DNA of 64,000 bases from Flavipsychrobacter sp. (GTDB lineage: Bacteria; Bacteroidota; Bacteroidia; Chitinophagales; Chitinophagaceae): the NCBI GenBank assembly GCA_016786615.1, contig JAEUVX010000014.1, forward strand, positions 1 through 64,000, written 5' to 3'. The notes under the pieces were generated by a model that made no database searches, was not told the DNA's origin, and saw only the letters and a program-made list of their open reading frames with translations. The number at the start of each line of letters is the position of its first letter. Within the stretch, counting starts at the first letter, position 1. Made by a program: the position numbers and the translations under genes. Shown one piece after another: positions 1 through 64,000 of this stretch.

Positions 1-1
1 T

Positions 2-1942
2 CAATGGCAGGTGAATATGGGTGGCGGTTTTGCGAATGTGACGACGAGTGCACCATATTCAGGAACTACGTCACCGACCTTAAGTATATTAAATGTATCA
101 GGAGCTTATAATGGTTACATCTACCGTTGTGTGATAACAGGTGCTTGTACTCCACCAACAATAACTAATAGTGCAACTCTTACCGTTAACACAAGGCCAT
201 TCCTGATAGCACATCCATTACATACAGGTGTATGTGAGGGTACACCGGCAGTGTTATCTGTTAATGCAACAGGTACCGGTATGAGCTATCAGTGGCAGGT
301 AAATACCGGCGGCGGTTATGTAAATGTGAGTAATGGTGGTGTTATAAGCGGTGCTACCAGTGCAGCACTTACAATTTCGAATACAGCGGTGAGTATGCAT
401 GGTAACCATTATCGTTGTGTACTTACAGGTATCTGTTCACCGGCAATAATTACGAACGAGGCAGTATTGAGAGTGCATACAGCACCAAATATTACCAGCC
501 AACCAGCGAACAAAGTAAGTTGTGCAGGTAATAATACCATATTCAGTGTAGGTGCTACTACACTTACTAATAGCGGAATCGGATTGACATACCAATGGCA
601 GGTAAATACCAGTACCGGTTATACGAATCTGAGTAATGCGGCGCCTTATAGCGGAGTGACGACAGCAAATCTTTTAATCAGCAATATCCCTGTAGGCTTG
701 AATGGTAATATGTATCGTTGTGCAGTGAGTACAATCTGCACACCTGTAATTATGACTAATGATGCTGTTCTTAATGTAGAAACATTACCTACAATCACTA
801 GCCACCCGCAGGATGCTACAATATGCCCGGGTAGCAATGGCAGCTTTATAGTAGGTGCTTCCGGTAGCGGATTATTGTATCAATGGCAGGTAAATGATGG
901 CAGTGGTTATATTGACATTCCAGGTAGCAGCACTGCTTATAATGGTATGAACAATGCGGTACTGAACGTACTTGCAGTAACGCCATCAATGCATGGATAC
1001 CAATACCGTTGTCGCGTAAGGGGTAACTGTAGCCCCGCTGTTATGACGACTGTAGCAAGATTGTCAGTGCATAACCCCGTTATTGTTAATAGCCATAGCA
1101 ATATAGATACTGTATGCGAAGGCAAGGTGTCGAGATTAGGAGTTAAAGCAACAGGCGGTGGATTATTATATCAATGGCAACGCCGTCAGCCGGATGGTAC
1201 TTATGCAGACCTGATGAATATACCGCCATATTCTGGTGTTAACACAGATTCGCTGCGTATCAGCGGTACACCTGCAGGCTTGAATGGCAGTGTTTATCGT
1301 TGTGCAATAACAGAAACCGTACTCTGTGGATTGTGGTATTATACAGGTGATATCCCACTGACAGTTAATGCAGCGCCTGCATCAAGCCCTGCACAACTGG
1401 AGATTACCCAGTTTGGTAAAGGTATCTTCAGTGTACCGGCAGGAGCATCAACGTATCAATGGCAGGAAAACGATAATAGCGGAGGAGGCTACTACAATCT
1501 AGCCGATGGTGGTTCTTACAAAGGGGTGTACACAAATACATTGACGATAGATCCTGTATCATTATTAATGACAGGTAATATGTATCGTTGTATAATAGAT
1601 GGTATTTGTACATCATCAATAACAAGCCATCCGTCGCAATTGATAATCAATCCGTCGTTGGGTATCGGTAACAAACAGCTTGTGGCAGGCGGTATTACCA
1701 TATATCCTAATCCACTATCAGGTAGCGAACTGAGTGTAAGGTTTGACAAAGTACCTGTTGGAAGTACAGAAGTTAAAGCACTGGATAAACTGGGCAAGGT
1801 AGTATATACCGGAACGCTTGAAGTTAACAACAGTAAGGTAGGTGTTATCAACCTGCAGGCATTGGCAGCAGGCGTGTATATGCTGCAGGTGATGAATGCA
1901 GATGCAAATATTGCTGAAACTATACAGTTTACTAAACAGTAA
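2..1942 (+). CDS. Ig-like repeat protein with T9SS sorting domain (5' end outside window)
   Basis: The reading frame is open from the first bases, and the first residues (QWQVN) already match the internal repeat, so the true start lies upstream. About six Ig-like units of roughly 95 residues follow. Each carries a YQWQ motif early and a YRC...C motif near its end, which looks like a disulfide-bonded beta-sandwich. The last ~80 residues (IYPNPLSG... to GVYMLQV) form a type A T9SS C-terminal sorting domain, so the protein is predicted to be exported and anchored at or released from the cell surface. The function of such repeat proteins is usually adhesion or matrix binding; that is inference. 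A strong hairpin follows the stop codon. Confidence 0.85.
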   Translation, partial: QWQVNMGGGFANVTTSAPYSGTTSPTLSILNVSGAYNGYIYRCVITGACTPPTITNSATLTVNTRPFLIAHPLHTGVCEGTPAVLSVNATGTGMSYQWQVNTGGGYVNVSNGGVISGATSAALTISNTAVSMHGNHYRCVLTGICSPAIITNEAVLRVHTAPNITSQPANKVSCAGNNTIFSVGATTLTNSGIGLTYQWQVNTSTGYTNLSNAAPYSGVTTANLLISNIPVGLNGNMYRCAVSTICTPVIMTNDAVLNVETLPTITSHPQDATICPGSNGSFIVGASGSGLLYQWQVNDGSGYIDIPGSSTAYNGMNNAVLNVLAVTPSMHGYQYRCRVRGNCSPAVMTTVARLSVHNPVIVNSHSNIDTVCEGKVSRLGVKATGGGLLYQWQRRQPDGTYADLMNIPPYSGVNTDSLRISGTPAGLNGSVYRCAITETVLCGLWYYTGDIPLTVNAAPASSPAQLEITQFGKGIFSVPAGASTYQWQENDNSGGGYYNLADGGSYKGVYTNTLTIDPVSLLMTGNMYRCIIDGICTSSITSHPSQLIINPSLGIGNKQLVAGGITIYPNPLSGSELSVRFDKVPVGSTEVKALDKLGKVVYTGTLEVNNSKVGVINLQALAAGVYMLQVMNADANIAETIQFTKQ

Positions 1943-1952
1943 TAGTAATATA

Positions 1953-2000
1953 CTAAACAATAAAAGGGGCTGCATAATTGCAGCCCCTTTTATTGTTTAG
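1953..2000. terminator. Bidirectional terminator between convergent genes
   Basis: A perfect 21-bp inverted repeat (1953-1973 and 1980-2000) has a 6-nt loop. The GGGGCTGC core is flanked by A/T runs on both sides, so it can end the Ig-repeat gene and the convergent porP/sprF-like gene. Confidence 0.9.
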
Positions 2001-2034
2001 TTGTATATCATTATTGTGTAGAAGGTAATTAGTG

Positions 2035-3072
2035 TTAATAAAAATCAGGGCAAATTGTTCTGCTTTTTTCTCTATTAGGATTGTTAATCAATCCGGCTTT
2101 TATGATGCTTATTTCATAGCCACCTTGCAGCTTTGTTGCAGCTTTCAGTTTTGAAGAGTTTACGTCGTATGATACTGTAAAAGCATAGTCTTTATAACGC
2201 AGTTTTACTGTTGGAATGAACGCATCATTGAACCGATAGAATACACCACCAAAAAGAATAAACAGGAGTTCGTCATTTGGGCCTTTTTTATTCCAGCCAA
2301 ATAAGCCACCAGCGATTAATTCGTTATAAGAACCTTGCCTGCTGTAATTAGCATGTAATTGAAAACTATACAAGTCGCTTATTGGTTTGCTTAATGCAGC
2401 ATTCGCATTCCATCGGGTAGCAATTTTGATATTATTGTTGTTAAAGAAAGAATTGCGTGGTGTGGTGAAGTGGTATGCCGATATGCCAATAATATAATTC
2501 AGGCTGTTTTCTTCATTGCCATTGGAGCTGCTGAAGGTAACGCCTGTGCCAAGGTCCCAATAATTAAAGCTGGGGTTGTTCATGTTTTCACCCGTTGGGT
2601 TCTCGGCATTATAGCTGTTGTTTTGATATTGATTATTGTATGTAGCTTTTGATTGGTCGTAACTGCGTTGGATAAAACCACCCGTAAAACCAACAGACAG
2701 GTAAGAATTATGTCCGTCTTCGAGTGATTTATTGTAATTAATCGCAGGATAAACAGATAGTGTCTTCATGCTCACACTACCTGCTTTATCGTAATAAGCT
2801 AATAGGCCAATGCTCAGATAATCATTCACTTCGTTCATCACTATCCTTGTTTCAGCATTTACCAGACCTGTTTGATATGGCTTGCTTACGCTACTCCACT
2901 GGTTGCGGTATAAGGCGGCAACTTTATAATCTCCTGTAAACAAACCTGTAAGCGATGGGTTTCGTAATATAGAGGTTTCGTAGAATTGAGAGAAATGTAT
3001 ATCCTGCGCAAATGTATTTGCAGATGCAAGTATTGCAGTGGCTATTCCAATCTTTAGTATGTTCGTATTCAT
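2035..3072 (-). CDS. PorP/SprF family type IX secretion outer-membrane protein
   Basis: 345 residues with a signal peptide (cleavage probably after NTFAQ) and the family hallmark near the N-terminus, DIHFSQFYETSILRNPSLTG followed by YRNQWSSV. The rest alternates short beta strands, as expected for an outer-membrane barrel. It starts 14 bp after the stop of the PKD/CHU_C gene on the same strand, so the two probably form one operon. In Flavobacterium johnsoniae, proteins with the type B sorting domain need a cognate PorP/SprF partner for secretion; this pair has that arrangement. Confidence 0.92.
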   Translation of the reverse strand: MNTNILKIGIATAILASANTFAQDIHFSQFYETSILRNPSLTGLFTGDYKVAALYRNQWSSVSKPYQTGLVNAETRIVMNEVNDYLSIGLLAYYDKAGSVSMKTLSVYPAINYNKSLEDGHNSYLSVGFTGGFIQRSYDQSKATYNNQYQNNSYNAENPTGENMNNPSFNYWDLGTGVTFSSSNGNEENSLNYIIGISAYHFTTPRNSFFNNNNIKIATRWNANAALSKPISDLYSFQLHANYSRQGSYNELIAGGLFGWNKKGPNDELLFILFGGVFYRFNDAFIPTVKLRYKDYAFTVSYDVNSSKLKAATKLQGGYEISIIKAGLINNPNREKSRTICPDFY

Positions 3073-3086
3073 CGTTTATAGAGTTG

Positions 3087-6000
3087 TTATCTTACAATGG
3101 ATATATCGCCTTTTATAGTCATCACTTCTCCGTCTTCGCAATATGCTTCCAGTATATACATAAACACATCCGGTGGTAGTATATTGCCTTTATAAGTACC
3201 ATCCCATGCAGTAGAGGCGTCATTCAATTTAAAATTACTGTTCTGATAAACTACTTCGCCCCATCTGTTAAATATTCGGAATGACTTGATATTATCCAAA
3301 CCCGTACCGCGAGGATAAAAAACATCATTTTGTCCGTCTCCGTTTGGAGTAAAGGTGTTTGGAATAAATAGCTGACTCTTATCGCATAGCACTATAATTC
3401 TTACTTTATCGGAATCGACACAACCAAAATCTGTATAGACTTTTACAATATATTCTGTAGTCCTTTTTGGTGATGCAGTAGGGTCGGGGCAGTCATCACA
3501 GTTAAGGCTTTCTCCGGGTTCCCATTTAAATCTTTTTATCAGGTTGCCGGTTGCAGAAATAGGTGCACTATGACCCGCTATTATAGTAGTACTACCCGTG
3601 GCAGTTACATCGGGCAGCGGATGTACCGTCACCTGTACGTAATCCGTATCCGGAATACAACGCCCTTCAATTGATACTACTTTGTAACGTATAGTGTACT
3701 GCGGTGAAGCTACAGGTGTAGAAGATTTATTGTCATCTAACCCATCAGAAGGTGTCCATTGGTATTGTTTACCTCCGGATACCGATAACTGAACTTTTGC
3801 ATTTCTGCAAATAGATTCATCGGGGCTGGTAATTGCGGTTACCTTTGTTTTCAATTTCACAACTACGGTGTCAGTGTTTGAGCACCCATTAGCATCTGTT
3901 CCTTTTACTACAAAAGAGAAGACTTCTTTAGGATATGCAAATGGCGATGCGCAGTCAAGGCAGCTTAAATAAGATGAATTGTTCCACTGGTATTTTACAC
4001 CACCCGTTGCGGTAAGTCTTGCAGAGTCCTGGTTACAGATTACAGTATCTGCACCTGCGTATATGTCAGGTAAACCATATACTGTGAGGTCTTTTGTAAT
4101 ACTGTCTTTACATCCCCTGTCGTTTTGAACAAACAGTTTGACGCTGTAATTGCCCGGAGCGCCATAAAATAATTTAGGCCGTTTTTGCATACTTGTAGTT
4201 CCGTCATGGAATGTCCAGCTCCAAGTGGTGATATCTGAGAAGAAACTCTTTGAAGTGTCAAGGTGTGTTACTGTAGAGTATTGGCAAGGTGCGTCTGCAA
4301 TGAAGTCAGGTATTACACCGTCAACTTTAATTGGCTCTAGACCATTGCTAAGGCTTTTGCAACCTTTCGAATCTTCAAAGATTACCCTTGGAGTATATTG
4401 TCCGGGATTTTGATAGATATGAGAGATATTGCTTGCTGTTGATTTTATTACAACACCATCATCAAAGTCCCATGTAAGGTTGGCAACATTGCTTGTTGCA
4501 GCGTTGAAGAATACTTCAAGTGGTTTGCAGCCTATGATCGGAGAATAAGAAAATGCACCGTCGTAACCAAGCAAGCTGATGTTCTTTGATACGGAATCTG
4601 TACAACCATATCTATCAGTTTCAATGAGTACTACTTTATAAAAGCCTGCCTTCGTATAAAATTCTTTAGGGTTGGCTAATGAAGATGTATTACCTAAGCC
4701 CATCTTCCAATAATATGATACTGCTGTAGAAGGTATCCGGGTGAATTGTACCAATAGTGGTGGGCATACAGACACAGAGTCGGACATTGTAAACCTTGGG
4801 TTAGGTTTTACAATAGTTACAGAATCTATTTTAATCATGGTATCTCTGCAACCAACAAAGTCGACTGCAATCAGCCTGATAGTATATGAGCCGGGTTGTG
4901 TATAGCTATGTGTCGGGTTTAATAAGCGAGAGCTACCACCATCTCCGAAGTCCCAATACGCGGAATCCGCACCGGAAAGGTTAATAAAAGCTAATGGCTC
5001 TCCAATACATGCAGTATCTTTTACCTGGAAGTCTGCAGATGGTTTTCTTGCTTGTATATAGCCCGGTTTTACAACAGAGTCCTTACAGCCCAGATTATCT
5101 GTAATGTATAGTTTAACGTCATAAAATCCACGATTAGTGTATGTTGCACTGGAGTTAGTGCCTGATATGGTAACATTGCTGCCTAAACCATAATTCCATG
5201 TTCTGTTTGTTATTGTGGCACCGGTTGGTACAGAAGATGTATCCGTAAAGTTTACATTAAATGGAATACACCCTACCAATGGACTGCCTGTAAAACCTAC
5301 TGTAGGCCACGATACGAATATGTAGTTGTTTTTAACGATAGAATCAATACATCCCAATTGGTCTGTTATTACAACTTTTATTTTATGGAAGCCGGTACTG
5401 GTTCTGAAACGATGTGTATAGTTGACCAAGCTGTCAACATTAACAGGTACATTATTTACATACCAGTTATATGTGTAAGCTGTCCGACCTACTAATGTAG
5501 AATTAAATCTGACTGAATCGCCCTTGCATATTGCGGTGTCATTTACGGTAAGCGTCATATAGGGGTCATTCAGTACAATTTGTTGTGTCAGTGTATCTAT
5601 ACAACCTGATCGGCTGTTGTAAGTAGCCAGCTTTACGGTATAAGTACCTAAAGACGGATAGTGAAATACTGGATTTAGCGTAGTGCTGCTTGTTGTGTTA
5701 TTGGGGTCTCCGAAAAACCATGTGTATGATGTAGCACCAATAGACAGGTTGTTGAAAATTACTTTAGTTAAAGTGTCACAGTCTTGCCTTGCTGAAAACA
5801 TAGCTTTGGGCGAATCAACAATAATGTATTGATCTTTTGTGACCTTGGTTGTACAACCGTTGTGGTGGGCAATAAGCGTGACTTTGAAGGTGTCGGGAAG
5901 TAAATAAGTATGTGTAGGATTAACAGCAGTAGATTTTGCACCGTCGCCAAAATGCCACTCATAGTCGGAAACAGGCCCTGTCGTGAGATTTGTGAAACTA

Positions 6001-7682
6001 ACAGATTTGTTTACACAAATTCTTCTCGGGGTTGCATCAAAATCAACCACAGGAGGTATTCCTACTTTTACTATTGCGGTATCAACTGATACGCAACCTT
6101 TTGTTGTTGTTAATGTAGCAGTTACCAAGAAGGTGCCTGTATCTGTATATGTATGTGTTGGGAATTGTCCCGTAACATTAGGCGTAAAATCACCAAAGTT
6201 CCAAACTACAGATTGTATAGGATATGGGTATTGACGCTTGCTGTTAAAAGTTGGTGGTGTTGTAGTGGTGAATGCGGAATCAGCAAATTTTATTGTGAGA
6301 GGTTTACATCCCCAAATAGGTATCAGTCTTTCATTCATCAGGTTGTGAGCAAAAATTTCACTAAAAAGGTTATGAATTTTTACATAGTCGTCTTTTACGA
6401 TAGTATCTCTGCAACCATGTAGTGTTGTTACAATCAGTTTAGGTGTATAGTACCTGTTTTGTGTATAAGTGTAAGAAGGAGATGCGCTTGAATTTGTTAC
6501 CGTAGGGGTAACACCAAAATCCCATAAATAAGTACTATAACTACCATTGGCAACAAACTGTATTGTTTGTGATGCAGGACATACTGTATCAGGTATTGTT
6601 ACGAAATCAACTATCGGTTTAGGGTTTACTGTAATTGTTTTTGTAGCTGTTGAGATACAGCCGGCGTAATTGTAGGTGAGTGTAATAGTAAAAGTGCCGG
6701 AAGTATAATATACATAGCTTACAGAATTGCCAGAAAAAGTATTAGGGCCATCTCCAAAATTCCATGTGCAGGTACCTCCGCCCGGTGTACTAGTACTATT
6801 CACGCTAATGGCTGTGCCTTCGCAAACACTTGTTGGGGCAGTAAAATTTGCTATGGGAGTATGATACTTAATATAATTATTTCTTATAACCGAGTCCTTA
6901 CAGCCATTGGCATCTGTTACAATTAGTTTTGGTGACCAAGCATTAGGTGGGGCAGTGTATGGGTGTGAAGTAGATGCGCCGGTTCCTGATGGAGAACCAT
7001 CACCAAAGTTCCAGCTATATGTAAACGGCCCGGAACCTGTTGCTGAACCATTGAAAAATGCTGTGAATGGGGATACGCAAAAGTCTGTCTGAGGAGATGA
7101 GAAATTTGGTACAGGTTTTGGCAATACATTTATATACGCTGTTTTGGTGAGCAAATTGCTGCAACCAAAACTATTAGTAACAGTAAGTGTTACATCCTGT
7201 GTGCCGGGATTTGTAAAAATGCCGCTTGTTGTTGCCCCCGAACCAAAATTCCCCCAGAACCAACTGTATGTATTAGGCCCTGTACCTCCGGGTGTACTGG
7301 CATCAGCAAAACTTACCGTTAAAGGAGAACAACCGCTTGTAGGGCTGGTAGCATTAAAGTTAACAACAGGTGAAGGATGAACCGTAATGTAGTTTGTTTT
7401 TGTTTCTACATTAGAACTGCTTCCCTTATAGATAGTTAATGTGATAGTATAACTGCCGGGGGTTGAAAAAGTTTTTGATGGGTTCTTTAGTGTGCTTGGT
7501 GTACCGGCAAGGTCCCATGAATAGCTGCTGGGACTACCGGACGATGCATCATAAAAATTAACTACTAATGGTCCGCAGCCGCTCGTTGTCGTTGCATAAA
7601 AATCGGCATTCAATTGTGCAATTGATACATTCGGGAGTACCAGTAGTAATAATATATATGTGATTTTTTTCAGAAGAAGCAT
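3087..7682 (-). CDS. Giant PKD-repeat protein with gliding-motility-type (CHU_C, type B) C-terminal domain
   Basis: 1531 residues. An N-terminal signal peptide (LLLLVLPNVSIAQ) is followed by a long array of PKD-like domains, recognisable by repeated WDFGDG/WNFGD and HxYxxPGxYxVxL motifs about 85-90 residues apart. The last ~95 residues (FIPNTFTPNGDGQNDVF... FNRWGEVVYQ ... WDG.YKG) are the gliding motility-associated C-terminal domain, a type B T9SS signal. It is predicted to be a surface-exposed filamentous adhesin of the SprB kind; the adhesin role is inference. It is immediately followed by its likely secretion partner, the PorP/SprF gene. Confidence 0.92.
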   Translation of the reverse strand: MLLLKKITYILLLLVLPNVSIAQLNADFYATTTSGCGPLVVNFYDASSGSPSSYSWDLAGTPSTLKNPSKTFSTPGSYTITLTIYKGSSSNVETKTNYITVHPSPVVNFNATSPTSGCSPLTVSFADASTPGGTGPNTYSWFWGNFGSGATTSGIFTNPGTQDVTLTVTNSFGCSNLLTKTAYINVLPKPVPNFSSPQTDFCVSPFTAFFNGSATGSGPFTYSWNFGDGSPSGTGASTSHPYTAPPNAWSPKLIVTDANGCKDSVIRNNYIKYHTPIANFTAPTSVCEGTAISVNSTSTPGGGTCTWNFGDGPNTFSGNSVSYVYYTSGTFTITLTYNYAGCISTATKTITVNPKPIVDFVTIPDTVCPASQTIQFVANGSYSTYLWDFGVTPTVTNSSASPSYTYTQNRYYTPKLIVTTLHGCRDTIVKDDYVKIHNLFSEIFAHNLMNERLIPIWGCKPLTIKFADSAFTTTTPPTFNSKRQYPYPIQSVVWNFGDFTPNVTGQFPTHTYTDTGTFLVTATLTTTKGCVSVDTAIVKVGIPPVVDFDATPRRICVNKSVSFTNLTTGPVSDYEWHFGDGAKSTAVNPTHTYLLPDTFKVTLIAHHNGCTTKVTKDQYIIVDSPKAMFSARQDCDTLTKVIFNNLSIGATSYTWFFGDPNNTTSSTTLNPVFHYPSLGTYTVKLATYNSRSGCIDTLTQQIVLNDPYMTLTVNDTAICKGDSVRFNSTLVGRTAYTYNWYVNNVPVNVDSLVNYTHRFRTSTGFHKIKVVITDQLGCIDSIVKNNYIFVSWPTVGFTGSPLVGCIPFNVNFTDTSSVPTGATITNRTWNYGLGSNVTISGTNSSATYTNRGFYDVKLYITDNLGCKDSVVKPGYIQARKPSADFQVKDTACIGEPLAFINLSGADSAYWDFGDGGSSRLLNPTHSYTQPGSYTIRLIAVDFVGCRDTMIKIDSVTIVKPNPRFTMSDSVSVCPPLLVQFTRIPSTAVSYYWKMGLGNTSSLANPKEFYTKAGFYKVVLIETDRYGCTDSVSKNISLLGYDGAFSYSPIIGCKPLEVFFNAATSNVANLTWDFDDGVVIKSTASNISHIYQNPGQYTPRVIFEDSKGCKSLSNGLEPIKVDGVIPDFIADAPCQYSTVTHLDTSKSFFSDITTWSWTFHDGTTSMQKRPKLFYGAPGNYSVKLFVQNDRGCKDSITKDLTVYGLPDIYAGADTVICNQDSARLTATGGVKYQWNNSSYLSCLDCASPFAYPKEVFSFVVKGTDANGCSNTDTVVVKLKTKVTAITSPDESICRNAKVQLSVSGGKQYQWTPSDGLDDNKSSTPVASPQYTIRYKVVSIEGRCIPDTDYVQVTVHPLPDVTATGSTTIIAGHSAPISATGNLIKRFKWEPGESLNCDDCPDPTASPKRTTEYIVKVYTDFGCVDSDKVRIIVLCDKSQLFIPNTFTPNGDGQNDVFYPRGTGLDNIKSFRIFNRWGEVVYQNSNFKLNDASTAWDGTYKGNILPPDVFMYILEAYCEDGEVMTIKGDISIVR

Positions 7683-7939
7683 AGCCGCGGGTTGAATGTT
7701 GATTGTACTGCTATAAAGTTAAATAATACTTAAAAGCAATAGCTAAGATTGAGCCTTGAAATATGCTATTTTCATCCTATTTTAATTACAAATCTGATAA
7801 TTATTAATTAGTAGTTAATTGCATTTGAGGGTGGCTGACAGAAATTGTCATTGAACAGATTATCAGGAGAAATTGTATTCAAAACGAATCATTAAATATA
7901 AGGCTGCCTTTTCATACTTTTGCAGTCCTTTTTTTAAAT
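7683..7939. other. Divergent intergenic region
   Basis: This 257-bp AT-rich spacer separates the PKD gene (minus) from lysA (plus). It holds the lysA promoter element listed separately. I see no gene and no strong hairpin in it. Confidence 0.6.
7915..7922 (+). promoter_or_regulatory. Bacteroidota-type -7 element upstream of lysA
   Basis: TACTTTTG matches the TAnnTTTG consensus exactly and lies 18 nt before the lysA ATG. No clear -33 TTG was found at the usual spacing. Confidence 0.6.
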
Positions 7940-9154
7940 ATGTCTCAGTCACTCAGTAAAGAACAGTTGATAAGTGTAGCCAATGAATTTGGTACACCTG
8001 TGTATGTATATCATGCAGAGAAAATAGCAGAACAGTATAACAAACTGAAAGATGCGTTTAAGAGTCATCCTACACGTTTTTTCTATGCTTGTAAGGCTCT
8101 TACAAATATCAATGTACTGAAGTACATGAAAAGCCTTGGTGCATCTATAGATTGTGTAAGCATCAACGAAGTGAAGCTGGCGCTGAAAGCAGGTTTTGAG
8201 CCTAATGAGATATTATATACACCAAACTGTGTGGACTTCAATGAAATAGTTGATGCACAGCAAATGGGTGTGAACATCAATATCGACAATATATCAATCC
8301 TTGAACAGTTTGGTAATAAGTTTGGTAGTGGTTATCCTGTTTGTATCCGTATCAATCCGCATATAGAAGCTGGGGGTAATTACAAAATATCTACAGGCCA
8401 TATCGATAGCAAGTTTGGTATATCGGTACACCAACTGCGCCATATTGAGCGCGTTGTGAAAACAACTAAGCTCCACGTAAAAGGCCTGCACATGCATACC
8501 GGTAGCGAGATTAAGGACGTAGATGTATTCCTGCGCGGGCTGGATGTAATGTTTGAAATTGCCCGCCACTTCGATACACTTGAGTTTATAGATATGGGTA
8601 GCGGCTTCAAAGTGCCATACAAGGAAGGTGATAAAGGAACGGATGTAGCGTTGCTTGGCGAAAAGCTGACTGCTGCCGTGAAAGAATTTGAAGCAGATTA
8701 TAACCGTACACTGGAAGTGTGGTTTGAACCGGGTAAATACCTGGTGAGCGAGTGTGGCTACTTCGTTGTAAAAGCGAATGTGATAAAACAAACGCCTGCT
8801 ACGGTTTTCGTAGGTGTCAATTCAGGATTCAATCACCTGATACGCCCGATGTTCTACGATGCATATCACCGCATAGAAAACATATCGAACCCGAATGGTG
8901 CAGAACGTATCTATACAATTGTAGGTAATATCTGCGAGACAGATACATTTGCCTGGGACAGGGTGATGAACGAAGTGCGCGAAGGGGATTACCTTGTGTT
9001 TTATAATGCGGGAGCTTATGGTTTTGAGATGAGCAGCAATTTCAACTCGAGGCTGAAGCCTGCTGAAGTGATGATAAAAGATGGCAAAGCGTTGCTGATA
9101 AGAGAACGTGATGAGTTTGAAGATTTACTTAGGAATCAGATAGAAGTACTATAA
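7940..9154 (+). CDS. lysA: Diaminopimelate decarboxylase
   Basis: 404 residues, full length for the fold-III PLP decarboxylase family. It converts meso-diaminopimelate to lysine plus CO2 in the cytoplasm, the last step of lysine synthesis. Visible motifs are the PLP lysine in FFYACKA (K52), HMHTGSEI, the glycine-rich GSGFKVPY, EPGKYLVSECG, and the C-terminal GNICETDTFAWDR with the active-site cysteine at the dimer interface. The ATG at 7940 gives the expected N-terminus and follows a consensus -7 element. dapA, an upstream step of the same pathway, lies elsewhere in the window at 54964. Confidence 0.93.
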   Translation: MSQSLSKEQLISVANEFGTPVYVYHAEKIAEQYNKLKDAFKSHPTRFFYACKALTNINVLKYMKSLGASIDCVSINEVKLALKAGFEPNEILYTPNCVDFNEIVDAQQMGVNINIDNISILEQFGNKFGSGYPVCIRINPHIEAGGNYKISTGHIDSKFGISVHQLRHIERVVKTTKLHVKGLHMHTGSEIKDVDVFLRGLDVMFEIARHFDTLEFIDMGSGFKVPYKEGDKGTDVALLGEKLTAAVKEFEADYNRTLEVWFEPGKYLVSECGYFVVKANVIKQTPATVFVGVNSGFNHLIRPMFYDAYHRIENISNPNGAERIYTIVGNICETDTFAWDRVMNEVREGDYLVFYNAGAYGFEMSSNFNSRLKPAEVMIKDGKALLIRERDEFEDLLRNQIEVL

Positions 9155-9158
9155 CATT

Positions 9159-9182
9159 AAGCTCTCGTAAGAGAGCTTTTTT
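9159..9182 (+). terminator. Rho-independent terminator after lysA
   Basis: Stem AAGCTCTC/GAGAGCTT with a GTAA loop, followed by a T-run, 5 nt after the lysA stop codon. Confidence 0.85.
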
Positions 9183-9245
9183 ATTAAAACGATAATAACG
9201 ATTTATCAGTATTCATTGTATTTTTAAGGAAATAACCATTACAAT

Positions 9246-9827
9246 ATGCAGTATATAGCAGTTTTTTGCGGTTCTAAAGAAGGGTATAATGAAACCTACA
9301 GGGAAACAGCTTACGGACTGGGTGCTATACTTGCTGAACGTGGCATTGGGTTGGTATATGGTGGTGGTAAAGTAGGCCTGATGGGCGCGGTGGCAGATGG
9401 GGTGTTGCAAAACGGCGGTAAAGTAATCGGAGTTATCCCCGATTTTTTACAAACTAAAGAAGTAGCTCATGAAGGGGTTACAGAAATGATAGTAACAGAT
9501 AGTATGCATACACGCAAAGTGAAAATGCATGAATTGAGTGATGGTGTAATAGTGCTGCCCGGAGGATGGGGAACAATGGATGAAATGTTTGAAATGCTTA
9601 CATGGGGCCAACTGGGCCTGCATAAAAAGCCTATAGCGTTGTTGAACATAAATGGTTTTTATGACAGCCTGAAAGTATTGGTGAACAATATGATACAAGA
9701 GGGTTTCCTCGAAGAATGTACAGCAGAAATATTAATGACAAGTGACTCGATAGAAGAATTGCTGAGTATGATGGAACATTTTGAAGCACCGACAGTAGAA
9801 CGCTTACTGGATAAATCAGATACTTAA
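9246..9827 (+). CDS. TIGR00730/LOG-family Rossmann protein
   Basis: 193 residues. It shows the LOG signature: GGGKVGLMGAVADGVL near residues 39-54 and LPGGWGTMDEMFE near residue 105, i.e. the PGGxGTxxE nucleotide-binding and catalytic motif. Characterised family members hydrolyse cytokinin riboside 5'-monophosphates or AMP-like nucleotides to ribose 5-phosphate and the free base. In bacteria the real substrate is often unknown, so the nucleotide hydrolase assignment is at family level only. It sits alone between lysA's terminator and the SpmA/B-like gene, 48 bp upstream of the latter, with which it could be cotranscribed. Confidence 0.85.
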   Translation: MQYIAVFCGSKEGYNETYRETAYGLGAILAERGIGLVYGGGKVGLMGAVADGVLQNGGKVIGVIPDFLQTKEVAHEGVTEMIVTDSMHTRKVKMHELSDGVIVLPGGWGTMDEMFEMLTWGQLGLHKKPIALLNINGFYDSLKVLVNNMIQEGFLEECTAEILMTSDSIEELLSMMEHFEAPTVERLLDKSDT

Positions 9828-9875
9828 ATTATTACCTGCTAAGTTTTATCTTCATAGCCATAATTATCAATTCAG

Positions 9876-11366
9876 ATGGCACTTAGCAGAATATGGTCGG
9901 CATTTATCATCATTGCTATTGCTGTAGCAGGATATAAATCATTCTTTGCATCAGACAAGGACATATTCAGCCGTATGGTAACGGGTAAAGCAGATGATGC
10001 CTACGATACCGTTTATTATCAGAAGGTTGGTTCGCCTGTAAATGAAGGTTTTGTATCAGAACAAAGCTTTACAAAATACATAAGTGCTTACGGTTATAAA
10101 GAAGCAGATTCCTTACATCCGGCAACTGTTGTGATTACAGATAATAAAGATTTCGCATCAGCAAAAGTGTCTTTTGCAGGGCAGGTATATACGTATAAAA
10201 GCATACAGTCAAAACTTACAAAGAAGGCAGATGGTATAATCGAAACGTGTAAAAGTGCTGTCAATATTTGTATCGGCTTGATTGGTATTATGGCATTGTT
10301 TATGGGTTTTATGAGCATTGCAGAGAAAGCAGGTGGTATCAATCTGTTATCTCGTATTATTGGTCCGTTCTTTTCAAAATTATTCCCTGAATTGCCGAAA
10401 GGCCACCCTGCTATGGGGCATATGATGATGAATTTCTCTGCCAATCTTTTAGGGCTTGATAATGCTGCAACTCCATTTGGTATAAAAGCTATGGAAAGCC
10501 TACAGGAAATAAATCCTGACAAGAAGACTGCCAGTAATGCACAGATAATGTTTCTGTGCCTGCATGCATCGGGCCTTACATTAATACCTGTAAGTATTAT
10601 TGCAGCAAGGGCTGCTGTAAAAGCGGCAAATCCTACTGATATATTTGTGCCTTGTATGATAGCAACTTTTGCTGCTACCATGGCTGCAATGTTTATTGTT
10701 TCTATCCGTCAAAAAATAAACCTGTTGCAACCTGTAATACTTGCATGGGTGGGTGGATTGTCCGTGGTAATTGCAGCATTGGTAGTATATCTGCGCACAT
10801 TGAATCTTGACGGGATGCAATCCTTTTCTTCTCTGTTAAGTAATGGATTGATACTGTTAATATTTATACTGATAGTGCTAGGTGGCTTATACAAGAAAAT
10901 AAACATTTTTGATGCCTTTGTAGATGGTGCTAAAGGAGGTTTTGAAACAGCTGTAAAGATTATTCCTTACCTGGTTGGTATGCTTGTAGCCATCAGCATG
11001 TTGCGCACCAGTGGCACTTTTGACGTGGCGATAGCCGGTATGAAATCGCTATTCGGGGCTATGGGTACGGATACCCGTTTTGTAGATGGCCTGCCTACGG
11101 CATTGATAAAACCTATGAGTGGCAGTGGCGCACGTGGTATGATGATTGATACAATGAAGAACTTTGGCCCAGATTCTTTTGCAGGCAGGTTGTCGTGCAT
11201 ATTGCAGGGTTCTTCTGATACTACATTTTATGTAATTGCAGTATATTTTGGTGCAGTAGCGGTGAAGAATACACGTTATACAATAGGTGCTATGCTTCTG
11301 GCAGACCTTGTAGGTATTATAACCGCAATCATTCTGTGTTATATGTTCTTCGGGGCATCTATATAA
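9876..11366 (+). CDS. SpmA/SpmB-like fused nucleoside-recognition (Gate) membrane protein
   Basis: 496 residues with about ten hydrophobic segments. After an N-terminal anchor and a ~100-residue soluble insert, residues ~130-260 resemble spore maturation protein A (NFSANLLGLDNAATPFGIKAM). The C-terminal half resembles SpmB (TALIKPMSGSGARGMMIDTM, then GSSDTTFYVIAVYFGAV). Both halves belong to the nucleoside-recognition/Gate superfamily, which is split into spmA and spmB in Bacillus and is often fused in Bacteroidota. It is predicted to be an inner-membrane protein; the transported or bound substrate is unknown. No sporulation context is present. Confidence 0.85.
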   Translation: MALSRIWSAFIIIAIAVAGYKSFFASDKDIFSRMVTGKADDAYDTVYYQKVGSPVNEGFVSEQSFTKYISAYGYKEADSLHPATVVITDNKDFASAKVSFAGQVYTYKSIQSKLTKKADGIIETCKSAVNICIGLIGIMALFMGFMSIAEKAGGINLLSRIIGPFFSKLFPELPKGHPAMGHMMMNFSANLLGLDNAATPFGIKAMESLQEINPDKKTASNAQIMFLCLHASGLTLIPVSIIAARAAVKAANPTDIFVPCMIATFAATMAAMFIVSIRQKINLLQPVILAWVGGLSVVIAALVVYLRTLNLDGMQSFSSLLSNGLILLIFILIVLGGLYKKINIFDAFVDGAKGGFETAVKIIPYLVGMLVAISMLRTSGTFDVAIAGMKSLFGAMGTDTRFVDGLPTALIKPMSGSGARGMMIDTMKNFGPDSFAGRLSCILQGSSDTTFYVIAVYFGAVAVKNTRYTIGAMLLADLVGIITAIILCYMFFGASI

Positions 11367-11404
11367 AAGTAAAGGGCTGCATTTGCAGCCCTTTACTTTT
11401 ATAT
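11361..11404. terminator. Bidirectional terminator
   Basis: A 20-bp perfect stem (11361-11380 / 11385-11404) with a 4-nt loop overlaps the stop codon of the SpmA/B-like gene. It faces the convergent lipoprotein gene. Confidence 0.9.
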
Positions 11405-11414
11405 GCGAGATTGA

Positions 11415-11888
11415 TTATTTAGTAGCAGTATCATTAGTTGGTGTACCAACTGCTGTATCCGGTTGTGCAATTGGTTCTTCCTCGTCCGGTTCTTCAGTAA
11501 TAAACTCATCATTTTTTGTGAAGTTTACCAGCCATTTATCATCCTGTTTGATGAGGTTCAGTTTCTTTTCATCATTCATTTCAGATGTTTTGTAGTAAAC
11601 CACAGCTTTGTCACCATTCTCCTCAACTTTAGTAATCTCTACGGTTACTTTTTGCGCTTTTTTTACTTCGCTGTCCGGCAGTCTTACTGCCATTGTTTCC
11701 AGCATTTCCAGCATTTGCTTGGTAGCATCTGTAGAAACTTCTTTTGCTTCTTTATAGTTCATGTGCCAGAAGCTGTTAAGGAATTTTTCTGCTACGGGTT
11801 TCGGTGAATTAGAATTACATCCTGCTGCAACCAAGGCAATCATAAATGCTAATCCTAAAAGCGCTTTTTTCATATTCTTATTTTTCAA
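11415..11888 (-). CDS. DUF4878-like lipoprotein
   Basis: 157 residues. A signal peptide ends in the lipobox VAAGC, so lipid attachment at the cysteine is predicted. The following ~110 residues (PVAEKFLNSFWHMNYKEAKEVSTDATKQML ... VYYKTSEMNDEKKLNLIKQDDKWLVN) resemble the small NTF2-like/DUF4878 fold of Bacteroidota lipoproteins. The tail is acidic and low-complexity (ITEEPDEEEPIAQPDT). No specific function can be assigned. It lies 16 bp downstream of the YiiX-like gene on the same strand and may share its transcript. Confidence 0.75.
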   Translation of the reverse strand: MKNKNMKKALLGLAFMIALVAAGCNSNSPKPVAEKFLNSFWHMNYKEAKEVSTDATKQMLEMLETMAVRLPDSEVKKAQKVTVEITKVEENGDKAVVYYKTSEMNDEKKLNLIKQDDKWLVNFTKNDEFITEEPDEEEPIAQPDTAVGTPTNDTATK

Positions 11889-11904
11889 ATTTCGGCAAAG
11901 GTAT

Positions 11905-12576
11905 CTATTTATACTTTACTTGACAAATCCAATCGCAATAGCTGTTCTGGGTAATATCATCTACTGCTACATAGGTATAGCCCATCCATTTTGTGGACTT
12001 TATAACAGCTTTGCCAAGGCTTTTATTGATGGTTTGGTATAATAATTCAGCACAATACAATTTATCATCATTTGATATGTCGAATTGCAGGTCGAATTTC
12101 TTATGCTGGTTGTAATACATGCGTGTGATACAGGCAAGGCTATCTACCTGTGCAGGTGTAAAATGGTAACGAAGAATCCCCAAGCCTGTATTATGCTTCG
12201 GAGATGCCCATGTTTGTATATCATCCCGCCTTAGCACTTCGTCAGGATTATCCTCTCCGCCAATACTATGGTAGATGTAGGGCTTGCCATTTTCAATCAA
12301 TACAATGCCACAGTGAGAATAGGTTTTATCTTTTCTGTTGGCTTCCCGAAACATTTCGCTGGTCATATCGTTGCCTGTGCGTACTACAATGTCGCCATTT
12401 TGCAACAGGCTTTCGCAGGAATCTATCAGGTGCCTGTTGTAGGGGTTGGCAGCCATAGCGGAAATGGTGTGCTCGTCGTGTTTCCCTGCGGCATTATAGT
12501 ACCAAAAAGCCGTTCCTGCAGCCAGCATGGCTATAGATGCAATCAGTAAACGGGTATGTTTTGCCTTTGGAATCAA
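11905..12576 (-). CDS. YiiX/YebB-like NlpC/P60-superfamily cysteine hydrolase
   Basis: 223 residues with an N-terminal membrane anchor or signal peptide (LLIASIAMLAAGTAFWYY). The motif order LLQNGDIVVRTG ... SHCGIVLIENGKPYIYHSIGG ... LYCAELLYQTINK is typical of the permuted papain-like YiiX group: a His in SHCGIV and a Cys in YCAELL are the likely catalytic pair. Substrates of this group are poorly known; cell-envelope amides or lipids are possible. A TATTTTTG element (minus strand, 12584-12591) lies only 7 nt upstream of the ATG, so the message may be almost leaderless or the start may be slightly further in. Confidence 0.75.
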   Translation of the reverse strand: MIPKAKHTRLLIASIAMLAAGTAFWYYNAAGKHDEHTISAMAANPYNRHLIDSCESLLQNGDIVVRTGNDMTSEMFREANRKDKTYSHCGIVLIENGKPYIYHSIGGEDNPDEVLRRDDIQTWASPKHNTGLGILRYHFTPAQVDSLACITRMYYNQHKKFDLQFDISNDDKLYCAELLYQTINKSLGKAVIKSTKWMGYTYVAVDDITQNSYCDWICQVKYK

Positions 12577-12583
12577 TGTGATG

Positions 12584-12591
12584 CAAAAATA
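12584..12591 (-). promoter_or_regulatory. TAnnTTTG-type -7 element for the YiiX-like gene
   Basis: Minus strand TATTTTTG matches TAnnTTTG. It is very close to the annotated ATG at 12576. Confidence 0.4.
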
Positions 12592-12616
12592 GCCAATAGT
12601 TTAGGTACTACAGCCT

Positions 12617-12624
12617 TAACTTTG
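12617..12624 (+). promoter_or_regulatory. TAnnTTTG-type -7 element for the UbiD-family gene
   Basis: TAACTTTG matches the consensus, 55 nt upstream of the ATG at 12680. It is back-to-back with the minus-strand element at 12584-12591. Confidence 0.55.
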
Positions 12625-12679
12625 CGAGGCGTAGTGAACGATATGGAGGCATATTTGTTATTGTAGCGCAACAGGTATT

Positions 12680-14584
12680 ATGGCATATAAATCATTAAGG
12701 GCATTTGTAGATGCGCTGGATAAAGCGGGCGAGCTGGTAAGAATCAAGACATTCGTTGACCCTGTACTGGAAATAGCAGAGATAGCAGACCGTGTATCTA
12801 AAACACCAGATAGAAACAAAGCATTATTGTTTGAAAATACTGGCACCGGGTTTCCCTTGCTGATAAACAGCATGGGTAATGACCGGCGTATGTGTATGGC
12901 ATTAGGGGTTAACCACCTGGATGATGTAGCTCAAGAGATAGAAGCATTACTGAAAACTATGACTGCCCCTAAAAATGGTTTGCTGGAAAAACTGGCAATG
13001 TTGCCACAGCTTGGCAAGTTTGCATCGTGGATGCCGAAAGTGGTGAGCGGACGTGGTGAGTGCCAGCAGGTGGTGATGGATATACCCGACTTATCTAAAC
13101 TGCCGATACTGAAATGCTGGCCTAAAGATGGTGGCAGGTTCGTAACATTACCTGCAATACATACAAGAGATTTGCTGAACGGTACGCGCAATATAGGTAT
13201 GTACCGTATGCAGGTTTTTACCGAAACCATGACGGGTATGCACTGGCACAAACACAAAGTAAGTGCCCGCCATTACAACGAATACAAGAGACAAGGCAAG
13301 ATTATGCCTGTGGCCGTAGCATTGGGCGGCGACCCTGTATACACTTATTCTGCAACAGCACCACTACCTGAAAATGTGGATGAATACATGTTGGCGGGTT
13401 TTTTGCGCAAGAAGCGTGTGGAGCTGGTAAAGTGCCTGACACAACCTGAAATAGAAGTACCTGCAGATGCAGACATCATTATAGAAGGCTATGTAGACCC
13501 GAATGAAGAACTGATATGGGAAGGGCCGTTTGGCGACCATACCGGCTATTATTCATTGCCCGATTTTTATCCGCGTTTCCATGTTACGGCTATTACGCAC
13601 AAGAAAGATGCGATATACCCTGCAACCATTGTTGGTATACCTCCACAGGAAGATGCATGGATAGGTAAAGCAACAGAACGTATATTTCTTGCACCTATCA
13701 AAATGACGATGGTGCCTGAGATAAAAGACATGAACATGCCTGTAGAAGGTGTGTTTCATAACCTTGTTATCACCACAATAGATAAAGAATATGCAGGGCA
13801 GGGACAGAAAGTGATGAATGCTATGTGGGGTGCGGGGCAGATGATGTTTAACAAAATACTGGTATTGGCAGATGGTAAAGTCAAGATTGATGATTACAAA
13901 ACATTGGCAAAATATGTGTTTGATAACCTGAATCCTGCAACTGATGTGTATTTCAGTCAGGGGCCAATGGATGTGCTGGACCATAGTTGCAGCAAGCTGG
14001 GCTTTGGTGGCAAGATGTGCATAGATGGCACGAAGAAATGGGAAGAGGAAATGACTACGCAACTAACCCCATTCAAACTGAGCAGTGTGTTTAGTGAAGC
14101 ATCTTTGTTAACAGCATATCCTGAAATAACATCATTGAACACTAAGCTGGCGAGCGAATGGGATATACCGGTGTTGTTTGTGGCTGTAAACAAGAATCGT
14201 AAAAGGCATGTCGAAGAACTGCACAATGCATTGTGTAATGAAGCAGGACTTCAGGGTATGAAGATGATACTGTATGTAGAACATACAGTAGATGCCAGTG
14301 ATATAGCAGATGTGTTGTGGCGGTTCTGCAATAATCTAGACCCTCGCCGAGACCATTTTTATGGAGGGGCTGATAAAAATATACTTGGGCTGGACGGTAC
14401 GCGCAAAACAAAAGCATTGGATGGTTTTGAACGCCCTTGGCCGAATGTAATTGCTGCTGATGCTAAAACAATAGAAGCTATTGACAGTAAATGGAATGAA
14501 TTGAACCTCGGTGCGCTGATAAAGTCACCATCGCTGAAATACCAGCACCAGATGTATGGAGAAGAAGCCGAAGTAACTGAATAA
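12680..14584 (+). CDS. UbiD-family decarboxylase, probably menaquinone biosynthesis
   Basis: 634 residues. UbiD features include the N-terminal domain (YKSLRAFVDALDKAGELVRIKTFVDPVLEIAEIADRV), NIGMYRMQV and WEGPFGDHTGYY, the region carrying the catalytic acidic residues of prenylated-FMN decarboxylases. The length and the C-terminal part (VLWRFCNNLDPRRDH, TRKT) match the larger enzymes annotated as menaquinone biosynthesis decarboxylase in Bacteroidota. Whether the substrate is a futalosine-pathway naphthoate cannot be decided here, and no other menaquinone gene is in the window. The gene has its own promoter element and terminator, so it is probably monocistronic. Confidence 0.85.
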   Translation: MAYKSLRAFVDALDKAGELVRIKTFVDPVLEIAEIADRVSKTPDRNKALLFENTGTGFPLLINSMGNDRRMCMALGVNHLDDVAQEIEALLKTMTAPKNGLLEKLAMLPQLGKFASWMPKVVSGRGECQQVVMDIPDLSKLPILKCWPKDGGRFVTLPAIHTRDLLNGTRNIGMYRMQVFTETMTGMHWHKHKVSARHYNEYKRQGKIMPVAVALGGDPVYTYSATAPLPENVDEYMLAGFLRKKRVELVKCLTQPEIEVPADADIIIEGYVDPNEELIWEGPFGDHTGYYSLPDFYPRFHVTAITHKKDAIYPATIVGIPPQEDAWIGKATERIFLAPIKMTMVPEIKDMNMPVEGVFHNLVITTIDKEYAGQGQKVMNAMWGAGQMMFNKILVLADGKVKIDDYKTLAKYVFDNLNPATDVYFSQGPMDVLDHSCSKLGFGGKMCIDGTKKWEEEMTTQLTPFKLSSVFSEASLLTAYPEITSLNTKLASEWDIPVLFVAVNKNRKRHVEELHNALCNEAGLQGMKMILYVEHTVDASDIADVLWRFCNNLDPRRDHFYGGADKNILGLDGTRKTKALDGFERPWPNVIAADAKTIEAIDSKWNELNLGALIKSPSLKYQHQMYGEEAEVTE

Positions 14585-14616
14585 AAGAAACCTGCCAATC
14601 GGCAGGTTTCTTTTTA
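14583..14616 (+). terminator. Terminator after the UbiD-family gene
   Basis: 14-bp stem (14583-14596 / 14601-14614) with an AATC loop, followed by further T residues. Confidence 0.85.
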
Positions 14617-14662
14617 TATGCACAATACTATTTGTACCTTTTCTGTTATAAAATGGGAAGCA

Positions 14663-15064
14663 ATGAGTAATGAAAATAAGAAACGTGTAACGGGCATTGG
14701 CGGCATATTTATGAAAAGTAACGACCCGGAGTATGTGCGCAACTGGTATAATAAGCATCTGGGATTTAACGCAACGCAGTATGGTGCTACTTTTGAATGG
14801 CTGCATGTAGAAAAGCCTGAAGAAAAAGGCACGACCGTATGGAACCCGTTTAAGAACAATACTGACTACTTTATGCCGTCTGAAAAAGAGTATATGATAA
14901 ACCTGCGTGTAGATGACCTTGAATGGTTGCTTACAGAACTACGCAAAGAGGGTATAGAACAAATAGGCGAAATGCAGGTGTACGACTATGGCAAGTTTGC
15001 ACACATCATAGACCCTGAAGGTACTAAGATAGAACTGTGGGAGCCTGTTGATGAGAAGCTGTAG
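14663..15064 (+). CDS. VOC (glyoxalase/bleomycin-resistance-like) family protein
   Basis: 133 residues from the ATG at 14663. An ORF extension to 14618 exists, but its residues do not look like family sequence and begin just after the previous terminator. It has the vicinal-oxygen-chelate layout: GIGGIFMKSNDPEYVRNWYNKHLGF at the start, LRVDDLEWLLTELRKEGIEQIGE in the middle and FAHIIDPEGTKIELWEP at the end, the last containing the typical metal-ligand glutamate. The reaction is unknown. Confidence 0.8.
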   Translation: MSNENKKRVTGIGGIFMKSNDPEYVRNWYNKHLGFNATQYGATFEWLHVEKPEEKGTTVWNPFKNNTDYFMPSEKEYMINLRVDDLEWLLTELRKEGIEQIGEMQVYDYGKFAHIIDPEGTKIELWEPVDEKL

Positions 15065-15164
15065 GTGCAGTTTTAAAGGCTTATAAACGCTTACGGAATA
15101 ATATGTTGTTGAGCCATTTAATCATTTTACCGTATTTTCACATCCTGAAGCAAAACAACTTTTT

Positions 15165-16166
15165 GTGAAAGCTATTATTCCGGTTGCCGGTGCAGGTACC
15201 AAACTCCGCCCGCTTACATATACTCAGCCTAAAGCGTTGATACCTATAGCAGGTAAAACCATCCTTAGTGTAATAGTAGACCAACTGCTGGAGGCAGGTG
15301 TTACCGAATTTGTATTTGTGATAGGCTATCTCGGAGAGAAGATTCAACGATATATTGCTAAAACGTACCCAAACCTGTCGTACACCATCGTAACGCAGGA
15401 AGACAGGCGTGGTACAGGCCACGCTATATGGCTTACCAAAGATGCGGTGAAGGATGAAGAAGTAGTTATTGTACTGGGCGATACTGTATGCGACTATAAT
15501 GTAAAAGACATACTTGCACACAGCACATCTCAGATAGGTGTAAAGAAAGTGGATGACCCGAGGAGCTTTGGTGTGGTAGAGTTGGATGGCAAAGACATGG
15601 TGTTGCGTGCAGTTGAGAAACCGCTGATACCGAAGTCGAATATGGCGATGGTAGGCATCTACTGCATTAAAGAAACAAAAGCCATGTACGATGCGCTTGA
15701 AAAACACATAAGCAGCCGTATTGATGAGGAAGGCGAATACCATCTTACCAATGCGCTGCAATACATGATAGAAAGTGGTATTAAGTTTGAAGCCTTTAGG
15801 GTGAATAACTGGTTTGACTGCGGCAAGAAAGAAACATTGCTATCCACCAATGCTACTCTGCTGAAAGAAATCAGCGAGGAGCGGGGAGAAGACCAGAAAC
15901 CCTATAATTATGGTACAAGTGTTATTATTCCACCGGTAAGCATTGCAGAAGGCTGCAAACTTAATAATTCAATTATAGGGCCGAATGTAACAATCGGAGA
16001 ATACACCAATGTACAGTCGTCTATCATTAAAGATTCCATTATCGGTTCTTATGCTGAACTGGAAGAAGTAGTGCTGCATTCATCTATCATAGGCAGCGAT
16101 GCTTTTGTACGCGGCCTTAGCCAAAGCCTGAATATCGGTGATAATACAGAAATAGATCTGGGTTAG
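15165..16166 (+). CDS. Sugar-phosphate nucleotidyltransferase
   Basis: 333 residues. The GTG at 15165 is chosen because the family begins at MKAIIPVAGAGTKLRPLTYTQPKALIPIAGK, which contains the GxGTxLRPxTxxxPKxxxP nucleotide-binding loop. Downstream are VLGDTVCD (metal-binding aspartate), GTGHAIW and EKP. The C-terminal third (SIIGPNVTIGEY, SSIIKDSIIGSYAELEEVVLHSSIIG) is a left-handed beta-helix of hexapeptide repeats. It transfers an NMP onto a sugar 1-phosphate to make an activated sugar; the exact sugar and base (GDP-mannose or dTDP-glucose class) are not readable by eye. Confidence 0.85.
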   Translation: MKAIIPVAGAGTKLRPLTYTQPKALIPIAGKTILSVIVDQLLEAGVTEFVFVIGYLGEKIQRYIAKTYPNLSYTIVTQEDRRGTGHAIWLTKDAVKDEEVVIVLGDTVCDYNVKDILAHSTSQIGVKKVDDPRSFGVVELDGKDMVLRAVEKPLIPKSNMAMVGIYCIKETKAMYDALEKHISSRIDEEGEYHLTNALQYMIESGIKFEAFRVNNWFDCGKKETLLSTNATLLKEISEERGEDQKPYNYGTSVIIPPVSIAEGCKLNNSIIGPNVTIGEYTNVQSSIIKDSIIGSYAELEEVVLHSSIIGSDAFVRGLSQSLNIGDNTEIDLG

Positions 16167-16199
16167 CGGTTTTAACAATACGAATCCTTTATTCTTTCG

Positions 16200-16207
16200 T
16201 AACTTTG
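16200..16207 (+). promoter_or_regulatory. -7 element of ssrA
   Basis: TAACTTTG matches TAnnTTTG, 28 nt before the mature tmRNA 5' end. The extra leader is expected to be removed by RNase P. Confidence 0.6.
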
Positions 16208-16234
16208 CAATAGTTCTTTGAAAAAAAACTATCC

Positions 16235-16602
16235 GGGGCCGACTGGTTTTGACAGCATAAGGCAGGATAAGTAAGCATGTCGTGCGTTGGATAATTAGCA
16301 CGTAAATCTGAATATTCAACTTTTGAATGGCGAATCTAACTTTGCCATGGCTGCCTAATTAAATTAGCGCAACCATTTTGGCCGCAGAAGGCTTTGGCCT
16401 GTTGACGCCCCTGCCGCCTAACTCAAACTTCAATGGGATAGTACCTGTATCGTTGCGCTGCGGGTATGAAACTTAAGCAACTAGGAAGGGTGTAGGTTTG
16501 TCCTGCTCCGGCACTGTTCCGAAATCCAATGCAGGAATAAACATGTAGAAAGCTTATTGGGCATATGTTTGGACGCGGGTTCGAATCCCGCCGGTTCCAC
16601 TC
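16235..16602 (+). ncRNA. ssrA: Transfer-messenger RNA (tmRNA)
   Basis: The 5' end GGGGCCG pairs with CGGTTCC near the 3' end to form the acceptor stem; the discriminator A is at 16599 and CCA is not encoded. The T arm GGGTTCGAATCCCG lies at 16577-16590. The tag reading frame is visible at 16329-16358 and ends in TAA; it reads GESNFAMAA, possibly with an N before it, resembling other Bacteroidota tags ending in A-hydrophobic-AA. tmRNA with SmpB rescues stalled ribosomes and marks the products for proteolysis. The natural 3' neighbour appears displaced: island repeats begin within a few bases of the acceptor stem. Confidence 0.93.
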
Positions 16603-16733
16603 CACAAAATTAAAAACCCCTGAAAGTCGCTACTGTAGCAGTTTTTCAGGGGTTCGACTTTCCCGTCGAGTTTTTATTGTTATTCATAATTGATTGATAG
16701 TTATTGCTTTAAGGGTTCGATTTCCCGTGGAGA
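16597..16733 (+). repeat. Island 'tail' repeat, copy A (abuts ssrA 3' end)
   Basis: It aligns almost without gaps to 26847-26984 (offset 10250) at about 80 % identity counted by eye. It contains a conserved hairpin AACCCCTGAA/TTCAGGGGTT with an inner GCTAC/GTAGC stem. It also holds two T-arm-like motifs starting GGTTCGA at 16651-16670 and 16714-16732. I read it as the left end of an element inserted at the 3' end of ssrA. Confidence 0.75.
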
Positions 16734-16800
16734 TACGAGGCTATCGACAAAAATGACTTAAATTATAAAGCCTAATTCATTTTAAACTCTTGTTTACAAG

Positions 16801-17718
16801 TCAATTAAATGACTGCCTGAATTCCAATGGGGAAATATTGGTTTTGCTTTTGAATAGTTTGCTGAACGATTGCGGGTGTTCAAAACCTAATTCATAAGCA
16901 ATTTCACTTACAGATAAATTGGTAGTAGATAATTTCTCCTTAGCTTTTTCAATCAGCTTACTGTGAATATGTTGCTGAGTGGTTTGTCCGGTTGTTGCTT
17001 TCAACAGGCTACCCAGATAATTGGGTGATATATGTAGTAAGCCTGCAATGTATTGAGCTGTAGGTAAACCACTATTTACAAGGTTGCTGCTGTTGAAACT
17101 GTCGGCAAGGATTTCCTCCAGCCTTTCAAGTATTTGATGGTTGCCTTTTTTTCTTGTTATGAATTGCCTTTGATAGAACCGCTCGCAATAATTGAGTAGT
17201 AACTCTATCTGGGCGATGATAATATTCTGGCTGAACTTATCGATGTTTGAATGGTATTCCCGTTGAATATTTTCGAATATTCCGATAATGACAGCTTCTT
17301 CTTTTTCTGAAAGGAATAGAGCTTCATTTACCGCATAACCAAAGAAGTCGTATTGTTTAACGTTCTTTGCCAACGGGGTATTCCACATAAAATCAGGATG
17401 AATAAGCAGTAAGAAACCACTTGGGCGTATTGCAGGCTTTTCTGTAGAAAGGTGTACCAGTTGTCCAGGAGATACGAAAGCCATCAAACCTTCGTCAAAA
17501 TCGTACTGTTGTTGTCCATACCGAAATTTCCCCTGTATATTCCGCTTTAGCCCTATGGAATAGAAATTCTGTAGCCAGCTTATTTCCTTTTCATCTGTTT
17601 GGTATTCCACAGCACCATAGTCTACCAGGCTCACCAACGGGTGTTCCGGTTTGGGTAGTCCGCCCATTTTGTGAAATTCAGTGACAGTATTAAAAGTGTA
17701 TACTTTTTTACTTTTCAT
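16801..17718 (-). CDS. AraC-family transcriptional regulator
   Basis: 305 residues. The C-terminal ~100 residues hold two helix-turn-helix units: YIAGLLHISPNYLGSLLKATTGQTTQQHIHSKLIEKAK and LSVSEIAYELGFEHPQSFSKLFKSKTNISPLEFRQ, the typical AraC signature. The N-terminal ~190 residues look like a cupin-type ligand domain. It lies downstream of, and on the same strand as, the SDR and DJ-1 genes, separated by a hairpin; it may control them, as is common for AraC/SDR neighbourhoods, but that is inference from position. Confidence 0.88.
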   Translation of the reverse strand: MKSKKVYTFNTVTEFHKMGGLPKPEHPLVSLVDYGAVEYQTDEKEISWLQNFYSIGLKRNIQGKFRYGQQQYDFDEGLMAFVSPGQLVHLSTEKPAIRPSGFLLLIHPDFMWNTPLAKNVKQYDFFGYAVNEALFLSEKEEAVIIGIFENIQREYHSNIDKFSQNIIIAQIELLLNYCERFYQRQFITRKKGNHQILERLEEILADSFNSSNLVNSGLPTAQYIAGLLHISPNYLGSLLKATTGQTTQQHIHSKLIEKAKEKLSTTNLSVSEIAYELGFEHPQSFSKLFKSKTNISPLEFRQSFN

Positions 17719-17860
17719 AATTAACTGTATTTAAATAACTACCTATAGTAAATTTAAAACATTTATCAATTGCAACCCGAACAAGGAATTGATGTGTTTT
17801 CGTCATGCTTAATAACTACTGTGGCTATAATAAACTGTTCTGCTCTTTACAGGTATTAAA

Positions 17861-17907
17861 AAATGGAATTCCAAACGGATATCATAATTCCTTTTGGAAT
17901 TCCATTT
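17861..17907. terminator. Long inverted repeat between DJ-1-like gene and araC-like gene
   Basis: 15-bp perfect arms at 17861-17875 and 17893-17907, each containing TGGAATTCCA, itself a palindrome. It lies just past the DJ-1 stop codon and upstream of the AraC gene. It could terminate the first gene, serve as an operator for the second, or both; there is no strong T-run. Confidence 0.5.
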
Positions 17908-17927
17908 GATTGATAGTCTGCGATACC

Positions 17928-18740
17928 CTATTTTTTTTTATTCAGTTCTTCAATAATGGCTTCGGCCATCGGGATGCTTGATGCCGGATTTTGACCACTT
18001 ATCAAGTTTCTGTCATGTACTATAAATGCGCCCCAGTTTTTATCGCCTCGTTGATAAACAGCACCACATTGTCTGAGCCTTGAAGCCAACAGCCACGGAG
18101 CGTTGCTGGCGGTACCAAACTCTATTTCTTCCTCATCGCTGAAAGATGTAAGCTTACGGCCTTTGAATAGCCAGTTGCCATTCTTGTCAACTGCACTGAG
18201 CAAGGCTGCCTGCCCGTGGCATACTGCACCTATTATTTTATTCGTTTTGTCAGCTTCAAATAGCAGCTTACCCATGTCTTTGTCCTTGTATAAGTCTTCA
18301 ACCGGTCCATGTCCACCAGGTATTATCACAGCATCATAGTATGTCATCTTTACTTTCGATAAAGTAAGCGGATGTTGCAACTGCTTTGACAAAGATTCAA
18401 GATTGGCTGTATAGATTGCAGCATTTGTGCCTACTACATCAGGGCTCAGACTTTTAGGGTCTGCTGTAGGTTTTTTGCCCGCAGGTGTAGCTAATTCGAC
18501 AGTGTAACCTGCCGCAATAAACTTCTTATGTACATCTATAAATTCTTCCGCCCAATAGCCGGAAGGGTATAGTGTGCCATCTGCACGCGTCCAGTTGCTG
18601 GCGGCTGATAATACAATCAGTATTTTTTTGTTGAGTGGTTCACCCGATGCTTTGCTGGTTGTTGTTTGTGCTGATAGGCTTGCAGAAGCTATCAGTATCA
18701 ATAGCAGTATGCCTGCGCTTTTGTTGATTATATTTTTCAT
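17928..18740 (-). CDS. Secreted DJ-1/PfpI (class I glutamine amidotransferase-like) protein
   Basis: 270 residues. A signal peptide (ILLLILIASASLSAQ) precedes a DJ-1/PfpI domain related to Hsp31/HchA. VIIPGGHGPVEDL and GAVCHGQAALL place the nucleophilic elbow at C174 with H175, and an upstream acidic residue lies in YWAEEF (E65/E66). Family members are chaperones, deglycases or glyoxalase III; a periplasmic version is less common and its substrate is unknown. It follows the SDR gene by 34 bp on the same strand, probably in one operon. Confidence 0.85.
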   Translation of the reverse strand: MKNIINKSAGILLLILIASASLSAQTTTSKASGEPLNKKILIVLSAASNWTRADGTLYPSGYWAEEFIDVHKKFIAAGYTVELATPAGKKPTADPKSLSPDVVGTNAAIYTANLESLSKQLQHPLTLSKVKMTYYDAVIIPGGHGPVEDLYKDKDMGKLLFEADKTNKIIGAVCHGQAALLSAVDKNGNWLFKGRKLTSFSDEEEIEFGTASNAPWLLASRLRQCGAVYQRGDKNWGAFIVHDRNLISGQNPASSIPMAEAIIEELNKKK

Positions 18741-18774
18741 TGCTAAACTTTTTTCTGGTTAATTGTATTGTTAG

Positions 18775-19611
18775 TTAGAAATCTGTTGAAAGGCTTAATG
18801 ATTCGTTGGCTGCTAAACTGTTTTGCAGTATTTCGATTTTGTTTTTAGCCATGCCGAAAGAATCGCTACCCATAAAGAAGTGGAGCGGCGGGTTACTGTT
18901 TTCGGCTAATTGAATAAATGCAAGTGCAGCTTTTTCTGGGTTGCCGGGTTGATTGCCTATGATTTGTGTGTCGTGGATTATTTCCAGTTCTCTGGCTTCT
19001 TTGTATGCCGCTATAGGGTTTTCAGCCAGGCGAAGAGAACCTTGCAACAGGAAGTTTGTTTTAAAATAGCCGGGATAAACAATCGTAGCTTTAACACCCA
19101 ATGATGCTGCTTCTGCCGCAAATGCTTCTGTAAGGCCGGCAACGGCAAACTTAGTTGCATTATAGATACCCCACCCAGGGAATGCACCTAAGAAACCAGC
19201 GATAGAAGAAATATTGATGAAATGACCTGATTGTTTGCTGCGGAAATGTGGCATGATACTCCTCATTACATTCAACAAGCCAAACACATTCGTGTCAAAA
19301 TTTCCACGTGCTTCCCTGTCGCTCAATTCTTCAATTGTACCCAATTGCCCAAAACCTGCATTGTTTACAACTACATCAATGCTTCCGAATACAGTTATTG
19401 CTTTTGTAATTGCATTTCTTACGCCTGCTTCATCAGTAATGTCCAATGCTAATGGCAGGAAGTTTTCTGAGATGCTAACTTCTTTTTCCAGGTTTTCAAC
19501 TGTCCTGGATGTTGCTGCTACTTTATAGCCAGCGTTCAATAATGCTTTTACTAAAGAAAGGCCTAATCCTTTAGAAGCTCCGGTTACAAACCATACTTTT
19601 TTTGTGTCCAT
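18775..19611 (-). CDS. Short-chain dehydrogenase/reductase
   Basis: 278 residues with the classical SDR pattern: TGASKGLG cofactor loop at residues 10-17, NNAGFG near 83, the catalytic serine in NISSIAG, and YNATK with Y150 and K154. The T-S-R after the second strand (AATSRT) suggests NADP(H) preference. The substrate is unknown. It is the first gene of a probable SDR - DJ-1 operon. A near-consensus -7 element (CATCTTTG, minus strand, 19645-19652) lies about 35 nt upstream of the ATG. Confidence 0.88.
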   Translation of the reverse strand: MDTKKVWFVTGASKGLGLSLVKALLNAGYKVAATSRTVENLEKEVSISENFLPLALDITDEAGVRNAITKAITVFGSIDVVVNNAGFGQLGTIEELSDREARGNFDTNVFGLLNVMRSIMPHFRSKQSGHFINISSIAGFLGAFPGWGIYNATKFAVAGLTEAFAAEAASLGVKATIVYPGYFKTNFLLQGSLRLAENPIAAYKEARELEIIHDTQIIGNQPGNPEKAALAFIQLAENSNPPLHFFMGSDSFGMAKNKIEILQNSLAANESLSLSTDF

Positions 19612-19895
19612 TGTTTTAAATTTTAATTGTTAATGATTACACTGCAAAGATGGTTTACACAGAAGCCGTAGAAATAATCGAATCAACTGTTGTTGTATCC
19701 AAAACAATGATTGTTTCTTATTGATGTGGGTAGTTGTTTCTGAGCTATGTGCAGAACTGTTACTACAAGGGCATGCTTCATACTTCCACAAACTATCCTC
19801 CTTTTTCTCTTTTTTTTGGTTTCTGCTGCTGCTGTTCGTTGGTTTGCATATACACAGTACTAGTATCATTAATAGGGAAGACCAAAATCAGAATT
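19612..19895. other. Divergent intergenic region SDR / exbB-like
   Basis: 284 bp. The near-consensus SDR promoter element CATCTTTG (minus strand, 19645-19652) is in it. An open frame runs through the right part into exbB but has cysteine- and phenylalanine-rich, unlikely coding content. No other gene is seen. Confidence 0.5.
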
Positions 19896-20726
19896 ATGGC
19901 AGACGTAAAAACAGCCGCAAAGCCGTCATCTCAAGCTGGCAAACCAAAGAATGCAAACAATTTTATGCTCAACCTGATCATCATGGTTGCATGTATCGCG
20001 ATAGGGCAAATTGTTTATCACGTAGTATTTGGTAGTGCCTCCAACTTTCTGGATGCCGAGAAACACAAGCCTAAGAACTTTATGGGTAACATGTATCTTG
20101 GTGGTGCAATCGTACCATTCCTGATTGCCACATTCTTGGTTATGCTGAGCTTTGTTGTTGAGCGTTTCATGACAATCTTCAAAGCAAACGGTAAAATGAA
20201 TGCCGGTGAATTTGTACGTAAAGTACAGTACCACCTGGCTAATGAAAATGTTGATGCTGCACTGGCTGAGTGTGATAAACAAGCAGGTAGCGTAGGTAAT
20301 GTAATGCGTGCCGGCCTGGTCAAGTATCGTGAGATGACAAACAATCACGAACTGGACACAGATCAGAAAGTACTGAGCATCCAAAAAGAAATAGAAGAAG
20401 CCACTGCACTGGAATTGCCGATGCTGGAGAAAAACCTGGTATTCCTGTCAACAATCGCATCAGTAGCAACGCTGTTGGGTCTGTTGGGTACGGTATTGGG
20501 TATGATTAAATCGTTCTCTGCGATGGGTACTGCAGGTGCGCCGGATTCAGCGGCACTGGCGGCTGGTATCTCTGAAGCCCTGTATAACACGGCACTGGGT
20601 ATCGGTACATCATTCTTCGCTATCATCGGTTATAACTTCTTTACTACTATCATTGATGGTATCATATTCGGTATCGACGAAAGCGGTTTCACACTGACAC
20701 AGAGCTTCGCTGCTAACTACAAGTAA
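19896..20726 (+). CDS. MotA/TolQ/ExbB-family proton channel protein
   Basis: 276 residues from the ATG at 19896, chosen because MADVKTAAKPSSQAGKPKNANNFML looks like a true cytoplasmic N-terminus whereas the upstream extension does not. There are three membrane segments: near residues 27-45, 70-90 and the paired C-terminal region TIASVATLLGLLGTVLGMIKSF ... GISEALYNTALGIGTSFFAIIGYNFF, the hallmark of ExbB/TolQ. It would form the stator energising TonB- or Tol-type systems. No exbD/tolR or tonB follows; the next gene is a kinase after 196 bp, so this copy is an orphan inside the island. Confidence 0.88.
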   Translation: MADVKTAAKPSSQAGKPKNANNFMLNLIIMVACIAIGQIVYHVVFGSASNFLDAEKHKPKNFMGNMYLGGAIVPFLIATFLVMLSFVVERFMTIFKANGKMNAGEFVRKVQYHLANENVDAALAECDKQAGSVGNVMRAGLVKYREMTNNHELDTDQKVLSIQKEIEEATALELPMLEKNLVFLSTIASVATLLGLLGTVLGMIKSFSAMGTAGAPDSAALAAGISEALYNTALGIGTSFFAIIGYNFFTTIIDGIIFGIDESGFTLTQSFAANYK

Positions 20727-20814
20727 CAAATAACGTACATGCAAACAATATTATGGTTAGACAGGGATATGTATAAGGGTGGATAGGATACTCAAAGCAA
20801 ACGGGGTAGAATAA

Positions 20815-20840
20815 AGTTGGAGATAGTCTTATCTCCAACT
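20815..20840 (+). terminator. Hairpin after exbB-like gene
   Basis: 10-bp perfect stem AGTTGGAGAT/ATCTCCAACT with a 6-nt loop. It lacks a clear T-run, so it may be a weak terminator or a transcript-stabilising hairpin. Confidence 0.45.
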
Positions 20841-20892
20841 CAACTATTAGCAGGCTATCGTGTTTTAGCATTATTCTAAGATGAAAGAGATA

Positions 20893-20900
20893 TACATTTG
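20893..20900 (+). promoter_or_regulatory. -7 element upstream of lytS-type kinase
   Basis: TACATTTG matches TAnnTTTG, 22 nt before the ATG at 20923. Confidence 0.45.
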
Positions 20901-20922
20901 ATAAAGTATTGACAACAGCATT

Positions 20923-21948
20923 ATGAAAATAAAAAGGTTCACCATTGCAACGCATGCATTAGTCTGGGTGTTGCTATTGGTTATTCCATATATTTCAACA
21001 GATCAGGTCTTTAATACAATAGACCCCGCATCTGATATGAAGTATCTGATACTGTGTGTTGTCTTGAGCTTTGTATTGCTGGTTATTTTCTATTTCAATT
21101 ATTTCTTCCTTATTCCAAGGTATTTATTTGCACAGCGGTACTGGCTTTATTCTTTCCTTTTATTGCTGGCTATTGTTGTTGTTTTTGTTGTTGTGGGGGT
21201 GCTGTTTTCAGTGTCCGGGTTCCCGCCAAGGGCATTGGTGCCTGCAAATCCGATAGTTGAAAAGATAATGCCTGTTATTATTATCAATGTTATTTCGCTA
21301 TGGTTACTGTCAATCGTATCATCCATCTTGTGGATGGTGTATAATAGGCTGAAGCAAACGGAAAGTGAAAAATTATCAGCACAAATTGCATCGTTGAAGT
21401 CACAAATCAATCCGCATTTTTTGTTCAATACCCTCAACAATATTTATGCTACTGCAATAGATACATCGCCCAAGGCAGCAGATATGGTAGATAAACTGTC
21501 TGAAATGATGCGGTACACTATGAAGGACATACAGCAGGACTTCGTATTGCTGGAAGATGAAATAAACTACGTCAGCAACTTTATAGAACTGCAGAAGATA
21601 CGGCTGGATAGGAGTGTGAAGCTGGAATGTAATATAATGGAAGAAGTACCGTCGCTGCGAATAGCACCGATGTTATTAATTCCATTTATAGAAAATGCTT
21701 TTAAACATGGTGTAAATTCTGAACAAAAGAGCCATATAAGAGTAGAAATAGCCGTTAATAAGACAGAACTGCAATTCAGCGTGGTGAATAATAAGGTGAA
21801 TGTGCAGCGCGATATTTCTGAAAGAAGTGGTTTGGGTATCGAGAATACAAAACACAGGCTGGAACTGATATACCCATCAAAACATTTGCTGGTAATAAAC
21901 GATACCGAGAAAGAGTTTTTCGTTTCTTTATACATCAACCTGCTATGA
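20923..21948 (+). CDS. LytS-type sensor histidine kinase
   Basis: 341 residues. Four membrane segments (about 9-25, 42-64, 73-97, 113-138) are followed by a His_kinase domain with the motif SQINPHFLFNTLNNI (H165), then an ATPase domain (LLIPFIENAFKHG, GLGIENTKHRLELIY). There is no separate extracellular sensor domain. Its stop overlaps the LytTR regulator start (ATGA), so the two form a coupled two-component system. The adjacent TonB receptor/DUF4249 pair is a plausible target. Confidence 0.9.
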   Translation: MKIKRFTIATHALVWVLLLVIPYISTDQVFNTIDPASDMKYLILCVVLSFVLLVIFYFNYFFLIPRYLFAQRYWLYSFLLLLAIVVVFVVVGVLFSVSGFPPRALVPANPIVEKIMPVIIINVISLWLLSIVSSILWMVYNRLKQTESEKLSAQIASLKSQINPHFLFNTLNNIYATAIDTSPKAADMVDKLSEMMRYTMKDIQQDFVLLEDEINYVSNFIELQKIRLDRSVKLECNIMEEVPSLRIAPMLLIPFIENAFKHGVNSEQKSHIRVEIAVNKTELQFSVVNNKVNVQRDISERSGLGIENTKHRLELIYPSKHLLVINDTEKEFFVSLYINLL

Positions 21949-22637
21949 TAAATGCTATTGCAATAGATGACGAACCGTTGGCACTGAGTGTCATACAATC
22001 ACTGTGCAACAAAACGGACAATATCAATCTGCAAAAGACATTTACACAGCCTACAGAAGCGCTTAAATACTTAAGAAAATTCCCTACAGACCTGATATTT
22101 TGCGATATACAAATGCCTGCTATGACGGGGATAAGCCTTGTGAAATCGCTGCAGCAAAACACGATGGTTATATTCACAACTGCATTCAGCGAATATGCGG
22201 TTGTGAGTTATGAGCTTAATGCCATAGACTATCTGCTCAAGCCTATTAATCAGAAGCGGTTTACACAGGCTATCAATAAGGCACAGGAGTACTATAGCTA
22301 TATAAACAAAGCAGAGCAGGTCGAGGATAAGTATATATTCGTTCGCGCAGATTTCAGCCTGGTGAAAATACCTATTGCAGATATTCTGTACATAGAAGGG
22401 CTGGCCGACTACATTAAAATCCACATCAAAGACCGTAAACCTGTTTTGGCAAGAATGCCAATGAAAGAGATGATTGATAAACTGCGCTCAGCAGATTTCA
22501 TCCGTGTACATCGCAGTTATATACTGCCGTTCAGTAAGATAGAGTCGGTGAGGGGTAATACTGTTTTTATAGGTGGTAAAGAATTTCCAATCGGCAGAAC
22601 GTATGTAGATGAGTTTTTCAGCCGCTATTCTTCCTGA
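21945..22637 (+). CDS. LytTR-family response regulator
   Basis: 230 residues. The receiver domain holds the acidic pocket IDDE, the phosphoacceptor aspartate D54 in IFCDIQMPAMTG, a conserved threonine in TTAFSEYAV and the lysine in YLLKPI. A C-terminal LytTR DNA-binding domain (IADILYIEGLADYIKIHI ... FIRVHRSYIL ... FPIGRTY) follows. It overlaps the kinase stop by 4 nt. LytTR proteins bind paired ~9-bp direct repeats; I did not identify such a pair with confidence upstream of 22794. Confidence 0.9.
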   Translation: MINAIAIDDEPLALSVIQSLCNKTDNINLQKTFTQPTEALKYLRKFPTDLIFCDIQMPAMTGISLVKSLQQNTMVIFTTAFSEYAVVSYELNAIDYLLKPINQKRFTQAINKAQEYYSYINKAEQVEDKYIFVRADFSLVKIPIADILYIEGLADYIKIHIKDRKPVLARMPMKEMIDKLRSADFIRVHRSYILPFSKIESVRGNTVFIGGKEFPIGRTYVDEFFSRYSS

Positions 22638-22793
22638 TTCTAATCTCCTGTTTCCCCATTCTTCGCTTAATTCTTTCACTTCTTCTCAATTTTTTTTTGG
22701 AAGATTATTTAGCGTCCATATTTGTACCAGTATTCATTTTTAATGGTTCCCAAATGAAATAGGAGTATCTACTCAACCATTCTTTTTTACATC

Positions 22794-25094
22794 ATGCATA
22801 AGAAAATTGCGTTAATCAATCTATTGCTCTTGCTGAGCACAAAACTGCTATTTGCACAATCGTACACAGTCAGTGGTACAGTAAAACAGAAGTCATCCGG
22901 CGAAACACTGATGGGTGTCACCGTTTCTATTGTTGGAAAGTCGTCTGTTGGTATAGTGACGAATGAGTACGGGTTTTACTCACTCTCTTTGCCTAAAGGC
23001 GACTATACATTGCGTTTTTCGTACGTAGGTTATAAGCAGGAATTGGTACGCCTGAACCTTGATGATAATAAGGTTGTAAATGCGAACATGATTGATGAAA
23101 CTAGCCTTAAGGAAGTAGTGGTAAGTTCTAAGAAAGACAATGATAACCTTACCAAAGCTACCATGGGTACAGAGGTGCTTGATATCAAAGCTGCTTCGAA
23201 GATTCCGGTTGTATTCGGTGAAAAGGACTTAGTGAAAACAATACAGTTGATGCCAGGTGTGAAATCGAGCGGAGAAGGTAGTAATGGTTTTTCTGTTCGC
23301 GGCGGTGCTACAGATCAGAATCTGATACTGCTGGACGAAGCGCCTGTTTACAATGCTTCTCACCTGTTAGGGATATTCAGTACGTTCAATAGCGATGCAT
23401 TGAAGGATGCTACCATCATTAAGGGGAATAGCCCATCGCAATACGGCGGCCGACTTTCATCTGTATTGGATGTGAAAATGAAAGAAGGTAACAATAAGGA
23501 ATATCATGTTAGTGGTGGATTAGGATTAATAAGCAGCAGGGTGACAATAGAAGGACCTATACAGAAAGAAAAGTCATCTTTTATGATTTCCGGTAGAAGA
23601 ACGTACGCAGATTTGATTGCAAGCCTTTCTTCAGATTTTAAGGATATAAAATTGTATTTCTATGATTTGAATGCAAAAGCTAATCTTGCAATTAACAGCA
23701 AGAATAAACTATATTTTTCAGGCTATTTCGGGAAGGATGTGTTGGGGGTTTCTAAGACCTTTGGCAGCAATTGGGGTAATGTTACAGGTACGTTAAGATG
23801 GAATAGTGTTGTTAGCAGTAAGCTGTTTTCAAATACATCCTTTATATACAGCAATTATGATTTTAATGTAAACTTCACTACTGATGGTTCCGTAATTAAT
23901 ACAAACTCCAATATCAAGGATTTGAATTTGAAACAGGATTTCACATATTTTCTGAATTCAAATAATACTATGCGTATTGGCTTTAATATAATACATCATA
24001 CTATTACGCCTAGTACAACTACAGGTACTGGTATTGTAAATACGAAAAAAAGTCGCAAAGGATTGGAAAATGCAATCTATGTAAACAATTCCTACAAAGC
24101 TTATGATAAGCTAAGCATTGACTATGGGTTACGTTTTTCGTTCTACAATGTGCTTGGTGGTGATGTTTACAATGTTTATCAGAATAATCAGCTTGTACAA
24201 TCTATTAAATTAGATGAAGGAAAATTTGGCAAGACGTACTATAATCTTGAACCTAGGTTGTCTATGAATTATAGGCTTAGTAATAATTCAAGTATCAAGG
24301 CAGGGTATGCAAGGAATACACAAAGCCTGCATCTGATGAGTAATTCCACCGGTGGAAGCCCGACAGATCAGTGGATTGGCAATAGTTATAATATTAAACC
24401 GGAGGTTGCAGATCAGGTTAGTATTGGCTATAGTAGAAATTTTAAGGATAATGTATTTGAATTGAATTCTGAAGTATACTATAAAGCTATGCAAAATCAG
24501 ATAGACTATAGGGATGGTACTGACATCAATACTACGCCTGATATAGAAAGCGAACTGCTATATGGTAAAGGTAGAGCATACGGTGTTGAGGTAATATTTA
24601 AGAAGAAAACTGGAAAACTCACAGGCTGGATAGGGTATACACTTTCTAAAACAGAAAGACAGATTAATGGCATAAATGATGGTAAATGGTATAATGCAAA
24701 GCAAGATCGTACACATGACTTGTCGGTAGTCGGTATTTACAGTCTTACTTCAAGATGGACATTGTCTGGTGCATTTGTTTATACAACTGGCAATGCAGTT
24801 ACCTTCCCGACGGGAAAATATACGTTGAATAATATGACGTTATATCAGTATGGTAATCGAAATGCTAATAGAATGCCAGCTACACACAGATTGGATATCA
24901 GCGCTACGTACGAAAAGCCATCGAAAAAAAGATTTCAGAGTTCTTGGACTATTGGATTGTATAATGCTTATGGACGTAGTAATCCGTACAGTGTGACTTT
25001 CAGAGAAAGTAAGTCAGATCCTAATAAAATAGAAGCAGTACAGACATCGTTGTTTCAATGGGTTCCTAGTGTAACATACAATTTCAAATTTTAA
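22794..25094 (+). CDS. TonB-dependent receptor with carboxypeptidase-regulatory-like N-terminal domain
   Basis: 766 residues. After a signal peptide (LLLLLSTKLLFAQ), residues ~25-105 form a CarboxypepD_reg-like beta-sandwich (VSGTVKQKSSGETLMGVTV ... YTLRFSYVGYKQ). The plug domain follows (VKTIQLMPGVKSSGEGSNGFSVRGGATDQNLILLDEAPVYN), then a 22-strand-type barrel ending in an aromatic-rich VPSVTYNFKF. It imports a large or scarce ligand across the outer membrane with TonB energy; the ligand is unknown. It is followed 12 bp later by a DUF4249 lipoprotein, a recurring Bacteroidota pair. Confidence 0.9.
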   Translation: MHKKIALINLLLLLSTKLLFAQSYTVSGTVKQKSSGETLMGVTVSIVGKSSVGIVTNEYGFYSLSLPKGDYTLRFSYVGYKQELVRLNLDDNKVVNANMIDETSLKEVVVSSKKDNDNLTKATMGTEVLDIKAASKIPVVFGEKDLVKTIQLMPGVKSSGEGSNGFSVRGGATDQNLILLDEAPVYNASHLLGIFSTFNSDALKDATIIKGNSPSQYGGRLSSVLDVKMKEGNNKEYHVSGGLGLISSRVTIEGPIQKEKSSFMISGRRTYADLIASLSSDFKDIKLYFYDLNAKANLAINSKNKLYFSGYFGKDVLGVSKTFGSNWGNVTGTLRWNSVVSSKLFSNTSFIYSNYDFNVNFTTDGSVINTNSNIKDLNLKQDFTYFLNSNNTMRIGFNIIHHTITPSTTTGTGIVNTKKSRKGLENAIYVNNSYKAYDKLSIDYGLRFSFYNVLGGDVYNVYQNNQLVQSIKLDEGKFGKTYYNLEPRLSMNYRLSNNSSIKAGYARNTQSLHLMSNSTGGSPTDQWIGNSYNIKPEVADQVSIGYSRNFKDNVFELNSEVYYKAMQNQIDYRDGTDINTTPDIESELLYGKGRAYGVEVIFKKKTGKLTGWIGYTLSKTERQINGINDGKWYNAKQDRTHDLSVVGIYSLTSRWTLSGAFVYTTGNAVTFPTGKYTLNNMTLYQYGNRNANRMPATHRLDISATYEKPSKKRFQSSWTIGLYNAYGRSNPYSVTFRESKSDPNKIEAVQTSLFQWVPSVTYNFKF

Positions 25095-25106
25095 GCCAAT
25101 ACAGTT

Positions 25107-25898
25107 ATGAGAAATATAATAGTTGCAATACTTGTAATAGTAGGTTTTGCAAGTTGCGAAAAAGTTGTAGAAATTAAATACAAGGATAATCAATCTAAAG
25201 TTGTAATAGAAGGTAATGTAACAAATGCTACAGGGCCATATTATGTGAAAATATCTAAGTCAATAAGCTTGTCAAATACCGGTTTTGTAACTACGATAGA
25301 CAATGCTGATGTGACAATTAGTGATGATCTTGGAAACACAGAAACGCTTACCACTATTGGAGGTGGTGTTTATAAAACATCAACATTACAGGGAATACCT
25401 GGTAGAACATACATACTAAATGTTCAGGCAGATAATCAAACATATACTGCTACAAGTACGATGCCCGAACCTGTAACTTTCGACTCAGTAAAAGTGGAAA
25501 AACTTGTTATGTCCGGAGAAACGGAATATAATTTAATTCCTATCTATACTGATCCAGCAGAGAAAGGTAATTATTACAGATTTGAATTGTCCGTAAATGA
25601 TAAAATAATAAATCAGCAGTTTATCCTGAACGACGAGTTGAAAAACGGAGTAGTAAATACATTTAGGTTAGAAATTAATAATGACGACCTGAAGTTGAAG
25701 GTCGATGATAAGATAAATGTAGTAATGCAGTGCATTGATGCAAAAGTTGCGTCTTACTATACTATGCTGGCATTAATTGCAGATAGTGGTCCAGGTGGAG
25801 GTATTACGCCTAATAATCCTCAGACAAATATATCAAATGGCGCATTAGGTGTGTTTTCTGCACATACAGTACAAAAAAGAGAAACGAATGCTCAATAA
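25107..25898 (+). CDS. DUF4249 lipoprotein
   Basis: 263 residues with a lipoprotein signal (LVIVGFASC) and the DUF4249 body: VVIEGNVTNATGPYYVKISKS, a DNADVTISDDLGN strand pattern, YKTSTLQGIPGRTYILNV and the C-terminal ISNGALGVFSAHTV. Its role is not established; its position directly after a TonB receptor suggests an outer-membrane partner protein, by analogy with SusD-type lipoproteins (inference). It appears full length. Confidence 0.85.
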   Translation: MRNIIVAILVIVGFASCEKVVEIKYKDNQSKVVIEGNVTNATGPYYVKISKSISLSNTGFVTTIDNADVTISDDLGNTETLTTIGGGVYKTSTLQGIPGRTYILNVQADNQTYTATSTMPEPVTFDSVKVEKLVMSGETEYNLIPIYTDPAEKGNYYRFELSVNDKIINQQFILNDELKNGVVNTFRLEINNDDLKLKVDDKINVVMQCIDAKVASYYTMLALIADSGPGGGITPNNPQTNISNGALGVFSAHTVQKRETNAQ

Positions 25899-26051
25899 GT
25901 TTAAGAGTTAAAACATAGACGGCTCACAAGAATAACAGACGGAAAAGAGAGGATATAGTTCAGGTGTTTGATTTCAAATTCACCTATTATGGTGATAGCA
26001 AAATGGGGGATTATTCCCCCATTGCATATTTCTATACATAAGAATAATGTT

Positions 26052-26399
26052 ATGGATTGTTTAATTTATTTTAGAATCGATAATGCTGCAATACGTAGGG
26101 GAATGTACAATGAACTGAAGCTAATTACCCCAAATGTTAGATATAAACACTATTTAATTAAGATTGAAGGTGTTGATGTATTTGGTAGTACCAATAAAGG
26201 ATTGCGTAATTCGCTGGTCAAATATTTTCATCAGAATGAATTAGAGGAGAATGATGAATTATATATTTATTACTGGTCATTAACAACAATTGGTGTGATT
26301 AGATTGAAGAAAAAGGGACATTTGAAAATCGCAGAGGTGCATAAGAGGATGCAAGGGGTGGAAGCTAGCTTAGGTGCGATGTTGGGTTTGCTAGAATAG
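26052..26399 (+). CDS. Hypothetical small protein
   Basis: 115 residues from the ATG at 26052; an extension to 25968 is possible but overlaps a GGGGGA/TCCCCC hairpin (about 26000-26025) and looks non-coding. I recognise no family. The composition is mixed, with a positively charged tail (IRLKKKGHLKIAEVHKRMQ) and no signal peptide or membrane segment. It sits at the right end of the first island, next to the repeat junction. It could be a remnant or an island-specific gene. Confidence 0.45.
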   Translation: MDCLIYFRIDNAAIRRGMYNELKLITPNVRYKHYLIKIEGVDVFGSTNKGLRNSLVKYFHQNELEENDELYIYYWSLTTIGVIRLKKKGHLKIAEVHKRMQGVEASLGAMLGLLE

Positions 26400-26640
26400 T
26401 TGATTTATTAGTCCTGACCGGTAGTGTTTGGAATCAAATAGTAGCCAATAATTTTTACTACAGAATTGCTACAAAAATGCTACAATGAGAAGGTGCTTGT
26501 GGTATATCAATCTTATTATTATTCAATGACTTATGTAAAATACTACAAATTGCTACTGATTTGTCAGCAAGAAATATTGTATCGTCTAAATATTTATTCA
26601 TACTGATAGTTTGTAATGGCATAATAGTCTATACTATAAA

Positions 26641-26675
26641 TGATAAAGGAGCCCTGTTGGCTCCTTTATCATTTT
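26641..26675 (+). terminator. Terminator at the end of island 1
   Basis: 13-bp perfect stem (26641-26653 / 26659-26671) with a 5-nt loop, followed by TTTTG. Confidence 0.8.
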
Positions 26676-26684
26676 GTCTAATTA

Positions 26685-26850
26685 GGATATTATTAATAAT
26701 CTTCAGGTTTCTAAAATTTTATATTTTGAACGAGTTTTAAAAATCATCTCACTACAAACCGCTTAAAGTCAAGCCTACACTGTCTTTTAATGGGTATATA
26801 CGCCAGAAAAAATTCTTCAGTTGGTTCGACACTCGTTCCGTAGACTCCAC
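26685..26850 (+). repeat. Island 'head' repeat, copy B
   Basis: It aligns to 33274-33439 at a constant offset of 6589 with roughly 85 % identity by eye. It includes a shared TATTATTAATAAT start, a TTTTGAACGAGTTT block, AGCCTACACTGTCTTT, and the terminal T-arm-like motif GGTTCGACACTCGTTCCG ending in CTCCAC. I read it as the right end of the first inserted element. Confidence 0.75.
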
Positions 26851-26984
26851 TCTACAAAATCATCAACCCCTGAAAGTCGCTACAGTAGCGGTTCTTCAGG
26901 GGTTCGATATTCCCGTTAAGTTTTTATCATTATCTATGATCTATTGAAAGTCATTGTTTTCAAGGGTTCGACTTCCCGTAGGCA
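26847..26984 (+). repeat. Island 'tail' repeat, copy B
   Basis: Second copy of the sequence that abuts ssrA (16597-16733). The CCCCTGAA/TTCAGGGG hairpin and two GGTTCGA...TTCCCGT motifs (26901-26920, 26965-26982) are conserved. It marks the left end of the second element. Confidence 0.75.
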
Positions 26985-27112
26985 TTATTCTATATTGTAT
27001 TAATAGCAAAAAATATTAGTACTTAATCGCAACTAATGATTGTGTTGAGCTATAGCTAAACTTTTCGAGTTATTGACGACCAATAACTCATAGCATTTGA
27101 ATTATTGGGATG

Positions 27113-27859
27113 TTACATTTCTGTTTTGAACAAGTCTAAAAAATCTTTCTTCTTTCTTTTTGATATATCAATGTTAGACCCGTTGGTCATTGTTACATAT
27201 CCACCATCTCCACGATGATAATGCTTTACATAAGACAGGTTGATAATATTAGAGTGATGTGTTCTGAAAAATTGATGCTTGGGTAGCAAGTATTCATAAT
27301 CTTTTAATGGTTTTGAACTAAGCACTGTGCACTTGTCATTACAAAAGATTTGAGTATAACTTCCTTTGGCTGTCAAGTATAAAATACTGTTAATGGGAAC
27401 AAATTCCAAGCCATCATTTACTGGTATTGCTAAGCTTGACGGTTGATGTTTGATATTGTTACTGATTGTGCTCGATTGAGTTTCTGAAGGTTTCTTTTCT
27501 TGAATACGTTTCGCAGCTTTCGTTACAGCTTGTTGCAACTCTAAAATATTCAATGGCTTGAGCAGGTAGTCTGCAGCATTATTTTTTATGGCTTTGATTG
27601 CATACTGCTCGTATGCAGTGGTAAATATTATTTCAAAAGTGTTGTTATATCCATTTTTCAGGACATCGAATCCATTGCCGTCAGGCATTGCAATGTCAAG
27701 AAACAGCAATTCAACATTTGTAGATGATAGTATTTTTTTTGCTTCAGTTACGTTAGATGCCTCTGCTATCAGTTCTATGTCTTTACAATATCTTGTTAAT
27801 AGAGTTTTCAGTATATCACGGCCTTTTGCTTCGTCTTCAACGATTACAGTTTTTATCAT
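27113..27859 (-). CDS. LytTR-family response regulator
   Basis: 248 residues. The receiver domain shows VEDE, phosphoacceptor D55 in LLFLDIAMPDGNG, TTAYEQYAI and YLLKPL. A variable linker (residues ~120-145) leads to a LytTR DNA-binding domain (VPINSILYLTAKGSYTQIFC ... FFRTHHSNIINLSYVKHY). It starts 14 bp after the propeller kinase stop on the same strand, so the two form a two-component operon in the second island. Confidence 0.9.
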   Translation of the reverse strand: MIKTVIVEDEAKGRDILKTLLTRYCKDIELIAEASNVTEAKKILSSTNVELLFLDIAMPDGNGFDVLKNGYNNTFEIIFTTAYEQYAIKAIKNNAADYLLKPLNILELQQAVTKAAKRIQEKKPSETQSSTISNNIKHQPSSLAIPVNDGLEFVPINSILYLTAKGSYTQIFCNDKCTVLSSKPLKDYEYLLPKHQFFRTHHSNIINLSYVKHYHRGDGGYVTMTNGSNIDISKRKKKDFLDLFKTEM

Positions 27860-27873
27860 GGCTAAGAATAATT

Positions 27874-30800
27874 TTAGTTAGTCTTAGGGCTTATTGGTAT
27901 AGTTATAGTAACGGTTGTTCCTGTATCTGGTGCTATTTTATCAAGTGTCGTAATGGTAATATTCTGGTCATTGATATAATTGAAGGTTTTAACTCTGTCA
28001 TTGATTAGTTCCATGCCTCTAGACACATGCTCAGGGTTTCGAGTAGCATTTATTATTGCTGCTTGTTGTCTACCGATACCATTATCGTCAACCACACAAA
28101 CTAAAGTTAGTTCATTATGATTATTTGAAACGATGCTGAATGTAATTTTTAATAGCCCTTTAATATTCGTTTCTGAAAAGCCGTGCTTTATTGAGTTTTC
28201 AACAAATGGTTGAAGCAGCATAGATGGAATGAGTATGTCGTTTGTGTCAATGTGTTGGGGTTGTGTTATGATATATTCAAACCGATCTTCGAAACGTAAT
28301 TTTTCTAAAGAAAGATACAGTCTGAGCATCTCAATTTCGGCATGTAATTGTATATACTTATTCTTCGAAGACTCAAGAAATAGACGCATGAGCCTGGCAA
28401 ATTTTGATAAATAGTCATTGGCTGCAATTTCATTATTATGAAGAATGTAGTGTTGTATTGAGTTGATAGTATTGAAAATGAAGTGAGGATTCATTTGTGA
28501 TTGCAATGCATTGAGTTCTAAAGCAGCTATTTTTTTATTTATTTCATTTTTATGTTTTTCTCTGTTGATTATTCTTTTTATCCGTGTGTAAACTATGATT
28601 GTAATTGTAATGAGTAGTATAAATAGGATTGCGATATAAAAAAATGGCTCTTGCCAGAAAGCTGGTATAACAAACACAGACAGCGTTGCATCACATATAT
28701 TTGATTTGAAACCATCTTTACTAGCCTGTATGTACAGATAGTATTTGCCTGGGGGCAAATTAGTATAGCTTATGGAAGATTGCCTTTCTGGTGGATTATT
28801 CCACTTTTTATCAAAGCCTATTAGTTTGTATCGGTATAAATAGTTTTGAGCATTTTTGTAATCCAGTATAGAAAAGCCAGCGTTGAAAAAGTTTCCATCC
28901 CATTTAAGTTCAATACATTTTTTATTGTTGTATTCCCTTAAGTTATCTGTCCCCGCTACGGTTAGTGAAGTAATTGCAACAGGCATACTTGTAATATCGC
29001 GGGAAGGGATAGAAGTTGGTAAAAAACTAATCATTCCCGATTTACTTCCAAAGAATAACTCACCGTTATTATCTGCTGCTGCACACTTAAAGTTATAATC
29101 GTCACTTATTGTCCCGTCGTTCTCTTTATATAGAGTATAGTTATTGTTATTCAAACTATACTTAAATAGTCCTTCAACAGTACTTATCCAAACATCTCCG
29201 TTAGCTATTGGCATTATGGCAGAAATCATATTATTGGGTAGGTTATTGTGATGATACACATGCTGCCTGTTATCAGAAATCCTGAATACCCCATAACCGG
29301 TGGTGCCTATCCATAAATTATGATGTACATCTTCCTTTATATCCCATACATTGATATTGTCATCGTCTAATAAGTATTTTTTTCTATATTGTATTTCAGA
29401 AGGGCTTGTATTAATAATTTCGAACAGACCGTCATTGGTACCTATCCAAATAGTATTGCGATGATCTTTATATATGTTCCAAACACAGTTATTAGTGGTA
29501 TTCTTATCTGTAGATATCTTATACTGAAATAGCCTTCTGCTAGAACGCTCATAGATGTATAATCCTGAGCTATGCGTGCCAATCCATATATTGTCGTTGT
29601 CCTCCAATAGACTCCACGCCATATTGAAGCTGCTGGAGAATATATGTTTTTGATATGGTTCAAACCGTTTTTTTGCCATGTTTAATATGAAGACACCTTT
29701 TTCTCCTGCAGCCAACATGCTTCCATTTTTTAGTGTTATCAGTGCATTAGTTGTGTATTCACTTGTCAATCTGCGGTCTGGCAATAATAAAGGATATGAG
29801 CTATGAAAAAAGTGTTCTTTGGCGCCGGCATCATATCTTAGCATGTTAATATATCCGGCTTTAGTACCTACCCATATTTCATTGTGTTTGTTTGCATGAA
29901 TTGCACGTATATAATTGTGCGTTAATTTTCTTGATGTATTGTTTTGGCTGTATTTTTTAAAGTAGTATTTCCCTCTGTTTATTTTATATAGCCCAGAATT
30001 AGTACCTGCCCAAATTAGTCCTGTATTATCTTCAATAAGGCAATTAATAATTTCACTTTTATTATATTGACTGTTGTCGCTTATTTTAAAACTACTTTTC
30101 TCAATACCGGTATTAGTATAGTTAACAATAGTAATACCGTCAGTATAATAGAATCCCGAGCCTATAGCAGTATTAATATGGTGATATACATGGCCACGGG
30201 CTGTATGTTTTACACCTATTTCATTTATAATTTTCCTGCTTTTAATATCTATTAAAAAGCTGGTATTACCGGTAATAACAGCTAAATGATTTCCACTAAT
30301 AGCACAGGATATTATTGTTGTATATTTAATATTGTCTTTCAAAAATGGCTTGATGATATTATTGGTGACATCGTAAAAGTATATTCCTAAATCGTTCGCA
30401 AATAAGAGTGTGTCTGCACCGGCATCGTGCATGAAAAATACGGGTCTGGATACTTTTTTACAGATTGAAAAATGTCCGTTTTTCAATATCCCAATACGCC
30501 CATCTGCATCACTTATCCATATACGCGACTTGTTATCCTGTACTATGCATTTGATTTGTCTGAATGGAGTAGAGGATGACGTACAGTAAATAGTAAACTG
30601 TTGCTTTTTTCTGTCATAACAACTGATAGCTCCGCCTCTTGATCCTAACCAAACATTATTATCAGTGCCTTCGTAAATAACATCTACTGCATTTTGCCAG
30701 TCACCATTTATCTTTCCAAATATCCCCTTATATGTAACGAAACTATTGCCATTATGCACAGCAAGGCCTTGAAAAGTGCCAACCCATAAAAAGCCTTTAC

Positions 30801-30948
30801 TATCCTGAAGGATCGTTTGCACAATGTTATGAGGAAGGCCATTTCGCGTTGTTATGAGGTCATAGTTTTCTGAAAACTGTTGTGCATATAAACTTACGGA
30901 TGTGAAAATGCTTATAACGAATAGAATTAGTGAGAGTATTGTTTTCAT
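27874..30948 (-). CDS. Two-component-regulator-propeller sensor histidine kinase (LytS-type output)
   Basis: 1024 residues. A signal peptide (LFVISIFTSVSLYAQ) is followed by about 14 Reg_prop beta-propeller repeats (DSKGFLWVGTFQGL, NVWLGSRGG, LIWAGTNSGLYK, TIWIGTNDGLFE, NLWIGTTGYGVF), a Y_Y_Y domain near 690-770, one membrane helix near 775-795 and a LytS-type kinase domain with NPHFIFNTINSIQHYIL. The ATPase motif LLQPFVENSIKHG follows. The periplasmic propellers probably sense an oligosaccharide or another polymer breakdown product, as in related hybrid systems; the ligand is unknown. Unlike hybrid kinases it has no fused receiver; its regulator is the next gene. Confidence 0.9.
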   Translation of the reverse strand: MKTILSLILFVISIFTSVSLYAQQFSENYDLITTRNGLPHNIVQTILQDSKGFLWVGTFQGLAVHNGNSFVTYKGIFGKINGDWQNAVDVIYEGTDNNVWLGSRGGAISCYDRKKQQFTIYCTSSSTPFRQIKCIVQDNKSRIWISDADGRIGILKNGHFSICKKVSRPVFFMHDAGADTLLFANDLGIYFYDVTNNIIKPFLKDNIKYTTIISCAISGNHLAVITGNTSFLIDIKSRKIINEIGVKHTARGHVYHHINTAIGSGFYYTDGITIVNYTNTGIEKSSFKISDNSQYNKSEIINCLIEDNTGLIWAGTNSGLYKINRGKYYFKKYSQNNTSRKLTHNYIRAIHANKHNEIWVGTKAGYINMLRYDAGAKEHFFHSSYPLLLPDRRLTSEYTTNALITLKNGSMLAAGEKGVFILNMAKKRFEPYQKHIFSSSFNMAWSLLEDNDNIWIGTHSSGLYIYERSSRRLFQYKISTDKNTTNNCVWNIYKDHRNTIWIGTNDGLFEIINTSPSEIQYRKKYLLDDDNINVWDIKEDVHHNLWIGTTGYGVFRISDNRQHVYHHNNLPNNMISAIMPIANGDVWISTVEGLFKYSLNNNNYTLYKENDGTISDDYNFKCAAADNNGELFFGSKSGMISFLPTSIPSRDITSMPVAITSLTVAGTDNLREYNNKKCIELKWDGNFFNAGFSILDYKNAQNYLYRYKLIGFDKKWNNPPERQSSISYTNLPPGKYYLYIQASKDGFKSNICDATLSVFVIPAFWQEPFFYIAILFILLITITIIVYTRIKRIINREKHKNEINKKIAALELNALQSQMNPHFIFNTINSIQHYILHNNEIAANDYLSKFARLMRLFLESSKNKYIQLHAEIEMLRLYLSLEKLRFEDRFEYIITQPQHIDTNDILIPSMLLQPFVENSIKHGFSETNIKGLLKITFSIVSNNHNELTLVCVVDDNGIGRQQAAIINATRNPEHVSRGMELINDRVKTFNYINDQNITITTLDKIAPDTGTTVTITIPISPKTN

Positions 30949-31023
30949 GGCTTACAACCGTAAGTTCAGTAATTATATATTCACTTCAAAATCCCCCATT
31001 TAAGCATTTATAGGTAAAAGAAA

Positions 31024-31048
31024 ACGACACGGTTCAATACCGTGTCGT
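31024..31048 (-). terminator. Terminator-like hairpin downstream of the T9SS remnant
   Basis: 10-bp perfect stem ACGACACGGT/ACCGTGTCGT with a 5-nt loop. On the minus strand it is followed by TTTTCTTTT. Confidence 0.75.
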
Positions 31049-31066
31049 CATTTGGGAGGGAGGCAA

Positions 31067-31216
31067 TTATTTACTTACGATCATTCTCTTAGTTGCTATT
31101 TCTTTGCCACCAATGATGAGACTGTATAGGTACAAACCTACTGCCATCTCTGCTGCAGATACAGAAACATTCCCTTCAGTACCTTGTATTGTTACGTTTT
31201 TTATTTTTACAACCAT
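31067..31216 (-). pseudogene. Fragment of a T9SS type A sorting domain
   Basis: 49 codons plus stop. The translation (VSVSAAEMAVGLYLYSLIIG, then KEIATKRMIVSK) is the last half of a typical T9SS C-terminal domain, with the GxYxYxL and xxKRMIVxK ends. No upstream coding part exists: the frame closes four codons before the ATG and a terminator (31229-31261) separates it from the next gene. It is therefore a remnant of a lost surface protein, or a 3' fragment brought in by recombination. Confidence 0.75.
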
Positions 31217-31228
31217 CTGATTCACTCA

Positions 31229-31261
31229 AAATAAAAGCCCCGCATTACAGGGCTTTTATTT
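31229..31261 (-). terminator. Terminator of the T9SS protein gene at 31298
   Basis: 12-bp stem AAATAAAAGCCC/GGGCTTTTATTT with a 9-nt loop, immediately downstream of the minus-strand gene. Confidence 0.75.
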
Positions 31262-31297
31262 ATGGATACAACAGTTCTGATAGCTAGTGGTTACTTG

Positions 31298-32818
31298 CTA
31301 TTTAAGCGAAACCTTTTTCGTAATGACTTTGTTTTTATAGTGGATATTGACCAAGTAGATTCCGTGAGGATTTTGCAACAGGCTAATGGTCATTTTTGCA
31401 GCGGTGGGCCTGATGTCTTCAGTTATCACTTTCCCGCTTATATCTGTTATAGAATAGGTGACATCATTTAAATTCAAGCCGGAAATGGTAAGTGTAAATG
31501 TTTCTGTAGTGGGATTAGGGTATATCATAATCGCATCTTCCAAATTGATATTTTTAGTACCCAATTCTTCCATAATTGGAGCAGGCTGATCACATTCTTC
31601 ATATATAACCCTCCTGTAACTTTTATGCGTTGGACAGCCATTACTGTCTAAACAAGTATAAATGTATTGTTCATCCTGATTTGGACACACAGTAACAGTA
31701 GAATTAGTGCCGAGTGAGTTAGACCACATAGCAGTCATCGTTCCGGAAGGACAAGCTGATGCTGCAATTACTATACAAGAGTCGCAGTGCAATGTATCGG
31801 TTTCGGTATCAACAGACGGACTGGCTATTGTAATATTTACCCGGACCTCGAAATTGACACATCCTTCACAGGTTCTGCATTTAGTAATGTAAGTGGCGTT
31901 TACGCCAGGGGTTACAATATTACTTACCGGCACACCGTTCAGCGTCCAGGTATCATAGTAGCCATCGCAGATATGAGTATTTATGAGGTCGAGGTCTACT
32001 GATTCCTGGCAGCCAATAGTATCGTACAATACATAGACAGGGGGTGCTGATGCTGGTTCGTAATATACCAGGCTTACGCTGTCAATAAAAGCAATCTTTT
32101 TAGATGTCTCAGCCCCGGCACTATCTATTCTGAATTCTATCCTGTCGAAAGTATCAATATCAGTTGCTGTAATAGAGATTGTGTCAGAGTACTTAATCCA
32201 ATTACCTTTATTGATGATGGTAGGAGTAGTATATATACGTTTGTTCCTTGTGCTATCGGTACTTTTCCTTAAGGCCACCTCTACATAATTGTTGGGGTGT
32301 ATATTGTAATTAATATAACCAAAATAACCTGTGGAGCATGTGCCTTGCCAATAGCCGTCCGGAGCCTTTGCCCAAAAGGTTAGTATATAATTCCCCGGAC
32401 ATTCAAACTTATGAAGTTGCCCTAAAATGCTTTCACCTTCATTAAAAGCATATACTCCTGTATATCCGCCCATGATAAGTGCAAATCTTTCGCCATGTTT
32501 GGGAAGCGTACCTGCCCCGGTATTTGATGCGTAAAATAAATTAGGAAAATAGCCATAGCCGCATACGCCCGCAGGTATATTGTAATCCAAAAGGTCTGGT
32601 GTACCACCATATCTCGTACCGGGAGTATAGCCGGTATTATAAGTGAAGCCTGGCTTCCAATATGTAGCATGTCCATTTCCGATGCCGTTAGAACCTGTAG
32701 GGTGTGTTCCTTGTTCGAAACTGGGATTTAATATCAGATTTTTTTGTCCTGATACCAGATGTGCCTGCAAACAAATGAGGCTACATATAAGAACTTTGAT
32801 TAGTGTGGATTTCTTCAT
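31298..32818 (-). CDS. T9SS type A sorting-domain surface protein
   Basis: 506 residues. A signal peptide (LICSLICLQAHLVSGQ) precedes NLILNPSFEQGTHP, the typical start of a carbohydrate-binding-like jelly-roll domain that extends to about residue 255. A cysteine-rich middle follows (CQESVDL, CDGYYDTW, CRTCEGC, CDSCIV), then a T9SS sorting domain (IMIYPNPTTETFTLTISGL ... GIYLVNIHYKNKVITKKVSLK). It is predicted to be secreted or surface-attached; the ligand is unknown. It is the last protein gene of the second island. Confidence 0.85.
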   Translation of the reverse strand: MKKSTLIKVLICSLICLQAHLVSGQKNLILNPSFEQGTHPTGSNGIGNGHATYWKPGFTYNTGYTPGTRYGGTPDLLDYNIPAGVCGYGYFPNLFYASNTGAGTLPKHGERFALIMGGYTGVYAFNEGESILGQLHKFECPGNYILTFWAKAPDGYWQGTCSTGYFGYINYNIHPNNYVEVALRKSTDSTRNKRIYTTPTIINKGNWIKYSDTISITATDIDTFDRIEFRIDSAGAETSKKIAFIDSVSLVYYEPASAPPVYVLYDTIGCQESVDLDLINTHICDGYYDTWTLNGVPVSNIVTPGVNATYITKCRTCEGCVNFEVRVNITIASPSVDTETDTLHCDSCIVIAASACPSGTMTAMWSNSLGTNSTVTVCPNQDEQYIYTCLDSNGCPTHKSYRRVIYEECDQPAPIMEELGTKNINLEDAIMIYPNPTTETFTLTISGLNLNDVTYSITDISGKVITEDIRPTAAKMTISLLQNPHGIYLVNIHYKNKVITKKVSLK

Positions 32819-32910
32819 AAGTAATCGTGATTTGTATTAGAGAAATTGTTTTAATAAAGTTCTCCTTATTTGTGGGTTAACTAAAGTGGTAACTAACAAG
32901 TGGGCAGAAA

Positions 32911-32928
32911 ATGACCATAAGTGGTCAT
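32911..32928. promoter_or_regulatory. Perfect 18-bp palindrome upstream of T9SS gene
   Basis: ATGACCATAAGTGGTCAT: 7-bp arms around TAAG, about 93 nt upstream of the minus-strand gene start at 32818. The form suggests a dimeric regulator's operator; the regulator is unknown. Confidence 0.35.
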
Positions 32929-33273
32929 AGATACTGGTTGTGTGGGCGATAGGTTTACTCATAAATTGATTGACGTACTCCCTAAAATGATTGGGATTCA
33001 CTTATGAGCCGAAAATATCCTATACCTATAGACAGGGAAAAAATGTCTAAAGAAATGAAAAGGATAATGTTAGATTTATTATAACAATGGCAAGTGAATT
33101 GGAGAGACTAGGCGATTAGATATTTAGTTAGTGACGTAAACGCGCTAAGGATTTGGTTTGATAAATGACTAGTCGTATATAAAGTATGCACGACGATTAG
33201 ATAGAGTAGCAATAACATATGCATAAAAAAATTGTGGAGATATGATGGCTCCGCTATTTTATATCTAACCGGC

Positions 33274-33439
33274 TAATATTATTAATAATTGCCAGTTTTC
33301 TAAAATATTATATTTTGAACGAGTTTGAAAAATTGCGTCAATGTAAACCACTAAGAGTAAAGCCTACACTGTCTTTCAGTGGGTATACGCGCCAGAAAAA
33401 ATTCTTCAGTTGGTTCGACACTCGTTCCGTAGGCTCCAC
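33274..33439 (+). repeat. Island 'head' repeat, copy C
   Basis: Second copy of 26685-26850. It ends in a GGTTCGA...CTCCAC motif (33412-33439) and is followed by AGAAAAAG and the terminator facing groEL. This looks like the right boundary of the inserted region. Confidence 0.75.
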
Positions 33440-33448
33440 AGAAAAAGT

Positions 33449-33485
33449 AAAAAGGCTGCAAGAAATCTTGCAGCCTTTTTCTTTT
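33449..33485. terminator. Bidirectional terminator next to groEL (probable original ssrA terminator)
   Basis: 15-bp perfect stem (33449-33463 / 33466-33480) with A-rich and T-rich flanks. It ends groEL on the minus strand. Before island insertion it would have stood directly behind ssrA on the plus strand. Confidence 0.85.
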
Positions 33486-33501
33486 ATCGTTTGTGTACAG
33501 A

Positions 33502-35166
<1,665 letters not shown>

Positions 35167-35187
35167 TTAAATGAATTGAAAAATGAA

Positions 35188-35469
35188 TTAAACGATAGCC
35201 AGTATATCGCTTTCGCGCATTATCAGGTAGTCGCCGCCTTCAATAGAAATTTCAGTGCCTGCATATTTGCCGTATAAAACCGTATCGCCCGACTTAACAG
35301 TCATTGGTTCATCTTTTTTACCGGGGCCGGCAGCAATAACAGTACCACGTTGAGGTTTTTCCTTAGCAGTATCTGGGATGATGATACCACCTGCAGTTTT
35401 CTCTTCAGCTGCTGCGGGTTTAACGATTACCCTGTCGTGCAGCGGTGTAATGTTTACGTTGTTAGCCAT
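35188..35469 (-). CDS. groS: Co-chaperonin GroES (10 kDa)
   Basis: 93 residues. [45 protein letters not shown] contains the mobile loop that contacts GroEL, and [14 protein letters not shown] is the conserved barrel part. It is the first gene of the groES-groEL operon. A near-consensus -7 element (CAACTTTG, minus strand, 35558-35565) lies about 90 nt upstream; no CIRCE-type inverted repeat is visible. Confidence 0.97.
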
Positions 35470-35557
35470 AGTATATATTATTTAATTTTTTAAATGGATG
35501 AATAATTAATTCCGTATTACTGGTTAATCATGTTTTATGCCATAGCTTGAGGGAGGG

Positions 35558-35565
35558 CAAAGTTG
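35558..35565 (-). promoter_or_regulatory. Possible -7 element of groES-groEL
   Basis: Minus strand CAACTTTG, one mismatch to TAnnTTTG. Confidence 0.35.
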
Positions 35566-35705
35566 CGTCAAAATTTCATGAAAACAATACTTTTTATAAT
35601 ATGTTTTTTGATTTTCTGTCAGTCATAATTTTAAATGTGCAGATGAACCTTTCATTTTGACAGGCTGTTATCTTCGCATACATTTAAACAGAAAAACTGA
35701 AACTT

Positions 35706-36176
35706 ATGGCAATTCAAGTAGGGCAGCTGGCTCCTGATTTTACGCTTCGCGACACGGAAAAGAACAAAGTAACCCTCAGCGATTACAAGGGAAAGAATGT
35801 ACTCTTACTATTTTACCCGGTTGCATTCACCAGCACTTGCACCGCAGAGCTCTGTTCTGTAAGAGATAATATTTCGTTTTATAACAATGCGAATGCAACT
35901 GTATTTGGCATATCAGTAGATTCATTATTTGCCAACGGAAAATTCAAGGCTGAACAGAATCTCAACTTTGCCTTGTTGAGCGACTTTAATAAAGAAGCAT
36001 CTACAGCGTATGATACTATTTATGAAACATGGTTCAATGATATGAAAGGTGTATCTAAGCGTTCGGCATTTGTGATAGATAAAGACGGAGTGGTACAATA
36101 CGCAGAGGTATTGGAAAATGCAGGTGATGTACCTGATTTTAATGCTATACAGGAAACACTCTCCCGATTGAATTAA
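35706..36176 (+). CDS. AhpE/BCP-type peroxiredoxin
   Basis: 156 residues. Thioredoxin-fold peroxidase: APDFTLRDTEKNKVTLSDYKGKNVLLLFYPVAFTSTCTAELCSVRD carries the peroxidatic cysteine in STCTAE, with a second cysteine five residues later (the BCP-like resolving position). It reduces hydroperoxides in the cytoplasm. It is divergent from groES and has no cotranscribed neighbour of related function. Confidence 0.88.
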   Translation: MAIQVGQLAPDFTLRDTEKNKVTLSDYKGKNVLLLFYPVAFTSTCTAELCSVRDNISFYNNANATVFGISVDSLFANGKFKAEQNLNFALLSDFNKEASTAYDTIYETWFNDMKGVSKRSAFVIDKDGVVQYAEVLENAGDVPDFNAIQETLSRLN

Positions 36177-36209
36177 ACCTTAACTTTAGTGTTAATTTAA
36201 AATATACAT

Positions 36210-37133
36210 ATGAAACCTGTAATTACTTTATTAGCTACACTATTTGTATTTAATACTGCTAAAAGTCAAACCGTCCTTTTTAGCAATATGGAAACATGGC
36301 GTACACCTTCAGTTGGTTTCCCTGCAACAACACTAGATGCTGTAGATGGCTGGCGTTGTCCGGATTCATTGGCTCATGCCTATAGTTTTGTAATAGGTTC
36401 TGCATCCCGCCAATTATTCAAATCTACTGACAAAAACGGAGGTAGTTTTGCTGCGAGAATTGTAACACAAACACAAGGGTCTTTAGGTAATCAGGCAGGT
36501 GTACTTACCAATGCGGTAATAGAGCTGGATATCCCTAATCAGGATTTTACATTAAAAGGCGGAACACCGATATATGGCAGGGTAAACTATGTAAATGCAT
36601 GGCTGAAATATAACCAGCAGGGCGGTGATAGTGCCAATGTGGTAATTTCTTCAATTATCAAAGGGGGTAAATCAAACGGGGATGATTCTGTAGTGGGCAG
36701 TGGTGTGCGCTACATTACTGCATCGCAGCCATATACATTGGTATCCGTACCGATAGATTATGGCACTAATACAGCTACGCCAAATGCTTTGCAAATTGTA
36801 TTTACGAGTAGTGGCAGACAGGCTACTATCGGCAGCGAACTGTTAATAGATGATGTTAGCTATTCAATATTCCCGGCAGGTATCAGCACTTTGAATAATG
36901 ATAATTCGCTTGATGTATATCCAAACCCTGCAAATACTGTATTGCATTTAGCATCAAAACAGCCATTACAGTTTGTAATGTATGCAATGAATGGTCAGCA
37001 GGTTATAAGCACAAGTGTAAATGGTAATGCTAACTTAGATTTAAGCTCATTAGCGGCGGGCTCTTATTTTTATATCGCCACTGATAATGATGGCGAAGTA
37101 GTAAAAAGAAATACTATCCTGATTGCCAAATAA
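36210..37133 (+). CDS. PCMD-like T9SS-sorted surface protein
   Basis: 307 residues. Signal peptide (LATLFVFNTAKSQ), then a ~200-residue beta-rich domain (SNMETWRTPSVGFPATTLDAVDGWRCPDS ... GRVNYVNAWLKYN ... IGSELLIDDVSY) that resembles the putative carbohydrate metabolism (PCMD) jelly-roll. A T9SS type A sorting domain (DVYPNPANTVLHLAS ... GSYFYIATDNDGEVVKRNTILIAK) follows. It is predicted to be cell-surface or secreted; the ligand is unknown. It starts 33 bp after the peroxiredoxin gene. Confidence 0.8.
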   Translation: MKPVITLLATLFVFNTAKSQTVLFSNMETWRTPSVGFPATTLDAVDGWRCPDSLAHAYSFVIGSASRQLFKSTDKNGGSFAARIVTQTQGSLGNQAGVLTNAVIELDIPNQDFTLKGGTPIYGRVNYVNAWLKYNQQGGDSANVVISSIIKGGKSNGDDSVVGSGVRYITASQPYTLVSVPIDYGTNTATPNALQIVFTSSGRQATIGSELLIDDVSYSIFPAGISTLNNDNSLDVYPNPANTVLHLASKQPLQFVMYAMNGQQVISTSVNGNANLDLSSLAAGSYFYIATDNDGEVVKRNTILIAK

Positions 37134-37156
37134 TTAATGATTATCCCATTACTAAG

Positions 37157-37185
37157 AAAAGGAGCCAATCGGCTCCTTTTTACTT
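37157..37185. terminator. Bidirectional terminator
   Basis: AAAAGGAGCC/GGCTCCTTTT stem with an AATC loop between two convergent genes. It reaches the stop of the kinase gene. Confidence 0.85.
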
Positions 37186-38568
37186 TTTGTATGTTTTGGT
37201 ACTATCTACCGGTAAGAATATACTGAATGTACTGCCTTCGCCAACTACAGATTCCACGTAGATGTCTCCTTTGTGCAGTTCAATGATACGATGCGCAAGC
37301 GCAAGGCCTAAACCCGTACCGTGAATCATGTTTGTGTTTTCGTATTTGTAACCACGGAAGAATGGTTGGAAGATATTTTCCAATTCGTTTGGCGGTATAC
37401 CCGGCCCGTTATCCTTCACCTCAACCACAATGTTCTGAAAAGTGTACGTGAGCGATACTTTAGCACATTTGTCTTTCGAGAACTTACATGCATTGTGTAT
37501 GATGTTTCTCAGGGCGCTATACAACAATGCTTCATTGCCATATAAGATGTCAAAACCCTCACTTTCCGGAAAATCTTCAAAGCTTAGCTTTACATCGTAC
37601 AACTGGCTGATTTTTTTCATTTCACCGGGGATGCGCATCAATAGCTCATCTATACGAACTTTTGTAAGGTCTATGCCACCAACAGAGCCGCTGGCTTTCG
37701 CAATTTCCAATATACTTCTTACAAGTAACGCCAATCGTTTCACGTCGTCTTTTACAGAAAGGAATACTTTTTTGTATTCCTCATTGCTGCGTTCTTTATG
37801 TAGGGCTACATCCAATTGGCTGGATATAGCAGCAAGTGGTGTCGTTAATTCGTGTGATGCATTTGACAGGAACCTGCGTTGTGTATCAAAAGAAGATTGT
37901 AGCCTGTCGAGTAGGTTATTGATGGTAGTAGCTAACTCCCACAATTCATCCTTTTCTTTGCCTGTTGATAATCGTGCAGAGAATGCTTCAGAAGATATCT
38001 GGGTAAGTTTGTCAGTTAATTTACTGATAGAACGCACTACGTTTTTTGAGAAAATGTAGCCAGATATAAAAAAGATAATTATAAAACCAATAACACCGAT
38101 CAACAGGGTAGTCCTTAATGTGTCCATCCACACATTTTTATCCTTATCATTTGCAGCAACGATTATTGTATTGATACCATTGTTATACCCGATAGCGTCT
38201 CTGATGTCTGTTTTAAAAAAATGGAAGGCAGATGTTTTACTTTTTCGAATATCTGTATTGCTGAGCCTTAAAGGCTGTGTCGCGTCTTCATCAAAAGAAT
38301 ATATGGTCTTCCCTTGTTTGTTTAATACAATAATGCTTTTATCCGAAAGTGTGCTGGCAGAGTTGTTGTTGAGGAAATTCAGCAGTGTATCATTTACCTG
38401 TTTCGACCCGACAAGTGTTGCAATATTGATGGCTTTTGCCTGAAGTTTTGCTCTAAGGTCGGTTTCTTTATTCTTTAGAGATAAAGTGTATAAAATCCCG
38501 CCGCATGCCAGCAGTAGTATGAGTACGATAAGGGTGTAGCCTAATGTGATGCGGTATTTAATCTGCAT
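37180..38568 (-). CDS. Sensor histidine kinase (HAMP/HisKA/HATPase)
   Basis: 462 residues. It has an N-terminal membrane helix (LGYTLIVLILLLACGGILYTL), a ~120-residue periplasmic domain, a second helix near 155-175 and a HAMP linker. The HisKA box FLSNASHELTTPLAAISSQLDVAL carries the phosphorylated histidine, and the ATPase has N, G1 and G2 boxes (IIHNACKFS, VKDNGPGIP, GTGLGLALAHRI). It overlaps the regulator stop by 1 nt, so both are translated from one message. The signal is unknown. Confidence 0.93.
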   Translation of the reverse strand: MQIKYRITLGYTLIVLILLLACGGILYTLSLKNKETDLRAKLQAKAINIATLVGSKQVNDTLLNFLNNNSASTLSDKSIIVLNKQGKTIYSFDEDATQPLRLSNTDIRKSKTSAFHFFKTDIRDAIGYNNGINTIIVAANDKDKNVWMDTLRTTLLIGVIGFIIIFFISGYIFSKNVVRSISKLTDKLTQISSEAFSARLSTGKEKDELWELATTINNLLDRLQSSFDTQRRFLSNASHELTTPLAAISSQLDVALHKERSNEEYKKVFLSVKDDVKRLALLVRSILEIAKASGSVGGIDLTKVRIDELLMRIPGEMKKISQLYDVKLSFEDFPESEGFDILYGNEALLYSALRNIIHNACKFSKDKCAKVSLTYTFQNIVVEVKDNGPGIPPNELENIFQPFFRGYKYENTNMIHGTGLGLALAHRIIELHKGDIYVESVVGEGSTFSIFLPVDSTKTYKK

Positions 38569-39263
38569 TATTCTGCTTCGGTTTTTAATATATATCCCAT
38601 ACCTACTTGTGTGTGTATCAGTTTAGGGCTGAAGTCTTTATCCAGCTTTTTTCTGAGAAAGTTTACATAAACATCTATCACATTGGTTTGAGTATCAAAG
38701 TCAATATCCCAAACATCCTTAGCAATATCTGCCCTGGAAACTACTTTCCCCTTGTTTTTCAAAAGGTATTCTAATAATTGAAACTCTTTTGCTGTTAGCA
38801 ATATTTTCTGCCCGCTTCGTTTTACTTCCTTATTGTCAAGGTTTACTTCCAGGTCTGCTATTGTCAGTATTTTTTCTTCCGGAGTGTCAACAGCAACATC
38901 AACACGCCTTAACAGAGCTTTTATACGAGCTAATAATTCCCTGAATTCGAACGGCTTTACAATGTAGTCATCGGCTCCCATATCAAATCCCTGGATTTTA
39001 TTATCCATAAAGTTCAATGCGGTGAGCATGATTATCGGAAGCCGTTTATCTTTTTCCCTGATTATTTTACATAATTCATATCCATTAAGGAAGGGTAGGT
39101 TGATATCGAGTATGATAAGGTCGTAAGTATTACTCAGATACAATTTTTTGCCTTCAAGCCCATTATATGCCACAGATACCTCAAATTGTTCTTCCTCAAG
39201 CCCTGCTTCAAGTGTATCTGCTATCTTTTTTTCATCTTCTACTAATAGTATGCTGTTTTTCAT
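38568..39263 (-). CDS. OmpR/PhoB-family response regulator
   Basis: 231 residues. The receiver shows VEDE, D53 in LIILDINLPFLNG and the lysine in DDYIVKPFEF. The winged-helix DNA-binding domain is at residues ~130-229 (LTAKEFQLLEYLLKNKGKVVSRADIAKDVWD ... VYVNFLRKKLDKDF ... TQVGMGYIL). It is the first gene of the pair with the kinase at 37180. Related heavy-metal and envelope-stress systems share this arrangement, but the regulon is unknown. Confidence 0.93.
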   Translation of the reverse strand: MKNSILLVEDEKKIADTLEAGLEEEQFEVSVAYNGLEGKKLYLSNTYDLIILDINLPFLNGYELCKIIREKDKRLPIIMLTALNFMDNKIQGFDMGADDYIVKPFEFRELLARIKALLRRVDVAVDTPEEKILTIADLEVNLDNKEVKRSGQKILLTAKEFQLLEYLLKNKGKVVSRADIAKDVWDIDFDTQTNVIDVYVNFLRKKLDKDFSPKLIHTQVGMGYILKTEAE

Positions 39264-39492
39264 TAATCGGCATTTAGTCTCTAAGATGCGTCAAAAACGC
39301 TTGTATATCCTGACGGATAATATTAAAAAGTAATTAAAAGCACGGCTTTCTTGCAATATGCAGTCGGCACTCGTGCATTTTGCTTTAATTTTCAATACAC
39401 AAGATAATCATTTTTCTGCTTTGCTATTGGGTTTAGAGCTCAAAATAGTGGCTGATAAATGTGTATATTACATGTACTTTAAAAAATATTGT

Positions 39493-41478
39493 ATGAAATA
39501 CTTTGCCCTAATATGTTGTAGCCTTTTTATGTATTTACAATCAAATGCAGCTTTGGATACAACTGTAGTGTCATCACATACTAATACCGTAATTAAAACC
39601 AATCCCTCAGTTGGTAGTACTACTTACCCTGCATGGGCGGTTTTCCCATCTGCAACCCAATCATACCGAAAAGTATTAATGCAGTTGAGCTTTGAATGTG
39701 CCCCCGGCCTTAAATGTGGCGAGTGGGACTATATAAATAATATCATAATCGGGAGAACAGGTGGCGTAAACGGACTGACACAGAACCACGAAATAGCCCG
39801 GTATATAACACCGTATGGCTTTTACTGGACTGCTGCCATGAACTGGAAACATAGCTGGGTGTATGATGTGACGGATTTTGCCTTATTGTTGCACGATTCT
39901 GTTGAGGTAATATACAGGCATAGCGGTTACGAAAATAATACAGACAGAGGCTGGAGGATTAATGTGAAGTTTATATGCGTAGAAGGTACTCCGGTGGCAG
40001 AACCTGTAAAGATTAGCAAATTATGGGATGGCTCTTTTGTTTATGGTAAAGATACGGACCCTATTGAAGATCATTTAACAGCTATTAACATAACTGCTGA
40101 TGCACAAACAGGTTGGGCAAGATTTAAAGCGATGAATACCGGCCACGGTAGCGATAGCGCATGGGGATGCATGGAGTTTTGCAGAAAGTACAGGGAGGTA
40201 TTGTGGGATGGGAACGTAGTGAGCAAAAAAGATATCTGGAGGGCGGATTGCGGCTTGAACGATGTTTATCCGCAGGCAGGTACATGGATATACAACAGGG
40301 GTGGGTGGTGTCCGGGCTCGCCGGTAAAATACGATGATGTAGATATTCAGAATGTTGGTGGCGGCACTGCACATAATATCAATATGGATATGGAAGCATA
40401 TTCGGGAATAGCGTATCATGGCAATTTGTACACTACCGCATATCTTATAGAATATAAAACGCCAACAAATGCGATAGATGCTGCTATTGAAAATATTATT
40501 GCGCCTAACCCGGATGTTGCATTCAAAAGAATGAACCCGATATGTAATGATCCTGTAATAGTATTGCGTAACAATGGTAGCACACCGCTTACTTCTGCAA
40601 CAATAGAATACGGGTTGTCTGGCGGAGCAATGACCACATATCAATGGACGGGCAACCTGGGCATCATGCAGAATGATACAGTAAAGCTCACTAATCCTGT
40701 AAACTGGGGTTCAGCATCAGGCAAATTCAGTGTTACTGTAAAGAACCCGAACGGACAGGCTGATGCTTTCGAGGACGATAATACAATGATGTCTGATTTT
40801 ATAGCACCTGAAGTATTACCGAGCAAAATAATAGTACACTTTCAGACGAATAAAGATGCCAGTGAAAACTCGTATAAGATAGTAAATGCTACTACAGGTA
40901 AAGTGCATTATGAGAAAAATGGCTTTACTAATGAAAAGCTATACTTAGATACGATATCACTAACGCCGGGAGACTGTTATTATTTTTATTTTTCGGACGA
41001 AGGCGCATCCTCAAGTACGACAGGGGTAAATAAAGACGGTCTTGAATTCTGGGCATTCAATCCGTATGAAGGCAAAGGTACTTTGAGAATAAGAAGTTCC
41101 GGAGGTTCGGTTCTTAAGGATGTCACAGGCACCAATTCGGGTCCGTGGGGTACATCGGGTGGCGATTTCGGAACGAGTTATTCTTTCTATTTCACAGCTA
41201 CATTTGGCGTACATACTAATACGGTATCAAACCCGCAGGCTGAACTGCAAGTGTATCCTAATCCTGTAACGGATAATTTAAATATTACTTATTGGAATAA
41301 TGGAAGTGCAGGAAATATCATTCTGACAGATGTTCAGGGTAAAATATTAATGACTGAAAAGGTAGAAACCACAGCCGGTACAAAAGTTATAAATGCTGCT
41401 GCATTGGTGCCCGGTATGTACTACATAAAGCTGGTGACGGATAATGGTACTGTTGTGAAGAAGGTGATGAAACAGTAG
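39493..41478 (+). CDS. Peptide-N-glycosidase F-related protein with T9SS sorting domain
   Basis: 661 residues from the ATG at 39493, chosen because it starts a clean signal peptide (YFALICCSLFMYLQSNA); a longer frame to 39358 exists. Residues ~20-330 match the two-domain PNGase F fold: CGEWDYINNIIIGRTGG, YITPYGFYW, NTGHGSDSAWGCMEFCRKYREV and YPQAGTWIYNRGGWCPGSPV. The acidic residues in GEWDY and MEFC lie where PNGase F has catalytic Asp/Glu. After an Ig-like linker, a type A T9SS domain ends the protein (VYPNPVTDNLNITY ... GMYYIKLVTDNGTVVKKVMKQ). Removal of N-glycans from glycoproteins is plausible; activity is inferred. Confidence 0.85.
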   Translation: MKYFALICCSLFMYLQSNAALDTTVVSSHTNTVIKTNPSVGSTTYPAWAVFPSATQSYRKVLMQLSFECAPGLKCGEWDYINNIIIGRTGGVNGLTQNHEIARYITPYGFYWTAAMNWKHSWVYDVTDFALLLHDSVEVIYRHSGYENNTDRGWRINVKFICVEGTPVAEPVKISKLWDGSFVYGKDTDPIEDHLTAINITADAQTGWARFKAMNTGHGSDSAWGCMEFCRKYREVLWDGNVVSKKDIWRADCGLNDVYPQAGTWIYNRGGWCPGSPVKYDDVDIQNVGGGTAHNINMDMEAYSGIAYHGNLYTTAYLIEYKTPTNAIDAAIENIIAPNPDVAFKRMNPICNDPVIVLRNNGSTPLTSATIEYGLSGGAMTTYQWTGNLGIMQNDTVKLTNPVNWGSASGKFSVTVKNPNGQADAFEDDNTMMSDFIAPEVLPSKIIVHFQTNKDASENSYKIVNATTGKVHYEKNGFTNEKLYLDTISLTPGDCYYFYFSDEGASSSTTGVNKDGLEFWAFNPYEGKGTLRIRSSGGSVLKDVTGTNSGPWGTSGGDFGTSYSFYFTATFGVHTNTVSNPQAELQVYPNPVTDNLNITYWNNGSAGNIILTDVQGKILMTEKVETTAGTKVINAAALVPGMYYIKLVTDNGTVVKKVMKQ

Positions 41479-41512
41479 AAAAATGCCTGTTTAAGTATTT
41501 CACAAAATAAGA

Positions 41513-41545
41513 TTTGTAGAATTCAAAAAATTGAATTTATCTTTG
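41513..41545 (+). promoter_or_regulatory. tRNA-Asp promoter
   Basis: TTTG at 41513-41516 and TATCTTTG at 41538-41545 (TAnnTTTG consensus) are separated by 21 nt, within the known Bacteroidota spacing. Confidence 0.7.
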
Positions 41546-41561
41546 CACTCCCAACTAATAC

Positions 41562-41635
41562 GGATCGGTAGTTCAGTTGGTTAGAATGCCGCCCTGTCAC
41601 GGCGGAGGTCGCGGGTTCGAGTCCCGTCCGGTCCG
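41562..41635 (+). tRNA. tRNA-Asp (anticodon GTC)
   Basis: 74 nt. The acceptor stem is GGATCGG/CCGGTCC, the anticodon arm CCGCCCTGTCACGGCGG carries GTC, and the T arm is CGGGTTCGAGTCCCG. G is the discriminator at 41635. CCA is not encoded. A terminator follows directly. Confidence 0.97.
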
Positions 41636-41662
41636 CAAAAGCCACTCATCGAGTGGCTTTTG
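41636..41662 (+). terminator. Terminator after tRNA-Asp
   Basis: 12-bp stem CAAAAGCCACTC/GAGTGGCTTTTG with a 3-nt loop. Confidence 0.8.
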
Positions 41663-41742
41663 TATTTTCTTCAAAATAGGCCTGTATACAGTTAGTAATC
41701 ATTGCAATCTGCCTGATAATAAGTATTAATCAAAGTCGTCAA

Positions 41743-41787
41743 TGTGACATATGTTACAAACGTGTAGCCTGTATGTGGGTATTTTAG
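41743..41787 (+). promoter_or_regulatory. Crp-type box plus -7 element upstream of the first crp/fnr gene (site 1)
   Basis: Box TGTGACATATGTTACA (41743-41758, centre 41750.5), a near-perfect palindrome. The -7-like element TATTTTAG is at 41780-41787, one mismatch to TAnnTTTG. The centre-to-last-G distance is 36.5 nt, as at the three other sites of the sulfur locus. It suggests autoregulation. Confidence 0.6.
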
Positions 41788-41899
41788 CCGTTTGGCATAA
41801 TTTTTCAAATACAGGTAGCATTTTCAGAAATTGAGGCAAAACAAATTTTGCATACCTGAGAAAATTATTCATATTTTATGCAAACCCAACTAACAGTAC

Positions 41900-42532
41900 A
41901 TGGCAGATATATCCAACTTAAGAGAGTTATTCCCGGGTCTTGAGGAAGAGCTGTATGATGAGCTATTGCAACATGCAAACATCAAAAACATACCGGCAGG
42001 CACAACAATACTGCAAGCCGGGCAGCCTATCAGAAGTATGATGATGGTATTGGATGGTATTGTAAAGCTATATCAGCAAGACGAGGACAACGACGAGTAC
42101 TTTATTTATCATATAGAACCCGGGCAGGCATGTGCAGTGTCTATGGTCTGTTCATACAAACAGGAGAAAAGTCAGGTGACAGCTAAATCGGTTACAGATG
42201 TGGTATTACTGACAGTATCGCTTGACCTTATGGATAAATGGCTGCAACGATACAAGAGCTGGCACTATTTTGTGATAAGGACATACAGGTCGCGCTACGA
42301 AGAATTATTACGTACAATAAGTGAGATTGCTTTCAGGAACATGGATGAACGCCTTGAGTTTTATCTTAAAAGACAAGTGAAGCAATTTGGCAAACACGTA
42401 AAACTAACACATCAGGATATTGCGAATGACCTGAATTCTTCAAGGGAAGTAATCAGTCGCCTGATGAAAAAAATGGAAAAAAACGGCTGGATAAAAATTC
42501 ACAGAAACTATTTTGAATGGCTGCGGGATTAG
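41900..42532 (+). CDS. Crp/Fnr-family regulator, probable activator of the sulfur locus
   Basis: 210 residues. A cyclic-nucleotide-binding-like effector domain spans ~10-120 and a C-terminal winged helix contains LTHQDIANDLNSSREVISRLMKKMEKNGWI. The recognition helix carries R-E-x-x-x-R, the signature that reads TGTGA half-sites in Crp. The protein has only two cysteines, C78 and C84, in one CAVSMVC stretch of the effector domain, and no N-terminal Fe-S cysteine cluster. A thiol or persulfide switch is therefore a reasonable guess. Four matching boxes lie upstream of transcription units in this locus, including its own. Confidence 0.88.
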   Translation: MADISNLRELFPGLEEELYDELLQHANIKNIPAGTTILQAGQPIRSMMMVLDGIVKLYQQDEDNDEYFIYHIEPGQACAVSMVCSYKQEKSQVTAKSVTDVVLLTVSLDLMDKWLQRYKSWHYFVIRTYRSRYEELLRTISEIAFRNMDERLEFYLKRQVKQFGKHVKLTHQDIANDLNSSREVISRLMKKMEKNGWIKIHRNYFEWLRD

Positions 42533-42554
42533 AACCTGCAACGTTTTTGTTTTG

Positions 42555-42599
42555 TGTGACAATGGTTACAAATGTTTGATAAACCATTCTTCAACTTTG
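42555..42599 (+). promoter_or_regulatory. Crp-type box plus -7 element upstream of tauE/safE (site 2)
   Basis: Box TGTGACAATGGTTACA (42555-42570, centre 42562.5) and CAACTTTG (42592-42599, one mismatch to TAnnTTTG). The centre-to-G distance is 36.5 nt, a class II activator position relative to the expected start site. Confidence 0.65.
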
Positions 42600-42615
42600 C
42601 ACTTAAATAATTTGT

Positions 42616-43425
42616 ATGGAAATTTTAGGATACTTAGCATCATTGTTAATTGGATTGTCTCTTGGTTTAATTGGTGGCGGAGGTTCAATTCTTACAGTGC
42701 CTGTATTAGTTTATTTATTTGGTGTCGACCCGGTGTTAGCTACGGCATATTCACTGTTCATAGTTGGTACAACAAGTCTGGTAGGTACCTACCCAAAGTA
42801 TAAGAGCGGAGAAGTGAATTTGAAAACAGCAATAATATTCGGTATCCCTTCTATCATTGCCGTTTATTTTACACGTGCGGTAATTGTGCCTGCAATTCCT
42901 AAAGAGGTATTCAGTATAGGCGATTTTGTAGTTACAAAGGCACTATTGATGATGATACTATTTGCAATACTTATGGTATTTGCATCTGTATCAATGATAA
43001 GGGATAAAAAGAAAAATACAGATGAAGCTCAGGAACAAAAGTTTAATTACCCGATGATTATTCTGGAAGGCTCGTTAGTGGGTGTGCTGACGGGGCTTGT
43101 AGGTGCAGGTGGTGGGTTCCTGATTATACCTGCATTGGTATTGCTGAGTAAACTGCCTATGAAACAGGCTGTCGGAACATCTCTGTTGATAATAGCTGCA
43201 AAGTCTTTGATTGGCTTCACCGGCGATTTAGGTACACAAACAATGGATTGGACGTTACTCTTAAGCGTCACAGCATTAGCTGTGGTAGGAATTTTTGCGG
43301 GCAATATCCTGAGTAAGAAAGTTTCTGCCGCTAGCCTTAAAAAAGGGTTTGGCTGGTTTGTGCTGGTAATGGGTATTTATATCATCATCAAGGAACTGTT
43401 TTTTGCTACGCCGACAGGTCATTAA
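42616..43425 (+). CDS. TauE/SafE-family sulfite/organosulfonate exporter
   Basis: 269 residues with about eight membrane helices. The duplicated family motif is visible as IGLSLGLIGGGGSILTVPVLVYLFG near the start and VGVLTGLVGAGGGFLIIPALVLLS near residue 160. TauE/SafE proteins export sulfite, sulfoacetate or related anions across the inner membrane. Sulfite is a product of persulfide dioxygenase, encoded two genes downstream, which fits the context. It is first in a probable operon with the peroxiredoxin (45 bp gap). Confidence 0.87.
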   Translation: MEILGYLASLLIGLSLGLIGGGGSILTVPVLVYLFGVDPVLATAYSLFIVGTTSLVGTYPKYKSGEVNLKTAIIFGIPSIIAVYFTRAVIVPAIPKEVFSIGDFVVTKALLMMILFAILMVFASVSMIRDKKKNTDEAQEQKFNYPMIILEGSLVGVLTGLVGAGGGFLIIPALVLLSKLPMKQAVGTSLLIIAAKSLIGFTGDLGTQTMDWTLLLSVTALAVVGIFAGNILSKKVSAASLKKGFGWFVLVMGIYIIIKELFFATPTGH

Positions 43426-43469
43426 GAATGATGCAGCACTAATAGTTGATTTTAAAAAACACAATAAAA

Positions 43470-44111
43470 ATGGAACAACAAGTATATATGCCAAGAATAG
43501 GTGATAAAGCACCTGATTTTAATGCAGTAACAACAATAGGCAATATTAAGTTCAGCGAATATAATAAGGGCAGCTGGGTAGTAATGTTTTCTCACCCTGC
43601 AGATTTTACTCCTGTTTGCACAACCGAAATGTCGGGCTTTGCTTTGGAGAAAAGCTTTTTTGATGAACATAATACTAAACTGATTGGTTTAAGCATAGAT
43701 AGCATACATGCACATATAGCATGGGTGAATGCGGTACATGAGAAGACAGGAGTGTTGTTTAATTTTCCCATCATCGCAGACCTTGATATGAGTATTGCAA
43801 AGCTCTACGGGATGTTGCAGCCCGGAGAAAGTGAAACTGCTGCTGTCAGAGCGGTATTTGTTATCGACCCGGAAGGAATTGTAAGGTTGATTATGTATTA
43901 TCCGTTGAACATAGGGCGAAATATGGAGGAGATAAAACGTGTATTGGTAGCACTGCAAACTGCATCAAAACATAGTGTTGCCTGCCCGCTCAACTGGAAG
44001 CCCGGAGACAAAGTAATAGTACCGGCACCCAAAACACTTGATGGCTTGGCGGAACGTAAAAAAAGTGACCTTGAAATGGTCGATTGGTATCTGGCAAAGA
44101 AATCTTTGTAA
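43470..44111 (+). CDS. Prx6-type (1-Cys) peroxiredoxin
   Basis: 213 residues from the ATG at 43470; a TTG-initiated extension to 43446 is less likely. IGDKAPDFNAVTTIGNIKF and HPADFTPVCTTEMSGFA give the peroxidatic cysteine in PVCTTE. The long C-terminal arm (ACPLNWKPGDKVIVPAP) is typical of Prx6 enzymes and holds a further cysteine. It reduces peroxides and possibly persulfide-derived oxidants. Its place inside a sulfur-oxidation operon, after TauE/SafE, suggests protection during sulfide or persulfide stress (inference). Confidence 0.88.
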   Translation: MEQQVYMPRIGDKAPDFNAVTTIGNIKFSEYNKGSWVVMFSHPADFTPVCTTEMSGFALEKSFFDEHNTKLIGLSIDSIHAHIAWVNAVHEKTGVLFNFPIIADLDMSIAKLYGMLQPGESETAAVRAVFVIDPEGIVRLIMYYPLNIGRNMEEIKRVLVALQTASKHSVACPLNWKPGDKVIVPAPKTLDGLAERKKSDLEMVDWYLAKKSL

Positions 44112-44135
44112 TAAGTATTATTGATATAGTTATTT

Positions 44136-44162
44136 AAGCCCCTTTATGAAGGGGCTTTTTTG
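44136..44162 (+). terminator. Terminator after the peroxiredoxin gene
   Basis: Stem AAGCCCCTT/AAGGGGCTT with a 4-nt loop and a T-run. Confidence 0.85.
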
Positions 44163-44239
44163 TTGGAAGCTGTATGCAGAATCGCTTTTTCAATAAAAAG
44201 AATGTTAAATAGAAAAACTTTTTTGAGTTTCTGTACTTG

Positions 44240-44284
44240 TGTGACATAAGTCATACATAGCACTTGTACTGCTTATGATATTTG
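44240..44284 (+). promoter_or_regulatory. Crp-type box plus -7 element upstream of the persulfide dioxygenase gene (site 3)
   Basis: Box TGTGACATAAGTCATA (44240-44255, centre 44247.5) and GATATTTG (44277-44284, one mismatch to TAnnTTTG). The spacing is again 36.5 nt. Confidence 0.62.
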
Positions 44285-44310
44285 CAGTATAAATAACAAA
44301 AACGAATGTT

Positions 44311-45732
44311 ATGACAGTAGAACAAATTTATACAGGATGTCTTGCACAAGGTGCTTACTACATTGAGAGTGACGGAGAGGCAGTGATAATTGACCCGCTT
44401 CGCGAAGTTGACCCATACATTGAAAAAGCAAAGCAGAATAACGCGAAGATAAAATATGTGCTTGAAACACACTTCCATGCTGATTTCGTATCTGGCCATC
44501 TGGATTTGTCTAAAAAAACAGGTGCACAGATAGTTTACGGCCCGAATGCAAAACCCGACTTTGATTTTCATGCAGCTAAAGATGGTGAGGTATTGCAGGT
44601 TGGTAAAGTAAATATCAAAGTAATACATACTCCTGGGCACACTATGGAGAGTACATGTTACTTACTGAGTGATGAAAATGGTAAAGAAGTGGGATTGTTC
44701 AGTGGCGATACGTTATTCATTGGCGACGTTGGCAGGCCTGACCTCGCACAAAAAGTGAAATCTGAACTTACACAGGAGATACTTGCAGGTCATTTATACG
44801 ATTCATTGCGTAATAAGATAATGCCATTGTCGGACGACATTATTGTGTATCCTGCACATGGTGCGGGTAGCGCTTGTGGCAAAAACATGAGCAAAGAAAC
44901 TACGGATACATTAGGTAATCAGAAAAAGACCAACTATGCATTGAGGATGGATATGACGAAGGCTGAATTTATTAAAGAAGTAACAACCGGGCTTATGCCT
45001 CCGCCTTCATACTTCCCATTGAATGTAATGATGAACATACATGGATATGACAGTATTGATACTGTGTTGGAAAGAGGTTTAAGGGCCTTGTCTGCTAACG
45101 AATTTGAAGTGGCAGCAAATGAAACCGGGGCACTGATGCTGGACGTAAGAAATGCACAGGATTTCGCAGCAGCATTTATTCCTAATTCAATAAATATAGG
45201 GTTGCAGGGTTCTTTTGCACCATGGGTAGGTTCGCTGATACCGGACATAAAGCAGGAGATACTGATTATTGCTGAGCCCGGAACTGAGGAAGAGGTGGTG
45301 ACAAGGCTTAGTCGTGTTGGGTACGATTATGTTATCGGTTATCTGAATGGCGGTATCGAAGCATGGAAGAAGGCAGGTAAAGAAGTTGATAATATTAAGA
45401 GCATTACTCCTGATAGCTTGGCTGATATATTATCTGCACAACCCGATGCTGAAGTATTGGATGTTCGTAAGAAGAGTGAATTTTTAAGCGAACATATTGT
45501 TACAGCTGAAAATGCACCATTGGATAATGTAAATGATGCAATGAGTATGATTGACAAAAACAAGACATACTATGTGCATTGTGCAGGAGGATACCGCAGT
45601 ATGATATTCACATCAATATTACGTGCAAGAGGATTTAACAACCTGATAGATGTTAGTGGTGGCTTTAAAGCAATTAAAGAGACAAACAGGTTTGCCGTGA
45701 CTGATTATGTATGCCCAAGTACTTTATTGTAA
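44311..45732 (+). CDS. Persulfide dioxygenase-rhodanese fusion (CstB-like)
   Basis: 473 residues. The metallo-beta-lactamase domain (1-~240) has the ETHE1/Blh metal site: LETHFHADFVSGH (H54, H56, D58, H63), HTPGH (H110), SGDTLFIGDVGRPDL (D133) and PAHGAG (H183). It is followed by a rhodanese-like domain without a catalytic cysteine (~265-355; the loop reads IIAEPGTEEE) and a complete rhodanese domain with YYVHCAGGYRS (C424). This MBL-pseudorhodanese-rhodanese order is that of CstB. It oxidises low-molecular-weight persulfides to sulfite and/or thiosulfate in the cytoplasm. Confidence 0.9.
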   Translation: MTVEQIYTGCLAQGAYYIESDGEAVIIDPLREVDPYIEKAKQNNAKIKYVLETHFHADFVSGHLDLSKKTGAQIVYGPNAKPDFDFHAAKDGEVLQVGKVNIKVIHTPGHTMESTCYLLSDENGKEVGLFSGDTLFIGDVGRPDLAQKVKSELTQEILAGHLYDSLRNKIMPLSDDIIVYPAHGAGSACGKNMSKETTDTLGNQKKTNYALRMDMTKAEFIKEVTTGLMPPPSYFPLNVMMNIHGYDSIDTVLERGLRALSANEFEVAANETGALMLDVRNAQDFAAAFIPNSINIGLQGSFAPWVGSLIPDIKQEILIIAEPGTEEEVVTRLSRVGYDYVIGYLNGGIEAWKKAGKEVDNIKSITPDSLADILSAQPDAEVLDVRKKSEFLSEHIVTAENAPLDNVNDAMSMIDKNKTYYVHCAGGYRSMIFTSILRARGFNNLIDVSGGFKAIKETNRFAVTDYVCPSTLL

Positions 45733-45777
45733 ATAAATGCTAAAAGGATTTTTTAATTGATAAATAGTAAAAGAAAG

Positions 45778-46053
45778 ATGAAACAAATATTAAACGATAG
45801 CAATACAAAATTTGTAGATGTACGTAGTGCAGCAGAATACAGCACGGGGCATGTGAAAGGTGCGGTGAATATTCCATTAGACGAATTGCCTGGCCGAGTG
45901 TCTGAGATTAAGGAATTGGGTAAAACCCCGGTTGTATTCTATTGCCGTAGTGGCAATCGCAGCGGACAGGCAGTAGGTTTTCTTTCGCAACATGGATATG
46001 GTAATATCTATAACGGTGGTGGTATCGATGACTTACTACAATCATTAAACTAA
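45778..46053 (+). CDS. Single-domain rhodanese
   Basis: 91 residues from the ATG at 45778; a TTG seven codons upstream is an alternative. FVDVRSAAEYSTGHVKGAVNIPLDEL and VVFYCRSGNRSGQAVGFL show the active-site loop CRSGNRS. It moves sulfane sulfur between thiosulfate or persulfides and acceptor thiols. No signal peptide is seen, so it is cytoplasmic. It follows the persulfide dioxygenase by 45 bp and likely feeds it or uses its product. Confidence 0.88.
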   Translation: MKQILNDSNTKFVDVRSAAEYSTGHVKGAVNIPLDELPGRVSEIKELGKTPVVFYCRSGNRSGQAVGFLSQHGYGNIYNGGGIDDLLQSLN

Positions 46054-46152
46054 ATAAGGAAGCTGTATTTGCACTTTCCGATATGCAGGTCAAACATTAT
46101 TGCAGGTGATGTACGTGCATCATTTGCAATAATCACTGCATAAATAATCTTG

Positions 46153-46184
46153 GTAAACCATCAATTGATGGTTTACTTATTTTC
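46153..46184 (+). terminator. Terminator after the rhodanese gene
   Basis: Perfect 24-bp palindrome (46153-46176) with an AATT centre, followed by TTATTTT. Confidence 0.7.
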
Positions 46185-46265
46185 TAACTAAAATGTTGAC
46201 AGGTTGCTGTGTTTATCAGGGAGTGGATGTCAGCTTAATACAATTCTATTTTGAGGCTTAAATTA

Positions 46266-47687
46266 ATGAAAGACATAGTTCTTTTTGTTGTGCTGTTATT
46301 GGTTGTATCAGACCTCAAGGCTCAGCATCAGGAGTTGCAGGACAAACCTGATTTGTGGCGTGGGAAACAACACTATACAGATGACAGCAATACGATGTTG
46401 TATGCCTTTAAAAAAGGTAGTATTCACGGTCACGCGCGCTATTTTTTTATGGCGACGGATAATGCTCCGGGATTGACAGATTATTACGCGAATGCTGCCG
46501 GTGGTGGTATAAAGTATGAAACCGCGAAATACAAAGGTTTTCAATTTGGGGTAAGTGGCTTTTTTGTTTTCAACATCGGCTCCAGCAATCTAGCGTTGAT
46601 AGACGAAAATTCTCGTCAACCCAATCGATATGAAGTGGGGCTGTTCGATATATCAGACCCAGCTAATAAATATGATATTGACAGGCTGGAGGAGTTTTAT
46701 ATAAAGTATAGTTACCGGAATTCTCATATTGTATTTGGCAAACAATTGATAAATACCCCTTTCATAAACCTGCAGGATGGTCGTATGCGCCCAACCGAAG
46801 TAGGTGGTTTGTGGGCGGAATATAATGAGTTGAAAAACCTGAAAATTGAAGGCGGTTATTTATATGAAATATCTCCCAGAAGTACTGTGAAATGGTATGA
46901 CGTTGCGCAGTCTATTGGTGTATTTCAGGCAGGGGTAAATCCGGATGGTAGCAAGTCCGGTTATGCAGGCAATTTACAGAGTGGCGGAATTGGCATATTA
47001 GGTATAGATTATGTGTATGCAAATCGTTTGAAACTGAAAGTGCACAATTTGTATGTAGATAATATCATGAACACTGCTTTGCTCCAGGCGGAGTACAGAG
47101 TGCCGATTGCAAGTAATACCAATATTAGTACTGCTGTTCAGTACATACGGCAAGATGCAGTAAATGATGGTGGGAATCCTGATATTAGTAAGGCATACTT
47201 TACTCCCGGTGCTACATCCCATTCTTTTGGTGCAAGGTTGTTGTTGGAAAAAAAAGATTGGCAACTATCGTTCAACTATAACAGGATAACAGCGGATGCA
47301 AGATACCTGATGCCGAGAGAATGGGGTAGAGATCCTTTTTTTACATTCCTGCCCAGAGAGCGTAATGAAGGCTTTGGAGATGTGCATGCCTACATGGCTA
47401 AGGCGTTGTATAAAATCCGGAATACAGGGTTGAAAACACAACTTGCGGCCGGTTATTACTACCTGCCTGATGTGACAAACTATAGGCTGAATAAATACGG
47501 AATGCCATCATACTACCAGATTAATGCTGAACTTAAATATGCATTTAAAGGATTATTAGCTGGTTGGGAAACCCAATTACTATATCTGTACAAGGTTAAT
47601 GCAAGTAATGAACAACTTAAGGATAAGTATATAATTAATAAGGTTGACATGGGATTGTGGAACTTAGTTGTTAATTTTCATTTCTGA
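46266..47687 (+). CDS. OprD-like outer-membrane porin
   Basis: 473 residues from the ATG at 46266. Signal peptide (VLFVVLLLVVSDLKAQ), then alternating beta strands and several OprD-like landmarks: the HGHARYFFMATDN first strand, FVFGKQLINTPFINLQDGRMRPTEVGGLWAEY-type loop-strand (here YSYRNSHIVFGKQ) and an aromatic C-terminal strand ending VNFHF. It is predicted to be a specific outer-membrane channel. Its location between thiosulfate/persulfide genes and YeeE/YedE transporters suggests uptake of a sulfur anion such as thiosulfate (inference). Confidence 0.75.
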   Translation: MKDIVLFVVLLLVVSDLKAQHQELQDKPDLWRGKQHYTDDSNTMLYAFKKGSIHGHARYFFMATDNAPGLTDYYANAAGGGIKYETAKYKGFQFGVSGFFVFNIGSSNLALIDENSRQPNRYEVGLFDISDPANKYDIDRLEEFYIKYSYRNSHIVFGKQLINTPFINLQDGRMRPTEVGGLWAEYNELKNLKIEGGYLYEISPRSTVKWYDVAQSIGVFQAGVNPDGSKSGYAGNLQSGGIGILGIDYVYANRLKLKVHNLYVDNIMNTALLQAEYRVPIASNTNISTAVQYIRQDAVNDGGNPDISKAYFTPGATSHSFGARLLLEKKDWQLSFNYNRITADARYLMPREWGRDPFFTFLPRERNEGFGDVHAYMAKALYKIRNTGLKTQLAAGYYYLPDVTNYRLNKYGMPSYYQINAELKYAFKGLLAGWETQLLYLYKVNASNEQLKDKYIINKVDMGLWNLVVNFHF

Positions 47688-47765
47688 TAACACAGCTTAT
47701 TTCTTCCGTCGCAGATGAATAGATGAAAAACTAAATAATTTTGATACCGTATATAATTTCTTATA

Positions 47766-47810
47766 AGTGACGAAAATCACAGATAAGGTTGAAGTAAAGA
47801 ATAATATTTG
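47766..47810 (+). promoter_or_regulatory. Crp-type box plus -7 element upstream of the yeeE/yedE operon (site 4)
   Basis: Box AGTGACGAAAATCACA (47766-47781, centre 47773.5) and AATATTTG (47803-47810, one mismatch to TAnnTTTG). Centre-to-G is 36.5 nt. Confidence 0.6.
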
Positions 47811-47834
47811 TAAACGGCATAAAACTAAAACATA

Positions 47835-48398
47835 ATGATTGAGGCATTACAAAACCCATGGCCATGGTATGTGGCAGGGGCAATAATTGGATTAATAGTA
47901 CCGGCATTGCTGATATTAGGCAATAAGCACTTCGGTATTTCGGCAAATCTCAGGCATGCCTGCGCTGCATGCTTCCCGGCAAACATCAACTTCTTTAAGT
48001 ATGATTGGAAAAAAGAGATGTGGAATTTCTTTTTCGTGATAGGTATTTTTGCAGGTGCATTTATTGCTGCACAATTTCTTGCAGACCCTAATCCGGTAGT
48101 AATTAACCCTAAGCTGGCAGAAGAATTAGCAGGATATGGTATTACGGATATGTCAAACTTAGTCCCGACACAACTCTTCGCAATTCAAAACATATTTACA
48201 TTGAAAGGGATAATAATGCTGGTTGGTGGTGGCTTCCTGGTTGGTTTTGGTTCAAGATACGCAGGTGGTTGCACGTCGGGCCATTCAATCATGGGATTGA
48301 GTGATCTTCAATGGCCATCATTAGTGGCAACCATCATGTTTATGGCAGGCGGTTTTATTATGGCTAACCTGATATTGCCATTTATCCTTGCTTTATAA
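47835..48398 (+). CDS. YeeE/YedE-family sulfur transport half-protein (first)
   Basis: 187 residues with about four to five membrane helices. The family motif GFGSRYAGGCTSGHSIMGLSDLQWPS carries the conserved cysteine used in thiosulfate transport by TsuA (YeeE); further cysteines lie in RHACAACFPANINFF. The protein covers half of a full-length YeeE/YedE, the other half being the next gene. The pair would import thiosulfate or another sulfane-sulfur compound across the inner membrane. Confidence 0.87.
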   Translation: MIEALQNPWPWYVAGAIIGLIVPALLILGNKHFGISANLRHACAACFPANINFFKYDWKKEMWNFFFVIGIFAGAFIAAQFLADPNPVVINPKLAEELAGYGITDMSNLVPTQLFAIQNIFTLKGIIMLVGGGFLVGFGSRYAGGCTSGHSIMGLSDLQWPSLVATIMFMAGGFIMANLILPFILAL

Positions 48399-48436
48399 GA
48401 TTGTAAACAATAATCACAAAAAGAGAAACTAAACAA

Positions 48437-48982
48437 ATGGATACTTCAACTATAAAAAATAATCCGATAAACGGCTTGGTTACAGATAATAAAATGTCTG
48501 ATGCCATGGATTTTGAAGTGAGGTCGTTGGATACAATGTGCGTAAATGAGTCGCAGATACAGCACCCATGGTGGTACAATTTCAAATACATGATTGTAGG
48601 TATTGTATTCGGGATAGTATTTGTAAAAGCGGAGATTATTTCATGGTTCCGCATACAGGAAATGTTCAGGCTCCAAAGTTTTCATATGTATGGCGTCATT
48701 GGCACTGCAGTAGTGGTTGGTGTCATATCTGTGTTCCTGATTAAAAAATTTAAGATTAAGACGATACATGGGGAGTCTATTGAATTTCATCCGAAGAAAT
48801 TTAATAAAGGGCAGATTTACGGGGGCTTATTATTTGGCTTAGGCTGGGCGCTTACGGGTGCATGCCCGGGTCCTTTATTTGCCCAGATAGCAACTGGTGC
48901 TTTTTCAGTTATAATAGTAGTGTTGAGTGCCATTGCAGGTACATGGACTTATGGCTACTTCAGAGACAAACTGCCTCATTAA
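48437..48982 (+). CDS. YeeE/YedE-family sulfur transport half-protein (second, DUF6691-like)
   Basis: 181 residues. A ~35-residue hydrophilic N-terminus is followed by four or five membrane helices. FGLGWALTGACPGPLFAQIATGAFSV contains the second conserved cysteine motif (GACPGP) of the family. It begins 38 bp after the first half-protein, so both are likely cotranslated and form a heteromer. The following cytochrome and SoxB genes are on the same strand with short gaps. Confidence 0.87.
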   Translation: MDTSTIKNNPINGLVTDNKMSDAMDFEVRSLDTMCVNESQIQHPWWYNFKYMIVGIVFGIVFVKAEIISWFRIQEMFRLQSFHMYGVIGTAVVVGVISVFLIKKFKIKTIHGESIEFHPKKFNKGQIYGGLLFGLGWALTGACPGPLFAQIATGAFSVIIVVLSAIAGTWTYGYFRDKLPH

Positions 48983-49038
48983 TTTATGTGAAGACAGGAT
49001 TGGTATAGTATGTATGAGGATGAATAAAAAATGCAGTA

Positions 49039-50025
49039 ATGGCCAATAATAAAAAATATACCCTTGCAACCATAATCGCACTGCTGGCTGTAGCAGCTTT
49101 GCTTACAGGTATCATTAAGGTAGCTGATAAAACAGTGCCGGTGGTGGTAGAAGCGAAGTCGGAAGAATGGGTAGCCCCGAGTTTGTATAGTGATGCAACA
49201 TTGAAAGGCGAAGAGCGGGCATTGGTTATTTATGGGGAAGACTTGGTTGCGCATACAGCATACTATTTCGGCCCAAAAGGAACAATAAGCCATATTACCA
49301 ATGGAATGAATTGCCAGAACTGTCACTTGGGTGCCGGTAAAAATGCATGGGGGAATAACTATGGTGCGGTGGCATCTACTTATCCAAAGTTCAGGGATAG
49401 GAGTGGCAGTATCGAGACTATAGCCAAGCGTGTGAATGATTGTTTTGAACGCAGCCTGAATGGTACTGCTATCGACACTACAAGCAGAGAGATGAAGGCT
49501 ATTGTAACATATATTAAATGGGTAGGTAAAGATGTAGAAAAAGGGGTTGTGCCAGAGAATTCAGGGATAACTAAAGTCCCGTATCTGAACAGGGCAGCCG
49601 ACCCGCAAAAAGGATTGGTTGTTTATGAATCGACATGTAAATCATGCCATGGTGCCGGCGGAGAAGGTATGATGAATCCTGATGGTATCGGATATGCATA
49701 CCCGCCGCTATGGGGAGAAAACAGCTATAATAGTGGTGCAGGCTTATTCAGGCTATCGAGGTTTGCAGGATATGTAAAAGACAATATGCCTTTTCAGATT
49801 GCGACACATCAATCCCCTGCACTCTCAAATGAAGAAGCATGGGATGTAGCTGCTTTTGTAAACTCTCAACCAAGGCCGTCTAAAGATTTAACGGGAGATT
49901 GGCCGGATATTTCCAAAAAACCAATAGACCATCCCTTCGGGCCATACGCCGATGGGTTTACTGAAAGCCAGCATAAGTACGGGCCATTTCAGCCAATAGC
50001 TGATGCCCGTAAAAAAAAGCAGTAA
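49039..50025 (+). CDS. TsdA-like dihaem c-type cytochrome (thiosulfate dehydrogenase family)
   Basis: 328 residues. An N-terminal signal/anchor helix (residues 8-26) exports it. There are two haem c sites, CQNCH (92-96) and CKSCH (200-204). The first is followed by LGAGKNAWGNNYGAVASTYPKFRDRSG and RVNDCFERSLNG, where C135 matches the cysteine axial ligand of TsdA and SoxA. YVKDNMPF (M250) fits the second-haem methionine ligand. TsdA oxidises two thiosulfates to tetrathionate in the periplasm; the reverse reaction is also known. Located between thiosulfate transporters and soxB. Confidence 0.85.
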   Translation: MANNKKYTLATIIALLAVAALLTGIIKVADKTVPVVVEAKSEEWVAPSLYSDATLKGEERALVIYGEDLVAHTAYYFGPKGTISHITNGMNCQNCHLGAGKNAWGNNYGAVASTYPKFRDRSGSIETIAKRVNDCFERSLNGTAIDTTSREMKAIVTYIKWVGKDVEKGVVPENSGITKVPYLNRAADPQKGLVVYESTCKSCHGAGGEGMMNPDGIGYAYPPLWGENSYNSGAGLFRLSRFAGYVKDNMPFQIATHQSPALSNEEAWDVAAFVNSQPRPSKDLTGDWPDISKKPIDHPFGPYADGFTESQHKYGPFQPIADARKKKQ

Positions 50026-50070
50026 TGCTTGTTGAATCGTTTTATTTTGCTCATCATTAACTAAGCTATC

Positions 50071-51885
50071 ATGTCAGATAATCATACTTCGAAGTGCAGT
50101 TGCAGCTCTTGCGAGCAGGAAAAAATAAGCCAGGCAGAAAAGGACTTGCATGTGGAAATCACAGAAACCAATCGCCGCGATTTTTTAAGAAAAGCAGGTG
50201 CATTGGGTCTAGGATTAGGCATAGGTGGCGGGCTGATAGGTGCTCCATTAGCAGCATCTGCCCTTAATAATGATGATGCGGCATATAAAGCAAAAGCAAT
50301 GGCAGATAATCCGGCTGTGCGAAATGGCAAAGCAAAGATGGTGTCATTATTGCATACGGCAGATATCCATTCTCAGTTGATGGTGCACGACGAATTTTTC
50401 GTTGAAAACGGGAAAGTGGTATATAAAAAAAGAGGAGGGTTTGCAACACTCAAAACAATGATTAATTCATTGAGAAATGAAAATCCCGAAAATACTTTAG
50501 TGATTGATGGTGGTGATTGTTTCCAGGGTGGTGGTGTGGCAGCATTAAGTGAAGGGAAAGCTATAGTACCGCTTATAAATAATATAGGCTATGATATAAT
50601 GCTACCCGGAAACTGGGAAGTAGTATACGGTAAGGAAATGATGATGAAAGATATGTTTGCCTACGATGGTGTAAAGGTTTGTGCAAACATGTTTCATAAG
50701 ACTAATGACGAGTTGAACGGAGATTTGATTTTTCCACCATACTATGTAAAGCATATAGGTGGTATCAAAATCGGGTTTATTGGTTACAACGACCCGCTTA
50801 CCCCAAAGCGCCAGTCACCAGCATATAGTGATGGTATCAAGTTTACTTTCCCGGAAGTGAATGTGTCAAAGTATGTGAAAATACTGAAGGAATACGAACA
50901 GTGTGACATGGTTTTCCTGCTGACGCATATGGGCTTGGCACAGCAAATCGGATTGTCAAATATTCAGCAGATAAAAGGGGTAGATTATATTCTGGGTGCT
51001 GATACACACGAACGTGTGCGCCAACCAATACAGGGTGTACATGCTAAAGTAACGGAGCCGGGTGCTTTCGGTTCGTTTGTAGCAAAATTAGATATTGTAA
51101 TAGAAGATGGTGTAATAAAAGACCACACGTATCAATTACTGGATGTTGACCCTGACAGGTACAAGGAAGATGAAGAAATGAAAAGCCTTGTAAAGAAAAC
51201 AAGAGAGCCGTATGCCAAAGAATTGGATACTGTTATTGGCACATCTAAAACACCGCTTGTACGATATTATGTGATAGAAACACCGATGGATAATTTTATC
51301 ACAGATGCCATCATGTGGAAGTTTAAACCTGATATCGCATTGAGTAATGGATTCCGCTTTTGTCCTCCATTAGTGCCTGATGCGAAAACAGGTGTTGCAG
51401 AGATTACAAGAGATTATCTATGGAGTATGTTGCCTGTTGATAGTGAAGCAAAACGCGGGTTTATTACCGGTAAGCAATTGTGGGACTGGATGGAAACCGA
51501 ATTGCAAAATGCCTTTGCGAAAGACCCTGCCAAACGTTTTGGCGGGTGGGTAGTTCGTTTCAAAGGAATGGAAGTAAACTTCACTATTGCAAATGATAAG
51601 GGCAAACGTGTGAATTGGATAAAAGTAGGTGGTAAGCCCGTGCAAATGGATAAGGAATATACATTTGTAGCCTGCGAAAGGGAAGGAGACCCCGATACTA
51701 CAATATGCAGGGTAGAGGGGGTTAAAGAACCCAAACGATTGGGTGCGACATTGCATAGTGTTATTGAAGAATACCTCGCTAAAAAATCTCCGATATCACC
51801 TAAGCTCGAGGGCAGATGTACTGCTACCGATGCACCTAATACATTGCTGACACAACTGATGGGTTTCGGATACGAGTTCAGATAA
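50071..51885 (+). CDS. soxB: SoxB-like thiosulfohydrolase (Tat-exported metallophosphoesterase family)
   Basis: 604 residues. A Tat signal is visible (NRRDFLRKAGALGLGLGIGGG), preceded by an unusual KCSCSSCEQ n-region. The catalytic domain has LLHTADIHSQ, DGGDCFQGG and the SoxB-characteristic LPGNWEVVYGKEMM where 5'-nucleotidases have GNHE/D, then LTHMGLA and GADTHERV. The C-terminal 5'-nucleotidase-like domain follows (~390-590). SoxB releases sulfate from the SoxY-bound sulfonate using two manganese ions in the periplasm. No SoxYZ, SoxXA or SoxCD is in the window, so the carrier is unclear. Confidence 0.85.
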   Translation: MSDNHTSKCSCSSCEQEKISQAEKDLHVEITETNRRDFLRKAGALGLGLGIGGGLIGAPLAASALNNDDAAYKAKAMADNPAVRNGKAKMVSLLHTADIHSQLMVHDEFFVENGKVVYKKRGGFATLKTMINSLRNENPENTLVIDGGDCFQGGGVAALSEGKAIVPLINNIGYDIMLPGNWEVVYGKEMMMKDMFAYDGVKVCANMFHKTNDELNGDLIFPPYYVKHIGGIKIGFIGYNDPLTPKRQSPAYSDGIKFTFPEVNVSKYVKILKEYEQCDMVFLLTHMGLAQQIGLSNIQQIKGVDYILGADTHERVRQPIQGVHAKVTEPGAFGSFVAKLDIVIEDGVIKDHTYQLLDVDPDRYKEDEEMKSLVKKTREPYAKELDTVIGTSKTPLVRYYVIETPMDNFITDAIMWKFKPDIALSNGFRFCPPLVPDAKTGVAEITRDYLWSMLPVDSEAKRGFITGKQLWDWMETELQNAFAKDPAKRFGGWVVRFKGMEVNFTIANDKGKRVNWIKVGGKPVQMDKEYTFVACEREGDPDTTICRVEGVKEPKRLGATLHSVIEEYLAKKSPISPKLEGRCTATDAPNTLLTQLMGFGYEFR

Positions 51886-51946
51886 GAGGGCGCACAATGT
51901 TGTAAACTGTAAATGCTGATAAGTAATTTCTAATTTGCAGTAGAAT

Positions 51947-52522
51947 ATGGAGCAAGTTTTTGAGCAACTAGGTGAATACCTGCTAATGTATCAGCACCTG
52001 CCACAGCAGGATTTGCAAAAAATATTTGCAATAAGTAAGGTGCTGCATCTTAGTAAAAATGAAATTCTGCAACCAATCGGTAAATCTTGCAGGAATATTT
52101 ACTTCATCAATAAAGGGCTGGCACGTATATATTATTACAAAGATGGCCTGGATATTACAGAAGGATTTGCCTTTGAGAAAAACCTTGCGGTTCGTTTCGA
52201 AAGCCTGTTTACCGGGCAACCGAGCCGAAAAGGCATACAGGTATTGGAAGATACCGAGGTAATTGCTATCAGTGCATCGGAATTGGAAAAGCTTTATGAT
52301 GTTCACCCCCTGATAGAAAGATTGTTTCGCAAGCTGTTTGAAGCCTGTCATGTAGAAACAATCAACAGAATAGAAACCATTCAATTTCATACTGCGGAAG
52401 AGCGCTATAAGCACCTGTTGCAGGAAGCGCCGGATGTCATCAAACGTGTGCAACTAAAGTACATTGCCTCATACCTGGGCATCACACAGGTAAGCCTTAG
52501 CAGAATCCGCTCCTCCAAGTGA
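51947..52522 (+). CDS. Second Crp/Fnr-family regulator
   Basis: 191 residues. A cyclic-nucleotide-binding-like domain (HLSKNEILQPIGKSCRNIYFINKGLARIYYYKDGLDIT) is followed by a C-terminal helix-turn-helix (VQLKYIASYLGITQVSLSRIRSSK). The recognition helix lacks the RExxxR of the first regulator, so its site should differ from TGTGA. It is 61 bp downstream of soxB and 65 bp upstream of the MFS gene, where a different palindrome is found. Confidence 0.85.
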   Translation: MEQVFEQLGEYLLMYQHLPQQDLQKIFAISKVLHLSKNEILQPIGKSCRNIYFINKGLARIYYYKDGLDITEGFAFEKNLAVRFESLFTGQPSRKGIQVLEDTEVIAISASELEKLYDVHPLIERLFRKLFEACHVETINRIETIQFHTAEERYKHLLQEAPDVIKRVQLKYIASYLGITQVSLSRIRSSK

Positions 52523-52525
52523 TTA

Positions 52526-52541
52526 TTTATCATATGTAAAA
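52526..52541 (+). promoter_or_regulatory. Possible operator upstream of the MFS gene
   Basis: TTTATCATATGTAAAA, an imperfect palindrome centred at 52533.5, again 36.5 nt from the last G of a GAACTTTG element at 52563-52570. The spacing equals the Crp-box promoters but the sequence is different, which would fit the second Crp-like protein. Confidence 0.4.
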
Positions 52542-52587
52542 TGCTTTCTTATCTGCGCTCAGGAACTTTGTAATAAATACAAAGAGT

Positions 52588-53850
52588 GTGGAAGGAGTAA
52601 AGTTCGGATTAAAGGAAAACAGGATACAATTCTACTTATTAGTACTTATTAATGGTTTTGTTGGTGGTATGGTTGGGTTAGAGCGTTCCATCTTGCCACA
52701 AATTGCTGAAGGTGAATTTGATATTGCATCAAAATCGGCATTGCTTTCATTTATTACTGTTTTCGGTATTGTAAAAGCTGTCACTAATTACTATGCCGGT
52801 ACGTTAGCTAATAAATACGGACGAAAGAAGTTGCTGGTTGCAGGATGGGTAGTAGCTCTGCCGATACCTTTTATTTTAATGTTCGCACCAAACTGGTCGT
52901 GGATAATAGGGGCAAATATATTGTTAGGTATTAACCAGGGTTTGGCATGGAGCAGCACTGTAGTGATGAAGATAGACCTTGCAGGTGAAAAGAAGCGTGG
53001 TTTTGCAATGGGTATTAATGAGTTCGCAGGATATGTTATGGTAGCGCTGGTTGCTGCTCTCACAGGGTGGATAGCGCAGGAATATGGTGTAAGGCCATAT
53101 CCGTTTTACATTGGCATAATACTGATGGTTGCCGGGCTTTTTGCAAGTTGGTTGCTTGTAAAAGATACTAAGCACCATGTTGCCGCAGAGGCAGCAACAA
53201 GTACTACACCGAGGCTTAAAAATGTGTTTTGGGAAACTACGTGGAAACACAAAAACTTAGGTTCAGTTACACAGGGTGGGTTTATTAATAACCTGAATGA
53301 TGGCATGACATGGGGCATACTACCGTTGATACTGTCATTGAAGGGTTTTTCTATTGTTGAAGTGGGGCTGCTTGCAGCAGTTTACCCCGCAGTATGGGGG
53401 CTTGGCCAATTATTTACAGGTGCCATGGCCGATGTCTATGACAAGAAGAAGATGCTTTTTATTGGTATGTTGCTGCAGGCTATAGCTTTGTTAGCCATTG
53501 TTTGGGCAAACGCAGGGTGGCATTTTATCGGATTATTGTCTGTACTGGGATGGGGAACAGCCATGGTGTACCCAACATTCCTGGCTACTATTGCAGAAAA
53601 CACGCACCCGATGGATAGGGCAAAAAGTATAGGTATATATAGACTATGGAGAGACTTGGGTTATGCAGGAGGGGCCATTCTTACAGGTGTTATAATAGAT
53701 ATATTAAATATAAACTTCGCGATATTCTTCGTTGCTATCCTGACACTTATATCAGCAATAATTATACATATCAGGATGGTTAGCAGGAGTATCCAAAAGC
53801 CCTGTAAGATTGACGTATTACAGAACGGCGTATTGCAAACAAACCCTTAG
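52588..53850 (+). CDS. Major facilitator superfamily transporter
   Basis: 420 residues starting at GTG; twelve membrane helices. The MFS loop motif NKYGRKKLL occurs between helices 2 and 3 and ADVYDKKKML is its repeat between helices 8 and 9. The substrate is unknown. Its position after soxB and the second Crp regulator suggests efflux or uptake of a sulfur compound or a metal, but nothing in the sequence decides this. The GTG is used because the sequence from MEGVKFGLKENRIQFYLLVL enters the first helix normally. Confidence 0.8.
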   Translation: MEGVKFGLKENRIQFYLLVLINGFVGGMVGLERSILPQIAEGEFDIASKSALLSFITVFGIVKAVTNYYAGTLANKYGRKKLLVAGWVVALPIPFILMFAPNWSWIIGANILLGINQGLAWSSTVVMKIDLAGEKKRGFAMGINEFAGYVMVALVAALTGWIAQEYGVRPYPFYIGIILMVAGLFASWLLVKDTKHHVAAEAATSTTPRLKNVFWETTWKHKNLGSVTQGGFINNLNDGMTWGILPLILSLKGFSIVEVGLLAAVYPAVWGLGQLFTGAMADVYDKKKMLFIGMLLQAIALLAIVWANAGWHFIGLLSVLGWGTAMVYPTFLATIAENTHPMDRAKSIGIYRLWRDLGYAGGAILTGVIIDILNINFAIFFVAILTLISAIIIHIRMVSRSIQKPCKIDVLQNGVLQTNP

Positions 53851-53929
53851 CAGCATTATATTTTATTGTTATCTGACGGACGAAAACCAGAATTACACAA
53901 AAATGGTAGCCTTTTGATAAGCAATAACT

Positions 53930-53937
53930 TACTTTTG
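53930..53937 (+). promoter_or_regulatory. -7 element of accA
   Basis: TACTTTTG matches TAnnTTTG, 20 nt before the ATG. Confidence 0.55.
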
Positions 53938-53957
53938 TAACCCTAAATCATACTGTA

Positions 53958-54917
53958 ATGCAGTTTCTGGATTTTGAAAAGCCGTTAGAAGAATTACACA
54001 ATCAGATGAATAAGCTGAAGGAGATGTCTGCCAAAAATCAGGTAGATGTTTCTGCAACAGTTCGTGAATTAGAAGCTTCGATAGAAAAGACAAGAGAAAA
54101 GATATACACTAATCTTACTCCCTGGCAGCGCGTTCAATTGAGCCGCCACCCGGAACGTCCCTACACACTATATTATATAGAGAAGATATTCAGCAATTTT
54201 ACGGAGTTGTATGGAGACCGCCAGGTAAAGGATGATAAAGCGATGGTAGGTGGTATGGCAGAACTGGATGGTATGCCTGTAATGGTAATGGGCCAGCAAA
54301 AAGGGATTAATACCAAGATGCGCCAGCTCCGCAACTTTGGTATGGCAAATCCTGAAGGTTATCGCAAGGCACTGCGCCTGATGAAGATGGCTGAGAAATT
54401 CAATCGTCCGATTATTACATTGATAGATACTCCCGGCGCTTATCCAGGGCTTGAGGCTGAAGAACGCGGACAAGGTGAAGCAATAGCCCGTAACCTGTTT
54501 GAAATGGTGAACCTGAAAGTGCCTGTAATATGCGTTATTATAGGTGAAGGTGCATCTGGTGGTGCGTTGGGTATAGGTATAGGTGATAAAGTAGTAATGC
54601 TTGAAAATACTTGGTACACGGTAATATCGCCTGAATCTTGTTCATCTATATTATGGCGTAGCTGGAACTTTAAAGAGAAAGCAGCAGACCAATTGAAGCT
54701 TACATCTGAAGATATGAAAGGCTTCAATCTGGTAGATGATGTTATTAAAGAGCCTGTAGGCGGTGCACATGCCAAGCCCGAAGAGATGGCAGCGACACTC
54801 AAAACATACTTGTTAGGAGCATTGTCGAACCTAAATAAACTGAGCCCTGAGACCCGTATAGAGCAGCGTATCGAGAAGTTCTCTAAGATGGGCTTCTATG
54901 ATGAAGTAAGTGAATAA
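53958..54917 (+). CDS. accA: Acetyl-CoA carboxylase carboxyltransferase subunit alpha
   Basis: 319 residues, full length. The N-terminal coiled region ([19 protein letters not shown]) leads into [22 protein letters not shown] and the crotonase-fold core: [54 protein letters not shown] and [15 protein letters not shown]. With AccD it transfers CO2 from biotin-BCCP to acetyl-CoA, the committed step of fatty-acid synthesis. It is followed 46 bp later by dapA. Confidence 0.96.
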
Positions 54918-54963
54918 CAATAAAAATTCCCGGGTATCAAATCAATAAATCCCGGTTTCTGAT

Positions 54964-55839
54964 ATGAATCAATTTCGTGGTACGGGTGTGGCATTAGTAA
55001 CACCTTTCAACACTGACGGCAGTGTAGATTACGCAGCATTGGAAAAGCTGGTAAATCATGTGATAACGGGTGGTGTAAATTACCTGGTAGCTTTAGGTAC
55101 TACCAGCGAAGCACCAACTATGAGTGCGACTGAGCGAAAACAGGTGTTGGCATTTATTCTAGAAAAGTGCAATAAACGTGTACCCGTTGTCTGTGGTATT
55201 GGCGGAAACAATACTGCTGAAGTGATAGCACAGCTTAGTGAATACGACCTGACTAATGTTGATGGCATATTATCTGTTGTGCCTTATTATAATAAGCCTA
55301 CTCAAGAGGGGTTATACCAACACTTCAAAGCGATAGCACAGGCTACTGCAAAGTCTATTATACTATACAACGTACCCGGCCGTACGGTTACCAATATGTT
55401 GCCTGCTACTACATTGCGTCTTGCTAATGAGTTCAAAAACATAGTAGCTGTAAAAGAAGCAAGTGGTAATATGGGGCAGTGTATGGAATTGGTACAAGGC
55501 AAGCCTGCACATTTTGCCGTATTATCGGGCGATGATGATTTAGTATTACCACAGATAGCTATCGGTATGGAAGGTGTTATATCAGTGGCGGCTAACTCTT
55601 TTACTAGCGATTTTACTACTATGGTAAATGACGCACTTGCCGGTAACTATACCAATGCACAAAAGCTGCATTATAAATTGCTGGAGGGTATCCGTCTTTT
55701 ATTTGTTGAAGGTAATCCTGCTGGTGTAAAATGTGTGTTGAACCACTTCGGCATTTGTAATGATATACTTCGCCTGCCTTTGGTTAATGTAAGCAACGAT
55801 ACCAATCAAAAAATTCAACATTATCTGAAGAACCTTTAG
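54964..55839 (+). CDS. dapA: 4-hydroxy-tetrahydrodipicolinate synthase
   Basis: 291 residues. It is a class I aldolase of the TIM-barrel family condensing pyruvate with aspartate semialdehyde in lysine/DAP synthesis. Signature pieces are GTGVALVTPF, ALGTTSEAPTMS (paired threonines), GIGGNNTAEVI, LYNVPGRT (catalytic tyrosine) and IVAVKEASGN (Schiff-base lysine). The length is normal. It shares the pathway with lysA at 7940 but is not in the same operon. Confidence 0.95.
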   Translation: MNQFRGTGVALVTPFNTDGSVDYAALEKLVNHVITGGVNYLVALGTTSEAPTMSATERKQVLAFILEKCNKRVPVVCGIGGNNTAEVIAQLSEYDLTNVDGILSVVPYYNKPTQEGLYQHFKAIAQATAKSIILYNVPGRTVTNMLPATTLRLANEFKNIVAVKEASGNMGQCMELVQGKPAHFAVLSGDDDLVLPQIAIGMEGVISVAANSFTSDFTTMVNDALAGNYTNAQKLHYKLLEGIRLLFVEGNPAGVKCVLNHFGICNDILRLPLVNVSNDTNQKIQHYLKNL

Positions 55840-55894
55840 GCTTGTTTACTGTTATTCATTAACTGCTAAATACTATTAAGCACATATTATTTAA

Positions 55895-55925
55895 TTGGTT
55901 AATAATAGGTAAACACTTATCTTTG
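55895..55925 (+). promoter_or_regulatory. ahcY promoter
   Basis: TTG (55895-55897) and TATCTTTG (55918-55925) with 20-nt spacing fit the TTG/N17-23/TAnnTTTG form. No riboswitch-like structure is evident in the short leader. Confidence 0.65.
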
Positions 55926-55961
55926 CGCTTCGAAAAAATTTAAACTGAAAATAAACAGGAT

Positions 55962-57290
55962 ATGAGTACAATGACTCGTTCACAAATTGACTTCAAACTG
56001 CCTTACAAAGTTAAGGACATGAGCTTGGCTGAGTGGGGCCGTAAAGAAATAAAACTGGCTGAGGCAGAAATGCCGGGCCTGATGGCAATCCGTGCTGAAT
56101 ATGGCCCTCAACAGCCGTTGAAAGGCGCGCGTATTGCAGGTTGTCTGCACATGACAATCCAGACTGCTGTGTTGATTGAAACACTGGTAGCATTGGGTGC
56201 GGAAGTAAAATGGAGTTCTTGTAACATCTTCTCTACACAAGACCACGCTGCTGCTGCAATAGCTGCTGCAGGTATCGGTGTATTTGCATGGAAAGGGCAA
56301 ACACAAGCTGAAGCTGATTGGTGTATTGAACAGACATTATTCTTTGGTGGAGAAGACCGTCCATTAAATATGATACTGGACGATGGTGGTGACCTGACTA
56401 ACATCGTGTTTGATAACTACACAGAGTTGATTCAGCACATCAAAGGCCTGAGTGAAGAAACTACTACAGGTGTACACCGTCTTTACGAGCGTATGCAGAA
56501 AGGTACATTGCCTATCCCTGCTATCAACGTAAACGACTCTGTTACAAAATCTAAGTTCGACAACAAATATGGTTGTAAAGAATCACTGGTTGACTCTATC
56601 CGCCGCGCTACAGACGTAATGATGGCCGGTAAAGTAGCTGTTGTTGGCGGTTATGGTGACGTAGGTAAAGGTTCTGCAGAATCGCTGCGTGGTGCAGGTG
56701 CTCGCGTTATCGTTACTGAAATTGATCCTATCTGCGCATTGCAGGCTGCTATGGACGGTTTTGAAGTAAAGAAAATGGTTGATGCAGTAAAAGAAGCAGA
56801 CATCATCGTTACAGCTTCTGGTTGCCGCGACCTGATTACTGAAAAACACTTCCGTCTGATGAAGGATAAAGCAATCGTTTGTAACATCGGCCACTTCGAC
56901 ATTGAAATCGATATGGCTTGGTTGAACAACGCTTACGGAAGCACTAAGAACACCATCAAACCACAGGTAGATCTTTATACTATAGATGGTAAAGACGTTA
57001 TCGTACTGGCTGAAGGCCGCCTGGTGAACCTGGGTTGTGCAACTGGCCACCCATCATTTGTAATGAGTAACTCTTTCAGCAACCAGACACTGGCTCAGAT
57101 AGAATTGTGGACTAACCACAGCAGCTACGAGAACAAAGTATATGTGCTGCCTAAGCACCTGGATGAAAAAGTTGCACGCCTGCACCTTGGTAAGATTGGT
57201 GTAGAACTGGAAGAACTTACAGATGCACAGGCTGAATACCTGGGTATTTCAAAAGTTGGTCCTTTCAAACCGGAAATGTACCGCTACTAA
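55962..57290 (+). CDS. ahcY: S-adenosyl-L-homocysteine hydrolase
   Basis: 442 residues. It splits S-adenosylhomocysteine into adenosine and homocysteine with bound NAD. The substrate domain starts [48 protein letters not shown], the NAD-binding [34 protein letters not shown] and the C-terminal dimer tail ending FKPEMYRY are all present. The homocysteine formed would feed the MetH encoded at 58523. It is monocistronic, with its own promoter and terminator. Confidence 0.97.
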
Positions 57291-57314
57291 TCGTAATCAA
57301 TAACCGATTATATC

Positions 57315-57348
57315 ATTAAGGCTCCTGTTTCGGGAGCCTTAATTTTTT
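57315..57348 (+). terminator. Terminator after ahcY
   Basis: 11-bp stem ATTAAGGCTCC/GGAGCCTTAAT with a 7-nt loop and a T-run. Confidence 0.85.
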
Positions 57349-57408
57349 GTTGCCGAAACAAAGGGTGGTTAATAATTTTTATTGATAACCAATCAGTTGG
57401 AATGTAAA

Positions 57409-57457
57409 TTGTTGCAGTTTGTTGCAGATTTTTTAATTGTTGAAAATTGCAACAATT
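57409..57457. repeat. TTGTTGCA repeat cluster in convergent intergenic region
   Basis: Two adjacent GTTGCAG copies 10 bp apart (57411-57430) and an AATTGTTG/CAACAATT inverted repeat (57435-57457) lie between convergent genes, where no promoter is needed. The function is unknown. Confidence 0.35.
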
Positions 57458-57532
57458 TGTAACAGAGGATTAAAATCGTGGGTTTATACAGTATGTCAAA
57501 GAGCGATAATTACAATGACAAATTTACGATAT

Positions 57533-57853
57533 TTATACAATGTATGGATTAACTATATCCTGTATCATATCAACAAGCTCTTCGTCCATATACCGGTATT
57601 CGTCGGGGATGTGCATAACAATAACCTGCTTGTGCTGAACAACTGAAGAGAACTGTGATAGGAGTATATCTCTATGTTTATCTTCCATTACAAATACAAT
57701 ATCTGCCCATTTGATGAGTGCTTCGTTGACTTTTGTACGTGCAACTGGTGAAGTGCCCGCCGACCTTGCAGATATGCCCGGTATGTTTTTATAAACGGCT
57801 TCGGCGGTAGGGCTGCGCCATTGGTTGCGGCTGCAAATAAAGAGGATATTCAA
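57533..57853 (-). CDS. Low-molecular-weight protein tyrosine phosphatase-like protein
   Basis: 106 residues, shorter than typical LMW-PTPs (~150). The P-loop CSRNQWRS (C7 to R13, CX5R) is at the N-terminus as in the family. SARSAGTSPVART and ADIVFVMEDKHRDIL follow, and IPDEYRYMDEELVDMI supplies a candidate general-acid aspartate. It starts 4 bp after the PAP2-like gene stop, so the two are probably cotranslated. The target is unknown. Confidence 0.8.
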   Translation of the reverse strand: MNILFICSRNQWRSPTAEAVYKNIPGISARSAGTSPVARTKVNEALIKWADIVFVMEDKHRDILLSQFSSVVQHKQVIVMHIPDEYRYMDEELVDMIQDIVNPYIV

Positions 57854-57857
57854 TGTA

Positions 57858-58520
57858 CTACCAGATAATATAGATGTAAGCGGCTACCTGTGCAATGATA
57901 CCTAATGCATACCCTGCCCATACTTCGCTTGGTTTGTGTGCACCTAACAGCAGACGGGCAGTGCCTATTATACCGCATACTATCAACGATACAAATAATG
58001 GCAGCATCATGTTTACCGGGTTGGTAAGCAGTAAAACAATCATTACACCAAGAAAGCCGCCTGCTGCACTTGTGTGCATACTTATCTTGAAGAATATATT
58101 CAAAATAAACAGCAGGATAATACCCCAGAAATTGCCAAGCAGCATTACCCTTAATATGAGCGGTGCATCAATATTTTTAAATACGTGGTATGCCCAAAAG
58201 TAAAATATCATTGTTCCGATAAGCGGAATGATACGGTCTTTGGGGTCGTGCATATAAATGCTTTGGATAAAGCCCAAACCTTTCAACAACAAAGTGGTAA
58301 GCAGTGGAAATGCAAGCGTGTTGATAGCAATGATTGCAAGTAGCTTTGAAAACATCCTGCTATCTATACCTGCAAAACCTGCAGGAGCCAGTTTATATAA
58401 CAATACAAACAATACAGTAGGCATAAACACAGGATGGAAGACAAATGATATAATGTTTGCTATCGCCCGTAGTGCCGGAGATTGTGTGCCTGCTTTTGCT
58501 GTTTTTTTGATTTCGCTCAT
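57858..58520 (-). CDS. PAP2-superfamily-like membrane protein
   Basis: 220 residues with about six membrane helices. ISMHTSAAGGFLG and GTARLLLGAHKPSEVWAGYALG resemble the second and third motifs of PAP2 phosphatases (SGH and SRxxxxxHxxxD), but the final aspartate position is altered (KPSEVWAG), so phosphatase activity is uncertain. It lies directly between metH (2 bp gap) and the small tyrosine phosphatase on the minus strand, and the three may be one transcript. Confidence 0.75.
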   Translation of the reverse strand: MSEIKKTAKAGTQSPALRAIANIISFVFHPVFMPTVLFVLLYKLAPAGFAGIDSRMFSKLLAIIAINTLAFPLLTTLLLKGLGFIQSIYMHDPKDRIIPLIGTMIFYFWAYHVFKNIDAPLILRVMLLGNFWGIILLFILNIFFKISMHTSAAGGFLGVMIVLLLTNPVNMMLPLFVSLIVCGIIGTARLLLGAHKPSEVWAGYALGIIAQVAAYIYIIW

Positions 58521-58522
58521 TG

Positions 58523-61225
58523 TTATCCTTCTAATATCGGGCTAAGCCATTTTGTTACTTCTTCTATATCCATGCCTTTACGTTTTGCATAGTCTTCCAA
58601 TTGGTCGGGCAATATGCGGTTGATGCCGAAATACGTACTCTGCGGATGACTGAAATACCAGCCACAAACAGAAGCGGCAGGGTACATTGCTAAAGACTCT
58701 GTAAGTGTAATGCCTGCATTGTCGGTAGCTTTCAGCAAATCAAACAGTTTGTATTTTTCGGTATGGTCGGGGCAGGCAGGATAACCCGGTGCAGGGCGTA
58801 TGCCCTGATAGGTTTCCTTTATCAGGTCCTGATTGCTGAGGCTTTCATCCTTAGCATAACCCCAATATTCTGTACGTACTTTTTTATGCAGCAATTCCGC
58901 AAATGCTTCAGCAAGACGGTCTGCCAATGCCTGCAGCATTATTTTATTGTAATCGTCGTGGTTATCAGCAAACGCTTTCAGGTGTGGCTCTATGCCGTGT
59001 ATGCTTACTGCAAAAGCACCCATATAATCATTAGTTACCGGGCTTATGAAGTCGGCCAGCGAGAAATGTGGCTGACTGGCAGCTTTCTTTTGTTGCTGGC
59101 GCAGCGATTCTAATGTATGCAGCACATTCCCGTTATCGTCTTTCAATATGATGGTATCAGGTGCAGGTTTTGTGGCATTCCAAAAACCAATAACACCTTC
59201 TGCATGTAACCACTGCTCCGATACTATTTTATCGAGCATAGCATTGGCATCATTAAATAGCTTGGTAGCTTCTGTGCCGACATTGGCATCATTCAGTATT
59301 TCAGGGTATTTGCCCTTCATTTCCCATGTAATGAAGAATGGCCCCCAATCTATAAACTCGCGGATATCAGCAAGGCTATAATCTGTAAATACTTTAGCAC
59401 CTGTAAACTGTGGCTTGGGTGGGGTATAGCCATCCCATTCAATTTTTACAGGATTGCGTTGTGCATCTGCAAAAGGTACATATTCTTTAGCGCTGCGTTT
59501 GCTGGCAAAGTCTTCCTGGAGTTTGGTGTATTCTGTTTGTACAGATTTTATAAAGCCGTTTTTCTGGTCGTTGCTCAGGAGGCTGCCTGCAACCGTTACG
59601 CTACGGCTTGCATCCAATACATATACAACGCCATTATCGTATTCAGGGGCAATCTTTACGGCTGTGTGTGTACGTGATGTAGTAGCGCCACCAATCAAAA
59701 GCGGCTGCTTCATGCCACGGCGTTTCATTTCTTTTGCAACGTGCACCATCTCATCCAGCGATGGCGTAATCAAACCACTCAGACCTATGATGTCAACATT
59801 TTCCTTTTGAGCGGTCTCCAATATTTTATCTGCAGGTACCATAACGCCCATGTCTATAATATCGTAGCCGTTACAACCCAATACCACGCCGACAATGTTT
59901 TTGCCTATATCGTGTACATCACCTTTCACAGTCGCCATTAATATCTTGGCAGCACCTGCACCTTCTTTGTTTTCAGTGCCTGCGGCTATGTGTGCCAAAC
60001 GGCGTTCTTCTTTTTCAGCCTCGATGAATGGTGTTAATACCGCCACGCTTTTCTTCATCACGCGAGCGCTTTTTACCACCTGTGGCAAAAACATTTTACC
60101 ACTGCCAAATAAATCTCCTACTACGTTCATGCCATCCATCAAAGGGCCTTCAATTACATCAAGCGGCTTAGGGTATTTCTGACGGGCTTCTTCCGTATCA
60201 TCATCTATATAGTCGGTAATGCCGTTTACAAGTGCATGTTTCAGTCGTTCTTCCACACTTGCGCTACGCCATGCTTCATCTTTCTTTTCTTCTTTGCCTT
60301 TAGCCTTTACTGTTTCTGCAAACGTTACGAGGCGTTCTGTGGAATCAGCACGACGGTTGAGTACCACATCTTCGCAAAGCTCGCGCAACTGTGGTTCTAT
60401 CTCATCATACACCACAAGCTGACCGGCATTTACAATGCCCATATCCATACCTGCTTTGATGGCATGGTAGAGGAATACACTGTGTATGGCTTCGCGTACG
60501 TGGTCGTTGCCACGGAAGGAGAATGATACATTGCTGACACCACCACTTATTTTAGTAAGTGGCATGCGTTCTTTAATGATACGTGTAGCTTCGATAAATT
60601 CAACAGCATAGTTGTTATGCTCTTCTATGCCAGTTGCTACAGCGAATATATTGGGGTCGAATATTATGTCCTGCGGAGCAAAGCCTACCTGTTGCGTAAG
60701 GGTATTGTAAGCACGCTGACAAATATCTACACGGCGTTGCAGTGTATCTGCCTGTCCGTTTTCGTCAAATGCCATTACAATAACTGCCGCACCGAAGCTT
60801 TTGCAGATAGTGGCCTGTTCTATAAATTTTTCTTCGCCTTCTTTCAGCGATATAGAGTTTACAATACACTTGCCCTGGATACATTTAAGTCCTGCCAGTA
60901 TTATGGAGAACTTAGACGAATCGAGCATGATGGGTATCTTGGCAATATCCGGTTCACTCTGCAGCAGGTTGATGAAAGTAGTCATTGCTTTCTCACCATC
61001 CAGCAGGGCATCATCCATGTTCACATCAAGTATCTGTGCGCCGTTTTCTACCTGTTGGCGTGCAACAGACAATGCTTCTTCGTATTTGTTTTCTTTTATT
61101 AATCGGGCAAATTTTTTAGACCCTGTAACATTGGTTCTTTCACCAACGTTTACAAAGTTTGTTTCAGGGCGAACCACCAATGGTTCTAATCCGCTCAATC
61201 TTAAAAAAGGCCTAATCTCAGACAT
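58523..61225 (-). CDS. metH: Cobalamin-dependent methionine synthase lacking the homocysteine-binding domain
   Basis: 900 residues. It begins at the pterin-binding domain ([20 protein letters not shown] ... ILDVNMDD ... [26 protein letters not shown]). The cap and cobalamin-binding domain follow ([30 protein letters not shown], with the His ligand in DVHDIG). The C-terminal AdoMet reactivation domain is present ([16 protein letters not shown]). The ~330-residue zinc homocysteine-methyltransferase domain of E. coli MetH is absent; in Bacteroidota it is commonly a separate gene, not found in this window. Confidence 0.93.
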
Positions 61226-61254
61226 CAGTTATATATAAGTGCTAAAAACGTTTG

Positions 61255-61262
61255 CAAAGGTA
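61255..61262 (-). promoter_or_regulatory. -7 element of metH
   Basis: Minus strand TACCTTTG matches TAnnTTTG, 30 nt upstream of the ATG; a TTTG lies 23 nt further upstream (minus strand of 61286-61289). The leader is too short for a cobalamin or SAM riboswitch. Confidence 0.6.
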
Positions 61263-61287
61263 ATATAATGTGAGGTCAATACATGCA

Positions 61288-61311
61288 AAAAGCCGTTCGG
61301 AAACGGCTTTT
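61288..61311 (-). terminator. Terminator between the lipoprotein gene and metH
   Basis: 10-bp stem AAAAGCCGTT/AACGGCTTTT with a 4-nt loop. Confidence 0.8.
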
Positions 61312-61333
61312 AAAGATAATATGTACTAATGAG

Positions 61334-61747
61334 TTATTTGTCGGCAATAGCCCCTGTAATATCAACTGATACATCACTTGTGCCTTTGGGCTTTTTCATC
61401 TTAAACTTAAAGGATACCGATTCCCCGGGTGTTACTACCTCATTAACTGTTTTTACAGCTTTTTCAATAGTGCTGCCGGTCTTGCTCTTGAACGTAATGC
61501 GAACTTCAATATCCTTGAAAGCAGCCAGGGTAGCTTTATTGGTTATTTCACCCTCTACCACTTCCTGATTCAACAGGTTCACATGATTATCTCCCTTAAT
61601 ACGGAGGAACTGTAATGGGTTCTCGCGTTCGGTCTCTTCCAGCGATTTCTTTTTGGCTTCATATTTATCGGAAGGGCGCTCGCTGTTGGCAGAATTACAT
61701 GCAATGGCAGAAAGTGCAATGAATGCGATATACAGGATATGTTTCAT
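61334..61747 (-). CDS. Small lipoprotein of unknown function
   Basis: 137 residues. Signal peptide with lipobox LSAIAC, so it is lipid-anchored. A charged linker (ERPSDKYEAKKKSLEETERENP) precedes a beta-rich domain (QFLRIKGDNHVNLLNQEVVEGEITNKATLAAFKDIEVRITFKSKTGS ... VTPGESVSFKFKMKKPKG) that resembles FxLYD-type or Ig-like lipoproteins; I cannot name a family with confidence. It starts 28 bp after ligA on the same strand. Confidence 0.7.
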   Translation of the reverse strand: MKHILYIAFIALSAIACNSANSERPSDKYEAKKKSLEETERENPLQFLRIKGDNHVNLLNQEVVEGEITNKATLAAFKDIEVRITFKSKTGSTIEKAVKTVNEVVTPGESVSFKFKMKKPKGTSDVSVDITGAIADK

Positions 61748-61775
61748 AATATGAATTTATGATAATGGCTGGATA

Positions 61776-63872
61776 TTAACCATTTATCAATGTTAAAAAC
61801 TCATCTTCGGTAAGTATGGCCACATTACCCAGTTTCTTGGCTTTTTCCAGCTTGCTGCCTGCGTCTTCGCCAACTACCAGATAATTCAGCTTGCTGCTTA
61901 CACCACTGAGCAACATACCACCTTTGGCTTCTACCATCGCCTCTGCCTCGCTGCGTTTGAAGCGGCTGAGCGTACCGGTAAACAGGAATGATTTACCCTC
62001 AAGCTCTCCACCACCTTGCTGTGTATTACGTTTTTGGTTGATGAGGTTAACACCTGCTGCTTCCAACAGGTCTATCATATGCCGGTTTTCGGGTGTGTGG
62101 AAGAAATGTAGTACTGATGCGGCTACTTTAGGGCCTACATCGTCCAATGCCAATAGTTGCTCTTCGGAATAGTTATATAAGTCGCGAATATGCTCTACAG
62201 CATTGGCAAGTGTCTTAGCCATTGTTTCACCTACATGGCGTATGCCGAGCCCGAATATAACACGGTTGAGTGGTTGTTGTTTGCTATTATCGATTGCAGC
62301 TTTAAGGTTTGTAACAGACTTTTCGCCGAAGCCGCCAAGTTTGGTTACTTCATCCCAGTTGATAGTATATATGCCCGGGATGTTTTTCAATAAATCTAAT
62401 TCATAGAACTTACGCACATTGGAATCGCCCATGCTGCGTATATCCATAGCGTCTTTGCTCGCAAAGTGTATAATACGCTCTACTACCTGTGCAGGGCAGC
62501 TAATGTTGATGCAACGCCAAACGGCTTCTTCTTCTGGCTTTTCAAGCTCTTCATTGCAAACTGGGCAGTGTGTTGGGAAGATTATTTTTTCCTCGGTTCC
62601 GTTTCGCAGTTCTGCAAGAGGCTTTACGATATATGGTATTACATCACCCGCACGCTCTACGAGCACAGTATCACCGATGTGCAGGTCTTTTTCACGAACT
62701 ACATCTTCATTAAACAAGGATATAGAACTTACAGTAACACCACCAATAGGTACAGGTTCTATTTTAGCAACAGGTGTTACCGAACCTGTACGCCCGACCT
62801 GAAATTCTACACGCAGCAGCTTACTGGTTGCCTGCCTTGCTTTGAATTTGTATGCTACTGCCCAACGTGGATGGTGTGTAGTCATGCCCATTTTATCCTG
62901 CATGGCAAAGCTGTTTACTTTAATTACAAGCCCATCCACTTCATAAGGTAAATCATCTCTGCGTGCTTCAAACGCTTCGCAAAATGCGATGACATGATCT
63001 ATACTGTTGAAGCGTTTCATTTCTTTAACGGGTGTAGGAAAACCAAGCTGATACAGCCAATTCAGCGAATCGTAGTGGGTGTGTAATGCTTCGGGTACTG
63101 CACTGCCGTCGGGTTGTGCATAGTAGCTTATGTGGTATAGAATAGCAGATAGCTTTCTCTTGCCAACTTCTTTCGGGTCTAAAATGCGCAGTGTGCCTGA
63201 TGCTGCATTTCGGGGATTAGCTAACGGAGATAAACCTTCTGCAATACGTTGTGTATTGTATTCGGCAAACACATCTTTATTAATAACAACCTCACCACGA
63301 ATTTCTATCTGGGTAACATTGTCTTTAGTGAATGCAGTAGATAATGGTATGGAACGTATTTGTCGGATGTTTACGGTTACTTCTTCGCCCATCACTCCAT
63401 CGCCGCGTGTGGCACCGCGAACCAACTGTCCGTTTTCATAAATCAATGATATGCTTGCGCCATCATATTTTGGCTCTGCGCAATATTCTATATCATCTGT
63501 GCCTGCAAGTTCTTTACATCGCCTGTCCCAATCGCGCAGGTCATCAGCATTGTATGTATTATCGAGGCTGAGCATAGGCACCAGATGGCTGACACTCGGA
63601 AATTTTTCACTCAGGCCTTTTGCTACACGTTGTGTCGGTGAATCGCCAGTAACATGTTCGGGATACTGTTCTTCAAGATGTTGCAGTTTTTTGAATAGTG
63701 TATCGTATTCAAAATCCGACAGCACAGGTTCGCTATGTATATAATATTTCCAGTCTGAATAATTGATTACTTCGCGCAGTTGCAGGATGGCTTCTTCGGC
63801 ATTGCTATCGCCTGTATTCAGTAAGGCTTTTGCCAGATTGTATATGCGCTGTTCGTCCTGTGTGGTGTACAT
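61776..63872 (-). CDS. ligA: NAD-dependent DNA ligase LigA
   Basis: 698 residues, full length. Domain order: Ia NMN-binding region (YSDWKYYIHSEPVLSDFEYD), adenylation domain with the AMP-lysine K135 in CAEPKYDGAS, OB fold, four-cysteine zinc finger (CPVCNEELE ... CINISCPAQ), helix-hairpin-helix repeats (LGGFGEKSVTNL, LDDVGPKVA) and a C-terminal BRCT domain (LEGKSFLFTGTLSRFKRSEAEAMVEAKGG). It seals nicks using NAD+ in replication and repair. Confidence 0.97.
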   Translation of the reverse strand: MYTTQDEQRIYNLAKALLNTGDSNAEEAILQLREVINYSDWKYYIHSEPVLSDFEYDTLFKKLQHLEEQYPEHVTGDSPTQRVAKGLSEKFPSVSHLVPMLSLDNTYNADDLRDWDRRCKELAGTDDIEYCAEPKYDGASISLIYENGQLVRGATRGDGVMGEEVTVNIRQIRSIPLSTAFTKDNVTQIEIRGEVVINKDVFAEYNTQRIAEGLSPLANPRNAASGTLRILDPKEVGKRKLSAILYHISYYAQPDGSAVPEALHTHYDSLNWLYQLGFPTPVKEMKRFNSIDHVIAFCEAFEARRDDLPYEVDGLVIKVNSFAMQDKMGMTTHHPRWAVAYKFKARQATSKLLRVEFQVGRTGSVTPVAKIEPVPIGGVTVSSISLFNEDVVREKDLHIGDTVLVERAGDVIPYIVKPLAELRNGTEEKIIFPTHCPVCNEELEKPEEEAVWRCINISCPAQVVERIIHFASKDAMDIRSMGDSNVRKFYELDLLKNIPGIYTINWDEVTKLGGFGEKSVTNLKAAIDNSKQQPLNRVIFGLGIRHVGETMAKTLANAVEHIRDLYNYSEEQLLALDDVGPKVAASVLHFFHTPENRHMIDLLEAAGVNLINQKRNTQQGGGELEGKSFLFTGTLSRFKRSEAEAMVEAKGGMLLSGVSSKLNYLVVGEDAGSKLEKAKKLGNVAILTEDEFLTLING

Positions 63873-63899
63873 AGAACAAAGAAAGTTTGAAAGGCTGAA

Positions 63900-64000
63900 T
63901 TACCCAAAGATTTTTTCCCATTCTCCTGCACCTTCCCTTATCAGTTCGGGAGTGCCTGAAGAGCAGTCAATAACTGTAGATGGCACTATTCCACCAATAC
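63900..64000 (-). CDS. 3' end of a Sua5/YrdC-family threonylcarbamoyl-AMP synthase (cut by window end)
   Basis: Only the last 33 codons are in the window. The translation contains PSTVIDCSSGTPELIREGAG followed by EWEKIFG and stop. The PSTV-(I/V)-D...REGAG ending is characteristic of the YrdC domain that makes threonylcarbamoyl-AMP for t6A tRNA modification. The stop lies 27 bp upstream of ligA on the same strand, so the two are probably cotranscribed. Confidence 0.75.
   Translation of the reverse strand, partial: IGGIVPSTVIDCSSGTPELIREGAGEWEKIFG

Follow-up and report, generated by a model that had tools for sequence, protein, structure and literature searches.

Tandem recombinase-less cassettes at the 3′ end of ssrA in Flavipsychrobacter as probable cargo of a serine recombinase island system

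Results

The window, the whole stretch of DNA analysed, comprises 64,000 nucleotides of a Flavipsychrobacter sp. genome (GenBank assembly GCA_016786615.1, contig JAEUVX010000014.1, positions 1 to 64,000 of the forward strand). Rfam located a full-length ssrA (tmRNA) gene, the integration target, at 16235..16602 on the plus strand (RF00023, 148.2 bits, model positions 1-374); ARAGORN did not report it. Two units follow on the plus strand, cassette 1 of 10,250 bp (16601..26850, junction to junction) and cassette 2 of 6,589 bp (26851..33439), and groEL forms the right flank (33502..35142, minus strand). Self-BLAST of the window aligned 16596-16728 with 26846-26979 (82.8% over 134 columns, E 1e-31) and 26687-26850 with 33276-33439 (86.6% over 164 columns, E 1e-50), all other direct repeats listed having E values of 5e-5 or worse. 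The offsets of the two repeats are exactly the lengths of the two units. Thus, the repeats that a sequence-only reading of this DNA had described at the ssrA junction (offset 10250) and at 26685-26850 and 33274-33439 (offset 6589) are real. Its offsets were exact, but the boundary belongs after base 16600, where ssrA reads ...GGTTCCAC; the cassette left end (T) proper starts at 16601, and the 5-bp core TCCAC (16596-16600) is common to ssrA and the cassette side, the tmRNA model ending at 16602. Right before the junction, ssrA and the conserved right end of the cassettes (H) are alike in GGTTCGA and the core. Insertion took place after the acceptor end, and ssrA was left intact, as in islands at the 3′ ends of tRNA and tmRNA genes.

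The T of cassette 1 (16601..16740, plus strand; 82.8% identical to 26846-26979) contains the hairpin CCCCTGAAA..TTTCAGGGG and a second GGTTCGA..CCCG motif, and gave a 127-bit match to a profile that itself includes this T. Genes for an AraC-type regulator (16801..17718, PF12833), a DJ-1/PfpI family protein (17928..18740, PF01965) and a short-chain dehydrogenase (18775..19611, PF00106) lie on the minus strand. They are followed on the plus strand by genes for a MotA/TolQ/ExbB-type proton channel protein (19896..20726, PF01618), a histidine kinase (20923..21948, PF06580), a LytTR response regulator (21945..22637, PF00072 and PF04397), a TonB-dependent receptor (22794..25094, PF00593 and PF07715) and a DUF4249 protein (25107..25898, PF14054), and by a small ORF without a Pfam match (25968..26399). 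Iterons that belong to the shared right-end module, (T)TGCTACAA with a period of about 11 bp, lie at 26457..26487 (plus strand). A hairpin, AAAGGAGCC..GGCTCCTTT (26638..26674), found again in many copies of the relatives, stands directly upstream of H1 (26687..26850, plus strand), which terminates in ..GGTTCGACACTCGTTCCGTAGACTCCAC. The antisense strand of H1 encodes a 32-residue C-terminal tail of the large serine recombinase (LSR) type with a stop (VESTERVSNQLKNFFWRIYPLKDSVGLTLSGL; 26752..26850, minus strand).

Cassette 2 starts with T2 (26851..26985, plus strand), recognized by self-BLAST and by the profile. On the minus strand it carries genes for a LytTR response regulator (27113..27859, PF00072 and PF04397), a two-component sensor joining a Reg_prop propeller to a histidine kinase (27874..30948, PF07494, PF07495 and PF06580) and a secreted protein with a T9SS sorting domain (31298..32818, PF18962). 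H2 (33276..33439, plus strand) has no iteron block upstream and encodes a 33-residue LSR-type tail with a stop (33338..33439, minus strand). A terminator hairpin ahead of groEL (33440..33485) probably represents the target's right half, now displaced.

Pfam detected no integrase, resolvase or transposase family in the 12 main ORFs of both segments, and neither did NCBIfam in nine of these 12. Whole-genome searches gave 11 matches to PF00589 and four to PF00239 in the window genome, none of them within the two segments. Transposase families were sought in the window ORFs and in a few cassette proteins, covering part of the cassettes.

Among 14 same-genus relatives, four carry arrays of H and a fifth (G008) a decayed H; in the genomes searched, recurrence of H and T at arrays was limited to this genus. 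Chance or scattered repeats were considered and rejected, the best hit of a 186-base query spanning an H-T junction having an E value of 0.013 in 44 genomes outside the genus. We tabulated 22 cassette units with both junctions read, those of the window genome included, ranging from 0.4 to 18.4 kb; units at G002_C10 and G007_C2 were left out. The cassettes have a common right end, differing left ends without any one conserved sequence, and no recombinase. All 28 H ends read terminate in a YCCAC core, and the decayed H of G008 has CTAC; outside this set stand the G008 copy and four truncated ones (G002_C13 597397, G006_C42 141677, G007_C2 71160 and G007_C1b 510396). Clusters of the motif TGCTACA precede 14 of the 28 right ends, helpers (described below) and cassettes together. 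Sixteen of the 25 clusters lie at most 450 bp upstream of an H junction, and another four lie in helpers near the LSR; half of the right ends, H2 among them, lack iterons.

Where readable, arrays start at ssrA, tRNA-Val, tRNA-Arg or a tRNA-like 3′ fragment, and several alignment breaks between genomes coincide with junctions. The groEL gene has homologues in 13 of the 14 relatives. In genomes with H in which ssrA and groEL face each other, their distance varies, being 16.9 kb (window genome), 14.2 kb (G007), 84.8 kb (G004) and 122.6 kb (G006). At this locus, G007 likewise carries a tandem pair of units, of which the second has a decayed H; no alignment longer than the 1.5-kb cut-off links them to the window cargo. 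The locus also varies without H, since H-free G013 shows the same arrangement over 36.8 kb. In the other relatives, ssrA and groEL are differently placed or on separate contigs. The junctions, the domain searches and these distances support the earlier claim of two tandem recombinase-less elements at the ssrA 3′ end.

The empty site expected by that reading, with ssrA joined directly to the 33440-33485 sequence, was absent from the 13 genomes whose ssrA 3′ flanks were read, but its equivalent exists at tRNA-Val: five of six H-free genomes read have TTCCAC/AGAATAA (the slash marks the junction) plus a terminator, and the occupied site of G002 has tRNA-Val, an element ending in H, and then AGAATAA plus a terminator. 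The same reading had counted repeats at sites other than ssrA against itself. Taken to the letter, the copies at tRNA-Val and tRNA-Arg are such repeats, but they fit a target class made up of tRNA-type 3′ ends.

Our analysis revealed six elements that open on the left with an LSR gene and close on the right with an H, here called helpers (69,599, 60,284, 64,543, 75,832, 63,720 and 79,267 bp). Each adjoins its target, with the cassettes, if present, behind it; the left neighbours are ssrA (two), a displaced ssrA end, tRNA-Val (two) and tRNA-Arg. Compared at full length with the G006 element, those of G004, G007 and G008 are collinear over the left ~54 kb and the right end, with a variable stretch between; the two G002 elements were read at the ends. 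In G008, target and H alike have CTAC. The LSR combines the Resolvase, Recombinase and zinc ribbon domains (PF00239, PF07508 and PF13408), as in phage-type large serine integrases, and its relatives in the PDB include the A118 and TP901-1 integrases. Six copies at least 77% identical were found in five of the six H-bearing genomes, and none at this level in nine H-free same-genus genomes (best 52%). The window genome (91% complete, 15 contigs) yielded no intact LSR of the helper type, only a remnant of about 139 codons with 63% identity (C12:17791-18207). The joined ends of the LSR element form an imperfect dyad about the core, TTCCGTAGA-CTCCAC-TCTACGGGAA; since the cassette left ends do not share one conserved sequence, only helpers have the complete attP dyad.

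Pfam scans of 29 of the 47 non-LSR ORFs of the G006 element (one scanned partly) found no capsid, terminase, relaxase or T4SS family, nor did PHROGs for nine of these 29. One protein of this helper matches a baseplate-hub/transglycosylase PHROG and the helper DUF5906 protein matches three phage records at 26-30%; beyond these two, the helper matched neither phages nor viral contigs. Persicobacter plasmids encode relatives (36-41%) of one helper protein, and when plasmid CP012856 was compared with the 47 helper ORFs, the matches were confined to that protein and, marginally, a stretch of one other.

In all six elements the LSR reading frame extends beyond the left junction and into the target, by 24-126 nt, one of these extensions running to a contig end. 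When the two ends are joined, the LSR frame continues into a tail encoded on the antisense strand of H, so that integration swaps the LSR C-terminus; G008 has an open frame, 553 codons long, that continues into an H. A stop stands at codon 33 or 34 in 21 of the 28 H copies (one of the 21 decayed); the seven without it include the G006 helper, which stops at codon 55. After removal of three decayed copies, the remaining 25 (23 distinct) gave a dN/dS of 0.29 for the tail, and the cassettes alone gave 0.31; shuffled columns averaged 0.78, with none of 60 as low as observed. The H-coded tail thus looks to be under coding constraint, a signal drawn from 32 codons. Of four LSRs examined in other Bacteroidota genera, three end in tails resembling tRNA antisense (G[FV]EP..).

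A cassette of 14,239 bp with a nos operon differs between G002 and G006, two species, by 15 mismatches and no indel, while core DNA is 87.8% identical over 8.1 kb and 91.7% over 4.7 kb. These values indicate recent movement of the cassette between species. Its left join falls at the same base in both genomes; in G002 the neighbour is an H, in G006 a fragment of tRNA-Val, and these two are alike only in GGTTCGA and the core. No helper lies beside the cassette in the G006 array. In a third copy (G007) the first 248 bp have been lost, and the left end of this unit is inexact. The earlier inference that the insertions are not recent agrees with the 83-87% identity of the window repeats, but the family itself has moved recently, as the 99.9% identical nos cassette shows.

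Discussion

Our comparison of sequences suggests that the window segments are probably cargo cassettes of an LSR island system at tRNA and tmRNA 3′ ends, moved in trans. The LSR would excise and insert cassettes in trans, joining the junction of H and left end to a core of the tRNA or H type, and an array would grow by one unit per insertion. H supplies the tail that an LSR in the circle would carry, and LSR activity may differ between the H-coded and the target-coded tail. The window cassettes look stranded, as their genome has no intact LSR of this type. The data support the sequence-only reading of two tandem insertions as right, but as half the story.

A bolder version, which we regard as tentative and somewhat doubtful, makes these units whole-operon cassette arrays built on a split LSR gene. 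The 3′ end of the LSR gene would close every cassette, and integration would trade the C-terminal tail for one read off the target tRNA in antisense, switching the direction of recombination. A cassette upstream of the LSR element would return the native tail, and new cargo would join the system once host DNA that follows a tRNA terminator came to stand ahead of an H. Such a design may be widespread, given the tails of LSRs in other Bacteroidota genera.

The cassettes might instead travel only with an adjacent helper, or by homologous recombination between H copies, and stay after helper loss; accretion is what the Dehalococcoides study proposes for its module-less islands (PMC3146451). The position of helpers at the tRNA or tmRNA end in all six cases, with any cassettes behind, agrees with such accretion, and the repeats (164 bp of H; a shared right end of up to ~400 bp) could recombine. 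We consider it unlikely, since the nos cassette is joined at the same base to two different neighbours, H (G002) and part of a tRNA-Val (G006), a left junction that homologous recombination would not create, and its G006 array has no adjoining helper. Movement in trans by a tyrosine integrase encoded elsewhere is very improbable. Clustering of 45 such proteins from H genomes, G008 included, gave two families that partly track H, one in 5/5 H-rich and 2/10 other same-genus genomes (E 1e-50) and the other in 4/5 and 1/10 (E 1e-30), but both have surroundings of their own. Upstream of eight of ten copies of the first family, a tRNA fragment broken at the anticodon loop can be recognized by eye, although ARAGORN does not call a tRNA there, and most copies have other repeats (TGTTGTACC); copies of the second family are flanked by repeats of their own. 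The best match of H and T to both sets of loci had an E value of 0.045, and the LSR element, unlike these loci, ends in H. It is scarcely credible that H is instead a gene for a small RNA, complete with a terminator, and that the repeats are paralogues of this gene and not element ends: a hairpin-like sequence does follow each H with a readable right neighbour (by eye), but none of 22 predicted pairs covaries by two-sided change among 13 sequences, the window H copies have no Rfam match at gathering scores, and the stretches between H copies move as blocks.

The preferred reading, cargo moved in trans with the LSR as the probable enzyme, explains exact-ended recombinase-less islands at tRNA-type genes. 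A nitrous-oxide-reductase cassette moves between species without its own integrase or resolvase, and island finders that depend on an integrase would miss such cassettes.

SCC and SCCmec elements use serine recombinases (Ccr), insert at the 3′ end of rlmH and form tandem composites in which some cassettes are recombinase-less. The present system is like SCC in its serine recombinase, in its use of a gene's 3′ end, in its composites and in its recombinase-less cassettes; in contrast to Ccr proteins at rlmH, its targets are tRNA and tmRNA genes. The integron integrase is a tyrosine recombinase, and integron cassettes usually hold one gene. Here a serine recombinase is found, units are mostly 3-18 kb with several genes, and the arrays contain no match to PF00589, the family of integron-type tyrosine integrases. 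Otherwise the arrays, with one conserved-end site and a variable other end, resemble integrons, and integrase-less arrays served in trans resemble CALIN (PMC11389934). Tycheposons likewise place cargo elements beside tRNA genes, with nitrogen-related cargo, but are described with a tyrosine recombinase (PMC10872708, PMC11389934).

The closest precedent is the ssrA islands of Dehalococcoides (vcrABC islands), the only match to this architecture that our literature search turned up, though others may exist in print. McMurdie et al. (2011, PMC3146451) describe tandem islands downstream of ssrA, 15 of 31 without an integration module, with respiratory cargo much more alike than that module. A 540-residue serine recombinase lies at the left edge, its frame overlapping attL and stop-less within the island, and a second small serine recombinase belongs to a six-gene module. 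The two systems share tandem ssrA islands, many of them module-less, respiratory cargo that is much more similar than the integration module, and the left-edge recombinase frame overlapping attL, which we found in all six elements of the relatives; the window genome has no such LSR. The Dehalococcoides system differs in its 20-bp ssrA direct repeat, T-loop insertion and single target. Here the core measures 5 bp and lies at the acceptor end, there are several targets, the helper spans 60-79 kb, the hosts are Bacteroidota, the 164-bp H end encodes the recombinase tail, and no second PF00239 protein lies beside the LSR in the six genomes searched. The same paper suggests that the Dehalococcoides recombinase may need the circular form, or a neighbouring island, to be complete, and a recombinase tail encoded in the partner end makes this older speculation directly testable.

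Results

Self-BLAST of the window bore out, far beyond chance, both repeats of the sequence-only reading with their offsets. The ssrA gene is full length (Rfam), and its core YCCAC forms the final portion of GGTTCGAATCCCGCCGGTTCCAC; the right-end repeat was read in 28 copies, and in these the junction lies directly 3' of this core. From junction to junction, the first cassette spans 16601-26850 and the second 26851-33439. The sensing and surface functions ascribed to them were recovered with Pfam and NCBIfam as regulators, two-component systems, a TonB receptor and a T9SS-sorted protein, and, as had also been claimed, no recombinase is found among the cargo of either. The left end, T (window 16601-16740 and 26851-26985), contains a second GGTTCGA..CCCGT motif in direct orientation, approximately 110-120 bp into the cassette.

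The genome containing the window (G000; 2.96 Mb, 15 contigs) was searched with H, the conserved right-end repeat, and this genome plus 58 relatives with the 186-base H-T junction, which gave no match reaching E 0.01 in the 44 genomes outside the genus. Within the genus, H occurs in several copies each in G002, G004, G006 and G007, and as one decayed copy in G008. Between successive junctions we tabulated 22 units of 374 to 18,395 bp, totaling 204 kb and including five of the window genome; whole-genome profile searches placed no PF00589 or PF00239 protein inside any tabulated cassette. The window genome has a second array, on contig C6, inside a larger stretch (165066-193730) whose borders are tRNA-Ser(GGA) and, as recognized by eye, a displaced 3' fragment of tRNA-Ser. 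A 266-residue ORF beside tRNA-Ser resembles the N-terminal part of an integrase, and the arrangement is perhaps an island within an island.

The distance from ssrA to groEL is 16.9 kb in G000, 14.2 kb in G007, 84.8 kb in G004 and 122.6 kb in G006, and the two genes are on separate contigs in G002. The H-free G013 has the same arrangement, with the genes 36.8 kb apart. The G007 interval holds two tandem units, the second terminating in a decayed H. The sequence flanking ssrA was read in 13 genomes; of these, G000 and G007 have T after ssrA, and G009 has a weak T-like match there (E 2e-4).

An all-against-all comparison of the units yielded alignments that begin and end on junctions. The clearest exact unit (G002_C15 96375-110613; G006_C1 222918-237156) measures 14,239 bp with 15 mismatches and no indels, while core regions of these two genomes are 87.8% identical over 8.1 kb and 91.7% over 4.7 kb. 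It codes for NosZ (TIGR04246, 945 bits), NosD and an Rrf2-type regulator; further nos and respiratory gene names were assigned by reading. In G002 it is preceded by H, in G006 by a tRNA-Val 3' fragment. The preceding G002 unit codes for a CusA/CzcA efflux protein, and two stretches of it match the G006 copy at 98.6-98.9% identity. A third nos copy, in G007 (94.9% identity), retains the right end and differs in its first 248 bp. Elsewhere in G000 and G008 there is DNA with 68-79% identity to portions of the nos unit's first 5.6 kb. In G006, a tyrosine-integrase island at tRNA-Val(TAC) (C1 252211-237157) leaves a 45-bp tRNA-Val fragment, immediately behind which the cassette array begins. In G002, contigs C5 and C15 probably join, since the same displaced ssrA 3' end stands at the end of the former and the start of the latter; the order would then probably be ssrA, a tyrosine-integrase island, an LSR (large serine recombinase) element, the metal cassette and the nos cassette.

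The motif TTGCTACAA, with a period of about 11 bp, precedes 14 of the 28 right ends. The element at ssrA in G004 and G006, which also carries this motif, was located by it. Next to ssrA it encodes a serine recombinase (about 550 residues), and the element runs from the ssrA junction to H (69,599 bp in G006, 60,284 bp in G004), the two being collinear across the left 54 kb and the right 400 bp. Four further LSR elements were found: 64,543 bp in G007 and 75,832 bp in G008, both compared over their whole length, and 63,720 and 79,267 bp in G002, read at their ends. The variable part of the G008 element includes a 1.2-kb inverted match. On the left, one of these four adjoins a displaced ssrA 3' end, two adjoin tRNA-Val and one tRNA-Arg; tRNA names come from reading, and ARAGORN confirms tRNA-Val in G006. 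LSRs of at least 77% identity are present in G002 (two), G004, G006, G007 and G008. In the window genome there is only an LSR fragment (63% identity), and the best match in the nine H-free genomes of the genus is 52%. Of 47 ORFs in the G006 element, 29 are present in all of G004, G007 and G008; recognized ORFs include a DUF5906 protein, a strawberry-notch-type helicase, a Sak4-like ATPase, a transglycosylase and a transglutaminase-like protein. In G004, a SMODS nucleotidyltransferase of the anti-phage signaling type (L048:1719-2507) belongs to the variable cargo close to the helper's right end. In a separate tyrosine integrase family, eight of ten copies adjoin what, by eye, is a tRNA fragment truncated at the anticodon loop, and most have TGTTGTACC direct repeats ahead of the gene.

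When joined, the element ends read TTCCGTAGA-CTCCAC-TCTACGGGAA in G004, G006 and G007, an imperfect dyad about the core, and TTCGGTAGA-GTCTAC-TCTACAGGAA in G008, where the tRNA and H sides alike have CTAC as the core, as a requirement for matching cores would predict. TTCCAC|AGAATAA and a terminator follow tRNA-Val in five of six H-free genomes read (G005, G009, G010, G011, G013), G003 being the sole exception. Beyond the first two units in the G002 tRNA-Val array, H|AGAATAAAAACCTCTAAAGTGCTTTACTG is close to the native G013 sequence AGAATAAAACCTCTTAAGTGCTTTACTG. Therefore, the right flank of that H is the target's displaced half, and this would account for the terminator after H.

In the six LSR elements, the LSR frame does not stop at the left junction but reads on for 24-126 nt along the antisense strand of the target; contig G002_C15 ends within this extension. 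Across joined ends, the frame would run into H instead. Read in this frame, H has a stop at codon 33 or 34 in 21 of 28 copies, and the tail VESTERVSNQLKDFFWRIYPLKDSVGL.. is conserved in H copies, including those of cassettes; the tail in the G006 helper's own H stays open until codon 55. Third codon positions are the most variable over the first 96 nt (1584 pairwise differences vs 934 and 705), and nt 103-162 lack such an excess. The dN/dS of the tail is 0.29 (0.31 for cassettes only), whereas 60 column shuffles averaged 0.78 and never fell below 0.39. When 59 genomes were searched with the tail, it was found in the six H genomes, and G019 gave one further match, at 39% and with a stop. The G008 tail is part of a 553-codon open frame, and a second LSR (27% identical), listed just beside it, has a frame of equal length; we infer that the two are one frame. 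In other genera, three of four LSRs read end in G[FV]EP-type tails resembling antisense tRNA, and the fourth does not.

Discussion

At the level of genome comparison, our results demonstrate exact units, matching cores, the target class, a helper sharing the same end, and recent transfer. We propose that the LSR would act on the cassettes in trans and that the exchange of its tail would affect its activity. The main rival explanation is accretion together with the helper, which may hold for the window's own cassettes.

The closest known system is the ssrA islands of Dehalococcoides (McMurdie et al. 2011, PMC3146451). Those islands differ in their repeat, their insertion point, a second recombinase and a single target, and therefore we do not place the window-type cassettes in the same group. 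Common to both systems are tandem islands, a serine recombinase overlapping attL and module-less members.
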